Assembly (NCBI RefSeq): GCF_001565895.1
Contig: NZ_LSNE01000003.1
Span: forward strand, 707,184 to 771,183
Reading direction: 5' to 3'
From: Paraglaciecola hydrolytica
GTDB lineage: Bacteria > Pseudomonadota > Gammaproteobacteria > Enterobacterales > Alteromonadaceae
Length of the DNA stretch: 64,000 nt
Made by a program: the position numbers and the translations under genes. The notes beneath the pieces were generated by a model that saw only the letters and a list, made by a program, of their open reading frames with translations, made no database searches and was not told the origin of the DNA. Numbering within the stretch: the stretch's first letter is position 1; every line of letters starts with the position of its first letter. This document shows, piece by piece, positions 1-64,000 of the stretch.

Positions 1-1070
1 TCACCTTCACCGGCATAACTTTTAAACACCGTGCGATCGTTAACCCATTCGCGCGTGCTGCGTTCGATATTAGGGAACACTTCATTCACCTGATAAAAAC
101 CTAAGGTGATTGGTGCCGCTAGGGGTAACTTTTCGGCTTCGTAGCGTGCAAGTAGAGAGCCTATGCGCTCAGGCATATATTTTTCAATTAAGGCAAATAG
201 AGCGCCAGCTGTTTTGCTGTCTAGCTGACCATTCACCGACCAAGGCATAAAGTGCATTTGAAAGGCCGAGAGGGTATCCACAGTGGCACCATCATTAACA
301 GCGGTTTCGGTTATGCCATAACCATAGACGCGCAAGGCGGACTGCATAAGTCCAACGCTGACGGGCCTGTCATTAAACATTTGCCAGTATTTTTGCAAAG
401 TGTTGTTGTCGTACCAAGCGCCAATACCGGCTTGGTATAGTTGATACCAAGGAAAACGCGGGCCGGGGTCATTTTTGCGAGTAGGTGCAATATCTGAGTG
501 CCCTACTATGGCAGTTGGAGAGATATCCGGATTACGTTTTAGAATATCTTTGGATAACTTGATGAGTAATTCAATTTGTTTGGGATCATAGTCAGGAAAG
601 ATACATAACCTGCCTGCGTCATTTTCTCTTTTCTGAGTAGCGGTGCCAGCATTGTCTCGCATGCACTCAGGCACATTAACTATTTCAATACCAATGCTTT
701 GATCATTGAGATCTTCACGTCCTTGCCAGTGACTATTGCCTGCATGCCAGGCACGGCCTGATTCTGCTACTAGCTGAATCACTTTTAAATCGCCATCAGT
801 ATACGAAGGATCATGGCGCTCAGGGATTAAATAATGGGAGCTTAAACCTCCTTCCTCTACTAGTGCCTTCACTGATTTTTGATAATCAATGGCGGTGTAA
901 TGCATCACCAAAAATTTAATACGTTGGCTATAGTTTTTCGACTGCATATAGGAAATAGGCAGAGTGGCGCAGCTGATCAGCAGTACTGAAACACCACAGA
1001 TGAAAAGTAATCTAGAACTAAACATCATTTGTGCAGCTATCGCAGATAAAGGTTTAGTACACCATTGCAT
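1..1070 (-). CDS. amiD: AmiD-type N-acetylmuramoyl-L-alanine amidase lipoprotein (3' end outside window)
   Basis: Translated by eye from the minus strand. The N-terminus has a lipoprotein signal with lipobox LISC. An Amidase_2 domain follows, with FLVMHYTA and SSHYL near the start, then AWHAGNSHW, IGIEIVN and VGHSDIAPTRKNDPGPRF; the conserved His residues are zinc-ligand positions in the AmpD/AmiD family. A small peptidoglycan-binding-like segment (VDTLSAFQMHF) comes next. Family members cut the bond between MurNAc or anhydroMurNAc and L-Ala, here presumably at the outer membrane facing the periplasm. The start at 1070 has a GGAAA upstream; ATGs at 1028 and 1025 are in frame and also give a good signal peptide. 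E. coli AmiD has about 276 residues, while this reading frame is still open after 356, so there is an unidentified C-terminal extension cut by the window edge. Context fits peptidoglycan scavenging. Confidence 0.85.
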   Translation of the reverse strand, partial: MQWCTKPLSAIAAQMMFSSRLLFICGVSVLLISCATLPISYMQSKNYSQRIKFLVMHYTAIDYQKSVKALVEEGGLSSHYLIPERHDPSYTDGDLKVIQLVAESGRAWHAGNSHWQGREDLNDQSIGIEIVNVPECMRDNAGTATQKRENDAGRLCIFPDYDPKQIELLIKLSKDILKRNPDISPTAIVGHSDIAPTRKNDPGPRFPWYQLYQAGIGAWYDNNTLQKYWQMFNDRPVSVGLMQSALRVYGYGITETAVNDGATVDTLSAFQMHFMPWSVNGQLDSKTAGALFALIEKYMPERIGSLLARYEAEKLPLAAPITLGFYQVNEVFPNIERSTREWVNDRTVFKSYAGEG

Positions 1071-1538
1071 GAGAGTTTCCGGCTAAAGAATAAATAATTA
1101 TTAAAAACAATAAGCTAATGAATAATTATTCTACACATATTTTGCAGGTGATAGTAAGAAGTTTTGTTGATTAATTTCTAGCTAAAACTTACAAATTTTC
1201 CAGTATTCATCTAACTTAAAGCATGTCTAGAAGGAATTGCACTCGGCTTAGCTAGCTTTTTAAGCGAACGTATAATTTATTACTATTAATTGGAAATATT
1301 GGAAAATATTATTCTTGACGTGTCGGGTTATTGTTTGTTAAATGAAGTAGCTCCTTGGTATGTAGAGTGTCAGCAAAAGGTAGCGGTACGAAATAAGCAG
1401 GTAAACCGCTCAGAATATAATTAAAAAGAAATAACAGGTGGAACACATGTCAACTCAACACACAAATTTTATAAAAAGGCGCCTGCACCAGGCTCTCAGA
1501 AAAACATTCAGGTTTCATAGCTTACAAAGGGGAACATT
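1071..1538. other. Divergent intergenic region amiD / TonB receptor
   Basis: This AT-rich 468-bp region separates the divergent amiD and receptor genes. It contains a palindrome GAATAATTATTC at 1120-1131, a short direct repeat of TTGGAAATA-type sequence around 1290-1309, a good sigma70-like promoter at 1315-1343, and a long leader with a small ORF from 1447. No RNA gene was recognised. Confidence 0.6.
1315..1343 (+). promoter_or_regulatory. Predicted sigma70 promoter for the receptor leader
   Basis: A -35 TTGACG (1315-1320), a 17-bp spacer and a -10-like TTAAAT (1338-1343, 4 of 6 consensus bases) lie on the plus strand. A start near 1350 would give an untranslated leader of about 100 nt before the small ORF and about 190 nt before the receptor. 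Confidence 0.45.
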
Positions 1539-1542
1539 ATGA
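1447..1542 (+). CDS. Small 31-aa basic leader ORF, translationally coupled to the TonB receptor
   Basis: An ATG at 1447 is preceded by a strong Shine-Dalgarno AGGTGGA (1436-1442). The frame stays open for 31 codons and ends at TGA 1540-1542, which overlaps the receptor start ATG at 1539 in an ATGA arrangement. The peptide is rich in Arg, Lys and His, with no acidic residues, no obvious signal peptide and no membrane segment. A short GCCTG-CAC-CAGGC hairpin lies inside it at 1481-1493. The ribosome site and the ATGA overlap favour real translation and a role in coupling or controlling the receptor. No homologue is known to me, so the function is unknown. Confidence 0.5.
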   Translation: MSTQHTNFIKRRLHQALRKTFRFHSLQRGTL

Positions 1543-4520
1543 AAAATTCTTTACGATCTTCTTTACTGTTTGCATCGCTTCTGTCAGGAATGAATGCATA
1601 TGCTGCCCAGGTAGGTGAAATTGTAGGTAAAATTACTATGCCGGATGGCTCGCCACTTTCCGGTGTATCTATCGAGGTGAAGGGTGATGTACTGCCTAAA
1701 GCCCGCACGGTGACATCTAAATCCAACGGTAACTACCGACTACAATTATTGCCACCAGGTAATTATGAAGTCACTTTTACTTCGCCCAGTGGTGAAACGA
1801 GAAGCATCAGCATTGCAGTGCAACTTGATCAAAAGACACCGCTTAACATTCAACTCGGTTCTGCAGAGACTGAAAAAGTGGTTGTGTATGGTCAGGCTTT
1901 GACGACCTCTACAAATTCCGCTCTGGGTAATTCTCTGAGTGCCGATGCTCTGGCTGCCCTACCAACTGCCGTTGAATATAGCTCGCTGATTCGTTTAATG
2001 CCGGGTGTTCAGGTTACTTCAGACAGTGTGCGTGGACCAAGTGCCGGTGCTAGTGGTCAGGACAACGGATACAAATTTGATGGTGCAAACCTGTCTACTC
2101 CGTTATTCGGAATTTTGGCATCATCACCATCAACTCACGACGTTGCCCATGTTTCTGTTGAACGCGGTGGCGCCAGAGCCGTTGGTTTCAATCGAAATGC
2201 TGGTGTTACTCTGAATACTGAAAGTAAATCAGGTACCGATGAATTTAAAGGGGATGTATCCTATCGCCTGCAAAAAGGTTCATGGCAAGCGGATGACGAA
2301 GATGGTCTGAGTACGGAAGATGACATTGCCTACATTACTGTAGGTGCAGGTGGCCCACTTATCGAAGAACAGCTTTATTTCTATGGTTCGTACTATACGC
2401 GTGATGATTCAAAAGAAAGTGGCACAAACGCGCGCGGCTCGGTACCAAGTATTACTAACGAACGTGAAGAGTACTTCGGTAAGTTCACTTGGACGCCAAC
2501 TGAAGACATTCTGGTAAACGCAAGCTATCGCAATTCAGAAGTAAAGACCACTAACCAAGGCATCTTCGAAAATAATTCGGTGTCTACCGCATACGATGGC
2601 GTTAATGATTTTGAAGTGTTGATAATTGATGGATCGTGGATCATTAATGACAATACGACCTTAAACGTTTCATATGCCGATACCAAACAGTCTGCGGGCT
2701 CTTTCCCGATCAACAATTTAGGGTTTAACGGTCAGTCTGGTGACTCTTTGAACATAGCAGACTTGCCTTCACAGGGTTACTTTGTCGTGCCGTCTCTTGA
2801 AACCAGAACGGCAACTGATGCTAACGAACAAGCACTAATTGACGCCTACAATGCGGGTGCTGCGCCACTGATAGCAGCGCATGGTATCAACGGTGAAGCG
2901 CTGGGTGCTGTAGGTGCTTATTCGACAATCAACGACAACGCCTATTTAAGCAATAACTTTGAAATTTCGCTGGAACACGTGATTGAAACTGACAACACGA
3001 CCCATGAACTCTATTTTGGTTTTCAAGTAGAAGAAGGTTCAGAAGAACTTGATCGTGTTTCTAATGGTTGGGGCTCAATTTCCTATTGGGGAGGCATAGA
3101 CCAGGATGCCGGTGGTATTATCGCTCCGGGTACTGATACAGCTCCTGTCGGCACGGTTTATCGCGCAACCGTTCAAACTCGTGGCTTCAGTGAAGGCGGT
3201 CTGACCGGCTCATTGGTGTCAAAATCTAAGTCAAATACTTTTGCATTTAACGATACTATATACTGGGAGGACTGGATCTTTGATGCTGGCTTCTTAATCA
3301 GCCAGGACGAGATCTTTGGTCAAGGCTTACGCAAAGCCGACACTAGCTCTGGTTGGGAAGTAGCTCGTGGTGAGACTTATGTGATGAAAAAAGTTGGTTT
3401 CAGTGAAACATTCCAGCCTCGTTTAACGGCTACATGGGAATACAGTGATAGTGCCTCCGCGTTTGTAAGTTTTGCAAGATATAACCCTGCGGTAAGTTCC
3501 CTTGCTCGCGCGGCGTCTTGGGATCGTGCTACTGATGGCAGTACCACCTGGGTTTATTTTGATGAAAACGGCAACTATCTTGATTCTGAAACCAATATAT
3601 CTTCTACAGGTAAGCTGTTCGCAGATGGTCTTAAGCCAAGAACTTTGCAAGAGATTATGATTGGTCACCAAATGGCCTGGGACAATTCTTGGACAATTCG
3701 CAACCACCTTCGCTATCGTCGTACCTGGAATTACTGGGAAGATACCAACAACGACTCTCGAATCATTTATGATGCGGAGTACTACAAGGGTGCTTATGCC
3801 GGATTTGCAGAATTGTATCCGGATCTGGTTGCTGCAGCCAATGCAGGTGCGTTTGACTCACCAGATCCTAAAGACCTGTATATACCACTTAACAACTTGG
3901 TTGGCGAGCGTACTTATGTTATTGCTCAGTTGGATGGCGCCTTCACCAAGTATCTGGAAGCGAGTCTGGAAGTTGACTACAAGTCTGATAAGTTCTTTTC
4001 AACAACGTCATTGGTTTGGAGTCACTACTACGGCAACTTTGATCAGGATAACGCCACACGTTTCGACAATGACCAAGGTACATTCATTGGTTCTTCGAAC
4101 ATTGGAGACTCCTCTTACGGACAATTGTGGGGCAGCTTAACTTCAGGCGATCTGCGCGCAGATCGCACCTGGCAGTTTAAGAGCTTCGGTGCCTACGACC
4201 TTCCATGGAATGCATCGTTGGGTTATCTGGCTTACTGGCAATCTGGTCACAAATGGGAGCATCAATTTGCGAGTACCCAGTATCTGGAGACCCGTGGTAG
4301 CCGCGAAACGCCAAGTCATATGCAATTGGATTTGAACTATACCCAGAACTTTGACTTTTCAGAAGATTACGCTCTGAAACTGCGTTTGGACATATTCAAC
4401 GTATTTGATAAGCAAACTGGTTATAACCCTGAGCCACGCTATAACAGTTCGGCACTGGGCGAATACCGTAGCCATGAAAATCCGCGTCGTGTTCAGGCGA
4501 CCGTATCTTTAAGCTTCTAA
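1539..4520 (+). CDS. TonB-dependent receptor with N-terminal carboxypeptidase-regulatory-like domain
   Basis: A 993-aa outer-membrane receptor. It has a signal peptide of about 22 residues (ending AYA), a carboxypeptidase-regulatory-like beta-sandwich at about 27-105 (GKITMPDGSPLSGV, then SNGNYRLQLLPPGNYEV), a TonB-box-like EKVVVYG near 112, a plug domain (LPTAVEYSSLIRLMPGV) and a C-terminal beta barrel ending in aromatic FSLSF-type residues (VQATVSLSF). This layout is typical of large TonB-dependent oligosaccharide or peptide receptors in Alteromonadales, not of classic siderophore receptors. The start has AAAGGGG 6 nt upstream and overlaps the leader-ORF stop. Neighbours for MurNAc and GlcNAc release suggest that it imports peptidoglycan fragments; that substrate is an inference. 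A rho-independent terminator follows at 4543. Confidence 0.85.
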   Translation: MKNSLRSSLLFASLLSGMNAYAAQVGEIVGKITMPDGSPLSGVSIEVKGDVLPKARTVTSKSNGNYRLQLLPPGNYEVTFTSPSGETRSISIAVQLDQKTPLNIQLGSAETEKVVVYGQALTTSTNSALGNSLSADALAALPTAVEYSSLIRLMPGVQVTSDSVRGPSAGASGQDNGYKFDGANLSTPLFGILASSPSTHDVAHVSVERGGARAVGFNRNAGVTLNTESKSGTDEFKGDVSYRLQKGSWQADDEDGLSTEDDIAYITVGAGGPLIEEQLYFYGSYYTRDDSKESGTNARGSVPSITNEREEYFGKFTWTPTEDILVNASYRNSEVKTTNQGIFENNSVSTAYDGVNDFEVLIIDGSWIINDNTTLNVSYADTKQSAGSFPINNLGFNGQSGDSLNIADLPSQGYFVVPSLETRTATDANEQALIDAYNAGAAPLIAAHGINGEALGAVGAYSTINDNAYLSNNFEISLEHVIETDNTTHELYFGFQVEEGSEELDRVSNGWGSISYWGGIDQDAGGIIAPGTDTAPVGTVYRATVQTRGFSEGGLTGSLVSKSKSNTFAFNDTIYWEDWIFDAGFLISQDEIFGQGLRKADTSSGWEVARGETYVMKKVGFSETFQPRLTATWEYSDSASAFVSFARYNPAVSSLARAASWDRATDGSTTWVYFDENGNYLDSETNISSTGKLFADGLKPRTLQEIMIGHQMAWDNSWTIRNHLRYRRTWNYWEDTNNDSRIIYDAEYYKGAYAGFAELYPDLVAAANAGAFDSPDPKDLYIPLNNLVGERTYVIAQLDGAFTKYLEASLEVDYKSDKFFSTTSLVWSHYYGNFDQDNATRFDNDQGTFIGSSNIGDSSYGQLWGSLTSGDLRADRTWQFKSFGAYDLPWNASLGYLAYWQSGHKWEHQFASTQYLETRGSRETPSHMQLDLNYTQNFDFSEDYALKLRLDIFNVFDKQTGYNPEPRYNSSALGEYRSHENPRRVQATVSLSF

Positions 4521-4542
4521 AGGATTAGTGTTTGTAAATATG

Positions 4543-4576
4543 GCCCCGTAATGTGAGTACGTTGCGGGGCTTTTTT
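4543..4576 (+). terminator. Rho-independent terminator after the TonB receptor
   Basis: GCCCCG (4543-4548) pairs with CGGGGC (4565-4570) and is followed directly by six T. It lies 22 bp after the receptor stop and separates the receptor from the nagZ transcript. Confidence 0.8.
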
Positions 4577-4869
4577 ATACTTTATAAGTGCTTAACTAAC
4601 AGGTGACTCGTGCAGTCTTAGGCTACCTTGATCAGCGTTTATTTCTACGTTGACCCCAATAGGTAAAATATTGTTGATAACTTCTCAGTAGGCGCAACTT
4701 TCAATGATCTGGATTGCGAGTCCTGATGGCGCATTCTCCAAATATAAAGCTCAGAGTTACCCCTTGCGCCAAAGAGGACTTAATAAATATCCGCCGCTAC
4801 ACACAGTAAACCTGTAAAGTGGAGATTTATTAAGGTGGATGAAAAATAAATTAGTAAAGATTTGAAACG
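4577..4869. promoter_or_regulatory. nagZ upstream region with a long imperfect inverted repeat
   Basis: Within this gap an inverted repeat spans 4779-4834. CTTAATAAATATCC (4779-4792) pairs with GGAGATTTATTAAG (4821-4834), 13 of 14 positions, around a 28-bp interval. It ends 35 bp before the nagZ start. It may be an operator for the nearby RpiR regulator or a stem-loop leader. Nothing else was recognised here. Confidence 0.4.
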
Positions 4870-6756
4870 ATGATTTTGGGGAAGATAGTGTTTTTAATAA
4901 ATAAAGTGTTTCTGATATTGGCATTATTAACAACCGTCTCATGTGCGATGAAACCTACAGCAGATCCGCATCTAAACCGCTTAATTGCTCAAAAACTGAT
5001 GCTGGATATTCGTTATTATTGTGCTGATGCCAAAGCAGATGAAAACTGCACTACGCCAGTGACAGCTTTGCCACCAGCCTTAAGTCAGATGCTCACTGAT
5101 ACAGGTATTGGTGGTGTGGTGTTGTTTGCCAACAATCTTGAAAATACTCAGCAGATGTTGCAACTCAATTATGCCCTGCAACAAGCCGCACAGCGTGGTG
5201 GCCACTCCCCTCTATTTATCGCTATCGATCAAGAAGGTGGTCGAGTAGTTCGAATTCCGCAAAATTTAGCGACTTCATTTGCCGGTAATATGGCGATTGG
5301 TGCAACTTATAAACAGTATGGTACCAAGTATGCGCAACAAAGCGGCGAAATCTTTGCCAAAGAGCTACTTGCTTTAGGTTTCAACGTGAATTTTGCTCCT
5401 ACTGTTGATGTAAACGTTAACCCTTTAAACCCGGTGATTAATGTTCGCTCATACGGTGAAGATGCCAATATGGTGGCGCAGTTGGGTACGGTGCAAATGG
5501 CTGCCATGCAAAGCCAAGGTATGATGGCTACGCTTAAACATTTCCCTGGTCACGGTGATACCAGTGTCGATAGCCACACCGGTTTACCTCGGGTTGATCA
5601 TGCTTTGAGTCAAATCGAAAATACCGACTTATTACCTTTTCAATATGCCATTGATAATGATGCGCCAGCGATGATCATGACGGCGCATATTCAGTATCCA
5701 CAACTGGATAACAGTGAATTTATCGCTAAAGACGGTAGCAAGGTTATTTTGCCTGCGACTATGTCACGAGCGATTCTGACTGACTTGCTACGTAATAAAA
5801 TGGGTTTTAAAGGAGTGATAGCTACCGATGCTTTGAATATGGCAGGTATAGCGCATTATTTTGATGAAACCGAAGCGGTAATCCAAACCTTTGCGGCTGG
5901 CTCAGATATCGCGCTGATGCCTATAGCCATTCGCAGTCCAGCGAATATTGCCAAAGTAACAGCACTGATCAATGACGTAGCCAAGGCTGTGCGCTCTGGT
6001 CGTTTAAGCAGGCAAGAATTCGAAAGGTCTGCTCAACGTATTAACCATCTTAAGCACCAATATAATATTGCGCAGTTTTATATGCAGCCCTTGGAACAAG
6101 CAGTGGTAAAAGCCTCAGATATCTTAGCTGCTCCACAACATCGTATGGTCGAGCAGGAACTAGCAGACCATGCCATTGTTGAGATTAAAAATCAGGGCGC
6201 TTATCCATTAGCGAATAAAGTTAAAAATATCCTATTAAGCATGCCCGACACCACTAAATGTATGGCTTTTACCCTCGCCTTAAAAAATCGTTTAAGTGGT
6301 GCCAATGTCAATTGTCTCAGTTTGGCACACGCAGATAAGTCAGCCAATATGACCGCACTTAAACAGGCCGATGTGGTGATCGCCGCAGACATCTCTCCCG
6401 ACCAAAGTTTGGCCGAGTTAGGTGGTATGGATGATATTGTTAATTGGCGCCAACGTGCGCCCAAAGAGCAACAGATCACTCAGCAGTTAGCGCTACTGCA
6501 AGCCGCAAAAGCCCAGCAAAAAACCACTATTTTTGTTAGCTTACGCACTCCCTATAACACGCCGCAGTTTGCTCAATATGCCGATGCTGTATTGGCCACT
6601 TTTTCCTACAACTTAAATAAAACCGAACACATGGATGATCACGGACGTATGGTTATCCAATATGAGGGAGCTATTTATAACGCGCTGGCAGATATATTGA
6701 CTGGGCGTAAAACTGCCAGTGGTTCTTTGCCAGTATCGGTTGATTGGAAAAACTAA
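4870..6756 (+). CDS. nagZ: Exported two-domain beta-N-acetylhexosaminidase, GH3 (NagZ/YbbD type), lipoprotein
   Basis: A 628-aa GH3 protein. It begins with a lipoprotein signal peptide (lipobox TVSC, Cys near residue 25). The GH3 N-terminal barrel carries IDQEGGRV, NVNFAPTVDV, KHFPGHGDTSVDSH (about 222-236, holding the His of the NagZ-type Asp-His dyad) and IATDALNMAG (catalytic Asp near 320). A GH3 C-terminal-like domain covers about 430-628. One-domain cytoplasmic NagZ of enterics is about 340 aa; this length and the lipid anchor match Bacillus subtilis NagZ (YbbD). Predicted reaction: release of terminal beta-GlcNAc from peptidoglycan fragments or chitooligosaccharides in the periplasm or at the membrane. 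The ATG at 4870 is accepted because it gives the signal peptide, though its ribosome site is weak. The nagX gene starts one base after the stop. Confidence 0.9.
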   Translation: MILGKIVFLINKVFLILALLTTVSCAMKPTADPHLNRLIAQKLMLDIRYYCADAKADENCTTPVTALPPALSQMLTDTGIGGVVLFANNLENTQQMLQLNYALQQAAQRGGHSPLFIAIDQEGGRVVRIPQNLATSFAGNMAIGATYKQYGTKYAQQSGEIFAKELLALGFNVNFAPTVDVNVNPLNPVINVRSYGEDANMVAQLGTVQMAAMQSQGMMATLKHFPGHGDTSVDSHTGLPRVDHALSQIENTDLLPFQYAIDNDAPAMIMTAHIQYPQLDNSEFIAKDGSKVILPATMSRAILTDLLRNKMGFKGVIATDALNMAGIAHYFDETEAVIQTFAAGSDIALMPIAIRSPANIAKVTALINDVAKAVRSGRLSRQEFERSAQRINHLKHQYNIAQFYMQPLEQAVVKASDILAAPQHRMVEQELADHAIVEIKNQGAYPLANKVKNILLSMPDTTKCMAFTLALKNRLSGANVNCLSLAHADKSANMTALKQADVVIAADISPDQSLAELGGMDDIVNWRQRAPKEQQITQQLALLQAAKAQQKTTIFVSLRTPYNTPQFAQYADAVLATFSYNLNKTEHMDDHGRMVIQYEGAIYNALADILTGRKTASGSLPVSVDWKN

Positions 6757-6757
6757 A

Positions 6758-7960
6758 ATGTTTAGGTTGTTAAGATCACATTGCCAGTCGATTTTAGCCA
6801 ACCAGCCAATTAATCGTCTGCTGGCACTGGATGTGTTTCGCGGTATCACTATTACCGCGATGATCTTAGTTAATAACCCTGGCAGTTGGCAGTATATTTA
6901 TGCCCCGATGAAGCATGCAGACTGGCATGGCTGGACTTTAACCGACTTAATATTTCCGTTTTTTATTTTTATTGTTGGTATCGCTATTACCTTATCAGGC
7001 ACCAAACAGCTTGAACAAGGCAAGAGCCGTGGCTCGATACTAAAACATGCGGCACTGCGAATGGTAAAGCTGATCTTGCTCGGCTGGTTTCTAGCCTTGT
7101 TTTATTACAACTTTACTGCAGACAGTTACAACTGGATAGAACAGCGTTTATTGACCATGCGTTTTATGGGGGTGCTACAGCGTTTGGCTTTGGTGTATTT
7201 TGCCTGTGTGCTGTTGTGGTTATATTTATCTAATCGTTTATTGCAAATGTCCTTTGTTGTTTTGTTAGTAGGCTATTGGATGACATTGTGGTTTATCCCT
7301 TACCACGATGTTTTGGGTAAACCCTATTTGGGGCTAATGGAGTTTGGCAACAATCTGAGTGCTTGGCTTGATAGCCAATTGTTTAATCCTCAACATTTGT
7401 ATTATAAAACCGCCCAGCCCTTTGCCTTTGATCCTGAAGGGGTGCTGAGTACCCTACCCGCCATTGCGACAGGATTGTCGGGTATTTTTGTAGGTCAATG
7501 GTTAAGCAAGCCAAATTTTAACAACCTTGCTAAAGCCAAATGGCTACTACTCGTTGGTATTATAGCAGTAGGACTCGGCGAATTATGGGGTCTATATTTT
7601 CCTATCAATAAAGCCTTGTGGACCTCAAGTTACGTGTTACTTTCGTCGGGTTATGCCTGCGTCATGTTGGCTGCCTTGATTTACCTACTGGATTGCAAAA
7701 ATATTAAAAATTGGAGCGCACCTTTTGTGGTGTTTGGTGCCAATAGCATCGCCTTTTTTATGTTTGCCGGTGTAGTAGCGCGCTTGCTGATTATGATCCC
7801 TGTGGCTGATAGCAGTTTAAAAGGCTGGTTGTATACGCAAGTTTTTCAACCTGCCTTTGGAGAGTTTAATGGTTCTCTGGCTTTTGCCATCGGATTTTTA
7901 ATCATGTCTTATGGGGTGATGTACGTTATGTATCGCCGTGGGCTTTTTTGGAAAGTGTAG
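6758..7960 (+). CDS. nagX: NagX family inner-membrane protein (DUF5009 / heparan-alpha-glucosaminide acetyltransferase-like)
   Basis: A 400-aa polytopic membrane protein with about 10 membrane spans. The signature LLALDVFRG is followed by ILVNNPGSW and LTDLIFPFFIFIVG, characteristic of the NagX/COG4299 family related to lysosomal HGSNAT. In Shewanella chitin/GlcNAc regulons NagX is a predicted amino-sugar uptake or acetylation component; its biochemistry is not settled. The ATG at 6758 comes one base after the nagZ stop, indicating co-transcription. A start at 6719 overlapping nagZ is possible but would add residues before the conserved part. Paired with NagZ it probably handles GlcNAc, MurNAc or a disaccharide at the inner membrane; a direct transport role is inferred. 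Confidence 0.85.
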   Translation: MFRLLRSHCQSILANQPINRLLALDVFRGITITAMILVNNPGSWQYIYAPMKHADWHGWTLTDLIFPFFIFIVGIAITLSGTKQLEQGKSRGSILKHAALRMVKLILLGWFLALFYYNFTADSYNWIEQRLLTMRFMGVLQRLALVYFACVLLWLYLSNRLLQMSFVVLLVGYWMTLWFIPYHDVLGKPYLGLMEFGNNLSAWLDSQLFNPQHLYYKTAQPFAFDPEGVLSTLPAIATGLSGIFVGQWLSKPNFNNLAKAKWLLLVGIIAVGLGELWGLYFPINKALWTSSYVLLSSGYACVMLAALIYLLDCKNIKNWSAPFVVFGANSIAFFMFAGVVARLLIMIPVADSSLKGWLYTQVFQPAFGEFNGSLAFAIGFLIMSYGVMYVMYRRGLFWKV

Positions 7961-8155
7961 GAGACCATCACATCAAGTTACTTGAATAATAATTTTTCAA
8001 TAAATAGGTGAATAAAATATTACGGCTATAATTTGACATTAACATCAAAAAAAAACACGCAAAACCAAGATAACTAGCTGATTTCTATTTATTAACAACG
8101 GAGGCTTAGGTTACACTTATTCCAAGTTTAAAAATAAAATATTTTATGAGTGTCG

Positions 8156-9004
8156 ATGTCTACTTTTACCAAAATTAAGGCCTTAAAAGGTTCTTTATCC
8201 AGTAGTGAACTTAAGTTAGCTAAATTTGCCCTTGATTCATCCAATGTAATCCGTGAGCTGTCTTCCCAAGAATTAGCCAATGTGGTGGGTGTTAGTCAGT
8301 CCAGCGTAGTTAAGTTCGCGCAAAAGTTGGGTTATAAGGGGTATCCCGCTTTTAAATTGGGGATTATTGATGCCCTCAATCATGCGACCACTAATAACAA
8401 CCTGCATGGTAAAATTACCATTAACGACAGTTTCAGTCAGATGTCGGATAAATTATTAAGCAGCAAAATTTCGGTATTAAGCGAAACGCAAAAACTTAAT
8501 GACGAAAAGGCCTTTTTGGCGGCCGTCGAATTACTGAAATCAGCGAAACGCATACTGATTTGTGGTTTGGGTGGCTCTGCGTTAGTGGGCAAAGACTTCT
8601 CTTATAAACTACAGAAGTTAGGTATGTTAGCCATAGAAGAGCCAGATACCCATGCCCAATTGGCCTTTGCTGCGACGTTAACAAGCAATGATTTGGTTTT
8701 TGCCATCAGCGAATCTGGCACCACTAAAGAGATAGTTAATGTAGTCACTCAAGCTAAACGTAATAACTGCAAAATAATCTCCATTACCCGTTACGGCAGT
8801 AATCCTATCTCTGATATGGCAGACGTTAAGTTGTACTCCATCGCTGATGAAGAATCCGCTCGTTTATCTTCTATTTTGGCCAGAACCGCACAAGAATTTA
8901 TCATCGATATCTTGTTTATCGCCATTACCCAGTCGTCGCGCCAAGGCAGGCAAATATTGGAAAAAACCAATACAGTCGTGGGTGAGTTTAGGCGTTTGTC
9001 TTAG
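8156..9004 (+). CDS. RpiR/MurR-family transcriptional regulator (HTH + SIS)
   Basis: About 282 aa. The N-terminal HTH_6 domain (residues 1-75) contains SSQELANVVGVSQSSVVKFAQKLGYKGYPAF, quoted here only as a landmark by its ends SSQEL and YKGYP. A SIS sugar-phosphate-binding domain follows (about 120-260) with ILICGLGGSALVGKDF and FAISESGTTKEIV. Proteins of this family sense phosphosugars; E. coli MurR responds to MurNAc-6-P. The ATG at 8156 is chosen; a GTG two codons upstream (8150) is equally possible and neither has a strong ribosome site. The gene converges with namZ-murQ-symporter and follows nagZ-nagX, so it is the likely local regulator of MurNAc/GlcNAc release genes. The effector is inferred. 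Confidence 0.85.
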   Translation: MSTFTKIKALKGSLSSSELKLAKFALDSSNVIRELSSQELANVVGVSQSSVVKFAQKLGYKGYPAFKLGIIDALNHATTNNNLHGKITINDSFSQMSDKLLSSKISVLSETQKLNDEKAFLAAVELLKSAKRILICGLGGSALVGKDFSYKLQKLGMLAIEEPDTHAQLAFAATLTSNDLVFAISESGTTKEIVNVVTQAKRNNCKIISITRYGSNPISDMADVKLYSIADEESARLSSILARTAQEFIIDILFIAITQSSRQGRQILEKTNTVVGEFRRLS

Positions 9005-9103
9005 TGCGCTATCACGGTGCTTACTTTTAAAAGCATCGCTTCGCGACCGCAAATCGTTAGCTCACGACTCGAAGCTCGTTGCTCAATGCTGCTGTTAGAT
9101 TTC

Positions 9104-10285
9104 TCAAAAATCAGGATAGAGTAAATAAGGCAAACGTTGTTGTTTAAATGCCTGCAAACCTGTTTGCCAACTTTGTTGGATTTGCTCAAGGCTTTGGCCT
9201 TGTTCGATGGCGAGGCGTAATTTGTCGGTACCGGCCAGTTTGTCCATAAAATCTGCGCGTTCGAAAAAACGCAAACCTTGTTGGGTAAATTGTTGATAGG
9301 CGCTGATGAACAAGCTTAAATCTAAGCCTTGTATGTCGCTGTTACGCAAATCGATACCCATTGATAGCTTGCCTTCAAGCTTAGGGTGTAGGGATGCGCC
9401 AGGACGTGATTCTGGGCTAAATTCAAAACTACCAAGTGCAACAGTGTCATGCCCCATTACCTGAAACGGAAAGTCGGTGCCTCTGCCAATGCTCACTGGT
9501 GTTGCTTCAAAAAAACATAAGGATGGATATAACTGGATTGATTGGCTGTTAGGTAAGTTAGGGCTGGGTGCTATGGGTAGCTCATAGGTCATATCTCGGC
9601 TGTAATGGGTATTACTGATGGTACTTAGTTTTAAGTCATTAGCCTGATTTATCCAGCCTTCGCCTTTAATCATTAAGGCCAGCTCAGCGACCGTCATACC
9701 GTGTAATACGGGGATGGGGTGCATGCCGACAAAAGACTGAAATTGTGGATCTAAAATCGGGCCATCAACAAACTTGCCATTAGGGTTGGGTCTGTCAAAC
9801 ACCATAAACTCGACACCCGTTTCGGCGGCGACTTCCATCATATAGTGCATGGAACTGATGAAAGTATAAAAGCGTACACCTACATCCTGAATATCAAAAA
9901 TTATTACATCCAGTTCAGCCATCAGCTCTGGATCAGGTTTTTTGTTCTTGCCATAAATCGACGTAATAGCAATGCCCGTAAGGCTGTCGACGTCGTTGTT
10001 AACATGGGCGCCAGCATCATGATCACCACGAAAACCATGTTCTGGGGCAAAAACTCTAGTGACCTTAATGTTGTTAGCCAACAAATAATCCAGCAGATGT
10101 TGCTCACCTACGCGGGATGTTTGGTTAACTACCAAGCCCACTCTTTTGTTTTGTAATAGAGGTAAATACAGCTCGCTGCGCTGTGCCCCTACTTGTATTT
10201 TGGCGGCACTAATCTTTTGTGAACAGGCAGATAATCCAAGGACTAGCAACAAAACGACGCAAAATTTGTGGAATAAGTGAGTCAT
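9104..10285 (-). CDS. namZ: NamZ-type exo-beta-N-acetylmuramidase (DUF1343, GH171), lipoprotein
   Basis: A 393-aa protein with a lipoprotein signal (LGLSAC, Cys21) and a full DUF1343 domain: KRVGLVVNQTSRVG, VFAPEHGFRG (Glu82), SIYGKNKKPDPELM, FDIQDVGVRFYTF, DRPNPNG and GRGTDFPFQ. The DUF1343 founder, B. subtilis YbbC/NamZ, splits terminal MurNAc from the non-reducing ends of peptide-free peptidoglycan strands, and sits beside nagZ, amiE and murQ. The same functional set surrounds this gene. It starts 3 bp after murQ ends, so the two are one operon. Action with the exported GH3 NagZ would trim glycan chains alternately to GlcNAc and MurNAc. Assignment of family is firm; enzymatic activity is inferred from family and context. 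Confidence 0.9.
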   Translation of the reverse strand: MTHLFHKFCVVLLLVLGLSACSQKISAAKIQVGAQRSELYLPLLQNKRVGLVVNQTSRVGEQHLLDYLLANNIKVTRVFAPEHGFRGDHDAGAHVNNDVDSLTGIAITSIYGKNKKPDPELMAELDVIIFDIQDVGVRFYTFISSMHYMMEVAAETGVEFMVFDRPNPNGKFVDGPILDPQFQSFVGMHPIPVLHGMTVAELALMIKGEGWINQANDLKLSTISNTHYSRDMTYELPIAPSPNLPNSQSIQLYPSLCFFEATPVSIGRGTDFPFQVMGHDTVALGSFEFSPESRPGASLHPKLEGKLSMGIDLRNSDIQGLDLSLFISAYQQFTQQGLRFFERADFMDKLAGTDKLRLAIEQGQSLEQIQQSWQTGLQAFKQQRLPYLLYPDF

Positions 10286-10288
10286 AAA

Positions 10289-11212
10289 CTATGCGATTTT
10301 AGCTTGTACGGCTTTACGTAAAAAGCCATGGTGCTGTTGTAACGACGCCACAGCATCTGCAGCGCTGACACCGGTGAGTATCATCATGATGGCGACTTTG
10401 GCTTCATTACCCGCCTGTTGCATCGCTTGAGTTGCTGTTTCCTCGTCGCAGTCTGTCGCTTGCATCACTATCAGTACCGCTCTGGCATAGAGTTTTTCGT
10501 TACTGGCGTTTACGTCAACCATCAAGTTTTGATAGGTTTTGCCAATGCGGATCATGCTGGCAGTGCTTAACATATTAAGAATGAGTTTTTGTGCGGTACC
10601 CGATTTCATGCGGGTTGAGCCGGTAAGTATTTCTGGGCCTACCGCTGCGCAAATTTCAACATCGGCCTCTTTACCAATCGCTGAATTAGGGTTGCAACTA
10701 ACTGATACACTTTTAGCGCCAATTTCACGGGCATACTTAAGTGCAGAAATAACATAGGGGGTACGGCCACTGGCAGCGATACCTACTAAGACATCTTTGG
10801 CATTGAAGTTAATGGCTTTTAAGTCGGCAATGGAAGCGCTTTGATTATCTTCAGCACCCTCAACCGCACGTTTAATCGCTTTTTCTCCGCCAGCAATAAT
10901 TCCTATCACCATGTTTTCGTTAACGCTGAAGGTTGGCATGCATTCAACTGCATCGAGTATACCTAAACGGCCACTGGTACCGGCGCCCAAATAAATAAGT
11001 CGCCCTTGTTGCTGAAAGGCTTCAACAATAAAATCCACTGCCTTGCCAATACTGGGTAAGGCCGGTTTGATAGCCAAGGCAACTTTTTGATCTTCATCGT
11101 TAATTTTTTGAAGGATCTGTTCGGTGGTTAACAAATCTATATCTAAAGTATCGTTATTACGGGTTTCAGATAATATCGAGTGGAGTTCGTTCAAAAGTGG
11201 ATTTCGATTCAT
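10289..11212 (-). CDS. murQ: N-acetylmuramic acid 6-phosphate etherase MurQ
   Basis: A 307-aa SIS-fold etherase that converts MurNAc-6-P to GlcNAc-6-P and D-lactate in the cytoplasm. It shows the MurQ features: LLTTEQILQKINDED at the N-terminus, LGAGTSGRLGILDAVEC (Glu90, at the position of the general acid in E. coli MurQ), GAEDN, a SIS motif GIAASGRTPYV, and GPEILTGSTRMKSGTAQK. Length matches the family (about 300). It lies between the symporter (100 bp upstream) and namZ (3 bp downstream), all on the minus strand. Its substrate must be phosphorylated, yet no PTS transporter or kinase gene is found nearby. Confidence 0.95.
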   Translation of the reverse strand: MNRNPLLNELHSILSETRNNDTLDIDLLTTEQILQKINDEDQKVALAIKPALPSIGKAVDFIVEAFQQQGRLIYLGAGTSGRLGILDAVECMPTFSVNENMVIGIIAGGEKAIKRAVEGAEDNQSASIADLKAINFNAKDVLVGIAASGRTPYVISALKYAREIGAKSVSVSCNPNSAIGKEADVEICAAVGPEILTGSTRMKSGTAQKLILNMLSTASMIRIGKTYQNLMVDVNASNEKLYARAVLIVMQATDCDEETATQAMQQAGNEAKVAIMMILTGVSAADAVASLQQHHGFLRKAVQAKIA

Positions 11213-11312
11213 TATTTTTTCACTTTAGCTGGAATTTTATTTGTTCAATGTGGGTAGTGTATTTTAATTCCCAGATAGAACCTACTTAGTCGTTACATTG
11301 ATCGTTTTGGCG

Positions 11313-12890
11313 TCAAGTCTCAGTGGCTGAGAGTGTATTCTGTGCATGACTCTTACCGCTACTACAAATTAAAAATGCCACGATTGTGCCTACACATAGT
11401 TGCCAGGTAAAGCCGAGGTCAAATACCCACGCTTGGGGTAGAAACAAAGCCATGACATAAGGCTGAAACATCAGTGTTAGGATAAAACCGCCAAGTAAGG
11501 CGGCCAATACACTATGTTGATTGCCACGTTGAGTAAACAGCACGGTAAAATACACACCTAATAAACCGCTATATGAAAACACCATGACACTTAAGGCAAA
11601 TTGCAGCAAAGGCATATCAGAATGTTGTTGCCAGAAATAACATAAACAGGCCATGGCCGACAGGGCTAGAGCGACTATCAACATGCCAAACTGCCCCGCT
11701 TTTACAAAGTGTTTATCATCAATATCTTTGTTAACGCGTTGACGCCAAGGGCGATACAAATCTTGTACTATCACCGAAGACATCGAATTAAGGCCAGAAT
11801 TTAAGGTAGATAAAGCCGCTGCCACTATACCAACAGTGACTAGAGCTTTGACTCCTGCTGGGATCTCATTTAATACGTAATACATAAAAATGGTCACCGA
11901 CTCACCTTGAAAACTCGGTACAATTTTATTGCCGCCACTGTGCATAATGTCGGGGCGGTCGTAATAGATATACAGCAGCAAACCTATGCTGATAAATACC
12001 AGCATAACGGGTATCACCATTAGCACAGAATAGATCATGGCTTTGCTGCCTTCGCGGGCATTTTTACAGGTTAATACTCGTTGAGTCATATCCTGATCCA
12101 AACCGAAAGCGGCAATGTTAAGTAATACAAAACCTGTGAGTACCGACCAGAAGTTAAAAACGCCGGCTGAAGAGAAATCCAGCGCAAAATTGAAAAACCT
12201 CAGTTTAGAATTTTGCCCTTCACCTGGCTCAGCCAAGGCATGATAAATAGTGCTTAAATCGGCGGGTATTGCGGCAAACAAAAAATAGACGACGGTGATC
12301 GCAGCTCCAACATAAATACTACATTGCAGCACATCACTGTAGATAACTGAACGAATTCCACCGTAAACCGTATACAACAAACCACAGGTAGCTATCAGTA
12401 AGATCGCTATAATGACGTGTGAACTCGCGATATCACCAAAGAGGATCATGGAAATGGCGATGGCCGCCATGTATAAACGCGCACCACTGGCAAAAATACG
12501 ACCAAATAAATACATGGTGCCTGCATATCGTTTAGCCGCCGCGCCAAAACGTTTTTCCAGTAATTCGTAAACGGTAAACACTTGTTGTTGGTAAAAGCGT
12601 GGTATTAAAAAATAAGACACAAAAAAAGCAGCGATGAGGGCGCCAATATTGGACGTAAGATAGGAAAAATCGCCACGATAACCCTGATCAGGGCCACCTA
12701 AAAAAGTGGCTGCAGATTGTGAGGTGGCTAATACGGAAATGGCCACCACCCACACAGGCATACTGTTACCACCGAGAAAATAATCTTTGCTGTTGGCTGA
12801 GCTACGATTAAAAAACCAGCCCGAACCTAGCAATAATAAGCCATAAGCCGCAAAAACCAGCCAGTCTAAGCTTGTATATTGCTCGAGCAT
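11313..12890 (-). CDS. SSS-family sodium:solute symporter, likely for MurNAc or related sugar
   Basis: A 525-aa membrane protein with about 13-14 hydrophobic spans. SSF-family signatures include DYFLGGNSMPVWVVAIS, TSQSAATFLGGPDQGY and YTVYGGIRSVIYSDVLQ. The family couples Na+ to uptake of sugars, amino acids or vitamins. First gene of a minus-strand unit with murQ and namZ, so MurNAc or a peptidoglycan-derived sugar is the best substrate guess. That is context inference; sequence alone does not fix the substrate. It shares a 207-bp divergent promoter region with alr. Use of a symporter instead of a PTS means that imported MurNAc would arrive unphosphorylated. Confidence 0.85.
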   Translation of the reverse strand: MLEQYTSLDWLVFAAYGLLLLGSGWFFNRSSANSKDYFLGGNSMPVWVVAISVLATSQSAATFLGGPDQGYRGDFSYLTSNIGALIAAFFVSYFLIPRFYQQQVFTVYELLEKRFGAAAKRYAGTMYLFGRIFASGARLYMAAIAISMILFGDIASSHVIIAILLIATCGLLYTVYGGIRSVIYSDVLQCSIYVGAAITVVYFLFAAIPADLSTIYHALAEPGEGQNSKLRFFNFALDFSSAGVFNFWSVLTGFVLLNIAAFGLDQDMTQRVLTCKNAREGSKAMIYSVLMVIPVMLVFISIGLLLYIYYDRPDIMHSGGNKIVPSFQGESVTIFMYYVLNEIPAGVKALVTVGIVAAALSTLNSGLNSMSSVIVQDLYRPWRQRVNKDIDDKHFVKAGQFGMLIVALALSAMACLCYFWQQHSDMPLLQFALSVMVFSYSGLLGVYFTVLFTQRGNQHSVLAALLGGFILTLMFQPYVMALFLPQAWVFDLGFTWQLCVGTIVAFLICSSGKSHAQNTLSATET

Positions 12891-13097
12891 GTTTACCTAC
12901 CCAAAGTCTATTTTGATTAAATTTAGAATATATTATTCATTAATTGTTGTATACAAAGAAATAATAATTGACTGATGATCAGCAAATAATGTGGTTTTTT
13001 GTCCTTTCGCAGTGACTTTCAGATGTATTGCTATTAACAGTCAACCATTTAATAGTTTATTCTCGTTCATTAAATATTTTTAGTAGGTAAACAGGCT
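12891..13097. promoter_or_regulatory. Divergent promoter region, symporter-murQ-namZ / alr
   Basis: This AT-rich region has an imperfect palindrome GAATA-TAT-TATTC at 12926-12938, similar in form to GAATAATTATTC near amiD (1120-1131). It may be a shared operator, but AT-rich sequence produces such matches easily. Confidence 0.35.
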
Positions 13098-14168
13098 GTG
13101 CTGGGCAGACAAACATTCGCAACAATCAATCTAAAGGCGCTACAACATAATTTTAGTGTTATGTCTCAATGTGCTTTAGGCAGTAATACTATAGCCGTGA
13201 TTAAGGCAGATGCCTATGGACATGGCGCTCAACAAGTTGCCCAAGCATTAGCATCACAAGCCAAGGTTTTTGCTGTGGCCTTTATCGATGAAGCCTTGGC
13301 ATTGCGTGAGCAAGGTATAACTCAAGCCATTTTATTGCTTGAAGGAGTCATGAGCGAAGATGAAATGGCTTGTGCCAAACAGCATAACTTTTGGGTAATG
13401 TTGCATAGTGTTGAGCATTTCAGTTGGTTGCGGGCACTAGAAAAAAATCAACGCCCTGTTTTTTGGATTAAAGTTGATAGTGGCATGCATCGTTTGGGCA
13501 TTAGCTTGCAAGATGCAGATGTAGTACTCAAGGCTAATCAAGACTTAATTCAGCCTGATACTGTGCTGTGCAGTCATCTAGCTTGTGCCGACGAGCTACA
13601 AAATTCGCTAAACCTTAAGCAAATGGGAATATTACGTGATCTTGCCAAGGCCTACAATTTGCCTTTGAGCATGGCAAACTCGGCAGGTATTGCGAACTGG
13701 CCTGATACCCACGCTAAGTGGAATCGATTAGGGATTGCTCTGTATGGTTGCGCTCAGCCAGCGGATGCTAAGGCAGGTTTGTTGCCTGTAATGAGTTTAC
13801 ATGCCCCCATTATTGGACTGCGTAACATTGGAGTGGGTGAATCTGTAGGTTATGCGCAGAGCTGGACGGCAACACGGCCGACAACCATTGCTACCCTAGC
13901 CATAGGTTATGCAGATGGTTATCCACGTCATGCAAAAACAGGTACGCCTGCTTGGATACATGGCCAGCGAATTTCTTTAGTGGGTCGGGTATCTATGGAT
14001 ATGATTACTCTTGATGTCACAGATTTACCCCAGGTGCAGATCGGCGACAGTGTTGAGTTGTGGGGCGAAAACATCTTAGTTGAAGAGGTGGCATTAAATG
14101 CGTCGAGCATTTCTTATGAGCTACTAACTCGTATTTCCCCTCGGGTAAAACGCCGCTACATCAAGTAA
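13098..14168 (+). CDS. alr: Alanine racemase
   Basis: A 356-aa PLP enzyme interconverting L- and D-alanine. The PLP lysine lies in AVIKADAYGHG (Lys36); further family landmarks are HRLGIS, RLGIALYG, VGYAQSW (catalytic Tyr region near 255), ATLAIGYADGYPRH, VGRVSMDMITLDV and the C-terminal YELLTRISPRVKRRY. Length is normal. The start is a GTG at 13098 with TAGG about 10 nt upstream. It is divergent from the symporter-murQ-namZ unit. A racemase here could turn D-Ala freed from stem peptides into L-Ala for catabolism, in addition to any biosynthetic role. A convergent hairpin at 14191 separates it from the NhaC-type gene. Confidence 0.95.
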   Translation: MLGRQTFATINLKALQHNFSVMSQCALGSNTIAVIKADAYGHGAQQVAQALASQAKVFAVAFIDEALALREQGITQAILLLEGVMSEDEMACAKQHNFWVMLHSVEHFSWLRALEKNQRPVFWIKVDSGMHRLGISLQDADVVLKANQDLIQPDTVLCSHLACADELQNSLNLKQMGILRDLAKAYNLPLSMANSAGIANWPDTHAKWNRLGIALYGCAQPADAKAGLLPVMSLHAPIIGLRNIGVGESVGYAQSWTATRPTTIATLAIGYADGYPRHAKTGTPAWIHGQRISLVGRVSMDMITLDVTDLPQVQIGDSVELWGENILVEEVALNASSISYELLTRISPRVKRRYIK

Positions 14169-14190
14169 GCATAATTAAGTGAGCTCAATA

Positions 14191-14218
14191 GTGCTTAACC
14201 TGCTAACAGGCTAAGCAC
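14191..14218. terminator. Hairpin between convergent alr and NhaC-type gene
   Basis: GTGCTTA-A-CCTG-CTAA-CAGG-C-TAAGCAC forms a near-perfect 28-nt hairpin between two converging genes. There is no strong T-run on either side, so it is a weak intrinsic terminator at best or an mRNA 3'-end structure. Confidence 0.5.
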
Positions 14219-14237
14219 GCAGAGTATAAAAACTGTC

Positions 14238-15617
14238 TTAAGCAATCATGATTACGCTAGCGACAGTGTAAGCAATGATACTTAATCCCCCAGCAAATAA
14301 AGCATAAGGCATTTGGGTTTTAACGTGGGTTAATAAATCACAGCCCGCTGCTATTGATGAAATAGCCGTGGTATCAGAAATAGGTGAGCAATGATCACCA
14401 AATACCCCACCACCTAATATCGCCGCGATAACTAATGACGGCGGTAAACCTAAGGATTGGATCAAAGGTACGCCGATGGGCACTAATATGGCAAACGTAC
14501 CCCACGAGGTACCGGTCGTAAACGACATGATCCCGCCTGCGATAAACAGCATAGGCGCCACCAATATTAATGGTAAGTAATCACCAACTAGCCCAGCCAC
14601 AAATACCCCAGTACCTAGGGTTTTTAAGCTGGCTCCTAAGGTGAGTGATAACAAAACAATAGTCACGACAGGTAATAATTCACCAATTCCTTTAAAACCT
14701 AAGTGCACCACTTCTTGATGAGTAAAGCGTTTGTGCCAAATTAACAATAAGTACGCCACCACACAGGCCAAAAAGGTGGAATACAACACGGATTTAGTGC
14801 CACTACCTTGAATTAAACTGCCATTACCTGTCCATAACATAAAAGCAATCATGCCAAAAATCATGACGGCCAAAGGTAGTAACATAAAACGCGCTTTAGT
14901 GGGGGCCGCACTCTCAAGCTCTTGATTAGTGGTTGCGCAGTTTTTTTCTGCTTCACGCATTGGCCCGTGTACTTTGTCTTTGGCGATGGTGTAGGCAACC
15001 ACAGCCAATGTGATAAGGGCATAAAAGTTTAAGGGGATGGTGCCAACTAAAATGCTTACCGGTGTGTCGTCGCCCAAGTCATAATTGCTTAAAAGACCAA
15101 TAACTAATGCACCCCAGCCGTTTAATAGGATCAGAATACAAACCGGTGCGCTGGTACTGTCAATAATATAAGCCAGTCGTGCTCTACTCATTTTGTATTT
15201 ATCAAATAAACCGCGCGCTAGTATACCTGCCGTTAAGACACTTAAATTCGATTCGATAAAGACCGCAATACCGGTAAACATGGTCAGTGAGCCAACCTGT
15301 CTTTTACTTTTAGCGATACCTTTGCTGATGAGTAAATTGACGGTAGCGGCAACACCACCGGAATCACGGATAAAGGCCAGTAAGGCGCCCACTAATAAAC
15401 TAAACAGTAATACTCTGGCGTTGCCAGGATCACTGACTATCGAAACAATCTGTTCAATAGAATTAATTGGCGTCATCCACAAAGACTGCTCTGGCAGTCC
15501 AATTAGGGTAATCAGCTCCGCGCTGATAATGGCCATAAATAAAGCCAAGATGACTTCTTTTTTCCAGAAAACCACCACGATGGCGACTATAGGGGGGATA
15601 ATTGAATATGCGTCCAT
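14238..15617 (-). CDS. NhaC-family Na+/H+ antiporter-like transporter
   Basis: A 459-aa protein with about 11-12 membrane spans: SIIPPIVAIVVVFWKKEVILAL at the start, SNLSVLTAGILARGLFDKY, FTTGTSWGTFAILVPIGVPL and GGGVFGDHCSPISDTTAISS. These are hallmarks of the NhaC/YuiF-type branch of the ion transporter superfamily, in which some members exchange Na+ for H+ and others move amino acids or organic acids. It converges with alr. Given the D-Ala and lactate chemistry of the locus, an amino-acid or lactate exchange role is possible, but that is speculation; the family call is secure. Confidence 0.85.
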   Translation of the reverse strand: MDAYSIIPPIVAIVVVFWKKEVILALFMAIISAELITLIGLPEQSLWMTPINSIEQIVSIVSDPGNARVLLFSLLVGALLAFIRDSGGVAATVNLLISKGIAKSKRQVGSLTMFTGIAVFIESNLSVLTAGILARGLFDKYKMSRARLAYIIDSTSAPVCILILLNGWGALVIGLLSNYDLGDDTPVSILVGTIPLNFYALITLAVVAYTIAKDKVHGPMREAEKNCATTNQELESAAPTKARFMLLPLAVMIFGMIAFMLWTGNGSLIQGSGTKSVLYSTFLACVVAYLLLIWHKRFTHQEVVHLGFKGIGELLPVVTIVLLSLTLGASLKTLGTGVFVAGLVGDYLPLILVAPMLFIAGGIMSFTTGTSWGTFAILVPIGVPLIQSLGLPPSLVIAAILGGGVFGDHCSPISDTTAISSIAAGCDLLTHVKTQMPYALFAGGLSIIAYTVASVIMIA

Positions 15618-16033
15618 ATAAGTTCCTGTGAATTAACTGCAATTTACCCATTGCTATTGTTTTTTATAGTGCCTGCATACTGGGCTATTCAGTGAATGAG
15701 GTCAATAAAATGGTAGTAAACTCAGTAGATTAAGTAATATTTTATTCTTAGCTAAATTTATACCCGCAATAACTGATACTTAATTATATATTTTACTACT
15801 GATCTAAATTGTCGCTTTATGGTAATTTTACTTACCTTTTGGGCAAGTTATATCCTAGGGTTAAGTGGTTTTAAGCCGAGCGTAATTATTGCATTTAGGT
15901 CTGTAATAGTTGCTGAAGGTAGACAGAATTTTTAATCTAAATAAAAAATAACGTTAAAAATCAATAGATTGATTTTTGGCATTGAAATGGCATATGGCTT
16001 CAGTACAAACAATTACTTAAATATGGAATTTGT
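15618..16033. other. AT-rich intergenic region with a perfect palindrome
   Basis: No gene was found in this stretch. A perfect 22-bp palindrome lies at 15956-15977: AAAAATCAAT and ATTGATTTTT around AG. The two-base centre suits a dimer operator better than an RNA hairpin. It stands 57 bp before the small ORF at 16034. Confidence 0.45.
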
Positions 16034-16177
16034 ATGACTGAAGCCAATAAAACTACTGCCTCTGAAAAGATTATTGTAGCTAATAAACAATATTCTAATA
16101 AAACAGTTACACATTTTAACTGGTTTGCGCGTTTTGAAAACTCGCAAACTGAAAAATACACTGTACTTAAGCCTTAA
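16034..16177 (+). CDS. Small hypothetical protein, 47 aa
   Basis: An ATG at 16034 with a weak GGA 6 nt upstream opens a 47-codon frame ending in TAA at 16175-16177. The peptide is hydrophilic and Thr/Asn/Lys-rich, with one aromatic patch (HFNWFARFEN, residues 27-36), no signal peptide and no membrane span. It ends 48 bp before the diguanylate cyclase gene and lies downstream of the palindrome at 15956. Not a family that I recognise. It may be a genuine small protein co-transcribed with the GGDEF gene, or a chance frame in AT-rich DNA. Confidence 0.35.
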   Translation: MTEANKTTASEKIIVANKQYSNKTVTHFNWFARFENSQTEKYTVLKP

Positions 16178-16225
16178 TTTTACCCTCGGGCGATGGTTAA
16201 GATAAATATCAGTTACAAGGAATGA

Positions 16226-17188
16226 ATGATGTCATCACTAGATTGTAATATTCAGGAATCAATCCCGGAGTTTTTTCCGGAAGATACCTGCGCCAGCCGA
16301 TTGCAGATGCTACTGCTGGCTAGCCCCGCTGAGGCTCAAGCAATAAGGCGCTTGTTGGGTGAGAATTACGAGATAGTGGTAGTGGGCAGCATAGATGAGC
16401 TACTACCCTGTATTTATCAACATGACTTTTCATTGATTGTGCTTTACCCACAAACTTTAGGCATGACAGGTGTGGAATGTGTTAATCAACTCAAAACCAA
16501 TCAATTTTGTGGAGAGATCCCTGTAATTTCGGTGTTGGCTGAGCACACAAGGGCAGAAGAATTTGCCGTCATTCAGGCCGGTGCGATTGATTGTGTGATT
16601 ATGCCAGTTAAGCCTGTGATCCTTTGCGCTAAAATTCAAAATCATATGGCTACCGCTGAGCGTATTAAGCAATTAGAGGTGGCGTCCTGTACTGATGGTT
16701 TGACCGGTCTTAACAACCGAACACAACTAGAAACAGTACTCACCAGAGAATGGTTTAATGCAAGGCGAGGTCAGCATTTTATTTCAGCGCTAATGATCGA
16801 TGTGGATTATTTTAAAGATTTTAATGATACCTATGGGCATTTGCGCGGTGATGAATGTCTGAAATCCATTGCTGAGATGGTACATAGAACTCGGCGCAGG
16901 GGATCTGATTTTGCAGCTCGTTTTGGTGGTGAGGAATTTATTATGATCTTGCCGTTTACTGATAGTGAGGGGGCCGCCAAGTTGGCTCAACGCTTAGTAC
17001 AGCGTGTAAGACAGTTGGCTATTCAAAATGCACAGCAAGATGGTAGTCCGGTTACTATCAGTATCGGAGTAAGCACTTGTGCTCCTCACACTATGGAGTT
17101 TGATAGCGACAAACCTTGGCAATTGATTGAGCTAGCTGATAAAAATTTATATAAGGCGAAAGAGTTGGGCCGCGACCGGTTTTGTTAA
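16226..17188 (+). CDS. Diguanylate cyclase, receiver-like + GGDEF
   Basis: 320 aa, two domains. A receiver-like domain (about 25-145) has LLLASPAEAQ, SLIVLYPQTLGMTGVE and IMPVKPV; the usual phospho-acceptor Asp is replaced by Tyr (VLYPQ where VLDxx is expected), although the late Lys (VKP) is kept. A GGDEF domain follows (about 155-320) with DGLTGLNNR, DVDYFKDFNDTYGH and the active-site variant GGEEF. An RxxD inhibitory site (RGSD) stands five residues before it. So the cyclase should make c-di-GMP and be product-inhibited, but the receiver is unlikely to be phosphorylated on Asp. Two starts are possible, 16226 and 16229, after AAGG at 16217. Confidence 0.9.
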   Translation: MMSSLDCNIQESIPEFFPEDTCASRLQMLLLASPAEAQAIRRLLGENYEIVVVGSIDELLPCIYQHDFSLIVLYPQTLGMTGVECVNQLKTNQFCGEIPVISVLAEHTRAEEFAVIQAGAIDCVIMPVKPVILCAKIQNHMATAERIKQLEVASCTDGLTGLNNRTQLETVLTREWFNARRGQHFISALMIDVDYFKDFNDTYGHLRGDECLKSIAEMVHRTRRRGSDFAARFGGEEFIMILPFTDSEGAAKLAQRLVQRVRQLAIQNAQQDGSPVTISIGVSTCAPHTMEFDSDKPWQLIELADKNLYKAKELGRDRFC

Positions 17189-17215
17189 AGGGGTAAACAA
17201 AGTGCTAAATCACCT

Positions 17216-17249
17216 AAGATGCCAGTCAGTTTGAACTGACTGGCATCTT
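17216..17249. terminator. Bidirectional terminator, perfect 16-bp arms
   Basis: AAGATGCCAGTCAGTT (17216-17231) and its exact reverse complement (17234-17249) are separated by TG. It sits between the converging GGDEF and prlC genes, followed on the plus strand by GATTTT. Arms of this length are unusual; function as a shared terminator is inferred from position. Confidence 0.7.
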
Positions 17250-17296
17250 GATTTTAATACTTGAGACGTTCACAAGTAGTTACTTTTTTCACCGGT

Positions 17297-19348
17297 TTAA
17301 GCTGCAATACCTGAGTGGCGCAATAAAGCATCGACTTCCGGTTCACGCCCTCTGAAAGCGACAAATAACTCCATTGGCTCTTTACTGCCACCCATTTCAA
17401 GGATGTTAGTTAAAAAATCGTAACCGGTTTGTGGATTAAAAATGCCTTCTTCTTCAAAACGGCTAAAAGCATCAGATGATAAAACTTCTGCCCATTTGTA
17501 GCTGTAATAGCCAGCGGCATAACCACCAGCAAAAATATGACCAAAGCTGTTTTGGAACCGATTAAAGCTTGGTGGAATGTTCACCGCCACTTCGGCACGA
17601 ACCTTATCTAAGATATCTTGCACCTTGGTTTGCTCGGCATCCACAAACTGCTCGTGTAAATTAAAGTCAAACAGACTAAATTCTAACTGCCTAGCCATTT
17701 GCATTGCCGACTGAAAATTACGTGCCGCTAGCATGTTGTCGAGCAAAACCTGAGGCAGTGGCTCGCCTGTCTCAAAATGGCCAGAGATAAAGCTCAAGGC
17801 TTCGGGCTGCCAGCACCAGTTTTCTAAAAATTGACTGGGTAATTCCACTGCATCCCAAGCTACACCGCTTATGCCTGATACCCCGCCCACATCAATTTTA
17901 GTCAGCATATGGTGAATGCCATGACCAAATTCGTGGAACAAAGTCACTACTTCGTCATGAGTAAACAACGCCGGTTTCTTGCCCACTGGGCCATTAAAGT
18001 TACAAGTTAAATACGCAACTGGAGCTTGCAAGGTACCATCAGCTTTGATGCGGCGAGTGTGGCAAACATCCATCCATGCACCACCACGTTTTTTAGCACG
18101 AGCATATAAATCAAAGTAAAAACTACCACGTAGCTCACCTTTGTTATCAAAGATGTCGTAATAACTGACATCTTTGTGCCAGGTATCAACATTTGCCACC
18201 GGCGTAATGCTTAAGCCATACAAACGTTTTACCACTTCAAATAAACCACTGACTACTTTAGCCTCTGGGAAATACGGACGCAGTTGTTCATCAGATATTT
18301 TATAGGTTTGCTCTTTAAGTTTTTCGCTGTAATAAGCAATATCCCACGACGCTAATTCACTGACACCATAATGCTCCTGAGCATAGGAGCGCAGGTCCGC
18401 CATATCTTGCTGTGCCTGAGGTTTAGAGCGTTTAGCTAAGTCATGTAAAAAACCATTTACCTGTTCGGTAGAGTTCGCCATTTTGCTGGCCAGCGAATAC
18501 TCAGCGTAGTTGGCAAAATCAAGCAGTTGAGCTTCTTCCTGACGCAAACTCAGGGTTTCATTGATGTTGGCGGTATTGTCCCACTGCCCCGCATTAGGAC
18601 CTTGCTCAGAGGCGCGAGTCGCGTACGCACGATACATCTCTTCGCGTAATTCGCGATTGTCAGCGTAAGTCATGACGGGCAAATAACTGGGTATATCTAA
18701 GGTAAACAACCAGCCGCTAAGTTCTTTTTGCTCTGCCGCTTGTGCTGCCGCACCCATAGCTGACTCTGGCAAACCTGCCAATAAACTTTCATCTGTGATG
18801 TGTTTTTGCCAACCCAGCGTGGCATCCATCACATTGTTGCTAAAGGTCGAACCTAAGTCAGACTGGCGACTTTGGATCTCGGCATAACGTTGTTTCTTTT
18901 GCTCATCGAGCGCCACACCGGATAGTTGAAAGTCACGGATAGCGTATTCAATTACTTTTTGTTGTGCTTGGCTTAAACTAGCAAATTCCGTGCTTTGCTG
19001 AATTTGCACATAAGCATTATAAAGCTCGCTATTTTGCCCAACCCAAGTTGAAAACTCAGATAAAGCCGGTAAACACGCATCATGAGCTTCACGCAAAGCA
19101 TCGTTACTAACGACCGAGTTCATATGAGAAACCGGTGACCAAATTTTACTTAATTGATCGTCGATTTCTTCTATCGGCGCAACCAAATTGGCCCAGCTAT
19201 AGCTGTTTTGATCCAGACATTTAATGATGGTGTTTTTGCACTTTTCGATGGCTTGGATTACTGCCGGTTGAATGTGCTCGGGTAATATTTTTGAAAATGG
19301 CGGTAAACCGGATAAATCTTGTAAGGGATTGCTTGTTTGTGCGGTCAT
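17297..19348 (-). CDS. prlC: Oligopeptidase A (M3 zinc metallopeptidase)
   Basis: 683 aa from the ATG at 19348, close to E. coli PrlC (680). It degrades short peptides, including cleaved signal peptides, in the cytoplasm. The M3 zinc site is FHEFGHGIHHML (HExxH near residue 470), with the downstream third ligand in the GVAWDAVELPSQFLENW region. The conserved C-terminal GGYAAGYYSYKWAEVLSSDAF matches the family. An upstream in-frame start (19420) would add 24 poorly conserved residues; the ATG at 19348 has AAGAG upstream and gives the expected N-terminus. It is divergent from gor, a common gammaproteobacterial neighbourhood. Confidence 0.95.
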   Translation of the reverse strand: MTAQTSNPLQDLSGLPPFSKILPEHIQPAVIQAIEKCKNTIIKCLDQNSYSWANLVAPIEEIDDQLSKIWSPVSHMNSVVSNDALREAHDACLPALSEFSTWVGQNSELYNAYVQIQQSTEFASLSQAQQKVIEYAIRDFQLSGVALDEQKKQRYAEIQSRQSDLGSTFSNNVMDATLGWQKHITDESLLAGLPESAMGAAAQAAEQKELSGWLFTLDIPSYLPVMTYADNRELREEMYRAYATRASEQGPNAGQWDNTANINETLSLRQEEAQLLDFANYAEYSLASKMANSTEQVNGFLHDLAKRSKPQAQQDMADLRSYAQEHYGVSELASWDIAYYSEKLKEQTYKISDEQLRPYFPEAKVVSGLFEVVKRLYGLSITPVANVDTWHKDVSYYDIFDNKGELRGSFYFDLYARAKKRGGAWMDVCHTRRIKADGTLQAPVAYLTCNFNGPVGKKPALFTHDEVVTLFHEFGHGIHHMLTKIDVGGVSGISGVAWDAVELPSQFLENWCWQPEALSFISGHFETGEPLPQVLLDNMLAARNFQSAMQMARQLEFSLFDFNLHEQFVDAEQTKVQDILDKVRAEVAVNIPPSFNRFQNSFGHIFAGGYAAGYYSYKWAEVLSSDAFSRFEEEGIFNPQTGYDFLTNILEMGGSKEPMELFVAFRGREPEVDALLRHSGIAA

Positions 19349-19551
19349 AATTGGGCTCTTAGTCAGTCCTGATAGCTTAGAAGTTGGGTTTGCAGAGTCA
19401 AAATACAAGCCTAAAAACAAAATACAATCATACTACTACCTGTCTACGCACAATTAAGCGATTAAACTGATTGATTTTTTAAGCTGTTAATTTAAACCTA
19501 ATGTCATTAAGGTAATTGGCATTATTTAGATCACTTTGTAAGGTAAATAAC

Positions 19552-20922
19552 ATGACACAACAAGACAGCAATCAAACAACAGACTTCGATTACATTTGTA
19601 TTGGCGGCGGCAGTGGTGGCATTGCGTCGGCCAATCGAGCATCTAAACATGGTCAACGGGTAGCATTAATTGAGGCTAAAGCCATTGGTGGTACCTGCGT
19701 TAATGTCGGTTGTGTACCCAAAAAAGCCATGTGGTATGGCGCGCAAGTTGCCGAAGCCATCAATCTTTATGCACCTGATTATGGTTTTGATGTGACCGTG
19801 AATAAATTCGACTGGGCCAAGCTTGTCGCTAGCCGTGAGGCTTATATTAAACGCATACATGGCTCTTATGATCGAGTATTAGGCAATAACAAAATTACCG
19901 TGATCAATGGTTTTGCCACTTTTGTGGATAAAAACACTGTTGAGGTAAACGGCAAGCAATACACCGCTAAACACATCTTAATTGCTACCGGCGGCCGTCC
20001 GGTGCAACCACAAATACCAGGTACTGAACTTGGTATAGATTCCAACGGTTTTTTTGCGCTGAATGAACAGCCTAAGCGCGCTGTGGTAGTGGGTGCAGGT
20101 TACATTGCTGTTGAGTTAGCTGGCGTCATGCACGCCCTAGGTACCGACACCCATCTAGTGGTGCGCAAACATGCTCCTTTACGTAATTTTGATCCTGCAA
20201 TATCAGAAACCTTAGTAGAGTTAATGGCGCAACATGGCCCCACTTTACACACTCATGCAACACCATCAAAAATTGTTAAAAATGCTGATAGCTCATTGAC
20301 TATCACCTTTGAAAACGGTGAATCCATTGAAACCGATTGTGTCATTTGGGCCATTGGCCGTGAACCCGCGAACGACAAAATTGGTTTGGATAAAATCGGT
20401 GTAGAGCTCGATGACAAGGGTTATATCAAGGTTGATAAATTTCAAAATACGAATATTGATGGTGTTTATGCGGTAGGCGACAACATTGGTAAAGTTGAAT
20501 TAACCCCCGTTGCGGTTAAAGCTGGGCGTTTATTGTCTGAACGTTTGTTTAATGGCCAAAGCAGTGCTCACATGGATTATGAGTTAATTCCTACAGTAGT
20601 ATTCAGCCACCCGCCCATTGGTACCATAGGTTTAACCGAACCCGAAGCCATCGAAAAATATGGCAAAGACAATATCACCGTGTATAACTCAAGCTTTGCC
20701 GCCATGTACACCGCGGTTACCAGCAATCGACAAATGACAAAAATGAAATTGGTCTGCGTCGGTAAACAGCAAAAAGTAGTAGGTTTACACGGCATAGGTT
20801 ATGCCATGGATGAGATCATTCAAGGTTTTGGTGTCGCCATGAAAATGGGTGCCACTAAGGCTGATTTTGATGCCTGTGTGGCCATCCATCCCACGTCATC
20901 TGAAGAGTTTGTCACTATGTGA
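19552..20922 (+). CDS. gor: Glutathione-disulfide reductase
   Basis: 456 aa; reduces GSSG with NADPH, FAD-dependent homodimer in the cytoplasm. FAD-binding motif [17 protein letters not shown] near the N-terminus, redox disulfide in [13 protein letters not shown] (Cys49, Cys54), NADPH-binding [12 protein letters not shown], a second FAD motif VYAVGDNIG and the dimer-interface catalytic His in [12 protein letters not shown]. The start at 19552 has AAGGTAA immediately upstream; a longer in-frame start at 19516 lacks such a site. E. coli Gor has 450 residues. A strong terminator follows. Confidence 0.95.
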
Positions 20923-20936
20923 TAAAACTTATCCTA

Positions 20937-20965
20937 AGCCCGCATAGTTATGCGGGCTTTTTTTA
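20937..20965 (+). terminator. Rho-independent terminator after gor
   Basis: AGCCCGCAT, loop AGTT, ATGCGGGCT, then a run of seven T. Nine perfect base pairs, 14 bp after the gor stop. Confidence 0.9.
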
Positions 20966-21087
20966 CTTCACGATTTATCTTCCATACAGTTTTAAATATA
21001 TCTCCTTGGTTAAATTGACTTAAGCTAAGCTTGCAATCAAAGTTGCCGCCAATGGTGCGGATGTTATATTCCACAAAAGGACTTTAC

Positions 21088-22050
21088 ATGCAGCAACGTG
21101 AAGTGATGAGCCAACTCATAGAACAAGATCACATCGCTCAACAAGACATTGAAACAGCGATGTTTGTTAGCCAAGTTTATCCACCGGCCCCAAATTGGTA
21201 TGGCTTTTTAAGTAAACTACTATTGTGCTTTGGTGCCTTGGCCATCGCCTGTGGAGTGATATTTTTTGTGGCGGCCAACTGGCAAGACATGAGCCGTTTG
21301 ATTAAGTTTGTGTTGTTACAATTGCTGGTTGTGGCGCCAATTATTATTTACCTGCGGTCAAAAACCCACACTTTACTTAGTCAAATATCCCTGACGAGTG
21401 CTTTTATCCTACTCGGCGCGCTGATGGCCTACTTTGGCCAAACTTATCAAACTGGTGCTGATCCATGGCAGCTCTTTTTTAATTGGGCCTTACTAGGTTT
21501 ACCTTGGGTAATTATCTCGCGCTTTAGCCCTTTATGGATGATGTTTTTAGCCTTACTCAATCTCAGTCTTGTTCTTTATCATGATGCCCTAGGCACATTA
21601 TTACCTTTTGGCATTAACAGAGATGAAAGCCTATTTTGGTGTCTTTTGAGCTTGAACTATTTAAGTTTAATCATGTGGGAATTATGTCGCGTTAACTACG
21701 CTTGGCTTAACCAGTCTTGGGCTGGACGCCTACTTGCTATCGCCACCATTTTTTGTGCCAATGCCCTCGCTTTGATGGCGATATTTTCATACAACACTTC
21801 CTGGTTAGGTGGCGCTGTTTGGGTATTTTTGATGGTAATGACCTATGTGGTTTACCGTAAAATTCGACCCGACCTGTTTATGTTAGCGCTCGGCTGCTTA
21901 TCAGGCGTAGTCATTGTAGTGGGGTGGAGCGCCAACATTTTAAAACATATCGATGACGGCAATATGTTTATTTTGTTGTTTCTTCTGACTATTGGCCTGA
22001 CAAGTGCTGCTGCAGTTTGGCTTAAAAAACTGATGAAGGAGTTTCAATAG
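21088..22050 (+). CDS. DUF2157 membrane protein
   Basis: 320 aa from an ATG at 21088 that follows AAAAGGA at an ideal distance; an upstream in-frame start (21031) lacks a ribosome site. It has a short cytoplasmic N-terminus (QLIEQDHIAQQDIETAM) and then about 9-10 membrane spans, with the DUF2157 landmarks LCFGALAIACGVIFFVAANW. Function is unknown. Its stop overlaps the GTG of the DUF4401 gene by one base (TAGTG), and the third gene overlaps as well, so the three proteins are probably made together and may form a complex. Confidence 0.8.
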   Translation: MQQREVMSQLIEQDHIAQQDIETAMFVSQVYPPAPNWYGFLSKLLLCFGALAIACGVIFFVAANWQDMSRLIKFVLLQLLVVAPIIIYLRSKTHTLLSQISLTSAFILLGALMAYFGQTYQTGADPWQLFFNWALLGLPWVIISRFSPLWMMFLALLNLSLVLYHDALGTLLPFGINRDESLFWCLLSLNYLSLIMWELCRVNYAWLNQSWAGRLLAIATIFCANALALMAIFSYNTSWLGGAVWVFLMVMTYVVYRKIRPDLFMLALGCLSGVVIVVGWSANILKHIDDGNMFILLFLLTIGLTSAAAVWLKKLMKEFQ

Positions 22051-23120
22051 TGACTCAATCAGCACAACTTCTTGAGCTACTCACGCAAAATCAACTGCTA
22101 ATAAAGCAAACGACTTTGCCACAACAAAACCAATCACCTTGGTACATAAAAGTACTGTTAGCCCTTGCTGGCTGGTTAGCCGCCTTGTTTTTCTTTGGCT
22201 TTTTCGCCATAACCTTAATTGATATAACCGACAATACAGTTGTAAGAGCCTTACTCGGCCTTGCCATGTTGCTAACAGCGTATTTTATTTTAAGGTCTCC
22301 TCAGTCTGAATTTTTGGAACATATTGGTCTAGCGCTTAGTCTGACAGGGCAAATCTTAATTGCATGGGCTTTGCTTGAGCACTTCGAATTGAAAAATAAA
22401 GAAATTTGGTTGCTCGGGGCAGTAACACAAATGTTACTTGCGTGGTTTATGCCGAGCTTTCTGCATCGAGTGTTTTCTGCCTTTCTTGGGGCCTATGCTT
22501 TCAGTGTTTTTATGGCTTTAGTGGGTTTGCCCGCCCTATTTAGTAGCATTATTATGTTTGTTTGCGCTTGGTTGTGGTTGCATGAGTTTCAAGTCAAACA
22601 GCACATCCCACGTTTTAGAGCTATGGCTTATGGCCTGACTCTAAGTCTCATCATGATTAAAAGTGCCACCACCCTCGAGTGGTTGTGGCGGGAGCATAAC
22701 GACGTTGTTAGTGACACGCATTTAAGCCAATGGTTAGACGAAGGTCTGAACTGTTTGATCCTGTTGTATGTCGCTGTCATCTTGTTAAAACGCTATCAAG
22801 TGACTTTTTCGTCAACAGAATCGCTATTCTGTTTAGCCGCCACTTTACTCATTGGTTTAGCCTCTATGCAGGCTCCCGGCCTTATTGCTGCCATGATGCT
22901 GATAGTATTGGGTTTTGCCGCCAGCCACCGCGTACTCACGGGTTTAGGAATAATGTCCGCTTTGTACTACATCGCTAAATACTATTACTCCCTTGAAATA
23001 ACATTAAACCAAAAATCATTTAGCCTAGTTATTCTGGGACTGACTCTGTTGATATTGGTTAAAGGACTATCACTGTGGCAACAGCAAAAGTTGGCAGCGG
23101 GAGCTCAAACTCATGAATAA
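22050..23120 (+). CDS. DUF4401 membrane protein
   Basis: 356 aa, about 10-11 membrane spans after a soluble N-terminus of about 30 residues. Starts at GTG 22050 overlapping the preceding stop. The DUF4401 family is regularly found between DUF2157 and GDYXXLXY proteins, as here. No catalytic motif was seen. Function unknown; a membrane complex with its two neighbours is inferred from the overlapping starts. Confidence 0.8.
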   Translation: MTQSAQLLELLTQNQLLIKQTTLPQQNQSPWYIKVLLALAGWLAALFFFGFFAITLIDITDNTVVRALLGLAMLLTAYFILRSPQSEFLEHIGLALSLTGQILIAWALLEHFELKNKEIWLLGAVTQMLLAWFMPSFLHRVFSAFLGAYAFSVFMALVGLPALFSSIIMFVCAWLWLHEFQVKQHIPRFRAMAYGLTLSLIMIKSATTLEWLWREHNDVVSDTHLSQWLDEGLNCLILLYVAVILLKRYQVTFSSTESLFCLAATLLIGLASMQAPGLIAAMMLIVLGFAASHRVLTGLGIMSALYYIAKYYYSLEITLNQKSFSLVILGLTLLILVKGLSLWQQQKLAAGAQTHE

Positions 23121-23634
23121 AATCATCGCAATAGTGGGTTTGCTACTAGCACTAGGACTGATCAATGGCTCAATCTATGTCAAAGAGCAGCATTTAGCTC
23201 AAGGTGAAGTGGTCAAGTTAAAGCTGGCACCGGTTGATCCCCGTTCATTAATGCAAGGTGATTATATGGCGCTGCGTTTTGAGTTAGCAGATGACATTGA
23301 TAGCGCCTTACCTGAAGCGGAGTCTCACTCTTTTTTGGCAACGAATTCAAAGCGCAGTGAGGGCAAAGTGATAGTGCAACTGGATGAACAAGGACGTGCC
23401 AGCTTTGTGGCATTAGATAATGGCCAAACCATTACCGTTAAGCAACGTAAATTACAGTATCGCGTCCGAGATGGCAGAGTTAAATTTGCCACTAATGCCT
23501 TCTTTTTTGCCGAAGGCAGTGCACAGATATACGAAGCGGCAGAATATGGCGAATTTAGGGTTAATCAACAGGGTGAAGTATTACTGGTCGCGTTATACAA
23601 CCAAGACATGCAAATTCTAGGCGCTCAACACTAA
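23113..23634 (+). CDS. GDYXXLXY-domain protein
   Basis: 173 aa. One N-terminal membrane anchor or uncleaved signal (IIAIVGLLLALGLINGSIYV), then an extracytoplasmic beta-rich domain with the naming motif in DPRSLMQGDYMALRFEL and a later FFFAEGSAQIYEAAEYGEFRV. It starts 8 bases inside the DUF4401 gene and ends the operon. Its last four bases overlap the last bases of the convergent 155-aa gene. Function unknown. Confidence 0.8.
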   Translation: MNKIIAIVGLLLALGLINGSIYVKEQHLAQGEVVKLKLAPVDPRSLMQGDYMALRFELADDIDSALPEAESHSFLATNSKRSEGKVIVQLDEQGRASFVALDNGQTITVKQRKLQYRVRDGRVKFATNAFFFAEGSAQIYEAAEYGEFRVNQQGEVLLVALYNQDMQILGAQH

Positions 23635-24098
23635 AGTAATAACGTCGCCGGTACATCCCAACTGGTCACCAAAAGTTCACCCTGCCAATCTTGCATGGTT
23701 AACCACACTTTATGCTGGGGCTGGATTTTATGCGGTGCAATAGCATGCACATGCTGGCCGTGACGACTACCATGCAAAATTCCATCACTGCCTTGCTGCA
23801 ATTGTTCAATAGGTAATGGCTGCTCACCGATATTCAGGTAGGCCTGACGGATCTGAGCAATATCGCCTTGACTAAATATCAATAAAAAATCTTTCACAAA
23901 AGAGCCATCGTGGGCGTAAGGCGCCTTTAAATTAAATGGCATGGGCGTAATCTGATAACTACCGATGTTCTGTGCAGCTAAAGCAGGCGGAAATTCAGGG
24001 TGTAAAGATTCATAATAAAACCAAATCGGTAAAATCAAGATCAAACCATTGAGCTTAAATCGATGCCGTTGCCAAAATGAACGTTGTAAACGGGCCAT
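23631..24098 (-). CDS. Hypothetical single-span protein co-transcribed with PepSY gene
   Basis: 155 aa. A basic N-terminus (RSFWQRHRFKLNG) precedes one membrane span (about 17-28), then a periplasmic domain of about 120 residues rich in His and Gln. I do not recognise the family. Its ATG overlaps the stop of the PepSY gene (TAATG), so it is translationally coupled to it. It is likely an accessory to the PepSY membrane protein at this Fur-boxed iron locus; the role is unknown. Confidence 0.7.
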   Translation of the reverse strand: MARLQRSFWQRHRFKLNGLILILPIWFYYESLHPEFPPALAAQNIGSYQITPMPFNLKAPYAHDGSFVKDFLLIFSQGDIAQIRQAYLNIGEQPLPIEQLQQGSDGILHGSRHGQHVHAIAPHKIQPQHKVWLTMQDWQGELLVTSWDVPATLLL

Positions 24099-25252
24099 TA
24101 ATTAATTCCTGCTGATAATTGCTTGTCTGTTACATCACTTGTTTTTGCTGCTCTGACAGTACGACTGCCCCACATTAAAAAGCCTGTTATCGACATGCCA
24201 CTCAAAATTAAGCCAAAAACTAACCAGATTAACTTGGTCCAGATCCCCCCCACCGTTCCATAATGTAGCGGATCGGCAATATGCATAATGGTTTGTAGGG
24301 TATTCATATTGGCTGGTGAGATTTCTTGTTCAATTTCGCCAGTCCAAGGGTTGATCACCAAGTTATAAGCATATTGATCATAAAACACATAGTCACCAGA
24401 GCCGACCAACTTGTAAGTATCGCGTTGATGTTCAGGCAACATAATATAGCTGGGTTTAAAATCGGCAAAGCGCTGGGTTGCCATCAGTAAAGCGCCATCA
24501 AGAGAAACAAGTGGCTGGGGTTTTTCAGTAATATTAAACGGTACTTGTGATATATCGGCAATGGGTGCATGGGGCTCAATATCAATGTCATTATGCCACA
24601 TCACGGCCTGCACTAAATACCATAAACCCGTGGCAGTCATGAGCATTAAAAACCAGATTGACCAAACGCCAGCTAAACGATGTAAATCGCTTAGCAGTGT
24701 TTTTTTCCCTTGATTGGTACGAATTTTAGGTTGTAAAAAAGCCCGCCAGAAATTCTTATAAATAATAAGGCCAGTGACTAACGCTCCCAACATCACAAAA
24801 GCCATGCTGTTAACCAGATAATAACCAATGCTGTAATTTCCAGGCCAAGGAAACAATAACCAACTGTGCAATGAGCGCATAAAATTAATAAACGTCATAT
24901 CTTGATTAATTTGCTGAATCTCACCGGTGTATTGGTTTACGTAAGCAATGGCATAGGGTTTATCACTGTCGGTAAAAATAACCGAATTTGCCAAATAAGA
25001 CTCCAAGGCGATAACACTACCCACATCGGCGGTGGGATAAGCTTGCTCAACAATAGCGACTAACTCAGCCACTGATTTAGTCGGTAGATTATGCGGGTTG
25101 TCGGCTCGCGCCAAGGGGTTAGTTAACCAGGTTAGTTCATGGCTCACCACTGCAATGGTGCCGCTTACGCACACAAAACAAAACAGCAACCAAACGGGCA
25201 ACGAAAACCAACCATGTAATTGAAACCAAAAGCGGTTACTTACTTTGACCAT
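24098..25252 (-). CDS. PepSY-associated TM protein (iron-siderophore reductase-like)
   Basis: 384 aa with the typical fold of the PepSY_TM family: first span WFSLPVWLLFCFVCVSGTIAV, a periplasmic PepSY domain (VAELVAIVEQAYPTADVGSVIAL), FMRSLHSWLLFPW with conserved His before span 2, DLHRLAGVWSIWFLMLMTATGLWY (span 3, His), a second periplasmic loop, and a last span. Related proteins such as FoxB and FhuF-like PepSY reductases are linked to ferric-siderophore use, and conserved His residues may bind haem. Divergent from the siderophore receptor with a Fur box between them. Confidence 0.8.
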   Translation of the reverse strand: MVKVSNRFWFQLHGWFSLPVWLLFCFVCVSGTIAVVSHELTWLTNPLARADNPHNLPTKSVAELVAIVEQAYPTADVGSVIALESYLANSVIFTDSDKPYAIAYVNQYTGEIQQINQDMTFINFMRSLHSWLLFPWPGNYSIGYYLVNSMAFVMLGALVTGLIIYKNFWRAFLQPKIRTNQGKKTLLSDLHRLAGVWSIWFLMLMTATGLWYLVQAVMWHNDIDIEPHAPIADISQVPFNITEKPQPLVSLDGALLMATQRFADFKPSYIMLPEHQRDTYKLVGSGDYVFYDQYAYNLVINPWTGEIEQEISPANMNTLQTIMHIADPLHYGTVGGIWTKLIWLVFGLILSGMSITGFLMWGSRTVRAAKTSDVTDKQLSAGIN

Positions 25253-25450
25253 TTATTTTTACCGCTCCCACTTTCATCTCTATTCACTGTTAGATCATAC
25301 TATTTAAGAACCTAGAGTTTAATAGGAATCATTAGCATTTGCAAAACAATGCGACTGAAAAACCTATTAAAGGCGTGAACTTATAACTCAGATTTTCGTT
25401 TGAATTCAGCAAATTTTAGATTTCCTCTGTACTTTTAACTTCATTTTATT

Positions 25451-25469
25451 GATAATCATTCTCATTACG
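25451..25469 (+). promoter_or_regulatory. Fur box in divergent siderophore-receptor/PepSY promoter
   Basis: GATAATCATTCTCATTACG matches 14 of 19 positions of the classic Fur consensus (GATAATGATAATCATTATC). It lies 36 bp before the receptor start. Iron repression of the receptor, and perhaps of the PepSY pair, follows from known Fur biology. Confidence 0.7.
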
Positions 25470-25504
25470 GTTTTTATAATTTACTGAAAAAGGTGTTTTA
25501 CATA

Positions 25505-27637
25505 ATGCAAGGCTCTCGATTTACACTGTTACCTCTCACTTGTGCCGTTAGTTTAGCTTTAGGCAGTTTGTCTGCTGTAGCCAACGAAAACGCAACTGCT
25601 TCGAATGAGATAGAAAAAGTTACGGTAACGGGCAACTACACTGTCAGTGAAGTAATTGATACGGCAACAGGTTTAGGGCTTACTTTGCGTGAAACACCTC
25701 AATCGGTCAGCGTAATGACTGAGTTACGCATTCAAGATCAGGCCCTGGATTCAATTGTTGACACAGTGACCAACGCCGTTGGCGTATCGTCTAAAGAAGT
25801 CGATAAAATTCGCCATACTATTCGAGCACGTGGATTTGACGTAAACAGTTACCAAATCGACGGCGTGCCATTGTCTTGGAGTTTAGCTGGTGATTCTGGC
25901 GAAACCATTGTTGATGTATCTATCTATGAACGCGTGGAGTTTGTGCGTGGCGCGACTGGTCTATTAACCGGCGCAGGTGACCCTTCTGGCTCGATTAACT
26001 TAGTGCGAAAACACGCGGATAGCAGCGAATTTACCGGTTACGTTAACGCTGCAATTGGCAGTTGGAATAATCGCGAATTAACCACCGATCTGGCAAGTAG
26101 CCTGAATCAAGAGGGTTCGGTACGCGGGCGTATAGTGGCCAAATACGAGGATGGTGAGTCGTATGAAGATCTCTACGAAAACACCAAAGTAGTACTTTAT
26201 GGGGTGGTCGAAGCCGACTTATCGTCGAGCACCTTATTGCGTGTTGGTGCCAGTTACCAAAATAATGATCCTACCGCCCCAACCTGGGGGGCTTTACCGA
26301 CCTTTTTTACTGACGGTACGATGACAGACTGGGATGTATCCAAAACCACTGCCGCGCAATGGACTCAGTGGGAAACAACAGGCACCAACTTTTTTGCCAA
26401 TCTACATCACCAATTTTCGAATGGTATGGAATTGGTTATCAACTACAACAATCTTAAATACGAACAAAGTACTGAATTACTTTACCTCTTTGGCACCTTA
26501 GATAAAATCACCGGCGAAGGTCTTTCCTCTTGGCCTTACAAAAGTGAAGGGGAAAGTAAACAAGACAGTTTTGATATGCAGCTGAAAGGACAATACAAAT
26601 TCTTTGACGTTGAGCACGACTTTGTTATTGGTGCCTTGATTAGTGACCAAAGTGCCGATACCGTGACTTTTGCACCCTTGGATAATGCCTTTTTGCCCGT
26701 AGGTAACTTTTACCAATGGGACGGCGTGTTTCCTGAGCCAAATTGGTCAAATGAATCATCCATCGCCGAAGCCATGGATACCGAGCAAAAGGGAGTGTAT
26801 GGCGCAACACGTATTCACCTATCGGATGCCTTTAAAGTGATTGTGGGTGGTCGTATTGCTAGTTGGCAAAGAACCGGCGTTAGCTATGATACCGTAACGG
26901 ATTTTGGTGATACTGGTGTATTTATTCCTTACGCTGGCGCCTTATACGACTTAAACCAAACGTACCGTATTTATGCCAGTTACACAGAGATATTTCAGCC
27001 ACAAAACGCTCAAGATAGAAATGGCGACTACCTCGCTCCTAAAGAAGGCAAAAGTTATGAAATTGGCCTCAAAAGCACACACTTAAACGACCGTCTGCAC
27101 ACATCATTTGCGCTGTTTCGCATTGACCAAGATAACCTTGGACAGACAGACGTCGGTTATATCGTGCCCGGCACGGTGAATACCCAAGCTCAGTATGCAG
27201 CCCAAGGTACGGTGAGTGAAGGTTTTGAAATCGAAATCGTAGGTGAACCCATAGATGGTTGGAACATCAACGCTGGTTATACCCAATTTAACGCTGAAGA
27301 TGCCGGTGGAACAGAGGTTAATGCTGATCATCCACGCAAACAATTTAAATTATTCACCACTTACAACTTACTCGACCTGCTACCCGCCTTAACCATTGGA
27401 GGTGGCCTCAACTGGCAAGATGATACTTATTCTGAAAACGGCACAATCCGTATTGACCAAGATGCTTACACAGTAGTGAATTTAATGGCCAAATATGCCA
27501 TTAACGAACGGACTCAAGTTCAATTAAACCTGAATAATCTGTTAGACGAGAAGTATTACAGCCAAATTGGATTTTTTGATCAATATCGTTATGGTGCACC
27601 TAAAAACGTGACCCTTAACCTGCAATACCATTTTTAA
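25505..27637 (+). CDS. TonB-dependent siderophore receptor (FhuE/FpvA-like)
   Basis: 710 aa from the ATG at 25505. It has a signal peptide (LTCAVSLALGSLSAVA), TonB box EKVTVTG, plug domain (LRETPQSVSVMTELRIQDQ, TIRARGFDVNSYQIDGVP, ERVEFVRGATGLLTGAGDPSGSI) and a C-terminal barrel ending LNLQYHF. The plug motifs are those of hydroxamate/pyoverdine-type ferric-siderophore receptors. A GTG at 25493 is an alternative start; AAAAGG stands upstream of both. A Fur box at 25451 and the divergent PepSY reductase-like protein support iron-siderophore uptake. The exact siderophore cannot be told. Confidence 0.9.
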   Translation: MQGSRFTLLPLTCAVSLALGSLSAVANENATASNEIEKVTVTGNYTVSEVIDTATGLGLTLRETPQSVSVMTELRIQDQALDSIVDTVTNAVGVSSKEVDKIRHTIRARGFDVNSYQIDGVPLSWSLAGDSGETIVDVSIYERVEFVRGATGLLTGAGDPSGSINLVRKHADSSEFTGYVNAAIGSWNNRELTTDLASSLNQEGSVRGRIVAKYEDGESYEDLYENTKVVLYGVVEADLSSSTLLRVGASYQNNDPTAPTWGALPTFFTDGTMTDWDVSKTTAAQWTQWETTGTNFFANLHHQFSNGMELVINYNNLKYEQSTELLYLFGTLDKITGEGLSSWPYKSEGESKQDSFDMQLKGQYKFFDVEHDFVIGALISDQSADTVTFAPLDNAFLPVGNFYQWDGVFPEPNWSNESSIAEAMDTEQKGVYGATRIHLSDAFKVIVGGRIASWQRTGVSYDTVTDFGDTGVFIPYAGALYDLNQTYRIYASYTEIFQPQNAQDRNGDYLAPKEGKSYEIGLKSTHLNDRLHTSFALFRIDQDNLGQTDVGYIVPGTVNTQAQYAAQGTVSEGFEIEIVGEPIDGWNINAGYTQFNAEDAGGTEVNADHPRKQFKLFTTYNLLDLLPALTIGGGLNWQDDTYSENGTIRIDQDAYTVVNLMAKYAINERTQVQLNLNNLLDEKYYSQIGFFDQYRYGAPKNVTLNLQYHF

Positions 27638-27941
27638 GTTGTGTTTGGCTATAGGGTTGTCGGATAGCAGCAACCCTATAGTAAACTCGCTGAATACAAA
27701 TTAACCGTGCTCAATGCAAGATTCGTTTAATCATCCTCATTTGCGACTGAAAAGTGCATTGCAGATTACCTTCCGCTAATTTAAAGCTAAACGAAATCAT
27801 CCAAAGACTTTTCCTCTATTTGCTTTACACATAAAGAGCGATAAGCTGTTTAGCGCTATCAAACCTCTTTACCTAAGGCTGTACATAAATTCGTAAATTT
27901 GTGCACGCTAGGTTAAGTAGATCGTATTGGATACTTATACT
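27638..27941. other. Intergenic region after siderophore receptor with hairpin
   Basis: A hairpin TATAGGGTTG (27650-27659) / CAACCCTATA (27671-27680) with an 11-nt loop follows the receptor by 12 bp. It has no T-run, so it is a weak terminator or 3'-end stabiliser. Nothing was recognised in the remaining 260 bp. Confidence 0.5.
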
Positions 27942-28703
27942 ATGTCCGTCATCGACAACTTTGTCGCCCCTCCCTGCCATGAGCACATAAAGATCTTGTG
28001 GCAGGACGAACATATTTTACTGATCAATAAACCCAGCGGTTTACTCAGTTTATCGGGCAAAAATCCGCTGAATAAAGACTCGGTCCACCATCGTTTAGTA
28101 GAGCAGTTTCCCACTGTTACTCTTGCTCATCGCTTAGATTTTGGGACTTCGGGCATTATGTTGTTGGCTAAAAGCAAAGAAGTGAATGCCCAATTAACCA
28201 AGCAGTTTCAACAGCGCACTGTGATCAAACGTTACGAGGCGATATTAGCCGGTCATGTGCTTGAAGATTCTGCTTGTATCGAGCTCAGCATTGCCAAAGA
28301 TCCAAGCAATTTTCCGCGCCTTAAAGTATGTGAATTAACAGGCAAACCAGCTTCCAGCCATTATCGAGTAGTAGAGCGTTTGCAAAACCCTGAATCAACT
28401 CGTGTATTGTTTACGCCTTTGACTGGCCGCACTCATCAATTGCGTATTCACAGCCAAGCCATACAACATCCTATATTAGGCTGCGATCTTTACGGCACAA
28501 CAGAAACTCAGGCTATGTCACCAAGATTACTACTGCACGCGGTTGAACTGGAGTTTTTACATCCACAAACCAATGAAGCAATGAAAATCACCTGCCCCAG
28601 CCCTTTTGACGCACTATATAAGCAAACAAAGTTTCAAACAGCTAACCACACCGCCTCAGTGTTTTGCAATGTCTCAGGAGGCATAAGGTCTTGCCACCAA
28701 TAA
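27942..28703 (+). CDS. rluA: RluA-family RNA pseudouridine synthase
   Basis: 253 aa from the ATG at 27942 (an in-frame TTG at 27927 is less likely). Motifs: ILLINKPSGLLSLSG, LAHRLDFGTSGIMLLAK with catalytic Asp66, VIKRYEAILAGHV, and PLTGRTHQLRIHSQAIQHPILGCDLYG. These belong to the RluA branch, which modifies 23S rRNA U746 and tRNA position 32 in E. coli; RluA there is 219 aa. The exact target site cannot be known from sequence. Its last 70 bases overlap the 3' end of the convergent metallo-beta-lactamase-fold gene. Confidence 0.85.
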   Translation: MSVIDNFVAPPCHEHIKILWQDEHILLINKPSGLLSLSGKNPLNKDSVHHRLVEQFPTVTLAHRLDFGTSGIMLLAKSKEVNAQLTKQFQQRTVIKRYEAILAGHVLEDSACIELSIAKDPSNFPRLKVCELTGKPASSHYRVVERLQNPESTRVLFTPLTGRTHQLRIHSQAIQHPILGCDLYGTTETQAMSPRLLLHAVELEFLHPQTNEAMKITCPSPFDALYKQTKFQTANHTASVFCNVSGGIRSCHQ

Positions 28704-29659
28704 CCATGTTGCTCAACACCCAATGCTAGATTACCAAGACTCACCACAGCACCAAATTGAGGAGTGATTAAAGGTACATCATAAGTCTCAGCGGCATTAG
28801 CTAAACGCTGCAAGGGTTCATACCAAGCATGCATGGCTAAATCAAAGCTGCTGTTATGTATCGGTAGCATAAAACGAGCTTTTAAGTCTAAATGGGCCCG
28901 TAAGCTTTGCTCTGGTTGCATGTGTATATCAGCCCACATTTCATCATATGCACCGGTTTCGATTAAAGACAGATCAAAGCCACCAAAATGACTACCAATT
29001 TCAGCAAAGCCACGAAAATACCCACTGTCACCACTGAAAAAGATCTTGCGGCGGCTCGATTCGATGACAAAGGAAGCCCATTTGGTTTGGTTTTTATCAA
29101 ACAAACCGCGGCCAGAAAAATGCTGGGCTGGGGTGGCATGCAAGGTCAGCGAACCTAAACTTACTTGCTGCCACCAATCGAGCACCACAATCTTGTTTGC
29201 AGGGATGCCAAAACGCCGTAAATGTTGGTCTACCCCAGTTGGCACAACAAACATGGCAGTTTTGGCAGCCAAGGCTCTAATACTGGCTTTATCCAAATGG
29301 TCGTAGTGGTCATGACTAATTAACACCACATCAAGTCGGGGTAGTTCAGCAACGGTGAGTGGCAAGTTGTGAAAACGTTTGGGTCCTACAAATTGTAGAG
29401 GAGAGGCACGTTTGGAAAACACCGGATCGGTTAAGACAAACTGACCATCCAACCGCATTAATACCGTGCTATGGCTGATTTTCACCAAAATATCGTGATC
29501 ACCAGATAAATCAGGCTGTTGCACAGGCAACAGTGTAATAGGAGTTTTATCGGCTACTTTTTGCGTCAGATAACGCCACAAAACACGGCCAAAGGTAGCA
29601 TTGGCGTCTTTTGACTTGGGTAAATTGTGCGATGTTTTAGCGTACATTGATTTAGTCAT
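28634..29659 (-). CDS. Metallo-beta-lactamase-fold hydrolase (NAPE-PLD / RomA-like)
   Basis: 341 aa. Signature VVLISHDHYDHLD (HxHxDH zinc motif), PTGVDQHLRRFGI, TPAQHFSGRGLFDKN, IFFSGDSGYFRGF and MLPIHNSSFDLAMHAW supply the remaining metal ligands. The pattern ISHDHYDHLD with SGRGxxD is that of the NAPE-phospholipase D-like / RomA subgroup. The start has AAAAGGG 7 nt upstream. A TetR gene is divergent with a clear operator between, so this hydrolase is its likely target. Substrate unknown; lipid or detoxification roles are both possible. Confidence 0.85.
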   Translation of the reverse strand: MTKSMYAKTSHNLPKSKDANATFGRVLWRYLTQKVADKTPITLLPVQQPDLSGDHDILVKISHSTVLMRLDGQFVLTDPVFSKRASPLQFVGPKRFHNLPLTVAELPRLDVVLISHDHYDHLDKASIRALAAKTAMFVVPTGVDQHLRRFGIPANKIVVLDWWQQVSLGSLTLHATPAQHFSGRGLFDKNQTKWASFVIESSRRKIFFSGDSGYFRGFAEIGSHFGGFDLSLIETGAYDEMWADIHMQPEQSLRAHLDLKARFMLPIHNSSFDLAMHAWYEPLQRLANAAETYDVPLITPQFGAVVSLGNLALGVEQHGYWWQDLMPPETLQNTEAVWLAV

Positions 29660-29687
29660 TTTGATGCCCTTTTGCCAAACACAAATA

Positions 29688-29709
29688 AACTACACTGTGT
29701 AGTGTAGTT
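29688..29709. promoter_or_regulatory. Predicted TetR operator palindrome
   Basis: AACTACACT-GTGT-AGTGTAGTT: perfect 9-bp arms around a 4-bp centre, in the 116-bp gap between the hydrolase and the TetR-family gene. Position and symmetry fit a TetR dimer site controlling both genes. Confidence 0.75.
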
Positions 29710-29775
29710 ATAATAATGAAAAAGTAAACTGATTAGTGTAATATTTTTGTAAGTTCGAAATTGAGGCCTAAAGTT

Positions 29776-30384
29776 GTGGAAAATCTAAGTCGGTCTGAGC
29801 AAAAACGGCAGGACATATTGTTAGCCGCATTAGCGGAATTTAAAGATAAAAGTTTTGCTGGCGCCAGCATGGACGCCATTGCCGAAAGGGCAAATGCCTC
29901 TAAACGCACGGTTTATAATCATTTTGCTAGCAAAGAATTATTGTTTCAGGCTGTCATGGAATCTTTTTGGCAACAGAGTAAACGCGTTGCCAACCAGCAA
30001 TTTGATGCCACGCAACCGGTGGAAGAACAACTAGAAATCATTGCTTCTGCCATGTGGGATCTGTATCTGCAATCTGACTTTATCGAAAAAGCACGCGTGC
30101 TCATGGCTGAATTTATTCGCCAACCGCAAATGATGGATCAGGTTATTCAGCAAGTTAACGATCAAGAACAAGGTCTACCACGATTTTTACAACAAGCTAA
30201 TGCCAGTGGTGCGTTAAAGATCAGTGATTTAAAAGTAGCCGAAACTCAATTTTGGGGTTTGTGTAAAGCCTTTGCTTTTTGGCCAGTATTGTTCCAGTTA
30301 CATGATTATCGCGAGCAACGCCAAATGATTATTAAAAGTAACGTGGCAATGTTTGTGCAGCATTATCAACATAAATCAACTTAA
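29776..30384 (+). CDS. TetR/AcrR-family transcriptional regulator
   Basis: About 202 aa. N-terminal HTH: KRQDILLAALAEFKDKSFAGASMDAIAERA continues into ASKRTVYNHFASKELLFQAV (landmarks given by their ends). The C-terminal ligand domain resembles the TetR_C_33/AefR-like type (VARVLMAEFIRQPQMM-like segment near 110). Two non-ATG starts are possible: GTG at 29776 with GAGG 9 nt upstream, preferred, or TTG at 29761. It is divergent from the metallo-hydrolase with an operator palindrome between, so autoregulation and repression of the hydrolase are likely. Inducer unknown. Confidence 0.85.
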   Translation: MENLSRSEQKRQDILLAALAEFKDKSFAGASMDAIAERANASKRTVYNHFASKELLFQAVMESFWQQSKRVANQQFDATQPVEEQLEIIASAMWDLYLQSDFIEKARVLMAEFIRQPQMMDQVIQQVNDQEQGLPRFLQQANASGALKISDLKVAETQFWGLCKAFAFWPVLFQLHDYREQRQMIIKSNVAMFVQHYQHKST

Positions 30385-30481
30385 GTACTTCTCTGAGACA
30401 TGAGGACAGATTGGTGAAAAATTCTAGCAATGTTAATGTTGGCTTAAGCAAAAATACGTGGTCAGGAAAATAACTACATCA

Positions 30482-31498
30482 ATGGATAAGCTAGGATCGT
30501 CTGCTAATCAGCAACTACAGCTTTTTCTCAAGTCTCTCGAGAATAAGATTGTTATGGCGCGTAATCGTGATGAGCTTACAGCCATACTGCATCAAATCGA
30601 GTCCTTCGGCCGCCCGCTAAAATACGACAACAGTCGCTACTGGTTTAGTTTGTTGGGGGCTTTGTTAGTTGCAGGTGTAAGCTTTTTTTATCTAAATGAA
30701 AATCCTCAAACGCCAGTTGTTATGTGGTTACTAGGCCTGTCAGGCATAACGGTTTTAGTGTTTGCCGTATTGATTTTTATGCGTCGTAGCAAAATAAGTA
30801 GTTTGTCCGATGCTTTATATCTGCGAGACGTCTACCTAGATAACAACTGGCAACATGAGCCCTTCCATGGCAAAAGACTGGCCGCCCAATTAGCTCAGCA
30901 ATTTAATGAATTTAAACGAGGTAATCACTTACGTGAAATTCAATGGTTAGTTAAAGGTCATTATCAAGGGCAAGAACACCAATTTGAATATCATGCCTAC
31001 ACCTTTCACTACGTTGATCGGCGCACCGTTAGTACGACCGATTCCAAAGGCCGCCATCGTACTCGTACCGTTTATGACCATCATTACCGTTATGGGCTGT
31101 ATTTACCCTTTGAATTTGTTAGCGGCATTACCATTTCCTCTAGCTGGTTTGGCAGTTTTTTTGGTAGCACTTATAAACCGGCATCCACAGAATTTAATCG
31201 CCGTTTTAAAGTGAATGCCCACAGTGAAATGGCCGCGGCAAAATTTCTCAAACCGGCGGTAGTGGTTGAATTAGAAGATCTAGGCAAAGAGTTAACAGGG
31301 CTAAATTTAGAGTTCAGCTCACTTGGGCAATTATGTATGTCATTTACCCCCAATATTTGTAAATGGCAGCGCCAACATGGTTTAGATGAGCCCGCGGCAT
31401 TTTTACGTGAAATTAAACAAAATCAAAAAATCCCCTTACTTCAACAAACACTGCAACGCATTCACACTTTGCTGCGTCACAGTGACAATAACTTTTAA
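30482..31498 (+). CDS. DUF3137-like membrane protein, partner of LemA
   Basis: About 338 aa. A coiled N-terminus, two membrane spans (about residues 53-100: YWFSLLGALLVAGVSFFYL and VVMWLLGLSGITVLVFAVL), then a large soluble domain with EFEYHAYTFHYVDRRTV-type beta strands and a SSWFGSFFGSTYKPASTEFNRRF segment resembling DUF3137. The family often precedes lemA, as here (15-bp gap). Start is uncertain: ATG 30482 or GTG 30458, both with poor ribosome sites. Function unknown; perhaps envelope stress or membrane maintenance with LemA. Confidence 0.7.
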   Translation: MDKLGSSANQQLQLFLKSLENKIVMARNRDELTAILHQIESFGRPLKYDNSRYWFSLLGALLVAGVSFFYLNENPQTPVVMWLLGLSGITVLVFAVLIFMRRSKISSLSDALYLRDVYLDNNWQHEPFHGKRLAAQLAQQFNEFKRGNHLREIQWLVKGHYQGQEHQFEYHAYTFHYVDRRTVSTTDSKGRHRTRTVYDHHYRYGLYLPFEFVSGITISSSWFGSFFGSTYKPASTEFNRRFKVNAHSEMAAAKFLKPAVVVELEDLGKELTGLNLEFSSLGQLCMSFTPNICKWQRQHGLDEPAAFLREIKQNQKIPLLQQTLQRIHTLLRHSDNNF

Positions 31499-31513
31499 AC
31501 TTAAGGACTTTAT

Positions 31514-32083
31514 ATGGAAGGTAGCATAGTATTTTTAGTCATTGTTGGCATAGTGATCCTAAGTGTAATCATCATTTATAACGGTATTATTAGCCGTGCT
31601 AATGCCGCTCAGCGCGCCTGGGCCAACGTGATTACTCAGGAGAGACAAAAAAACAAAATCATTCCCCAGTTACAAGCCGTCACTGAGCAGTACCAACAAT
31701 TTGAATCAGGTGTACAAGAAAAAATCGCCGCCTTACGCAGTGCTTTAGGGGGTTTAAATAGTGACAAGATGGATACAAACAAACTGGCAGAAGTAGAAAG
31801 CGCCACCCTTAATTTAATCCAAGGCATGCATATCGCGGTAGAAGCCTACCCCGAGCTCAAAGCCAATGAAATGTTTGGCAAATTAATGCGTGAAATTACC
31901 GAACAACAAGAAAATATTGGCGCGGCCATTCGTATTTTTAATCAAAATGTTGAAGCTTTTAATAACGGCATTGAAGTCTTCCCCAATTCAATGGTTAACA
32001 GCCTGCTCAACAAAAAAGTCAAACTAAATACCTTTAACGACAGCGAAGCCGAAGCAGGTTTTGACTATAAACCGAATTTTTAA
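31514..32083 (+). CDS. lemA: LemA family protein
   Basis: 189 aa; an N-terminal membrane span (IVFLVIVGIVILSVIIIYNGI) then a helical LemA domain with YNGIISRANAAQRAWANV and SATLNLIQGMHIAVEAYPELKANEMFGKLMREITEQQENIGAAIRIFNQNVEAFNNGIEVFP as landmark region (residues about 95-155). AAGGA precedes the ATG. The domain order and the conserved AYPELKAN are typical. The C-terminus DYKPNF ends in TAA at 32081-32083, and the integron cassette begins at the very next base, so the protein is intact despite the insertion. Confidence 0.9.
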   Translation: MEGSIVFLVIVGIVILSVIIIYNGIISRANAAQRAWANVITQERQKNKIIPQLQAVTEQYQQFESGVQEKIAALRSALGGLNSDKMDTNKLAEVESATLNLIQGMHIAVEAYPELKANEMFGKLMREITEQQENIGAAIRIFNQNVEAFNNGIEVFPNSMVNSLLNKKVKLNTFNDSEAEAGFDYKPNF

Positions 32084-32159
32084 CGCAAAGCTTTGGGGCG
32101 GCTGGAGCCCAGCGTAAGCCGTCCCATCCGCTTTAGTGGCGACTATAGCCTTGTTATGC
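32084..32159 (-). other. attC: attC recombination site of the cassette
   Basis: About 76 bp. Outer boxes GCATAAC and GCG^TT; inner AAGGC/GCTTT pair; central imperfect stem of GGGACGGCT with AGCCGCCCC around a short loop. The cassette ORF stop TAA lies inside the first outer box, as is common in integron cassettes. Imperfect pairing and extrahelical bases fit a folded single-strand substrate for an integrase. Confidence 0.75.
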
Positions 32160-32657
32160 ATTTTGAATGGGAATATGAATTTGCCCAACCAGCGTATCTG
32201 CATCTTCCCACCCAATACTGACATCATTACCAACAACCCAAAGGTAACCTGATTCACTGCTTGAATAGTTCTGCGTTGTAAATCTGATTGATATCACTTC
32301 GCCGCTTTCAAACAGTGGGTATTTCCCTCTAGGGAATTCCACCTTGAACTTCTTGTACTCATCTTCGAAGGCTGATAGCGCGTAGCCAAGCTCTGCCTCA
32401 TCCAGATCCTGCGCCCTGTTCACAAGATCTGGCGCTGAAAATTCAATATGTGCCAAATAGCCAAACTTTAAGATTAGCCGCCGCCACTTCCAAGGATCAT
32501 TTGGCGCGGATTCCCTAATCTTTTGGTTTCCTTCCCAGTTGTAGTAATCAATATCCAGCACACAACTACGCGCATTCCCATCTGAAAATGACACGTTGAT
32601 TCCACGAAGCGAGCTGTCATGAAAGTACAGGTTTTCAAGCTCTTTGGTGATGCTCAT
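32154..32657 (-). CDS. Hypothetical protein encoded by integron cassette
   Basis: 167 aa, acidic, soluble, no signal peptide or membrane span. N-terminal FHDSSLRGINVSF and LDIDYYNWEGN, then a WKWRRLILKFGYL segment and a C-terminal beta-rich SGYLWVVGNDVSIGWED. The first half looks like an alternating-strand fold as in some small immunity-type proteins, but I cannot assign a family. Start codon 17 bases inside the cassette boundary and stop within attC: the normal layout for a cassette ORF. No promoter of its own is obvious; GH20-operon read-through on the same strand could express it. Confidence 0.75.
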   Translation of the reverse strand: MSITKELENLYFHDSSLRGINVSFSDGNARSCVLDIDYYNWEGNQKIRESAPNDPWKWRRLILKFGYLAHIEFSAPDLVNRAQDLDEAELGYALSAFEDEYKKFKVEFPRGKYPLFESGEVISIRFTTQNYSSSESGYLWVVGNDVSIGWEDADTLVGQIHIPIQNA

Positions 32658-32861
32658 TGAACTCGCCTAAATGCATAACAATTTATTAGACGACAAACTG
32701 GGGTGATCAAACACGACAATTTGTCCGATATTATCCAGGCTAGTTTTTTATACTGCCTATAGGTTTCTCTTTTATAAACACTTTTCAGTTTTTGTGCAAA
32801 ACAACTTTGTCGAATGACGACATTTGTCGTTGCTCTGCTCTCATAGGATGCCATCAGGCAG

Positions 32862-35285
32862 TTAAGCACGGCATTTAAATGCCAAGGCCTCGATGGCCAA
32901 CGCGGAACTCACCACCATCTCTTGTTGTAATTGAGCGGCTTGCCATAGCTGTTGCTGTACATCTCGCTGATGCTCAGGTTTTAAAGGCTCTCCCTTTGCA
33001 CATTGCGCGACTAATTTTTGCCCTATATCCACTACCTGACTCAGCGTTGTAACAAGCGGAGCTAAGGAATGTAACTTGGGGTAGTTGGCTATCAGCAGTT
33101 TTAGCTTGGGTAGGTTTTTCTGCCATTTTTGTAGTAGTTGCTCAATAAACTTTTTAGCCTGTTGGTCACCCTGCTGAAATAACTCAATATGCCGTTTTAG
33201 CTCAACCAAGCCCAAGCTTTGCGCAGATAAATAATCCACATATTGATTGAGCTCTACCAGTTGATGATAGTTATCGTGCTGAAACTTACTGTGATGGCGA
33301 GTGTAATACTGAGCTTGCTCTACAGCTTCGGCCAAAATGATTAAAGGCTCGATGTCTGCATCCTGAGAAGTAAGTTGTTTAAAACCCGCACGCTGTTGCT
33401 GGGTAAATTCCAAACCAATGACTTCGCTGGCATAAGTTTGCATTACCGTTAAACGGCGATACATAGCATCTTCATCGGTCAAAGTAGCAGGCGACCATAA
33501 ACGCTCAGCTATGGCATACAGCCGTGGCCATAAACGTAAATCGAGATTATCTGCTCGAACTATTTCACTCCAAATAGCGGCCTCACCACCTAATATATTT
33601 TTGTGTAACTTAGGCAAATCTGTAGGTACTTTTGAGGCAGCGACAAAGTCTTGCAGCATAGCAGGTAGAGCCTTACTGCCAGTGCTCTGAGCAAGCCGAT
33701 TACCACTGACAGAATAAGGCGTATTACCAATTAAAATACGGCCTTGTTGGATCACATCTTTGCTTAAATCGAGTTCAAATTGACTGGGCCCCATCCAGCT
33801 ATCCACAGTAAAACGTTGTAGATTAGCTCGTGGTTCTAACTCATTGATTAACCTGGCTTGTTGATTATTAAACCGCAGCAGTACTTGTTTGCCGGCCTCA
33901 CTGCTGAGTAAGACAAACTCTCCACTTACGGCACTGCCTTTTAGCCGTGGCATGGTGAATTGCCAATGTTGCCAGTGCTTAATATCCTGAGTCTTAAAAC
34001 TCGGCTGTTTGAAACTAGTAAAGGGATCATTACGATAGTGATAGGCCGCCTCTTGAGGTTGGTCAACGTAATAACCGGTAGACAGTAAAACCTGATAATC
34101 ACTAGAGGCAATGTGCTGCAAAGAATCTAAACCGCGCCAAGATTGCACCACAATATCTTTGGGTAAGTCAGTGGCAAAAACCTCATCCCAACCCATCATT
34201 TGTTTGCCGTATTTGCTTAATATTTGTTGTACTTGCTGATTAAAGTAGGCATGTAATTGATGCTCGTCAGCCAGTTGATGTTGCTGCATATAGTGTTGCA
34301 CGGCCTGACTTTGCTGCCACTGTGTTGGCTCGATTTCATCACCACCAATGTGCACATAAACGTCGGGAAACAACTCAGCAAGTTCACTGATGATGGTTTC
34401 AATAAATTGGTAAACCTGAGGGTTGGAAGGATCAAGCAGAGGCTCAAACACCCCCCAATGGCGCTGCATTGTATAGGGTCCGGGCTGAGTAATTAGCTCT
34501 GGATAAGCCACGGCGATGGCCGAAGCGTGACCCGGTACATCAAATTCCGGCACCACACGAATGCCCAAGAGGGCGGCGTATTGTACTACCTCACGAATTT
34601 GCTGCTGAGTGTAAAAAAGTCCGTCCGACGCCAAGAGCTGTAATTTTGGATAGGCCTTTGACGCGATACGCCAGCCTTGATCGTCGGTGAGATGCCAATG
34701 TAATACATTAAGTTTGGCCGATGCCATGCCCCGCAGTTGGCGTTTGATGGTATCCACCGGCATAAAGTGGCGCACACTGTCGATTAACAAACCACGCCAG
34801 GCAAACCGTGGTTTATCGTCAATGTCCACGGCCGGAATGCTGCGCTGAGTTCTATTCACTAATTGCAATAAAGTCTGCACACCATGTAACATGCCTCGCT
34901 CGGTTTGTGCCTTTAATGTGATAAGCCTAGGACTAACACTTAGGTGATATTGCTCGTTATCGTGCAATGTGGGGATAAGCTCACCGCTCTTTCCCCCTAC
35001 TTCCATGACTTGTGTTACGCCCTCTACCTCTACTAACAAATTAGCTTGGTCTTTAGCTGTCACCCACAGTACTTCAACTTGCTGGAGCTGTTCTAGCTGC
35101 TCTTTGATTAACTCACACCTTGCCTCGCTCACATGCTGAGTGAAGACCTTAAGTTGACTCGGTAAAGTAAAATGCCCGGCTTGTTGTTGCACCTCACTGG
35201 GATAAGGCATTAAATTTAAGGGCTGCATTCCGTGGCTAGTTATTGACCATAACAATCCAAGACCAGCGATAATGATTTTATACAT
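32862..35285 (-). CDS. Exported beta-N-acetylhexosaminidase, GH20
   Basis: 807 aa. A signal peptide (IIIAGLGLLWSITSHG) leads to a GH20b-like N-terminal domain (QVEVLWVTAKDQANLLV region) and the GH20 barrel: RGLLIDSVRHFMPVDTIKRQL, WHLTDDQGWR, PEFDVPGHASA, VHIGGDEIEP with the catalytic Asp316-Glu317 pair, MGWDEV, and a Trp-rich C-terminal part with AIWSEIVRADNLDLRLWPR. A long helical C-terminal region (about 620-807) is beyond the catalytic domain. Hydrolyses terminal beta-GlcNAc/GalNAc from oligosaccharides in the periplasm or outside. Starts 2 bp after the symporter stop; last gene of a six-gene operon. Confidence 0.9.
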   Translation of the reverse strand: MYKIIIAGLGLLWSITSHGMQPLNLMPYPSEVQQQAGHFTLPSQLKVFTQHVSEARCELIKEQLEQLQQVEVLWVTAKDQANLLVEVEGVTQVMEVGGKSGELIPTLHDNEQYHLSVSPRLITLKAQTERGMLHGVQTLLQLVNRTQRSIPAVDIDDKPRFAWRGLLIDSVRHFMPVDTIKRQLRGMASAKLNVLHWHLTDDQGWRIASKAYPKLQLLASDGLFYTQQQIREVVQYAALLGIRVVPEFDVPGHASAIAVAYPELITQPGPYTMQRHWGVFEPLLDPSNPQVYQFIETIISELAELFPDVYVHIGGDEIEPTQWQQSQAVQHYMQQHQLADEHQLHAYFNQQVQQILSKYGKQMMGWDEVFATDLPKDIVVQSWRGLDSLQHIASSDYQVLLSTGYYVDQPQEAAYHYRNDPFTSFKQPSFKTQDIKHWQHWQFTMPRLKGSAVSGEFVLLSSEAGKQVLLRFNNQQARLINELEPRANLQRFTVDSWMGPSQFELDLSKDVIQQGRILIGNTPYSVSGNRLAQSTGSKALPAMLQDFVAASKVPTDLPKLHKNILGGEAAIWSEIVRADNLDLRLWPRLYAIAERLWSPATLTDEDAMYRRLTVMQTYASEVIGLEFTQQQRAGFKQLTSQDADIEPLIILAEAVEQAQYYTRHHSKFQHDNYHQLVELNQYVDYLSAQSLGLVELKRHIELFQQGDQQAKKFIEQLLQKWQKNLPKLKLLIANYPKLHSLAPLVTTLSQVVDIGQKLVAQCAKGEPLKPEHQRDVQQQLWQAAQLQQEMVVSSALAIEALAFKCRA

Positions 35286-35287
35286 GT

Positions 35288-36805
35288 TTATAAACTGCCT
35301 TGTTTATCTAAAGTTTGTCGATTGTTGTTGGACTCAAGATTGTCGGGATCAGATTCCAGCTCGGCACGCTGTTTATTAAGTTTGGTTAAGGCTTGTTCAG
35401 GAGTAACCGTTGAGACTGGTGTTAACAAGGTCACGATGACCCCGCAACACAGGGCGGCACACAAAGAAGGGATAACCGGATTACCAAACAATATCAGCCA
35501 TTGTGGCTGAAAATTAACGATGATAGCCGTGCTACTGCCTGCTATTAACGTCGCCAGCGCACCCTGCCAGTTATAACGTGGCCAAAAACGACCAAGCAAG
35601 GCACAAACACACATACCAGACATTAAGATGGCTATCATTTTGGTGATATAAGCCACGATATCGTTAGAAATCATGGCAAAACCCAAGGCCAGTGAAATAG
35701 TTAAGACCAAACTAATACGTGACCAAAACACCGCTTTTTCTGGTGCCGGCATACTACCACTGCACATTTGATATAAGTCGCGCATGACCACACTTACACC
35801 AGCAATGGCATCGGAGCTGGCACTAGACAAAGTAGCGGATATCCCGGCAATAATAATAAAAGCGCCAAGACCCAAGGGCATAAAATACAAAGCCATATGG
35901 GGGAAGGCAAAAGAGGCGTTGTCTAAGTGCTGCTCTACCGCAAAGGCACTCATGCCAATAATGGCCGGAATAATTGAAAAGCCTAAGTACAACAATCCAG
36001 AATAAATAAAAGAACGACGAATGGTTGCTACATCTTTGCCAGAATAGATACGCTGGCGAAAAGAAGGTGTGGCTAAGATGCCAACTAAAATAGCTAAGGC
36101 CAAGGAGATTGCCGGTAACAGGCCAATTTTGTCCACCGCAAACCAACTTTGATTAGCGACTGGTTGGGCGCTCAGCATGGCATCCCAACCGCCAACGGCT
36201 TGAATGGAGAAATATGCCATCAAGAAAAAACCACAAAACAGAATAATGGCTTGAATGGAGTCGGTCCACACCACAGCCATGTAGCCGCCTTTCACCACAT
36301 ATAGGGCAAAACTAAAGGCAATAAGTACTTTGGCCAGTTGTAAATCCATGCCCGTTAACCAAGCCAGATACAAACCACCGCCAATAATATGAGCACCTAA
36401 CCAACCAATACTGGCCACAAAAATGATGACGGCAATGAGGTTTTTGATCAAAGTATTGGCGCCAACGTAATAACTTAGCTCTTCACTCATGGTCATAAAA
36501 CGTAAGTTACGCAGGGGCGCAAACCACCACGCCAAGAGTAAAATTCCGACTGCACCACCTATGCCGTATAAGGTGCCAGCCCAGCCATTTTGATAGGCAA
36601 AACCAACAGCGCCCATGGATGAACCAGTGCCTACCATGGTGGCTACTGTCGTACCTAAGGTGAGTAAAAAAGGCAGTTTTCGCCCACCCAGCAAAAATTG
36701 CTCAGCGTTATTGTTAGCTTTGTTGGCTTTACCAGAAACCACTAAAGCAATGCCAAACATCACTAGGATGTAAACGAGAAAAAACACCACAAAAGTAATA
36801 TTCAC
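35288..36805 (-). CDS. SSS-family sodium:solute symporter
   Basis: 505 aa, about 13 membrane spans. Landmarks: NAEQFLLGGRKLPFLLTLGTTVATMVGTGSSMG, quoted by its ends NAEQF and GSSMG; YVVKGGYMAVVWTDSIQ; LATPSFRQRIYSG. It ends in a charged tail of about 50 residues. It is distinct in sequence from the symporter at 11313. The gene lies 30 bp after ridA and 2 bp before the GH20 gene, so it likely imports the product of GH20 or of N-acyl-D-amino-acid release. Substrate not determinable from sequence. Confidence 0.85.
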   Translation of the reverse strand: MNITFVVFFLVYILVMFGIALVVSGKANKANNNAEQFLLGGRKLPFLLTLGTTVATMVGTGSSMGAVGFAYQNGWAGTLYGIGGAVGILLLAWWFAPLRNLRFMTMSEELSYYVGANTLIKNLIAVIIFVASIGWLGAHIIGGGLYLAWLTGMDLQLAKVLIAFSFALYVVKGGYMAVVWTDSIQAIILFCGFFLMAYFSIQAVGGWDAMLSAQPVANQSWFAVDKIGLLPAISLALAILVGILATPSFRQRIYSGKDVATIRRSFIYSGLLYLGFSIIPAIIGMSAFAVEQHLDNASFAFPHMALYFMPLGLGAFIIIAGISATLSSASSDAIAGVSVVMRDLYQMCSGSMPAPEKAVFWSRISLVLTISLALGFAMISNDIVAYITKMIAILMSGMCVCALLGRFWPRYNWQGALATLIAGSSTAIIVNFQPQWLILFGNPVIPSLCAALCCGVIVTLLTPVSTVTPEQALTKLNKQRAELESDPDNLESNNNRQTLDKQGSL

Positions 36806-36835
36806 GTTATCAGCCTCGACTACTGCCCATGGCCA

Positions 36836-37222
36836 CTAAGGTGCTTTATAACAAGTAACATCAACCTCAACCTTGCAATCCACCACTAGACTAGCCACGG
36901 CGCAAATACGGGCGGGCGGGTGTGCCCCAAATACCTCTTTAAATACCTTATTAAAAGATTGGAAATACCGCGCATCGGTCAGGATCACGGTGACATGCAC
37001 CACAGTGTCGAGGCCGTAACCAGCTTGCTGCATGATGTCTAAACAGTTTTGAATGGCCAAACGCGACTGCTCGATAATGCCACCTTCAACCACTTCGCCG
37101 TCTGTCATGGGAGTTTGACCCGATACCATTAGCCAGCCACCGGCTTGCACGGCACTGGAAAAAGGTAAATGCTGGCCACCTGTGCCTACTCCCCCCAAAC
37201 TGCCAAAACGTTTAATCGTCAT
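36836..37222 (-). CDS. RidA-family enamine/imine deaminase
   Basis: 128 aa, full length. Trimeric RidA fold with VQAGGWLMVSGQTP, QSRLAIQNCLDIMQQAGYGLDTVVHVTV and the key Arg in HPPARICAV (the Arg105 position of RidA), plus a later acidic residue in VEVDVTCY. Family members hydrolyse 2-aminoacrylate and related enamines produced by PLP dehydratases. Its position with a D-amino-acid PLP enzyme and a D-aminoacylase suggests that it finishes D-amino-acid deamination. It starts 22 bp after the deacylase stop. Confidence 0.85.
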   Translation of the reverse strand: MTIKRFGSLGGVGTGGQHLPFSSAVQAGGWLMVSGQTPMTDGEVVEGGIIEQSRLAIQNCLDIMQQAGYGLDTVVHVTVILTDARYFQSFNKVFKEVFGAHPPARICAVASLVVDCKVEVDVTCYKAP

Positions 37223-37244
37223 ATTTTCCTGCTCCCTAAGTGCA

Positions 37245-38822
37245 TTAATTGATAGTCGTTGAATATTGATGTTTAAGAAAACGTCCGGCCTGACGCATTA
37301 CTGGTGTTGTGTTTTCAGCTGCGTTTGATTGCCCCGTGACTAAATGTGGGTACTGGCTGAGATCCTGCTGTTGATAACTCAACTTGCCGTTGACCCACAC
37401 TTGTAATATCCCAGTGGAAATTTGTTTAGGCTGGCTAAAAGTGGCGTTATCTTTGATGGTGTAAGGGTCAAACAGCACCAAATCGGCATAATAACCGGGC
37501 TGGATCAGCCCGCGGCGTTCAATGGCAAATTCTTGGGCCGATAAACCCGTCATTTTATGAATGGCTTTAGCTAAAGGTAATAACTGTTGTTCACGCACGT
37601 AATGCCCAAGTATACGAGGGAAACTACCCCATAAACGTGGGTGAGGATGGGGATCACAAGGTAGGCCGTCGGAGCCAATCATGGAGTGGGGAAACCGGAT
37701 GATGGCCTCTACATCGTTTTCATCCATGCCGTGATACACCGCGCCCGCAGGCTGAAGTTTTTTGGCTGCGTCTAATAAACTCAGGTTCCACTTTTTGGCA
37801 ATATCTTGCAGATTGTTGCCCGCCATCTCAGGATGGCTGTCAGACCACGTAATATAAATATCAAAGTCGGCTGTCACTTGGCGTAAATCCAAGGTACTCG
37901 AACTGGCATTATAGGGGTAACAATCGCAGCCAATATGCTGATGTTGTTGAGCTTGCACTATATGCTCTAGCACTTGTGCCGAGCGCCCCCAATTAGCTTT
38001 TCCCGCACATTTTAAGTGAGAAATAATCACATCAACCTTGGCATGGCGACCCACGCTAAAGGCTTCATCCAGTGCAGTCAAAATGCCATCAAACTCGGTA
38101 CGTAAATGCGTGGTGTATTTACCTGCAAAGGGACTTAATACGGCCGCGAGTTGCTGCACTTCGTTAAAACTAGCGGCATTGGCATTGTGATAGGCCAAGC
38201 CGGTACTCAAACCCTTGGCACCTTGTTGCATAGCACTTAACAATAAAGCCTGCATGGCGGCAATTTGAGTTTCATTCGCAGTTTGGTGCAAGTCATCCAT
38301 GACCTGCGCGCGTAAAGCCGTATGCCCCACCAGAGCGACTAAATTTACCGCAGGTTGGGCCTTTTCAAAAGCCGCCACATAATCACTAAACTGGTGATAT
38401 AAAAACTCACTTTTGTTGCCCAAAAGGTTAATTGGATCGGGGATGGGTTTGTGCTGTGCGTCAGTAAAAGCCAGCGGACTCGCGCTAATACCACAGTTAC
38501 CCACTATGACAGTACACACTCCCTGACTGAGTTTGTATAACATGGCCGGATTACGTAGGATTTCCAAGTCATCATGGGTATGTACATCAATAAACCCGGG
38601 CGCTAAAGCCAAACCCTTGGCGTCCATATGTTGTGTTGCCGACCAATGTTGCAGTTGCCCCACAGCACAAATAATATCGTCGCGCACTGCCACATCTTGC
38701 AAGTTGGCTGGCGAGCCACTGCCATCAAATAAGGTCACATTGCTTATTAGTAAATCAGCATGATGTGCTTCATTGGAGCTTGGTTGGTCTGCGTTGTTTT
38801 GCTCTGTCACGACGGCTGTCAT
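37245..38822 (-). CDS. N-acyl-D-amino-acid deacylase (D-aminoacylase)
   Basis: About 525 aa of the amidohydrolase superfamily. Metal and substrate motifs: LAPGFIDVHTHDDLE, VIVGNCGISASPL, SHLKCAGKANWG, DCYPYNASSSTL and SDGLPCDPHPHPRLWGSFPRIL, all typical of D-aminoacylases that free D-amino acids from N-acetyl or N-acyl-D-amino acids. C-terminal YYADLVLFDP is the family's closing motif. Start unclear: ATG 38822 is chosen, GTG 38840 overlaps the regulator stop, ATG 38876 gives a longer N-terminus; none has a good ribosome site. Cytoplasmic, no signal peptide. Confidence 0.9.
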   Translation of the reverse strand: MTAVVTEQNNADQPSSNEAHHADLLISNVTLFDGSGSPANLQDVAVRDDIICAVGQLQHWSATQHMDAKGLALAPGFIDVHTHDDLEILRNPAMLYKLSQGVCTVIVGNCGISASPLAFTDAQHKPIPDPINLLGNKSEFLYHQFSDYVAAFEKAQPAVNLVALVGHTALRAQVMDDLHQTANETQIAAMQALLLSAMQQGAKGLSTGLAYHNANAASFNEVQQLAAVLSPFAGKYTTHLRTEFDGILTALDEAFSVGRHAKVDVIISHLKCAGKANWGRSAQVLEHIVQAQQHQHIGCDCYPYNASSSTLDLRQVTADFDIYITWSDSHPEMAGNNLQDIAKKWNLSLLDAAKKLQPAGAVYHGMDENDVEAIIRFPHSMIGSDGLPCDPHPHPRLWGSFPRILGHYVREQQLLPLAKAIHKMTGLSAQEFAIERRGLIQPGYYADLVLFDPYTIKDNATFSQPKQISTGILQVWVNGKLSYQQQDLSQYPHLVTGQSNAAENTTPVMRQAGRFLKHQYSTTIN

Positions 38823-38832
38823 GGGTATGGGT

Positions 38833-39681
38833 TTAGTCACCAAGTGGCAAGCGCTCCGAACAGTGGCGATGTTCATCTAAATGAAATTTTAGACGACGTA
38901 ACTTTTCCCGCGACTTACGTTGATTTCGGATAGCCACTTCACTGGCCAGCATGTCGATAGCGGCCAGCATCACGTAACGTGAAGCACTAGGCTGAAATAT
39001 ATAATCACTTTCCTGCGTTTTTAGCGGTAAATGCACATCGGCCACGGTGGATAAACTGCCACTAGCACAGATGGTTATTATCTGGGCTCCATACTCTTGA
39101 GCTATACGTGTAGCAGCCAATACGTCAGGGCTTTCCCCACTTAAGGATAAAGCAATCACCACATCACCCTTGTTAACCGTTGCCGCACTCATGCGCATTA
39201 ACATGGGATCAGAATAAGCATTACTTTTAATTTCTAAGCGGAACAAACGGTGATGACATTCTTGCGCCATCACGGTACTGCCCCCCCCCACGCCAAAAAG
39301 CAGCACATGTTGAGTTTGAGTCACCAGATCACAGGCTTTTTTGAGCAAGTCATCGGTGATTAAACCCGCATTAAGATCCAGAATATCGTGAATGGCTTGA
39401 TAGACTATGGGCCGCTTTACGGTTTTGGAATCTTCTTCAATAAAACGTGCACCAACGGCGGCAGATTGGGCGATTTTGAGCTTCATATCACGTACATTGT
39501 CGCAACTTAAGGCTCGTGCCAAACGAGTAATACTGGCTTGGCTCACCTCTATTTTTAAGGCCAATTCATTGATCGAGGCACTGGCCGCAAAGCTCAGATT
39601 ATCGAGGATGTACTGAGCCACTTTTTGCTCGGCTGGCCGCAATGTGGGCAAGGCATTTTGCATGCGCGATACAATATCCAT
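38833..39681 (-). CDS. RpiR-family transcriptional regulator (HTH + SIS)
   Basis: 282 aa. HTH_6 domain (ASINELALKIEVSQASITRLARAL region, about 35-60) and SIS domain (VLLFGVGGGSTVMAQECHH, VVIALSLSGESPDVLAA). The C-terminus has many basic residues. Its ATG overlaps the stop of the preceding PLP-enzyme gene (TAATG), and its own end overlaps the deacylase start region, so it is embedded in the operon it probably controls. The SIS domain implies a phosphosugar effector, consistent with GH20/symporter genes downstream. Similar in architecture but not closely alike to the regulator at 8156. Confidence 0.85.
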   Translation of the reverse strand: MDIVSRMQNALPTLRPAEQKVAQYILDNLSFAASASINELALKIEVSQASITRLARALSCDNVRDMKLKIAQSAAVGARFIEEDSKTVKRPIVYQAIHDILDLNAGLITDDLLKKACDLVTQTQHVLLFGVGGGSTVMAQECHHRLFRLEIKSNAYSDPMLMRMSAATVNKGDVVIALSLSGESPDVLAATRIAQEYGAQIITICASGSLSTVADVHLPLKTQESDYIFQPSASRYVMLAAIDMLASEVAIRNQRKSREKLRRLKFHLDEHRHCSERLPLGD

Positions 39682-40934
39682 TAGAATTGGGTCTCTATAA
39701 GTTCGATAACATTAAGTTGCTCATCCACTATGGCCAAGGTGCGCCACTTATCTAAGGTTAGACAAGGGTGAGAAGTAGAAAAACTTAGTATGTCGCCGGG
39801 TTGAATATCGCTGTCAGCGGGCAAGGACAACATGGCATGTTGATCCATGATCTTAGTTAATTTCCATTGTGCATTAACTTTGAGTGTACGTTGCCAGCCG
39901 GGACGATAATGACATTCTGGGGTGGGTAAACCCGCATCAAAGGCCGCATCACGTTTACCAAAACCCACTATAACCATGCCCGGTTCAGGAACGGATTGCA
40001 CATAGGCCCAGATTTCTAAACTGCTGATCAGATCACCACTGATTTCACAGGCTAAACTGCTACGCTCACGTAATTGTTGTTGTGCGTCTTGATAGATGCC
40101 AGTGTCGTGAATGAGATAACAACCGGGGCGGATCACCACCAGCCAACCTTCAGGTAAATTGCTACTGTCCAGTTGCTCAGCTACCACGTCATACCATGCC
40201 GAACCGGCACCACTAACAATAATCTCCCCCTGTGCAAACAGATGCTGCTCAGCCATTAATAAGCTGAGTTGTTTGATGTTTTCCACAAATTGGCGGATGG
40301 TAGTAGCAGGATCATCACCGCGGATCACCCCTTCATAAAAGGTCACTCCACGCAGCTTAAGGTTAGACAGCTGTTTAATATGTTCAGCCAAATCCACAGC
40401 CTGTTGATTACCACGCACACCACAACGACCCGACTCCACACCCACTTCAATTAATACATTGAGCATCAAACCTTGCTCTGTAAAAAATTGATTAAGTGCT
40501 GTCACATTGCTGTGGGAATCAACAAAAACATAAAACTCTAAGTTAGTGGTTTTGAGTAATTGCGCGATGAGGGCAAAATTGCGTTTACCCACTAACTGAT
40601 TGGCCATCAGCACACGTTCGATGCCCTGGGCACAGGCAGCAGCAACTTGTGGTGCAGTCGCTAAGGTCATGGCCCAAGCACCTGCCTCTATTTGTGTTTT
40701 GAATAAAGCGGGAGCCATGCTAGTTTTGCCATGGGGCGCCAGCTTAACACCTAACTTATTGGCGTAATTTGCCATCCACTTAAGGTTATTGTGTAAAGCC
40801 GACTGTTTTAACACCGCGACGGGCAAACTGATGTCTTCCGCCAGAATATTCCAGCCAGTTTGTTGGATGTCCCCAATGCCTTTGCTGGCTAGAGATAAGG
40901 GGATATTTGTAGGGTGGATGTTCATTAATAACAT
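39681..40934 (-). CDS. D-threonine aldolase / D-serine dehydratase-like PLP enzyme
   Basis: 417 aa, fold-type III (alanine racemase-like barrel). PLP lysine in KLAPHGKTSMAP (Lys70), then EVGVESGRCGVR, and a C-terminal D-ser_dehydrat-like domain ending FSTSHPCLTLDKWR, where His and Cys are the metal ligands of this family. Members cleave D-threonine/D-phenylserine or dehydrate D-serine. RidA in the same operon favours a dehydratase producing an enamine, but that is inference. First gene of the operon. ATG at 40934 or 40925; no clear ribosome site. An inverted repeat GCTTG/CAAGC at 40972-40988 lies upstream. Confidence 0.85.
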   Translation of the reverse strand: MLLMNIHPTNIPLSLASKGIGDIQQTGWNILAEDISLPVAVLKQSALHNNLKWMANYANKLGVKLAPHGKTSMAPALFKTQIEAGAWAMTLATAPQVAAACAQGIERVLMANQLVGKRNFALIAQLLKTTNLEFYVFVDSHSNVTALNQFFTEQGLMLNVLIEVGVESGRCGVRGNQQAVDLAEHIKQLSNLKLRGVTFYEGVIRGDDPATTIRQFVENIKQLSLLMAEQHLFAQGEIIVSGAGSAWYDVVAEQLDSSNLPEGWLVVIRPGCYLIHDTGIYQDAQQQLRERSSLACEISGDLISSLEIWAYVQSVPEPGMVIVGFGKRDAAFDAGLPTPECHYRPGWQRTLKVNAQWKLTKIMDQHAMLSLPADSDIQPGDILSFSTSHPCLTLDKWRTLAIVDEQLNVIELIETQF

Positions 40935-41107
40935 TTATATTGATAAATAATTGTTATTTTATAACTTATATGCTTGCTGCAAACAAGCTTATTATCATTT
41001 TTTGGTGCTATTTAAACTACCTGCGTCGTCCACTACTTATACAGAATTTAGGTAATTTAACCTTATTACTTAAGCTCTGAATCATAGCGCGCTGACTGTA
41101 AACTTGT

Positions 41108-41140
41108 TTAAAAAAAAGGAGATGTACAACATCTCCTTTT
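41108..41140 (-). terminator. Rho-independent terminator of hppA
   Basis: AAAAGGAGATGT (41114-41125) and ACATCTCCTTTT (41129-41140) form a 12-bp stem with a 3-nt loop. On the minus strand it is followed by a run of T. It lies 22 bp after the hppA stop. Confidence 0.85.
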
Positions 41141-41162
41141 AGTATTTAGTCAAAAATTACAC

Positions 41163-43157
41163 TTACAATAGCGGCGCTATAACCAAACTCACTATCGCCA
41201 TCACGTTGATCAAGATATTCATGGCAGGGCCAGATGTATCTTTAAAGGGATCGCCGACTGTATCACCCACCACCACGGCTGAATGTACCGCTGAACCTTT
41301 GCCTCCTAAATTGCCTTTTTCAACATATTTTTTAGCGTTATCCCAAGCGCCACCAGCGTTGGCCATCATTAGAGCCATTAATACACAACCTAGTAGTGCA
41401 CCACCTAACATGCCACCTAGGGCATGTGCACCTAAACCAAAACCAACTAAGGGAGGAGCAATTACCGCAATAGCACCGGGTAGGATCATCTTTTTAAGTG
41501 CGGCTTTAGTGGCAATGTCCACGCAACGCGCGGTATCAGGTTCGGCAGTACCTTCCATCAAACCTTTTATTTCTCTGAATTGACGGCGAATTTCTTGGAT
41601 CATCTCAAAGGCAGCGTCTCCCACTGCAGTCATAGTAATGGAAGCGATTAAAAAGGGTAAAACACCACCAATAAAGAGCCCGATCAAAACCATAGGGTCA
41701 CCCAGATTTAAGTTAAATCCTGGGTAGTGCAAGGTTAATGTTTCGATAAATGCTGCAATTATTGCCAAGGCTGCAAGGGCTGCAGCGCCAATAGCAAAAC
41801 CTTTACCTATGGCTGCGGTAGTGTTGCCCAGTTCGTCCAATGAGTCGGTTATATCACGGGTTTCTTTGCCCAATCCGGCCATTTCAGCGATACCACCAGC
41901 GTTATCTGCCACAGGACCATAGGCATCAATTGCCATAGTTATACCTACCGTCGCCAGCATGCCCACGGCTGCAATGCCGACACCATATAAACCGGCCAAT
42001 TGGGTAGAGGCATAAATAATCGCACAGATGGTTAACACTGGTACCACGACAGATTGCATGCCAACCGATAAACCGGTGATCATCACAGTCGCAGGGCCTG
42101 TTTGACCTGACTCTGCAATTTTACGCACGGGGGTTGAAGCCGTGTAATATTCGGTCACTAAACCAATTACAATACCACCTACTGCACCAGCCACTACGGC
42201 CCACCATACGTGGTTATTCACCCCTAACTCGCCAATCACAAAATAAGCCGCCGCGATAAATATCACCGCAGCCGACATGGTACCGGCACGTAGAGCAACC
42301 TCAGGTTTACTGGCAGACATGATTTTAACCAAGATAATTCCTGCTACGGAACATAATAGTCCGGTAGAGGCCAAAGCCAGTGGTAAAAACATTAAGGATT
42401 CACGATCGCCAAGGGCACCCACCGCCATCGTCGAGGCGATAGCAATAGTCGCAATCATCGAGCCACAATAAGACTCAAAAATATCAGAACCCATACCTGC
42501 TACATCACCCACGTTATCCCCTACGTTATCGGCAATAACACCTGGGTTTCTGGGGTCATCTTCTGGTATGCCAGCTTCGATTTTACCCACTAAATCTGCG
42601 CCTACGTCGGCACTTTTAGTAAAAATACCGCCACCAACGCGAGAGAACAATGCCACTATTGATGCGCCCATACCAAAGCCATGAATAACATGGGCGGTAT
42701 GAGGGTCGCCACCAAACATCAGATATAACACCCCAAGACCAAGTAAGCCCATGGATGCGACACATAAACCCATTACCGAACCGCCCATAAAAGCAATGGT
42801 TAATGCGGCAGCGGAGCCTTTGTCATGGGCTGCTTGAGTGGTGCGCACATTGGCTTTGGTGGCAGTAAACATGCCCATATAGCCAGCCAATGCAGAACAA
42901 CAGGCACCCGCCACAAAGGCGATAGTGGTATTGGCACCGAGTGAAAAATACAGCGCGATTCCTACTACCAAAGCAAATAGAAATAACATTTTGTATTCGC
43001 GGTGCATAAACACCATGGCACCAAGATGTATGGCATCACCTATTTTACTGATGGCAGGATTGGTAACGGGATTTTTTTTGATTAAGAGGTAGACAATAAA
43101 AGCGCAGAATAAACCTGCAATACCGAGTATGGGTGGAGCATAAAGTAAGTTGGTCAT
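41163..43157 (-). CDS. hppA: Membrane-bound, K+-dependent ion-pumping pyrophosphatase
   Basis: 664 aa from the ATG at 43157, with AGGGAA upstream; a longer start (43187) is less likely. About 15-16 membrane spans. The substrate loop [35 protein letters not shown] is present (ends DVGAD and NVGDN), as is a C-terminal [14 protein letters not shown] motif. In [14 protein letters not shown] the residue after TT is Ala, the K+-dependent signature (K+-independent enzymes have Lys). Such enzymes pump H+ or Na+ across the inner membrane using PPi; which ion cannot be read here. Divergent from soluble ppa. Confidence 0.95.
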
Positions 43158-43478
43158 ATAGTTCCCTAAAGTAGAGTGTAATGACACAAGGCAGACATCT
43201 GGTCAGGCAAATTAGGTTGCGCTTAACCAACATGCTTTGTGGGTTAACTAGTCGCCCGTTTACCTTTTTAAGTTACTGGTTAATTTGGGCTTATTTATTG
43301 TTTTATTTACATTTTTATAACAACCACGTGGCAACTATAACGATATCTTGAATAGAAGTTCAAGTTTTAATCAATAAATCTCGTTTAGCTTAATATTTAT
43401 CCTTCTTGGTCGTTTCATCTTGGCGCTCAAGCCTTTATAATTCTTCGCAATTTATTAAGTAACAAACTAGGTAATATT
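43158..43478. other. Divergent promoter region hppA / ppa
   Basis: A 321-bp AT-rich gap between the two pyrophosphatase genes. The ppa ribosome site (AGGTAA) is at its right end and that of hppA (AGGGAA) at its left. No operator palindrome or RNA gene was recognised. Confidence 0.5.
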
Positions 43479-44027
43479 ATGAGTTTAAATGCAGTTCCTG
43501 CAGGCAAAAATCTGCCTGACGAAATCAACGTTATCATCGAAATTCCCGCTCACTCTGATCCGGTTAAATACGAAGTTGACAAAGAATCTGGCGCTATTTT
43601 TGTTGACCGTTTCATGGCAACTTGTATGCACTATCCAACTAACTACGGTTACGTACCGCACACTTTGTCTGAAGATGGCGATCCAGCTGACGTTTTGGTT
43701 ATTGCACCTTTTCCTTTGTTGGCAGGCTGTGTAATCCGTTGTCGTCCGGTTGGCGTACTAAAAATGACTGATGAGTCAGGTACTGATGCTAAAATTTTAG
43801 CGGTGCCAGCAGATAAATTGTCTACCATTTATCGTGGTATTACTGAGATTGATCAGATCCCTGAATTAACCCGTAATCAGATTGAACATTTTTTCTCTCA
43901 CTATAAAGATCTTGAACCAAACAAATGGGTAAAAATCGACGGTTGGGAAAACGCAGCATCTGCTAAAGCAGAGTTAGTTGAAAGTGTTAAACGTTACGAA
44001 CAAGCCGAAGACAAACCTCGCTTCTAA
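43479..44027 (+). CDS. ppa: Soluble inorganic pyrophosphatase, family I
   Basis: 182 aa, typical length. Hydrolyses PPi to phosphate in the cytoplasm, Mg2+-dependent. Signatures: [44 protein letters not shown] (the DxDPxD metal-binding motif) and [23 protein letters not shown] stands 6 nt before the ATG. Divergent from hppA, giving the cell both a heat-releasing and an energy-conserving route for PPi. A strong terminator follows. Confidence 0.97.
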
Positions 44028-44061
44028 GTCCTTATTTAGAATGAGTCAGTTCGATTAAATT

Positions 44062-44086
44062 AAGCCGGTTTTTACCGGCTTTTTTA
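44062..44086 (+). terminator. Rho-independent terminator after ppa
   Basis: AAGCCGGT-TTTT-ACCGGCTT with a following T-run; 8 perfect base pairs, 34 bp after the ppa stop. Confidence 0.9.
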
Positions 44087-44148
44087 TTGGTTGCATGTAA
44101 GCCATATGCGACAATGACAGTATCTTTTTCTATTTGTAAAACTCTCCG

Positions 44149-45387
44149 ATGCGCTTTAGTTTTTCTCAATTTGCGACTCTACGTAGTAATCCTCAGGCAT
44201 TATTATTGGTAATGGCTTTTGTTATGCCTTTGGTCTTTTCGGTGTGGAATGCGCTATTGAATAACTTTGTAGTTGAACAAGCGCAATTTACGGGAGCCGA
44301 AATCGGCATTTTGCAAAGTTTACGGGAAGTGCCCGGATTTTTAGCTTTTACCGCGGTATTTGTACTATTAGTACTGCGTGAACAAACCTTTGCATTGTTG
44401 TCTCTGGCGGTGATGTGTATTGGGGTAGCCTTAACGGGGTGGTTACCTTTTGAGCTGGGTTTGTATTGCACCACAGTGTTGATGTCGATTGGTTTTCATT
44501 ATGTTGAAACGGTCAACCAATCCTTGACGTTACAGTGGTTGAGTAAGGACAAAAGCGCTCAATTTATGGGCAAACAATTGGCAGTCACTAGTTTTGCATC
44601 ATTATTGGCCTATGGTTCGATTTGGCTATTGATGGAGTATATGGGAATTTCGTATAAGAGCATGTATATGCTGGCTGGTGGTTTGGGTCTAATCATCGTG
44701 GTTTTTTTATGGTTTGGATTTCAGAAATTTAGCCATGGTGCGGTTCAACATAAAAACTTGTTTTTACGTCGTCGTTATTGGTTGTACTACGGTCTGGTAT
44801 TTTTCAGTGGAGCTCGTCGCCAGATCTTTATGGTGTTTGCCTCATTTATGATGGTCGAAAAATTTGCTTATTCGGTCGGTGATATCAGCCTGTTGTTTAT
44901 GATCAATTATGTTTTTAATCTATTGTTTGCTCCAGCTATTGGTCGCTGGATCAGTAAAATTGGTGAACAAAAAGCCTTAACCATTGAATATATTGGGCTT
45001 ATTGGTGTATTTATTTGTTATGCCTTGGTCACTAGCCCACATCTGGCAGCGGTTTTGTATGTGGTTGATCACTTGTTTTTTGCCATGGCTATTGCCACTA
45101 AAACTTATTTTCAGAAAATCGCGGATCAGCGAGATTTTGCCTCAACTGCCAGTGTAAGCTTTACCATCAATCATATAGCAGCTGTAATTATTCCAGCACT
45201 GTTGGGTATAGTGTGGTTAACTTCACCCAGTCTGGTTTTTTATATTGGGGCTGGATTTGCCATTTGTTCCTTATGTTTAGCTATTAATATTCCCACTCAC
45301 CCAAGTATGGGTAACGAAGTGCGCCGTAATCCCTTTGGATGGGCTAATCATGTTGATGCAACAGCACCACTAACAGAGAGTCGCTAA
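44149..45387 (+). CDS. MFS transporter
   Basis: 412 aa with about 12 hydrophobic spans and a soluble C-terminal tail of about 30 residues. The N-terminal half has GAEIGILQSLREVPGF in the first loop and HYVETVNQSLTLQWL near span 4; a charged loop RRRYWLYYGLVFFSGARRQIF separates the halves. I can assign the superfamily but no substrate. No ribosome site precedes the ATG, so the transcript could be nearly leaderless. The last base overlaps the ATG of the DUF3299 gene (TAATGA), so the two are coupled. Confidence 0.75.
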   Translation: MRFSFSQFATLRSNPQALLLVMAFVMPLVFSVWNALLNNFVVEQAQFTGAEIGILQSLREVPGFLAFTAVFVLLVLREQTFALLSLAVMCIGVALTGWLPFELGLYCTTVLMSIGFHYVETVNQSLTLQWLSKDKSAQFMGKQLAVTSFASLLAYGSIWLLMEYMGISYKSMYMLAGGLGLIIVVFLWFGFQKFSHGAVQHKNLFLRRRYWLYYGLVFFSGARRQIFMVFASFMMVEKFAYSVGDISLLFMINYVFNLLFAPAIGRWISKIGEQKALTIEYIGLIGVFICYALVTSPHLAAVLYVVDHLFFAMAIATKTYFQKIADQRDFASTASVSFTINHIAAVIIPALLGIVWLTSPSLVFYIGAGFAICSLCLAINIPTHPSMGNEVRRNPFGWANHVDATAPLTESR

Positions 45388-45851
45388 TGAAAAACCTCAT
45401 CTTATTAATCTGTCTACTCAGCAGCGCAAGTATCAATGCAACTGAGCCTCTAGAGTTATTCTGGGAAGATATGGTGCCTAAAAACTACATCACGCCCGAA
45501 GCCCAAGTAAGTCATGATGGTTCAATGGTTCAGCAAAGTTTGGATGCGCCAGTGGTGCAATCGTTAAATGGCAAACTGGTTAAAATTCCGGGATTTGTAG
45601 TGCCACTCGAAGGTGATAATGAACTGACGAGCGAATTTTTGTTGGTTCCATATTTTGGGGCTTGTATTCACGTGCCACCACCGCCACCCAATCAAATTGT
45701 TTATGTGAAGTTTTCCTCTGGTGTGCCGATATCTAATCTTTACGATGCAGTTTGGGTAACCGGCACTTTGTCGACGGCAAGCTGGCAAGGTGATTTGGCC
45801 ACAGTAGGTTATAGTTTGACAGGAATAAGTCTTAGTCAGTACGATGGGTAA
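45387..45851 (+). CDS. DUF3299 periplasmic protein
   Basis: 154 aa. Sec signal peptide (NLILLICLLSSASINA), then a DUF3299 domain: LFWEDMVPKNY, NGKLVKIPGFVVPLE, and FGACIHVPPPPPNQIVYV with a conserved Cys-His and polyproline. This family is common in marine gammaproteobacteria, often near ABC or MFS transport genes; function unknown. Its start overlaps the MFS stop, suggesting joint action. The single Cys and nearby His could bind metal, but that is a guess. Confidence 0.8.
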   Translation: MKNLILLICLLSSASINATEPLELFWEDMVPKNYITPEAQVSHDGSMVQQSLDAPVVQSLNGKLVKIPGFVVPLEGDNELTSEFLLVPYFGACIHVPPPPPNQIVYVKFSSGVPISNLYDAVWVTGTLSTASWQGDLATVGYSLTGISLSQYDG

Positions 45852-45954
45852 TAATCGACAAAAAACACTAGCTTATCTATACCTACTAGTGAGTTTGCTG
45901 ATACAGGTTTAATCGTAGTTTTTTGCTGGTTTGATCAAATAAAAAGGTAGCGCG

Positions 45955-47574
45955 ATGAATTTTTTGACCAAAATGTCTATTTCACAAAAATTATTTCTAA
46001 TTCCTATCATTGGTACAGTAGGATTTTTACTTTACCTCGCTATCACAACCTCTACGGCATTAACTAACGTTGCCCTACTAGATGATGTTATCGAAGTACA
46101 ATATCCGGCGCTAGATGTCACAAAAACTGCATTGGTGAAAATAGAAAAAGTCAGAGATACCCTCAGTAGCGCTGCTATTACTGGTGATGAAGATGCGTTA
46201 GATAATGCCAGAACCATTGCCTCAGAAACCGAAGCTTTACTCAAAGAAATTAAATCTATTAATCCTGCCCTAGCATCTGAGGCCAACAATATCCTCAGTG
46301 CCTTTGATAGCTATTATAAATATGCCTACGATGTATCAGAGTCGATGGTCAATCAGACGGCTGATATGTCAAAGCTTGGACAAATGTCAGGTCGTATGAA
46401 CAGCAGTTATGAAGAACTGACCAAGGCACTTACCGTATTTCGTGATGCTCGTATTAAAGCCTTTCAAACAGCTATTTACGAATCTAAAGAGAGTGGCACT
46501 GCCTTAATCAAGGTTGGGGCTATTATGGCCATTTCTATCATTATTTTACTTTTTGCCACCGCCATTCCCATCGTTACCGGGCTTAAAGGCAGTATTGTGC
46601 AAGTAGTCACTTCGCTAAAAGATATTGCTCAGGAAGATGGCGATTTAACGGTCAGGCTCAATACTAAAAATAAAGATGAAATTGGTGATTTAGTTTATTG
46701 GTTCAATCAGTTTATGGAAAAGCTGCAAGGAGTGGTTAAAGATATCGTTAACGCTTCTTTGCCACTGTCGCAACTGGCACAAAACCTCAATCAACTGACC
46801 GATGACACCAATAAAACAATTGACGTACAACAACGCGCCGCAGGGCAGGCAAAACGTGCGGTTGATGATATGACAGCCAGTGTTACAGCGGTAGCCAGCA
46901 GTGCTGCTGAAGCAGCTAGCGCCGCAGGTGATGCTTCTGCAGCGGCTGATAATGGTCAGTCTGTCGTAAATTCTACCGTGCAAAGCATTCAGCAATTAGC
47001 GGCCAATGTACAAGATACAGCGGAGGTAATCCGCAAACTGGAGTCTGACTCTAATCAAGTTGGTGTGGTACTGGATGTTATTAAAGGTATCGCTGAACAA
47101 ACCAACTTACTGGCGCTAAATGCTGCGATTGAAGCGGCTCGTGCCGGTGAACAAGGTCGAGGTTTTGCCGTGGTAGCTGACGAAGTTAGAACCTTGGCTT
47201 CACGTACGCAACAATCTACCGAGCAAATTCAAAAAACCATTGAGCAATTACAAAACGCCGCACGCTCGGCAGTGAATGTTATGGCTAAAGGCACTGAAAA
47301 AGCCTCCAGCAGTGTTGAAACCGCCAATAAAGCGGGTGAAAGTCTATCGGTGATCACAGAAACTATTAGCCGCATTACCCGCATGAATGATCAAATAGCT
47401 CGTTCAACGGGCGAACAACAATCCGTTGCTAAAACCATCAGTACCAATGTGGATGAAATTCATCAACGTACCGTTGAAACATCTAATAGTTCTGGAAAAC
47501 TAGCCTCAGTAAGTGCTGAATTGGCTAAACTAGCTCAACATTTAGAGCGCATCACTAAGCAGTTTAAAGTGTAA
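45955..47574 (+). CDS. Methyl-accepting chemotaxis protein
   Basis: 539 aa. First membrane span at about 13-33, a periplasmic helical ligand domain (about 35-185), second span at about 187-207 ([21 protein letters not shown]), HAMP domain (about 210-265, with [16 protein letters not shown]) and a cytoplasmic signalling domain whose hairpin tip is [18 protein letters not shown] followed by [15 protein letters not shown]. There is no C-terminal CheR-binding pentapeptide. AAAGGT precedes the ATG. Ligand unknown. A bidirectional terminator follows. Confidence 0.93.
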
Positions 47575-47604
47575 AAACGTTGTATAACGACAAGTTAAAA
47601 CCAT

Positions 47605-47632
47605 TAAAAAAGCCGCTTCAAGCGGCTTTTTT
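47605..47632. terminator. Bidirectional terminator between MCP and thioesterase genes
   Basis: AGCCGCT-TCA-AGCGGCT flanked by an A-run on the left and a T-run on the right, so it can stop transcription on both strands for the two converging genes. Confidence 0.9.
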
Positions 47633-47654
47633 ATGGTCTACAGTAAAGTTGTTT

Positions 47655-48050
47655 TTATAAGCTTATTTGATGAGAGCTTAGTAAGGCTTTTATGTCTTCA
47701 CTAATGGGTTTGGCTTTTTGCAATTCGAAGTCAAAGCTCACTAAGGTCGTCAGGCCTGTCGCGCATTTTTGTTGGTTTTGCCACACTTCCTGATAGACGT
47801 CAAAGGCGCTATTGCCTATGCGACTGATATAAGTGCGCACCTCAACATCTTGCCCGTAAAAAATTTGCTTGAGAAAATCCACCTTGTAACTGGCCAAAAT
47901 TAAAGGCCAGTTACGCAAGTCTAACTCAGGTGTGAACAGTCTAAAAATTGGCTCACGAGCGCTTTCAAACCATTGTACCAGTACCGTATTGCTCACATGG
48001 GCGAGCCCATCTGTTTCGCAAAAACGGACTTTAAACCACTCGCTAAACAT
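47655..48050 (-). CDS. Acyl-CoA thioesterase, YbgC/FcbC 4HBT family
   Basis: 131 aa hot-dog fold protein. N-terminal [22 protein letters not shown] holds the conserved Asp-and-Asn active region of 4-hydroxybenzoyl-CoA thioesterase-like enzymes (DxxxHVxN). The [20 protein letters not shown] strand pair matches the family. Its ATG lies 8 bases inside the 3' end of uvrA, so it is expressed with uvrA. Substrate chain length cannot be predicted; hydrolyses acyl-CoA in the cytoplasm. Confidence 0.85.
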
Positions 48051-50880
48051 TCTGGCTCAGCAACATAGGTTTTAAAAAACGACCAGTATGTGACATCTCT
48101 ACCTGACAAATATCTTCAGGTGTGCCCTGAGCGATAATTTGTCCGCCACCAGAACCACCCTCTGGGCCTAAATCAATTACCCAGTCAGCCGTTTTGATTA
48201 CATCTAGATTATGCTCAATCACTACCACGGTATTGCCATGATCACGCAGTCTATGTAATACATGTAATAACTGTTTGATGTCGTGAAAATGCAGGCCGGT
48301 AGTGGGTTCATCCAAGATGTACAGTGTTTGGCCGGTATCTCGTTTAGATAGTTCTTTAGCCAGCTTAACCCGCTGTGCTTCACCGCCAGACAAGGTTGTA
48401 GCAGATTGGCCTAAACGCACATAAGACAAACCTACATCTATCAACGTTTGTAGCTTACGAGCAATGGCTGGTATCGCATCAAAGAAGGGGCGAGCTTCTT
48501 CAATAGTCATATTCAGTATTTGATGAATGTTGAGCCCTTTATATTGTATTTCAAGGGTTTCACGGTTGTAACGTTTACCTTTACACACATCACAAGGTAC
48601 ATACACGTCGGGTAAAAAGTGCATCTCAACTTTGATGACACCGTCCCCTTGGCAAGCTTCACAACGTCCGCCTTTGACGTTAAAGCTAAAACGTCCGGCT
48701 TGATAACCTCGTGAACGGGATTCTTGCGTGCCTGCAAACAACTCACGCACCGGCGTGAAAATGCCTGCGTAAGTAGCAGGATTAGAGCGCGGTGTGCGGC
48801 CTATTGGGCTTTGATCGATATCCACGACCTTGTCCATGTGCTGCAACCCATCGATGGTTTTGTATGGCGCAGGCTCGCCTGTGGTGGCGTTATTCAGATC
48901 ACGATGAGCGATACGATAGAAGGTGTCGTTGATTAAGGTAGATTTACCCGAACCAGACACGCCCGTTACACAGGTCATTAAACCTATAGGCGCTCTAAAG
49001 GTCACGTTTTGTAGGTTGTTACCGCTAGCTCCAGTCAGCTCTATCCACTTACTTTGATCGATGGGAGTGCGCTTTGTTGGAATTTCTATTTTTTCACGGC
49101 CCGACAAATATTTGCCTGTCAGTGAATGTTCGCTGTTTTTGATGTCTTCAATCGTGCCCTGCGCGACGATTTCGCCACCATGTACACCAGCACCTGGGCC
49201 AATATCCAAGACAAAATCAGCAGCGCGAATGGCGTCTTCGTCGTGTTCAACCACAATCACCGTATTACCCAAATCTCGTAAATGGACCAGAGTTTTGAGT
49301 AGGCGTTCGTTGTCACGCTGATGTAAACCAATGGAAGGTTCATCTAATACATACATCACCCCCACCAGACCAGCACCGATTTGGCTGGCGAGTCGAATAC
49401 GCTGAGCCTCGCCCCCAGATAAAGTATCGGCACTGCGTGACAATGACAGATAGTTCAAACCAACGTTAACTAAAAATGTCAGTCGATCGTTGATTTCCTT
49501 AAATATTTTTTCAGCAATTTGTTCACGATTACCGGTTAATACCACTCCGGCAAAAAAGGCCAGCGCATCAGCGATAGACATGTCGGTGATAGTGGGTAAG
49601 GGCGTGTCGCCAATAAATACGTTTCTGGCTTCAAGGCGCAAACGTGTGCCATTACAACTGGTGCAACTTTGTTGGCTTAAGTATTTTGCTAGTTCGTCTC
49701 GTACCGCGTTGGATTCAGTTTCTTTGTAGCGTCGTTCCATGTTTGGAATGATGCCTTCAAAGGGGTGTTTACGCTCCATGATGTCGCCACGATCATTAAT
49801 ATATTTGAATTTTAATGAAGTGCCCTTACTGCCAAACAACACCAAGTCTTTGGCTTTATCATCCAATTCGCTAAAGGGTTTACTAAGATCAAATTTGTAG
49901 TGATCGGCCACCGCTTGCAGCATCTGAAAATAATAATAACTACGTTTATCCCAGCCTCTAATCGCTCCACCAGATAAACTCAGTTCGTCGTTGGTCACAA
50001 TACGTTGCGGGTCAAAAAACTGTTTCGTGCCTAAACCATCACAAGTTTGGCATGCGCCAGCAGGGTTGTTAAACGAAAACAGTCGGGGTTCTAGCTCCGC
50101 CATGCTGTAACCACAATGGGGGCAAGCAAAGTTTGACGAAAACACTAACTCTTGTTTAGTCGGTTCGTCCATAAAGGCGATTTTGGCGGTCCCGCCGGAT
50201 AAATTTAACGCGGTTTCAAAGGACTCTGCCAAACGTAATTTAAGATCATCGCGCACTTTAAAACGGTCAACGACCACTTCAATGGTGTGTTTTTTGTGTA
50301 AGTCTAGGGGCGGTGGATCAGATAAGTCACACACTTCACCGTCTATTCTGGCGCGAATAAAACCTTGAGCTGATAAATTTTCCAAGGTTTTAACATGTTC
50401 ACCTTTACGATCTTGTACCACAGGTGCCAACAACATCAGTTTAACGTCTTCAGGCATTTCACAGACTCTATCCACCATTTGGCTAATAGTCTGGGCATTT
50501 AATGGTACATGATGATCAGGGCAACGGGGTTCGCCCACTCGAGCATAGAGTAAACGTAAATAATCGTAAATTTCGGTGATGGTACCCACAGTCGAGCGTG
50601 GATTATGTGAAGTAGATTTTTGCTCGATGGAAATGGCTGGCGATAGACCTTCAATATGATCAACATCAGGCTTTTCCATCATAGATAAAAACTGACGAGC
50701 ATAAGCTGACAAAGACTCAACATAACGACGTTGACCTTCAGCATACAAAGTATCAAAAGCAAGTGAAGATTTACCAGAGCCGGATAAGCCGGTAATAACT
50801 GTCAGCTTATCTCGGGGGATAGTGACATTAATATTTTTGAGGTTGTGGGTGCGGGCGCCACGTACTTCAATTTTGTCCAT
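48043..50880 (-). CDS. uvrA: UvrABC nucleotide excision repair ATPase UvrA
   Basis: 945 aa, standard length (E. coli 940). Damage-sensing ATPase, first step of nucleotide excision repair. Two ABC modules: Walker [20 protein letters not shown] near residue 31 and [16 protein letters not shown] near 640; ABC signatures [13 protein letters not shown] and [13 protein letters not shown]; Walker [15 protein letters not shown] and [14 protein letters not shown]. Zinc-finger CxxC pairs (ACPHCG ... [18 protein letters not shown] ... [10 protein letters not shown]). No consensus LexA site (CTGT-N8-ACAG) was found upstream. Confidence 0.97.
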
Positions 50881-51169
50881 TTGTAACCAGTTTCGGAGCC
50901 AAAAGAGTAGTATTACATACTCTGCAAAGTAGCTCTATGCCAAGAGCAATTATCTTTTTAAGCAAAGGCTTATATACGCAACCAACCTGAAGATGCAGGT
51001 TGGTTGGCTGCATTCATTCGCCGCCGCCGTGCAATTCTAAAGATAAGGGCTATATGTATTTGGCTGGTTTTTTGGCTATGGGTGAGACTAACAATTGTGC
51101 TACACTCGCGCGCTTAAAATTATCGTCCGTTTACTATATTAACAACCGTATTAAAAGATTGTAATTACC
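50881..51169. promoter_or_regulatory. Divergent uvrA / yajR-like promoter region with palindrome and hairpin
   Basis: AGAGTA-N8-TACTCT lies at 50904-50923, 24 bp before uvrA. A hairpin with 11-bp arms CAACCAACCTG (50979-50989) and CAGGTTGGTTG (50996-51006), loop AAGATG, lies mid-region and lacks a T-run. A -10-like TACACT is at 51100-51105. No canonical LexA box is seen. Confidence 0.5.
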
Positions 51170-52513
51170 TTGAATTCACTCGAACTTCGCGCCGCATTTT
51201 CGCTGGCATTTATCTACGTATTACGCATGCTTGGTTTGTTTATGATCATGCCGGTGATGGCCATTGCAGCTCATAAATATCCTGACTATTCGGTATTTTT
51301 AGTGGGTTTAGCGATAGGCGGTTACGGCTTAACCCAAGCCTGTTTACAGATCCCCATGGGTGTGCTGTCAGATAAAATTGGTCGCAAGCCGGTGATCATC
51401 ATAGGTTTACTGTTATTTTCTGCAGGCAGTTTAGTAGCTGCTTATGCCGATAGTTTAGTCTGGGTTGTGGTTGGCCGTTTTTTACAAGGTGCTGGTGCTA
51501 TTGCTGGTGCGATTATGGCGCTGGCCGGTGATTTGAGCCGTGACAACCAACGCCCTAAAGTGATGGCGATTATTGGTGTCGCTATTGGATTTTCGTTTTA
51601 TATCGCCCTGTTGATGGGACCGGTTATCGCTAATGGTTATGGCCTTAGAGGCATATTTTTAGCCACTGGTTTATTGGCACTATTGTGCATATTGTTAGTA
51701 CTGTTTGTAGTGCCCAATGCCCATAATATCGCTCCCAAAGGCGATACTTTACCGGTAATCAGTGATCTTAAAACATTGCTAAGGCACCCCCAACTGCTGC
51801 GGCTTAATCTAAGTGTCCTGTTTTTGCACATGTTGATTACCTTGTTATTTGTGCACATACCACGGTTTTTTGTGTCCTTAGGCTGGCCATTGGCCGAACA
51901 TTGGCAGCTCTATTTAATTGTATTACTCAGTTCTGTGATGGGGCTGGCGCTTATCATGACCACAGGCCGAAAGTTATCCCAATCAGTATTGATGTTTGTG
52001 TGTGTGCTGGGTTTAGCAACGGTATTTGCGGCACTTGCTATAGATAGCTGCTCTATGTTGCTTATTATGTTGTTGGTGAGTGTATTTTTTACGTGTTTTA
52101 ATTACCTCGAAGCCAATTTTCCTGCCATGGTATCGAGCATTGCTCCGGCTGGAAAAAAAGGTTCGGCCATGGGAATTTACGCCAGCTTTCAGTTTTTTGG
52201 CGCTTTTTTAGGCGGCGTATTATCCTCTGCCATCAGTCAATATTGGGGAAGTGAGTGGGTGTTTGGTTTGGCTGCGCTAATCTGTTTAGTCTGGAGCTAT
52301 TTAATCAAAGGTTTGCATAGTACTGAGCGTTTAAAACGTTATACACTTAAGGTTGATAGTCAGGGCGCTGATCACCTAGCACAGCAACTTGCAGAGTTTG
52401 ATGGTGTCGAAGACCTGACCGTAATTCATAGTGAACAAGTCATTTATATCAAAGTTGATAGTCGGAAATTTGATATTCAAAGGGCTCGTAAGAGTCTGAA
52501 TTTAGAAGAATAA
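51170..52513 (+). CDS. yajR: MFS transporter, YajR-like with C-terminal YAM domain
   Basis: 447 aa. Twelve-span MFS core with [22 protein letters not shown] in span 1 and motif [17 protein letters not shown]; a cytoplasmic ferredoxin-like YAM domain at about 385-447 ([11 protein letters not shown] to RKSLNLEE). E. coli YajR (454 aa) has the same layout and was proposed to be a proton-driven exporter; substrate unknown. The only start is TTG at 51170, which gives the expected N-terminus; no strong ribosome site. It stands 11 bp before ssb and divergent from uvrA, a conserved gammaproteobacterial arrangement. Confidence 0.88.
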
Positions 52514-52524
52514 TAGGAGTAAAA

Positions 52525-53109
52525 ATGGCGACTAAAGGTGTTAATAAAGTAATTTTAGTTGGTAACTTAGGACAGGATCCTGAAGTTCGCTATATGCCTA
52601 ATGGCAATGCCGTAGCTAATTTAACCTTAGCAACCAGTGAAAGCTGGAAAGATCAGGCAGGTCAGTTACAAGAGCGTACCGAGTGGCACAGGATCACCAT
52701 GTACCGCCGTTTAGCCGAAATAGCCGGTGAGTATTTACGCAAAGGTTCGCAAATTTATGTCGAAGGCAAATTGCAAACTCGTAAATGGCAGGATCAACAA
52801 GGCCAAGATCGTTACACTACCGAAATTATAGCCGACCAAATGCAAATGTTAGGTGGTAAAGGTGGTCAAGCAGGTCAGTCTGAAGGCGGTTTTCAACCTC
52901 GCCAAGGTGCAGCTCCACAAGGTGCTCAGGCTTACAACCAAGCCCAACCTAGTTATCAAAAAATGCCTAATCAAGGCGGCGGTGCTAATCAAGGTGCAAG
53001 TAACCAAGGTGGCAACAACCAAGGTTTTAATCAGTCTCCTCCCAGTCAAAAAAATCAACCTCCTATGGTTGAACCAGACTTTGACTTTGATGACGATATC
53101 CCGTTCTGA
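52525..53109 (+). CDS. ssb: Single-stranded DNA-binding protein
   Basis: 194 aa. OB-fold (about 1-110) with [23 protein letters not shown] and [28 protein letters not shown]; a low-complexity Gln/Gly/Asn linker (about 112-180, many NQG repeats); and the acidic C-terminal tip [10 protein letters not shown] used to recruit repair and replication partners. Ribosome site TAGGAG precedes the ATG. It follows the YajR-like gene by 11 bp and may be partly co-transcribed. The linker is encoded by repetitive CAAGGTG-like DNA. Confidence 0.97.
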
Positions 53110-53153
53110 CTGTTACCAGAGACCGCTTTTTGTATGTAAAGCAAATAATCTTC

Positions 53154-53180
53154 AAAGCCCTGTTTTTACGGGGCTTTTTA
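53154..53180 (+). terminator. Rho-independent terminator after ssb
   Basis: AAAGCCC (53154-53160) pairs with GGGCTTT (53171-53177) and is followed by further T. It lies 45 bp after the ssb stop and between converging ssb and LysR genes. Confidence 0.8.
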
Positions 53181-53218
53181 CATTTATTAGGTTTGCTTTA
53201 GTTAAATGCGCTGCAGAT

Positions 53219-54130
53219 TTAACTCATCATTGAATACAGCGATTCTTGACTGGTGTAGCGTTTAGTAAAAAAATCTAAAAAAGCCACGATATTACTGGCT
53301 AACTGCCGTCTGCTTGAATAAACCCCATAAACGTTAAATGGCTCTATTGGCCATTCTGGTAAAATTGGCACTAAACGACCGGCGGCAAGCTCTTGTTTGC
53401 AACTAGTATGGGTTAACATCGCTATACCATAATCATCCAAAGCGAGACGTTTAACCATGTTGCTGCTATTCACTCGCACCTTGCGTTTAAAGGTCGCCAT
53501 CGTTTTACGCTGACCTTTGCCTAATGCCCAAATAGGCGCTGATAAAGTGCTGCCTAATAAAATCCCTCTATGGTTAACGAGATCCTGTGGTGTGGCGGGG
53601 CTACTGAATTTTTTTATATAACCAGGGCTGGCAAGCAACATGGGTTGGCGCTGAAACAATAAACGTGCAACCAGATCTGAAGACTGTAGCGGGCCAAATT
53701 TAATAGCAATGTCATAACCTTCGCCAACCAAACCTACATCATTGTCAGTAAACTGAATATCCAATTCGATATTAGGATAAAGGTGCATAAAACTTGAACA
53801 TAAATGCCCAAACACTTCCTGCGAAAATGACACTGGCACGGCGATCCGTAATGCACCTGAAATATCATTATGGGTGCTTTCAATGACCGCTTTAGCGGCT
53901 TCAATTTCATGGCTGATTGAATCACAATGTTGATAATACAATGCCCCTATTTGAGTCAAACTGACATTGCGTGTATCCCGTTGCAATAAGCGCACGCCAA
54001 GTTGTTCTTCTAGCTGAGCTATTTTGCGGCTAATAGTCGATTTAGGCTGGCCAATTTCTCGGGCGGCTTGGGAGAAACCATTAGCTCTTACTACGGCTGC
54101 AAATAGCATCATGCCGTTTAAATCCGCCAC
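53219..54130 (-). CDS. LysR-family transcriptional regulator
   Basis: 303 aa. N-terminal winged helix (about 1-60) with VVRANGFSQAAREIGQPKSTISRKI, then EEQLGVRLLQRDTRNVSLT; a C-terminal LysR substrate domain (about 88-295) with ALRIAVPVSFSQEVFG and DNDVGLVGEGYDIAIKFGPL. It belongs to the branch near AaeR/DsdC-like 'transcriptional regulator, LysR' proteins with effectors unknown. It is divergent from the fused carboxylase with a 125-bp gap, so it may control it, though many LysR genes are unrelated to neighbours. Confidence 0.9.
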   Translation of the reverse strand: MADLNGMMLFAAVVRANGFSQAAREIGQPKSTISRKIAQLEEQLGVRLLQRDTRNVSLTQIGALYYQHCDSISHEIEAAKAVIESTHNDISGALRIAVPVSFSQEVFGHLCSSFMHLYPNIELDIQFTDNDVGLVGEGYDIAIKFGPLQSSDLVARLLFQRQPMLLASPGYIKKFSSPATPQDLVNHRGILLGSTLSAPIWALGKGQRKTMATFKRKVRVNSSNMVKRLALDDYGIAMLTHTSCKQELAAGRLVPILPEWPIEPFNVYGVYSSRRQLASNIVAFLDFFTKRYTSQESLYSMMS

Positions 54131-54255
54131 TCAAACCTCACTGTTTCAATTATGGAACAAAGCGTCCCAGTCATTTTAGTTAGTAAAATGTATATTAACA
54201 ACGTTATATTTGCCCGCTAAAAATTTTAGTACCTTTATTCGCAGAGATCCTATCA

Positions 54256-57200
54256 ATGGCTACCAAAGAACGACCTTCTAATACCACCCGAGCACTTTCG
54301 GCAGATCCTCTTTTTTTGCAAGCTGAACACTTGGCTAAAGATTTTTCATTGTTTCCAGCCCACAGCAAACAAAGCCTGTCTGAAGAAGTAAAAGGTTTAG
54401 TTAGCGAAGATGTCATTCAAGCAAATTTGAAAAACTTGGCCTCTTTAGATGTCGACGGTTATGTCAATAAAGTGATCCAACCAACTCAAGACAAAAACCG
54501 ACTGGGCGCAAAACGTATCATCGCTGATCTGAAGGGCAAGATTATTGCTGAATTGCATATCGGGCCATTTTATCGTGCCGAAGTTGAACTGCATTTTGGA
54601 CCGCGCACCCGCCGTATTGGATTTATTGCGCAAGAGCGCACAACGGCAAACGGCGCTTGGATGCCAGAACATCATCTTGCTGCCTGTAAAGCCATTCGTC
54701 ATTTTGCTGATTTGTCGTTACCCATAGTCTATTTAATTGATACCCCAGGAGCTGATGCTGGTGAAGTGGCTAACAGCCAAAACCAAGCTCATTCAATTTC
54801 TAAAGCGATAGCAGAAAGCGCCAATGTTGATATGCCAACCGTGGGCATTGTTATTGGAGCGGGTTATTCTGGTGGTGCAATTCCGTTGGCCACCGCCAAT
54901 ATATTGCTTTCGGTACGTGATGGTATTTTTAACACCATTCAACCCCAGGGTTTGCAAAGCATTGCGCGTAAATACAATTTATCCTGGCAAGAATGTGCTA
55001 AATCAGTAGGAGTGTCGCCGGAAGAACTTTATAGCGCGGGTTGCATAGACGGTATTATCGACTTTTCACCTTCAGATAAAGATGATCGTCAGCATAATTT
55101 ACGCCGCGCAATTATCAGTTCTATTGAGGCGATTGAAAAGGCTGCAATCAGTTTTGTGCGCGAATCAGCCGAATTAAAAGAACATTATGACCGCAGTTTG
55201 CAGCGTTTCTTGACACCATCGGTTAACTTGCTTGCGCTGGAAAATAAAACCAGTTTGTCTATCGCCAATAGCCCTACCACCCACCACAATATTTTTGGTA
55301 GCGCCTATCGTTATTTGCGTTATTTAACGCTACGTAGCCGTATCCACTCCATTGCCCAAGATCAATACGGTCTTTTGTCAAAGGTGAGTGTGCCCAAAGG
55401 CGATTTGCAGATCCGAATTAAACAAGAGCAAGAACATGTTTTTCAGGCGTGGTTAACTAACCCTGATAAGCTGATTTACGACGAAGAACTCAACAAATTA
55501 TGGGCGACCTTTCGTAACAAACGCAGTGCAGTGTCCACTGAGCGTAACGTGATCACACGTCTTATTTTGGGTGAACCCAAAGTAAATTATGACAAAGCAC
55601 GTAAGGCCTTGATATTTAACATCGGTTGGTCGCTATATCATCGCTGGAAAAGCAACTCACCAAATAATTTTGCGGGCTTGATTGCGCATTTAGAATCACT
55701 GCCAACGTCTACCACTCAGGCACCTTGGCCAGAACTTAATCAACTGACAGTACTTGATGTTGTGGTTAATGATGAGTTACGTGAAGACTTCATCTGGCAA
55801 TGCCATAACATCCTGATTTTTAATGCCTTATATGACAATGTTGTGGGCAGTTTGGCGTCTATTTCGAAAGAAGCCATGATGTCTAAAAGTTTATCTCGTG
55901 TTTCGGTCGATAAGTTATTACATAAATCCATTGATAACGCCTTATCCAGCAAAGACAGCGCCAACGACAAAAGCAAGTTCTATAAATGGTTAAGATACTT
56001 CATGGCGCAATCAAACCGTGCCCAGTTATTAACCCGCGTAGAACAGTGGAAGAGTGTGGGTTTTCCACAATTAAACGATTCACTTTTTGTTATTTTGACT
56101 TATTTTTTCGAAAGCCTGCTGCCCGAGTATTTTGATAGCGAAAAAGATCACAAAAAATACACCGGCATCATCAACCCTGTGCGCATTGGGCGACGCAAAG
56201 ATTTTTGGAACCGCTTAACCATGGGTTACCGAGATTTGTTAATCCAAAGAGTGCTGCGCGAAGAGAAAAAACTAGGAAAAATGACTTGGGAAAATGTGAT
56301 CAGTCAATTTTTCACCAAGTTTAAAGAAATTGGTGCAGAGCAAATGTCTGCCAACTTACTTAACTTCCCTGGTTTTCGTTTGTCGATTGAAGATGCCATT
56401 GAAAAAAAAATCCGCCCTTGTGGTTTAATTACTGGTTTAGCCGACTTCAATAACAAGGGTACTAAGTTACGAGTTGGTGTAGCGGTATCCAATACAGCAT
56501 TTCAGGCTGGCGCTTTTGATATGGCCAGTGCCGAGAAATTCAGTTCCTTATTAATTGAATGTGCCAAACGTAAATTACCGGTGATTTGTTTTATCAGCTC
56601 AGGTGGTATGCAAACCAAAGAAGGCGCAGCAGCACTGTTTTCTATGGCCGTGGTTAACGACCGTATGACTCGTTTTATTCGTGACAATGAATTACCCGTA
56701 TTAATGTTTGGTTTTGGTGACTGTACTGGCGGTGCACAAGCTAGTTTTGTAACGCATCCCTTAGTGCAAACTTATTATCTATCGGGTACTAACATGCCAT
56801 TTGCAGGTCAAATGGTGGTGCCAGCTTATTTGCCATCAACGGCTACATTATCCAACTATTTATCAAAGGTTTCCGGTTCGATGACGGGTTTAGTGTTTAA
56901 CCCTTTCAGCGACACCTTAGATAGCCAGTTGTCTGAAATTGATCCCGTCATGCCCATGCCTACCTTAAAAGTGGAAGATGTGATCAGTAAAGCCTTATCA
57001 ACCTTGGTGCCTGAAGAAATTGAGTTAGATGAGGTTATTGTCCAAGACGACCCACGCATGTTGATGAAACCCATCGATAAGGTTTTGGTACATGCCCGTG
57101 GCTGTACAGCGGTTAAACTGATCCGTAAAGCCCATGATAACAACATCAGTGTCGTATTAGTGGCATCGGATCCTGACATGACATCAGTACCGGCTGAGAT

Positions 57201-58809
57201 GCTCAAAGACAACGACAAACTGGTTTGTATCGGAGGTAACACCTCTGACGAAAGTTACTTAAATGCGTATTCGGTATTAAAAGTGGCTGAATACGAAAAT
57301 GTTGATGCACTGCACCCTGGTATTGGATTTTTGTCAGAAAGCCCGCAGTTTGCCGCGTTATGTGTGAACAATGGCGTAAACTTTGTTGGCCCTAGTGTGC
57401 ACTCCATGACCACTATGGGTAATAAGTCCAATGCGATCCATACCTCACAAGGGCAAAATGTGCCGGTGGTACCAGGCAGCCATGGTATTTTAAGCAACGC
57501 TGAACAAGCGGTAAATGTGGCTCTCGAAATTGGCTATCCGGTATTATTAAAAGCGGTACAAGGTGGTGGTGGTAAAGGTATTCAGGTGGTTAAACGTCCT
57601 GAAGATATGATGAATTTATTCCAAAAAACCGCCACAGAAGCCGCAGCCGCCTTTGGTAATGGTGATTTATATCTAGAAAAATATGTCACATCATTACGTC
57701 ACATTGAAGTGCAGTTATTGCGCGATCAGTTTGGCAATACCAAAGTATTAGGTATTCGCGACTGCTCTGTGCAACGTAATAATCAAAAAGTCATTGAAGA
57801 ATCCGGTTCAACCATGTTGCCCGAAGAGCTAAAACAACGAGTCATGGAATATACCCGAGCCTTAGGTAATGCGACCGATTATATGGGTGCTGGTACGGTT
57901 GAATTTATCTATAACTTAGATGCCAATGAAGTGTATTTCATGGAAATGAATACCCGACTGCAAGTTGAACATCCGGTTACCGAAGCCACATCAGGTATCG
58001 ATATTGTCAGTGCGCAATTTGATATTGCCGCGGGTCGCTCAATTGAAGCCCTTGAGCCTATCGAGCAAGGTTATGCCATGGAAGTGCGCGTGACTGCCGA
58101 AAAAGCCGCGGTTGATAGTCATGGTATTTTGCAGCTTATCCCTAATCCGGGTCTCATCACTGAATGCAGCATGCCACAAGGTGATGATATTGAAATCATT
58201 TCTATTGCCGCTGCGGGTAAAGAAATATCACCTTACTACGACAGCTTAATTGCTCAGCTTATCATTCGTGGTAAAGATCGCGCCGATGTTGTAGCTAAAA
58301 TGTACGCCTACCTTGATAGTGTAGTAATTAAAGGTATAGCCACTAACATTCCTTTGTTAAAGCGTATCCTCAGCGATGCTACTTTTAAAGACGGGGTATA
58401 TGATACGAATTATTTGCCACGTTTAATGGCCGAGTTAGACCATCAGGTGCTGATAGCAGAAATGGAAGCTGCTGCTGAAACGGCCGATGTTGATACCGAA
58501 TCATTACGTGTAGGTGAAAGTAACGAACTGAAAGTATTAGCCCATGGCGCCGGTATTTTTTATACCACACCAGCCCAAGGCGAAGCGGAGTTTGTCAAAG
58601 AAGGCGACATCGTCACCGTAGAACAAACCCTAGCCTTGATGGAAGCCATGAAAATGTTTTCGCAAGTTACTTTGGCCGGCTTTAATCGTCAAACGGGAGT
58701 GTTATACCCCGAAGACCAAAAATACCGTATTGAGCGAATTCTTAATAGTAATGGCCAACAAGTGTCACAAGGTGACTTACTGTTTGTGGTTTCACCAGTC
58801 GAAGGTTAA
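54256..58809 (+). CDS. Single-chain multi-domain acyl-CoA carboxylase (CT-alpha, CT-beta, BC, BCCP)
   Basis: 1517 aa. Order: AccA-like carboxyltransferase part (about 60-290; IDTPGADAGEVANS near 160, GAGYSGGAIPLATAN), a helical linker (about 300-650), an AccD-like part (about 690-900; CGLITGLADFNNKGTK, ISSGGMQTKEGAAALF, GFGDCTGGAQASF), biotin carboxylase (from about 935; KAVQGGGGKGIQVVKR near 1100, EMNTRLQVEHPVTEATSG) and a BCCP domain ending the protein (ALMEAMKMF, biotinyl Lys near 1463). It should use ATP and bicarbonate to carboxylate an acyl-CoA. E. coli uses four proteins for this; eukaryotic ACC has a different order. Substrate (acetyl- or propionyl-CoA) unresolved. Start ATG at 54256, weak AGAG upstream. 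Terminator follows. Confidence 0.9.
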   Translation: MATKERPSNTTRALSADPLFLQAEHLAKDFSLFPAHSKQSLSEEVKGLVSEDVIQANLKNLASLDVDGYVNKVIQPTQDKNRLGAKRIIADLKGKIIAELHIGPFYRAEVELHFGPRTRRIGFIAQERTTANGAWMPEHHLAACKAIRHFADLSLPIVYLIDTPGADAGEVANSQNQAHSISKAIAESANVDMPTVGIVIGAGYSGGAIPLATANILLSVRDGIFNTIQPQGLQSIARKYNLSWQECAKSVGVSPEELYSAGCIDGIIDFSPSDKDDRQHNLRRAIISSIEAIEKAAISFVRESAELKEHYDRSLQRFLTPSVNLLALENKTSLSIANSPTTHHNIFGSAYRYLRYLTLRSRIHSIAQDQYGLLSKVSVPKGDLQIRIKQEQEHVFQAWLTNPDKLIYDEELNKLWATFRNKRSAVSTERNVITRLILGEPKVNYDKARKALIFNIGWSLYHRWKSNSPNNFAGLIAHLESLPTSTTQAPWPELNQLTVLDVVVNDELREDFIWQCHNILIFNALYDNVVGSLASISKEAMMSKSLSRVSVDKLLHKSIDNALSSKDSANDKSKFYKWLRYFMAQSNRAQLLTRVEQWKSVGFPQLNDSLFVILTYFFESLLPEYFDSEKDHKKYTGIINPVRIGRRKDFWNRLTMGYRDLLIQRVLREEKKLGKMTWENVISQFFTKFKEIGAEQMSANLLNFPGFRLSIEDAIEKKIRPCGLITGLADFNNKGTKLRVGVAVSNTAFQAGAFDMASAEKFSSLLIECAKRKLPVICFISSGGMQTKEGAAALFSMAVVNDRMTRFIRDNELPVLMFGFGDCTGGAQASFVTHPLVQTYYLSGTNMPFAGQMVVPAYLPSTATLSNYLSKVSGSMTGLVFNPFSDTLDSQLSEIDPVMPMPTLKVEDVISKALSTLVPEEIELDEVIVQDDPRMLMKPIDKVLVHARGCTAVKLIRKAHDNNISVVLVASDPDMTSVPAEMLKDNDKLVCIGGNTSDESYLNAYSVLKVAEYENVDALHPGIGFLSESPQFAALCVNNGVNFVGPSVHSMTTMGNKSNAIHTSQGQNVPVVPGSHGILSNAEQAVNVALEIGYPVLLKAVQGGGGKGIQVVKRPEDMMNLFQKTATEAAAAFGNGDLYLEKYVTSLRHIEVQLLRDQFGNTKVLGIRDCSVQRNNQKVIEESGSTMLPEELKQRVMEYTRALGNATDYMGAGTVEFIYNLDANEVYFMEMNTRLQVEHPVTEATSGIDIVSAQFDIAAGRSIEALEPIEQGYAMEVRVTAEKAAVDSHGILQLIPNPGLITECSMPQGDDIEIISIAAAGKEISPYYDSLIAQLIIRGKDRADVVAKMYAYLDSVVIKGIATNIPLLKRILSDATFKDGVYDTNYLPRLMAELDHQVLIAEMEAAAETADVDTESLRVGESNELKVLAHGAGIFYTTPAQGEAEFVKEGDIVTVEQTLALMEAMKMFSQVTLAGFNRQTGVLYPEDQKYRIERILNSNGQQVSQGDLLFVVSPVEG

Positions 58810-58847
58810 TTAATAGAGTCGCAAACTTTATATAGCTCAAAAAAATT

Positions 58848-58875
58848 AAAGCCCTGTTGTTACAGGGCTTTTTTA
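58848..58875 (+). terminator. Rho-independent terminator after the carboxylase
   Basis: GCCCTGT-TGTT-ACAGGGC with flanking AAA and TTTTTT. 39 bp after the carboxylase stop, and usable on both strands between converging genes. Confidence 0.9.
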
Positions 58876-58906
58876 TTATTTATTGGAGTTGGTATAAGAT
58901 TATCGA

Positions 58907-59737
58907 CTATTGAATTAGGGGAGCCGTGCTGATAATAAAATTATCAAAATAGGCCGTGGTATCCTGTTTCGGCGCCCAATCTGGCGTATTGCCGCCATGA
59001 AAAGTCGAAAAATAAAAACTGTCTATCAGTGCTTGTGGCTGGCCTCTATATTCAATGTCACTGCGGCTTAAACGTTTTTTACCATCAACCCAAACTTCCA
59101 ACACCCCATCGGCTTTGTTCATTTCATTAACGCGGATATGTTGTACCAAAGTATGCCATTGTCCTGGCTTAAAACGCGCACCTTCTAAAGCGAGATCTTC
59201 TCCCCAACTACCCGGCATCTTCATATGGTAAAGGTAGATAATGGCTTCGCCGTTTTTGCGCCACATATAACGCGCGCTCCAACCTTGGCCTAGTTTAGGA
59301 ATAGTGCCACCGCTATATTTAGCGCCACCGCTGGTTAAACCGGGTAACTTGCCGCCTAGCCTAAAATCAAAGTTTTCTGCAAATTTTACTTGGTAAGACA
59401 GCCACAATTCTTTTGCCGGCACTAAGGCTTGCAAAAATTGCCCGCCACCTTGACTAGGCCCCACACTACCGTGGGGATAAGAGATTTTTAGTACTTTATT
59501 AAACTCGGCTTCGTGGCTATCAATGATTCCTGCCCTGTCTGCCAAGTTTTGCCAACTAAGGTTTGGCCAGTCAGCAGCAACTTCACTAGCTTGATAAACA
59601 CCCTCGTTAGATTTTTCAAAATCTACCGCTAATACGAGCGGACTTGTTTGGCTGTGCGCCTTCGCGGCAAAACAGCAAAGTAACAGGCTGGCACAGCACA
59701 AGACGCAAGAGTGTTTGTATCGGTTCATCATGTTCAT
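58907..59737 (-). CDS. Secreted polysaccharide lyase-like protein (PL14 type)
   Basis: 276 aa from the ATG at 59737, which has TGGAAAA upstream; the frame extends 19 codons further 5' but those are not signal-like. Signal peptide rich in Cys and Leu (CVLCCASLLLCCFAAKAHS). Then a jelly-roll domain with ELWLSYQVKFAENFDF, GGKLPGLTSGG, GWSARYMWRKNGEAIIYLYH, GQWHTLVQHIRVN and FYFSTFHGGNTPDW. The KLPGL, WSARYMWR and YLYH pattern is that of PL14 alginate/glucuronan lyases. Activity on a uronic polymer is expected; the exact substrate is unknown. It is divergent from the TonB receptor. Confidence 0.75.
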   Translation of the reverse strand: MNMMNRYKHSCVLCCASLLLCCFAAKAHSQTSPLVLAVDFEKSNEGVYQASEVAADWPNLSWQNLADRAGIIDSHEAEFNKVLKISYPHGSVGPSQGGGQFLQALVPAKELWLSYQVKFAENFDFRLGGKLPGLTSGGAKYSGGTIPKLGQGWSARYMWRKNGEAIIYLYHMKMPGSWGEDLALEGARFKPGQWHTLVQHIRVNEMNKADGVLEVWVDGKKRLSRSDIEYRGQPQALIDSFYFSTFHGGNTPDWAPKQDTTAYFDNFIISTAPLIQ

Positions 59738-59862
59738 TTCAATTTTCCATTTAGTGAAACAGACTAGCTGCGACATTTTGCCACATTCCATCATTCGAAT
59801 TTCTGCATTAAGATTTTATCGCATTGACGCGCACATCAAATTGATTAACAAAGGATACTGTT

Positions 59863-61944
59863 ATGTTTTCATCTCCGCGCAAACGGTTAGCAACTTGTAT
59901 AAGCCTTAGTCTTAGTTTGTCATTTACTGCTTTTGCTAATGAAGCTGCCAACGCTACGACTAATGAGCCGCCCGAAAGGATCCTCGTTCAAGGTGAGCAA
60001 CTTAAATTAGAAATTGCAAGCGAAAGAGCCCTCACTCCAGGTGGTGTAACACTAATAGATAGCAGTGAATTAGCCAAGCGTAGTGTGTCCAATCTGGCAG
60101 ATATGTTGCGTTATGTGCCAGGCGTATGGGTGGCGAGTGGCTCTACAGGTGACTCTGCATTTTTCTCAAGTCGTGGCTCTAATCTTGATGCCACTAGCTA
60201 CGATGGTAATGGCATCAAACTCTTACAAGATGGTTTGCCCATCACTGCAGCGGATGGCAACAATCACAATCGGACCATTGACCCACTCAGCACTCGTTAT
60301 GCGGTGGTCGCCAGAGGAGCTAACGCCCTAACCTATGGTGCGAGTACTTTAGGTGGTGCCATTGATTTTGTATCTCCTACTGCCCATGACATTGAACCAC
60401 TGGAAATCATGCTAAATGCAGGCAGTCACGGTCAGTTACAAGGGCGACTCACTGCTGGCGCAGTGGCCGGTAACTTTGATGGTATAATGACTGTGGAATC
60501 CCGTAAATGGGATGGGTTTCGAGTGCATCAACAGCAGCAGCGTGAAGGCCTTTACGCCAATGCAGGTTGGCAAATCAGTGACGATCTAAAAACCCGTTTT
60601 TACTTTAATTATATCGATAATGATCAAGAGTTACCCGGTGCGTTGACGGCAGAGCAATTTGCCCAAGACCCCTATCAAGGCCAGCCTGCCTCTATAGTAG
60701 GGAATTTTTTGCATAACGTTGAAACGTGGCGTATGGCTAACAAAACCGTGTGGAACCTAAACAGCAACAGTAGTTTGACGGTGGGTATCTCGTACGAAGA
60801 GCAAAGTCTTTATCATCCTATTGTTTACAGCCCTTATTTTAGCTTGTTGATCGATACTGATCAGCATACTACTGGCACGTCATTGCGTTACAATTTGCGA
60901 GTGGCTGAACACGATCTGTTGGTTGGGCTTAATTATGGTGTTACCACGGTTAAAGGGGGCAACTACAGCCACGAAGCTGGCGTGCGGCAAAATTTGATGA
61001 CTGTGGTGGACAACGATGCAGATAGTTTAGAGCTATTTTTAGTCGACCGCTGGCAGATAGTGGATAAATGGAAATTGATTTATGGTTTGCAGTTGGTTGC
61101 TGCTAGCCGCGAAGTACGTAATACCAATGCCACAAGTGGCGCGCTCTACAATCCACAAGCTGACTACAACAGTATTAATCCACGCATAGGTTTGATTTAT
61201 CAAGTAACAGAAAATAGCGAATTATTTGCCAATATTAGCCGTCTGTACGAGCCGCCAACTAATTACGAGCTCGAAGACGATGCTAGTATGGATGATGAAG
61301 CACTTAAGGCCATGCATGGTAAGGTTGTAGAGGTGGGTACTCGCGGCACCAAACCCTTTAATGCCAATGATAATATGAACTGGGAATTTGCTCTGTATTA
61401 CGGCCAATTGCAGGATGAAATTTTATCGATAGATGATCCCAATGCACCAGGCACCAGCCTATCTTCTAACGTTGATGATACGATTCACGCTGGCTTTGAA
61501 GCTTTAGTGGGAGCCAGTTTTGCTCTGGATAATGTAGGTAAACATCGCTTAGACCCATTAGTGAGCCTGACGATCAACCGCTTCTCTTTTGATAACGATA
61601 GTAACTATGGCAATAACGAACTACCTGCAGCACCAGGTTATGCGGTCAAAGGCGAAATTCTCTATCGCCACGCCAATGGATTTTTTGTCGGACCGACTTT
61701 TGATATTGTGGATAAACGTTACGCAGATTTTAGCAATAGCTATACCATTGATAATTACACGCTAGTGGGTTTACGCATTGGTTTAAGTGGAGAGTCATGG
61801 GAAGTCTTTGGTGAAGCCCGTAACCTTACAGATAAAGAGTATGTCTCTGTATTTAGTGTAAAAGACCGCGCCGCACCAAATGCTGCAATATTGCAGGCAG
61901 GCGAACCACGATCAGTATATTTTGGCGCTAAGTTTCAGTTTTAA
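59863..61944 (+). CDS. TonB-dependent receptor, probable metal or metal-chelate uptake
   Basis: 693 aa. Signal peptide ending AFA, a TonB-box-like ERILVQG near 38, plug domain (SVSNLADMLRYVPGVWVASGS, SSRGSNLDATSYDGNGIKLL, ARGANALTYGASTLGGAIDFVS) and a barrel ending FGAKFQF. Plug motifs resemble FecA/OprC-like receptors. AAAGGA stands 7 nt before the ATG. The 42-bp gap to the PepSY gene and that protein's Met/His-rich repeat point to a metal, possibly copper or iron chelate. No Fur box was seen upstream, unlike the receptor at 25505. Confidence 0.85.
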   Translation: MFSSPRKRLATCISLSLSLSFTAFANEAANATTNEPPERILVQGEQLKLEIASERALTPGGVTLIDSSELAKRSVSNLADMLRYVPGVWVASGSTGDSAFFSSRGSNLDATSYDGNGIKLLQDGLPITAADGNNHNRTIDPLSTRYAVVARGANALTYGASTLGGAIDFVSPTAHDIEPLEIMLNAGSHGQLQGRLTAGAVAGNFDGIMTVESRKWDGFRVHQQQQREGLYANAGWQISDDLKTRFYFNYIDNDQELPGALTAEQFAQDPYQGQPASIVGNFLHNVETWRMANKTVWNLNSNSSLTVGISYEEQSLYHPIVYSPYFSLLIDTDQHTTGTSLRYNLRVAEHDLLVGLNYGVTTVKGGNYSHEAGVRQNLMTVVDNDADSLELFLVDRWQIVDKWKLIYGLQLVAASREVRNTNATSGALYNPQADYNSINPRIGLIYQVTENSELFANISRLYEPPTNYELEDDASMDDEALKAMHGKVVEVGTRGTKPFNANDNMNWEFALYYGQLQDEILSIDDPNAPGTSLSSNVDDTIHAGFEALVGASFALDNVGKHRLDPLVSLTINRFSFDNDSNYGNNELPAAPGYAVKGEILYRHANGFFVGPTFDIVDKRYADFSNSYTIDNYTLVGLRIGLSGESWEVFGEARNLTDKEYVSVFSVKDRAAPNAAILQAGEPRSVYFGAKFQF

Positions 61945-61986
61945 ATGTGCAATCTTTCACAGTAAACAGCGGCGCCGATTGTATTT

Positions 61987-63462
61987 ATGCGAGATAACAT
62001 TTTGAAAAATAACAGTAAAGTATCAATCCGTAGTGAGCAACTTTATCGTGCTGTATGGCGCTGGCATTTTTATGCGGGTTTGTTTGTTGTGCCTTTTTTA
62101 TTGATATTGTCACTCAGTGGTGTGTTGATGTTACTCAGCAAACCTATTGAGCCATTATTACATCAAAATTTACTTAAGGTTACGCCACAAGAACACCCTC
62201 TAACTGCTAATACCTTGTTAAACAAGGTGAGTGAGCAATATCCTCACTCTAGCGTAAAGCTATATATACCACCGCGCGACAATACTGAATCTGCGCAGTT
62301 TTCATTGCAAGCAGAGCATGCTGGTGGCCATGGTGGGCATAACGCGCCCAGCACAACGGTGTATATCAACCCCTATAATGCAGAAATATTGGGCACACTT
62401 GATCCGACTACTAGCTTTTATAACTGGGTAAAAGTGTTACATAGCTCCTTGTATATGGGTGATATCGGCGACACCTTGCTTGAAATTGCCGCTGGTCTTG
62501 GCGTCTTGATGGTGCTAAGTGGTGTGTATTTGGCGTGGCCAAAGGATGGCTGGCGCAGCTTAGTACCACGCTTCTCACTAATAAGTCGTGAAGATTGGCG
62601 CCGTCTGCACCGGATTATTGGATTGTTTGTCGCTATCCCTTTAGTGTTTTTTTTAATATCTGGCCTTGCTTGGACTAACGTGTGGGGAGGTAAACTGGTG
62701 CAACCATGGAGTTCCCTTCCGCGTTTTGAAGCGCCTAAAAATACTGAAAGCCAGCAGACTGTCGATCACGAGTCCATGGATCATGCAGCTATGGGGCATA
62801 CCAATATGGACCTCGAGGCAATGGACCATACCGCAATGAACCACGACTCGATGAATCATACAGGAATGCATCATGTGCCTTGGGTGATGGAACAAACACC
62901 GATGCCAGAGTCAGCTGCCAATTCGGGCGAATTTGGTTTAAATGCGGTTAACCGAATTGCTGCTGAGCAAGGGTTTGCTAACTACCGTGTGCATTTTCCG
63001 CAAGGTGAGGTTGGCGTCTGGACGATTTCTGCTACCACTATGGCCGGCGACATCACCAATCCCTTGACCGAACGTACCTTGCACCTCGACCGCTTCAATG
63101 GTGAGCCACTCGCTGAATTTAAATTTGCCGATTACCCTGTTATGGGTAAGGCGATGGCGGCTTTTATTCCTTTACATCAGGGCGATTTGGGGCTGTGGAA
63201 TTTGTTGTTGAATCTTGTCTTGGTCGCCATGGTCCTGTTCATGATTGCCAGTGGTCTAGTGCTGTGGTGGAAACGCCGCCCCAAAAAACAAGGCAAGTTG
63301 GGCTCGCCAATGGCACCGCCAGCGATAAGCAAGTTGGTCGGATTTGCCATGATAGTGGTGGCCTTATGTTTTCCACTTTCAGCCCTCGCTCTGATAGCAG
63401 TTATCATTTTAGATAGCCTGTTAATCTCGCGAGTCAAACGATTACAAACAGCGATAAAGTGA
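61987..63462 (+). CDS. PepSY-TM protein with Met/His-rich repeat in a periplasmic loop
   Basis: 491 aa. PepSY_TM architecture: span 1 WHFYAGLFVVPFLLILSLSGVLML, a PepSY-like domain (TLLNKVSEQYPHSSVKLYI) with a GGHGGH stretch near 115, WVKVLHSSLYMGDIGDTLLEIAAGLGVLMVLSGVYLAW, RLHRIIGLFVAIPLVFFLISGLAW, a last pair of spans and a basic tail. Residues about 260-297 hold a run of M-D/N/G-H pentamers (MDHAA, MGHTN, MDHTA, MNHDS, MNHTG, MHH), as found in copper-handling proteins. Conserved His residues near the spans could hold haem. It probably reduces or handles a metal brought in by the receptor just upstream; metal identity is inferred. Confidence 0.85.
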   Translation: MRDNILKNNSKVSIRSEQLYRAVWRWHFYAGLFVVPFLLILSLSGVLMLLSKPIEPLLHQNLLKVTPQEHPLTANTLLNKVSEQYPHSSVKLYIPPRDNTESAQFSLQAEHAGGHGGHNAPSTTVYINPYNAEILGTLDPTTSFYNWVKVLHSSLYMGDIGDTLLEIAAGLGVLMVLSGVYLAWPKDGWRSLVPRFSLISREDWRRLHRIIGLFVAIPLVFFLISGLAWTNVWGGKLVQPWSSLPRFEAPKNTESQQTVDHESMDHAAMGHTNMDLEAMDHTAMNHDSMNHTGMHHVPWVMEQTPMPESAANSGEFGLNAVNRIAAEQGFANYRVHFPQGEVGVWTISATTMAGDITNPLTERTLHLDRFNGEPLAEFKFADYPVMGKAMAAFIPLHQGDLGLWNLLLNLVLVAMVLFMIASGLVLWWKRRPKKQGKLGSPMAPPAISKLVGFAMIVVALCFPLSALALIAVIILDSLLISRVKRLQTAIK

Positions 63463-63473
63463 TCTTGTCTACG

Positions 63474-64000
63474 TTAATGTGTTGATTTGAATTTCAATAA
63501 ATCCGGCACGTTTTCATAACTTACATCGGTTTCAAGCTCAAATAAATTGATCAGGGTTTTGGCTACCGCGTCGTGACTATTGGTGACTTGGCTTTGTAAA
63601 CGAGTTGCCGCAATATCGATATCTGAACGTTCATCTGTCCACAATATCACGGGCACATGGGTTTGCGTTTTGGGAGCAAAGGCATAGGGTAAACCGTGCA
63701 GGTACAAACCATTCTCACCTAAGGACTCGCCATGATCGCTGACATACAACATGCTGGTTTGAAATTTCTGGTTATTTTTTTTGAGCAACTCAATGACTTT
63801 AGACAAAAAATAGTCGGTATACAAAATGCTGTTGTCATAGGCATTGATGATGTCAGCATCGCTACACTGGGATAATTCTGCGCTCTGACAAGCTGGCGTA
63901 AAACGTTCAAATTCGCGAGGATAACGTTTGTAATACGCAGGCCCGTGACTGCCCATTTGATGTAATACGATAAAAATATCCTGTTGCTGTTGATCTATAT
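63474..64000 (-). CDS. Phosphoethanolamine transferase / sulfatase-family protein (5' part outside window)
   Basis: C-terminal 175 residues only. Motifs LHQMGSHGPAYYKRYP, CSDADIINAYDNSILYTDYFL, LYVSDHGESLGENGLYLHGLPYAFAP and HVPVILW belong to the EptA/CptA (PmrC) branch of the alkaline-phosphatase superfamily, which adds phosphoethanolamine to lipid A or core sugars at the outer face of the inner membrane. SDHGES carries metal ligands. The reading frame is open to the window edge, so it is partial, not broken. Which lipid A or core position it modifies is not decidable. Confidence 0.85.
   Translation of the reverse strand, partial: IDQQQQDIFIVLHQMGSHGPAYYKRYPREFERFTPACQSAELSQCSDADIINAYDNSILYTDYFLSKVIELLKKNNQKFQTSMLYVSDHGESLGENGLYLHGLPYAFAPKTQTHVPVILWTDERSDIDIAATRLQSQVTNSHDAVAKTLINLFELETDVSYENVPDLLKFKSTH

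Follow-up and report, generated by a model that had tools for sequence, protein, structure and literature searches.

A locus that is probably devoted to the utilisation of peptidoglycan, and to the scavenging of foreign wall fragments in particular, was found in Paraglaciecola hydrolytica (GCF_001565895.1, contig NZ_LSNE01000003.1, 707,184-771,183 of the forward strand). This stretch of 64,000 nucleotides is referred to as the window, and the genes described here occupy its positions 1-15,617. The whole locus spans about 27.5 kb and is cut by the window edge; about 12 kb more lie on the left and were found to contain a second S12 protein (S12b), a BadF-type sugar kinase, an NlpC/P60 protein, a dipeptide epimerase, a YkuD-like lipoprotein and a PBP-fold protein. 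Gene families, motifs, lipoboxes and a conserved neighbourhood were observed, along with kinase-MurQ fusions in relatives. Its components are members of known families, and relatives carry versions of the locus; its function is predicted from sequence. The ten genes named in the original prediction were all recovered at their positions by the open reading frame list, Pfam and NCBIfam (Table 1). The description of the locus as complete-looking failed for the window, which contains no MurNAc kinase, but would nearly hold for the whole locus, where the putative kinase is a NagK relative. Scavenging of peptidoglycan or MurNAc stands as the best reading and was strengthened by the kinase, NlpC/P60, dipeptide epimerase and second S12 proteins found outside the window.

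Table 1. Features of the locus, with positions and strands as read in the window.
Feature	Position	Strand	Evidence
Amidase-S12 fusion, N-terminal part (lipoprotein signal, Amidase_2, PG_binding_1)	1-1070 (ORF 3-1070)	-	Pfam; gene runs leftward to C3:705749
Oar-like outer-membrane receptor, 993 aa, N-terminal carboxypeptidase-regulatory-like domain	1539-4520	+	Pfam CarboxypepD_reg and similar; fold model
Lipoprotein GH3 beta-N-acetylglucosaminidase NagZ, two-domain Bacillus type	4870-6756	+	Pfam, PDB match, motif, lipobox
NagX-like membrane acetyltransferase-family protein	6758-7960 (ORF opens 6719)	+	ATG at 6758 preferred as start
RpiR/MurR-family regulator with SIS domain	8150-9004	+	Pfam; all NCBIfam equivalog matches below cut-off
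Lipoprotein NamZ, exo-beta-N-acetylmuramidase family (GH171)	9104-10285	-	NamZ_N and NamZ_C; LSAC lipobox
MurQ, MurNAc-6-phosphate etherase	10289-11212	-	TIGR00274, 416.6 bits (cut-off 302)
SSS-family sodium/solute symporter, candidate MurNAc importer	11313-12890	-	TIGR00813, 184.5 bits (cut-off 184)
Alanine racemase Alr	13098-14168	+	TIGR00492, 329.9 bits (cut-off 168)
NhaC-family carrier	14238-15617	-	PF03553

The neighbourhood of NamZ was compared in 61 loci sampled out of 148 NamZ matches listed. Sixty of these stretches were fetched from 58 genomes and represent all 25 genera in which a match occurred; the other is the P. hydrolytica locus itself. The latter stretch ends inside NamZ, so that its own MurQ, SSS, Alr and NhaC genes fall outside the counts and its NamZ-MurQ adjacency is uncounted; several other stretches are limited to 11.5 to 18.4 kb. 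Genes were labelled by BLAST matches at E 1e-10 over half of the query, and distant homologues are therefore missed. The controls were 18 stretches from 18 of the same genomes, starting at base 1,000,001 (2,000,001 in one). The NamZ loci were found to contain MurQ (53), NagZ (48), SSS (44), RpiR (42), amidase (18) and NlpC/P60 (16) genes, each present in 0 of 18 controls, and a MurQ-linked type of kinase was present in 31 of 61 against 0 of 18. Accidental clustering of the core genes was rejected on the basis of these controls. The epimerase was found in 7 of 61 loci, a count without significance (p 0.15 against the 18 controls, uncorrected and with loci that are related to one another). NamZ and MurQ were adjacent on the same strand in 52 of 61 loci, which was the most constant feature, and the order SSS-kinase-MurQ-NamZ was found in 28, five of which have a kinase-MurQ fusion. 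Fusions of kinase and MurQ were present in 6 of 61 loci overall, and one of them (L053) was found to contain both Pfam domains.

The amidase gene was found to encode an 834-aa lipoprotein containing amidase and PG-binding domains, followed by the presence of a C-terminal PF00144 (S12 serine-peptidase) domain. An AmiD-type amidase had been proposed; the lipoprotein signal, Amidase_2 and PG-binding domain agree with this, but the added S12 domain makes the protein a fusion and no plain AmiD. Residues 40-298 matched the PDB structures of AmpDh3 (4bxd, E 1.6e-67) and AmiD (2bh7, E 1.1e-45), and the amidase motifs VMHY, GHSDIAPTRKNDPG, SNTK, YSDTDY and GHTG were present. The PBP-fold protein of the left flank (441 aa) was found to contain SSSK, SN and KxG motifs that were invariant in 18 of 18 sequences. 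Its predicted model (pLDDT 90.4) gave Foldseek matches to 6z22 (E 5.4e-7) and PBP-A (2j7v, E 3.8e-6), and the SxxK, SxN-like and KxG motifs in a modelled PBP-type fold place it with the class A beta-lactamase/PBP fold; no Pfam family and no relevant NCBIfam model was matched by it.

The NagZ protein had been predicted to be a two-domain, Bacillus-like lipoprotein, and this was confirmed by its best PDB match, B. subtilis YbbD (3bmx, E 5.7e-95, over residues 35-580), by a KxFxGH-type motif (KHFPGHGDTSVDSH) and by an N-terminal TVSC lipobox; its C-terminal domain PF01915 scored 24.6 bits, below the cut-off of 31. The NagX-like protein scored 196.6 bits against NF046061 (cut-off 480). The identification of NamZ as a DUF1343 lipoprotein was likewise upheld by its LSAC lipobox and by NamZ_N (253.7 bits) and NamZ_C (100.2 bits), both over the Pfam cut-offs (26.9 and 25), and PDB entry 4jja was matched at E 5.9e-110. 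The residues E82, H83, D131, D134, D164, E201 and E260 of NamZ were identical in 141 of 141 aligned rows. A crude lipobox pattern was found in 30 of 46 NagZ, 35 of 60 NamZ and 17 of 18 amidase proteins of the sampled NamZ loci, so lipid anchoring is not universal. In the NamZ tree (FastTree, 81 rows), the Bacteroidota (20 rows, support 97) and the Pseudomonadota (56 rows, low support of 55) were each found on one side of a branch, and no recent transfer from Bacteroidota was seen.

MurQ was the single gene over the family cut-off in the genome, and its adjacency to the SSS gene (10289-12890) fits a murTKQ-type operon. In 42 of 61 NamZ loci an SSS gene adjoined either MurQ or the kinase linked to it, as SSS-(kinase)-MurQ-NamZ. 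No kinase gene was found between SSS and murQ in P. hydrolytica; the kinase of the locus, which is NagK-like, is encoded some 19 kb from there. It scored 289.7 bits against NF046058 (GlcNAc kinase NagK_SO3507), below the cut-off of 370, and was grouped in the kinase tree with two paralogues (C3:1144362 and C3:454558) located in GlcNAc clusters; the tree does not support its being a plain orthologue of the MurQ-linked kinase. The latter, as represented in locus L060, matched a MurNAc/GlcNAc kinase in PDB (8zo3, E 8e-18) and is no close orthologue of Tannerella MurK, since no match to it was found at E 0.001. The flank was read in four congeneric loci without the MurQ-linked kinase, and three of these (L197, L198 and L200; not L199) were found to contain a NagK-like kinase in one run with amidase-S12, S12b, NlpC/P60, epimerase and YkuD-like genes. 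The alanine racemase is probably also a housekeeping enzyme, because it was the sole one found in the genome, and as single copies both it and MurQ must have further duties. An NhaC-family gene was present in 16 of 61 NamZ loci.

The receptor itself matched CarboxypepD_reg and similar domains, and no TonB, Plug or outer-membrane-barrel Pfam model was matched. Its fold model is of low confidence (mean pLDDT 56); the 50 listed PDB matches were all TonB-dependent outer-membrane transporters by title (best E 1.4e-15), and PF25183 (OMP_b-brl_4) was matched by 1 of 15 aligned homologues. These low-confidence matches and the one homologue suggest that the receptor is a TonB-dependent transporter. One weak paralogue was found in the genome (29% over residues 4-397). 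No SusC/SusD pair was matched among the locus proteins scanned with Pfam and NCBIfam; the locus would work like a PUL, with a receptor of another type.

In the proposed mechanism, the receptor would carry peptidoglycan fragments (glycan strands or muropeptides) over the outer membrane, and lipid-anchored and periplasmic enzymes would then degrade them from their termini. Stem peptides may be removed by the amidase half of the fusion, NagZ would take off the terminal GlcNAc followed by removal of the exposed terminal MurNAc by NamZ, and the cycle would repeat. MurNAc would be brought in by the SSS symporter, phosphorylated by the BadF-family kinase and converted, as MurNAc-6P, by MurQ to GlcNAc-6P and D-lactate. 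The S12 domains and the NlpC/P60 protein may cleave the stem peptides, perhaps together with the YkuD-like and PBP-fold proteins. L-Ala-D-Glu would be converted by the epimerase, D-Ala would be handled by the alanine racemase, and the RpiR-type regulator may sense an amino-sugar phosphate. All substrates, the direction of transport, the regulation and the foreign origin of the wall are putative assignments.

A search for recurring receptor-nagZ-namZ-murQ neighbourhoods had been proposed. The namZ-murQ and NagZ parts of this arrangement recurred, but receptors of any kind were not significantly enriched, with 23 of the 61 NamZ loci and 3 of the 18 controls containing one (one-sided Fisher p 0.08, uncorrected). 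A universal receptor-NamZ link is not supported by these counts; the receptor is regular in some lineages and no constant partner of NamZ. It is conceivable, though doubtful, that the receptor has an unrelated uptake function and stands beside a MurNAc locus by accident, as the weak overall enrichment and the varying type (Oar-like in 14 of 61 loci, Plug/barrel in others) would allow. Against this, the Oar-like receptor keeps its place in Paraglaciecola and Pseudoalteromonas despite differing surroundings, and the divergent amidase-receptor gap was found to contain one conserved palindrome in congeners. A receptor was labelled in 12 of 15 loci of the genus Paraglaciecola (of the three without a label, two are stretches as short as 11.5 and 13.5 kb) and, within a pattern-selected list of at least 80 named loci, in 14 of 20 Pseudoalteromonas and 9 of 9 Pseudidiomarina loci listed. 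A shared RpiR operator was not indicated by exact-palindrome counts over gaps from Paraglaciecola (33), Pseudoalteromonas (37), the Rheinheimera group (15) and Pseudidiomarina (29), which did not exceed those of shuffled sequence, except for GAATAATTATTC; its occurrences are not independent sites, because under all four labels they represent the amidase-receptor gap of congeners.

Recovery of turnover products of the cell's own peptidoglycan that escape into the periplasm or the medium would be favoured as the main role by the sole copies of MurQ and alanine racemase, which would hence serve the cell's own metabolism too, and by an AnmK encoded elsewhere in the genome that would supply the same MurQ; B. 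subtilis and other Gram-positive bacteria recycle the MurNAc of their own wall, according to PMC5061867. This role is nevertheless distinctly unlikely: AmpD, AnmK and a cytosolic NagZ without signal sequence, the usual Gram-negative recycling set, are present separately in the genome, so that exported copies and a receptor would be superfluous and the exported enzyme set points to scavenging. Moreover, NamZ was present in 145 of 295 genomes of the family and absent from 150, unlike a housekeeping function. It is highly improbable that the locus acts mainly on another glycan, for instance chitin or its oligosaccharides, and carries the MurNAc genes along as passengers. NagZ-type GH3, NagX and NagK-like kinases belong to GlcNAc metabolism as well, the two other NagK-like kinases of the genome adjoin NagB/NagA-like or GH20/MFS-like genes (neighbours named from sequence), and a receptor-symporter-RpiR-hexosaminidase cluster for oxidised chitin is described for Pseudoalteromonas (PMC9537276). 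However, the constant NamZ-MurQ adjacency speaks against such a substrate, and chitin is made unlikely by MurQ, NamZ, amidase, NlpC/P60 and epimerase, families known for peptidoglycan and not chitin. The amidase, NlpC/P60 and L-Ala-D/L-Glu epimerase-type families act on peptidoglycan and its products.

The scavenging locus resembles the MurNAc-rescue cluster of B. subtilis (nagZ, namZ, amiE, murR and murQ) in its two-domain NagZ type, NamZ, RpiR-type regulator and MurQ, and AmiE belongs to PF00144, as does the C-terminal half of the amidase-S12 fusion. B. subtilis is Gram-positive without an outer membrane and takes up MurNAc by a PTS, in place of which the Paraglaciecola locus contains a symporter and a kinase. 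In Tannerella forsythia, murTKQ contains a MurNAc transporter of the sodium symporter family (MurT, SSS superfamily), a PF01869 kinase (MurK) and MurQ in an order resembling the NamZ loci (PMC5790795, PMC7670621, PMC10465942); MurT and MurK rescue E. coli on MurNAc (PMC5790795), and the MurNAc-specific pocket of MurK is S133-P134-L135 (PMC10465942). NamZ1 and NamZ2 are also attributed to T. forsythia by a title in a reference list. The Tannerella cluster differs in feeding a MurNAc auxotrophy and in containing an AmpG homologue, according to the same three sources, whereas in Paraglaciecola NamZ adjoins MurQ and an outer-membrane receptor, amidase-S12 fusion and lipoprotein NagZ are present.

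For the Bacteroidota symbiont Urechidicola, a murein PUL with annotation and measured transcripts was described (PMC10199937). It contains TonB-type SusCD pairs, murQ, a sodium co-transporter, an L-Ala-D/L-Glu epimerase, an ampD-type amidase, a D-Ala-D-Ala carboxypeptidase, nhaC, GH3 and GH171, as well as ampG, nagB, GH18 and GH10; it belongs to another phylum and has SusCD and DeoR in place of the Oar-like receptor and RpiR. The original prediction named no full description of such a system in Alteromonadales, and for this order no account of such a locus was found in the open-licence PMC literature; its novelty is narrowed by this PUL with GH171 and by the experimentally known murTKQ (PMC10199937 and PMC5790795).

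The odds are about even that these loci represent a general peptidoglycan-feeding system of marine Alteromonadales, with exported exo-enzymes, an amidase-S12 fusion, interchangeable MurNAc kinases, lineage-specific receptors, attached pathways that handle D-lactate, L-Ala-D-Glu and D-glutamate, and a new family of PBP-fold serine hydrolases. In such a system other bacteria's walls would be taken up and broken down, both their sugars and their D-amino-acid peptides. The kinase would belong to a dedicated clade, either free or fused to MurQ, or be replaced by one derived from NagK. If true, the usual Gram-negative muropeptide picture, centred on recycling, would gain an external feeding route. 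The bacterial wall is a large marine source of carbon, nitrogen and D-amino acids, of which the eaters and their genes are poorly known. The kinase-MurQ fusions tie the kinase clade to MurNAc, and the PBP-fold family without a profile model is a further gain. A possible D-glutamate disposal route adjoins related loci; for the linked FAD/Fe-S dehydrogenase no relative was matched in the P. hydrolytica genome, an empty answer that is weak by itself.

The locus provides a defined set of genes for experiments in genera that can be cultivated. A compact version is carried by Pseudoalteromonas prydzensis DSM 14232 (L135), a species with working gene deletion and a MurNAc assay. Its ong chitin-oxidation cluster is alike in layout (TonB receptor, hexosaminidase, sodium-type inner-membrane transporter and MurR/RpiR regulator) but acts on oxidised chito-oligosaccharides, GlcNAc1A being used without initial phosphorylation; in MurNAc medium the ong-cluster mutants of strain ACAM 620 equalled the wild type, growth being independent of the ong transporters (PMC9537276).

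All ten genes named in the original prediction (amidase, receptor, GH3 NagZ, NagX, RpiR/SIS, NamZ, MurQ, SSS symporter, alanine racemase (Alr) and NhaC carrier) were found with the expected families by ORF, Pfam and NCBIfam analysis of the window, which spans C3:707184-771183 of the 5.22 Mb genome (20 contigs). The predicted lipid anchors were seen as the lipoboxes LISC (amidase), TVSC (NagZ) and LSAC (NamZ), and the NagZ, held to be two-domain and Bacillus-like, was found to align to PDB 3bmx over residues 35-580. Both domains of NamZ were matched in Pfam, and seven of its acidic or histidine positions were identical in 141 of 141 aligned rows. The AmiD-type amidase was found to contain Amidase_2 and PG_binding_1, but its gene encodes an 834-aa fusion rather than a plain AmiD, adding a PF00144 domain with the S12-type motifs SNTK, YSDTDY and HTG. 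The gap between amidase and receptor contained the palindrome GAATAATTATTC, kept in the same gap of congeners and a possible operator. The locus extends leftward of the window to a lipoprotein read as YkuD-like from its sequence, followed by genes recognised by eye as a putative ATP-synthase operon.

Features of the locus and its borders (C3, contig coordinates; L002, fetched stretch of the own locus; genes left of the window in leftward order)
Feature	Coordinates	Position	Match
Whole locus	C3:695278-722800 (27.5 kb)	putative YkuD-like gene to NhaC gene	
Receiver-GGDEF protein	window 16226-17188	just right of locus	
Palindrome-containing gap	window 1071-1538	amidase-receptor gap	
S12+DUF3471 protein (S12b)	C3:704158-705738	first gene leftward of fusion	
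Small protein		left of S12b	no Pfam match
EamA transporter		left of small protein	
FAA-hydrolase-like protein		left of EamA transporter	below cut-off
441-aa protein	L002:2589-3914	left of FAA-hydrolase-like protein	no Pfam match
BadF-family kinase	C3:698652-699557	left of 441-aa protein	
NlpC/P60 protein with SH3 domain		left of kinase	
Enolase-superfamily protein		left of NlpC/P60	best NCBIfam L-Ala-D/L-Glu epimerase NF041118, 258 bits, cut-off 500
Lipoprotein with GCTS motif		last leftward gene of locus	no Pfam or NCBIfam match

NamZ was found in 145 of 295 genomes and 25 of 52 genera of the family (a database grouping to which Pseudoalteromonas and Pseudidiomarina also belong). A sample of 369 genomes from across the class gave NamZ in 25, including two from the family. 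Among named NamZ rows in the tree, Paraglaciecola lay closest. Of the receptor-nagZ-namZ-murQ neighbourhood for which a genome search had been proposed, NagZ and MurQ occurred around NamZ in 48 and 53 of 61 loci, respectively (60 sampled stretches and the own locus, whose stretch ends inside NamZ). These were followed by SSS (44), RpiR (42), kinases of the MurQ-linked type (31, counting fusions), a FAD/Fe-S 2-hydroxyacid-dehydrogenase-like protein (23), amidase (18), NlpC/P60, NagX and NhaC (16 each), fusion-type S12 (15), NagA, NagB and the 441-aa family (12 each), NagP and Alr (11 each), M14 and DUF819 (10 each), epimerase and D-glutamate cyclase (7 each) and 5-oxoprolinase (6 per subunit). 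Each was absent, under the same labels, from 18 control loci, with one-sided Fisher p values, uncorrected and from related genomes, that ranged from 6e-12 for MurQ to 0.046 for Alr; the epimerase gave 0.15. Receptors of any kind were found by a looser search in 23/61 loci versus 3/18 controls. GGDEF genes were seen in 4/61 sampled NamZ stretches, perhaps by chance.

The FAD/Fe-S dehydrogenase, of about 960 aa, was located near NamZ at L085:5486-8365 and in 22 further sampled loci, and is a candidate for oxidising the D-lactate released by MurQ; no relative was found on a search of the own genome. D-glutamate cyclase was seen near NamZ in L038, L042, L053, L056, L057, L065 and L085 and the 5-oxoprolinase subunits in six loci, together a possible D-glutamate disposal route tied to peptidoglycan use.

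The locus is real and recurrent, and is best read, as originally proposed, as one of peptidoglycan utilisation. Its exported enzymes and receptor are what points to scavenging. AmpD, AnmK and a NagZ without signal sequence, which make up the recycling set of other Gram-negatives, were found outside the locus. No further NamZ or alanine racemase, and no further MurQ above cut-off, was found in the genome; the MurQ and Alr of the locus would thus be shared between scavenging and own recycling.

The proposed lack of an earlier description in Alteromonadales held for the open-licence papers searched, where none was found; the parts are known, and the combination and lineage appear undescribed there. 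P. prydzensis ACAM 620 and DSM 14232 are presumably the same type strain. The closest experimental system is Tannerella murTKQ (PMC5790795, PMC7670621, PMC10465942) and the closest published layout the Urechidicola murein PUL (PMC10199937). Mutants of P. prydzensis ACAM 620 were compared with wild type on MurNAc (PMC9537276), and peptidoglycan is treated as a deep-sea nutrient (PMC11044484). In a paper on a Pseudoalteromonas preying on Gram-positive bacteria (PMC6962226), a search for six terms, among them MurNAc, TonB and transporter, gave no match.

The order SSS-kinase-MurQ-NamZ, separate or fused, was found in 28/61 loci and SSS-MurQ-NamZ without kinase in 14. In six of the 61 (L042, L051, L053, L056, L062, L076), and in L184 outside them, a BadF-type kinase was fused N-terminally to MurQ (614-642 aa, both Pfam domains matched in L053), likely giving a bifunctional MurNAc kinase-etherase. 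The MurQ-linked clade is tied to MurNAc because kinase and MurQ form one protein in these six. The own genome contained three BadF-type kinases above the family cut-off, all in the NagK-like clade, which is separate from the MurQ-linked one; the locus kinase is therefore the candidate by position, with GlcNAc as a possible substrate. A simple link to Tannerella is disfavoured, since the MurQ-linked kinase of L060 gave no match to MurK at E 0.001 in the PDB search and the own locus kinase a weak one (8oqw, E 9e-7). The third own kinase (L115, C3:454558 region) adjoins NagB/NagA-like genes, and a neighbouring ORF resembles, by eye, a tryptophan-halogenase-type flavoprotein.

Flanks were read in four congeners without the MurQ-linked kinase. 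In three of them (L197, L200 and L198, the last with an inserted 122-aa ORF), the fusion gene was followed by S12b, the kinase, NlpC/P60, the epimerase and the YkuD-like gene. The fourth, G004 (L199), contained S12b followed by EamA- and FAA-like and then ATP-synthase-like genes, without the kinase; the EamA and FAA-like genes, common to it and the own locus, may be a lineage-specific addition. In congeners G117 and G141 (L204, L205), with the MurQ-linked kinase, the NagK-like kinase was absent after S12b. Across the seven genomes, these kinases therefore look complementary, neither being present in the G004 stretches read.

The 441-aa protein, found near NamZ in the own locus and 11 further sampled loci, contained invariant SSSK (140-143), SN (191-192) and KxG (369-371) across 18 aligned homologues. 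None of 18 members matched any Pfam model, and NCBIfam gave a single stray match (E 0.0089). Its confident fold model was best matched in PDB by PBP-A and class A beta-lactamases, with E values down to 5.4e-7 and query TM scores of roughly 0.3-0.37. The protein is probably a serine hydrolase with a PBP fold; this prediction has no bearing on drug resistance.

Among the matches listed for named genomes, 9 of 20 Pseudoalteromonas loci (L123, L125, L128, L130, L131, L134, L135, L136, L186) contained the whole run of 441-aa protein, NlpC/P60, epimerase, YkuD-like, SSS, kinase, MurQ, NamZ, Oar-like receptor, RpiR, amidase-S12 fusion and NhaC, and L126, L133, L137, L141, L142 and L178 a partial run. 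L122, L124, L127, L129 and L132 contained only NamZ and an S12 gene, with NhaC in four; MurQ was absent from these stretches and their NamZ formed a separate tree branch. In four Rheinheimera-type stretches (L157, L161, L162, L164), SSS adjoins NamZ and MurQ was absent. All nine Pseudidiomarina loci among the matches listed (L138-L140, L143-L147, L191) were found to contain a NagK-like kinase adjoining NagA/NagP, together with the 441-aa protein, SSS, MurQ, NamZ, RpiR, dehydrogenase, M14, NagZ and receptor.
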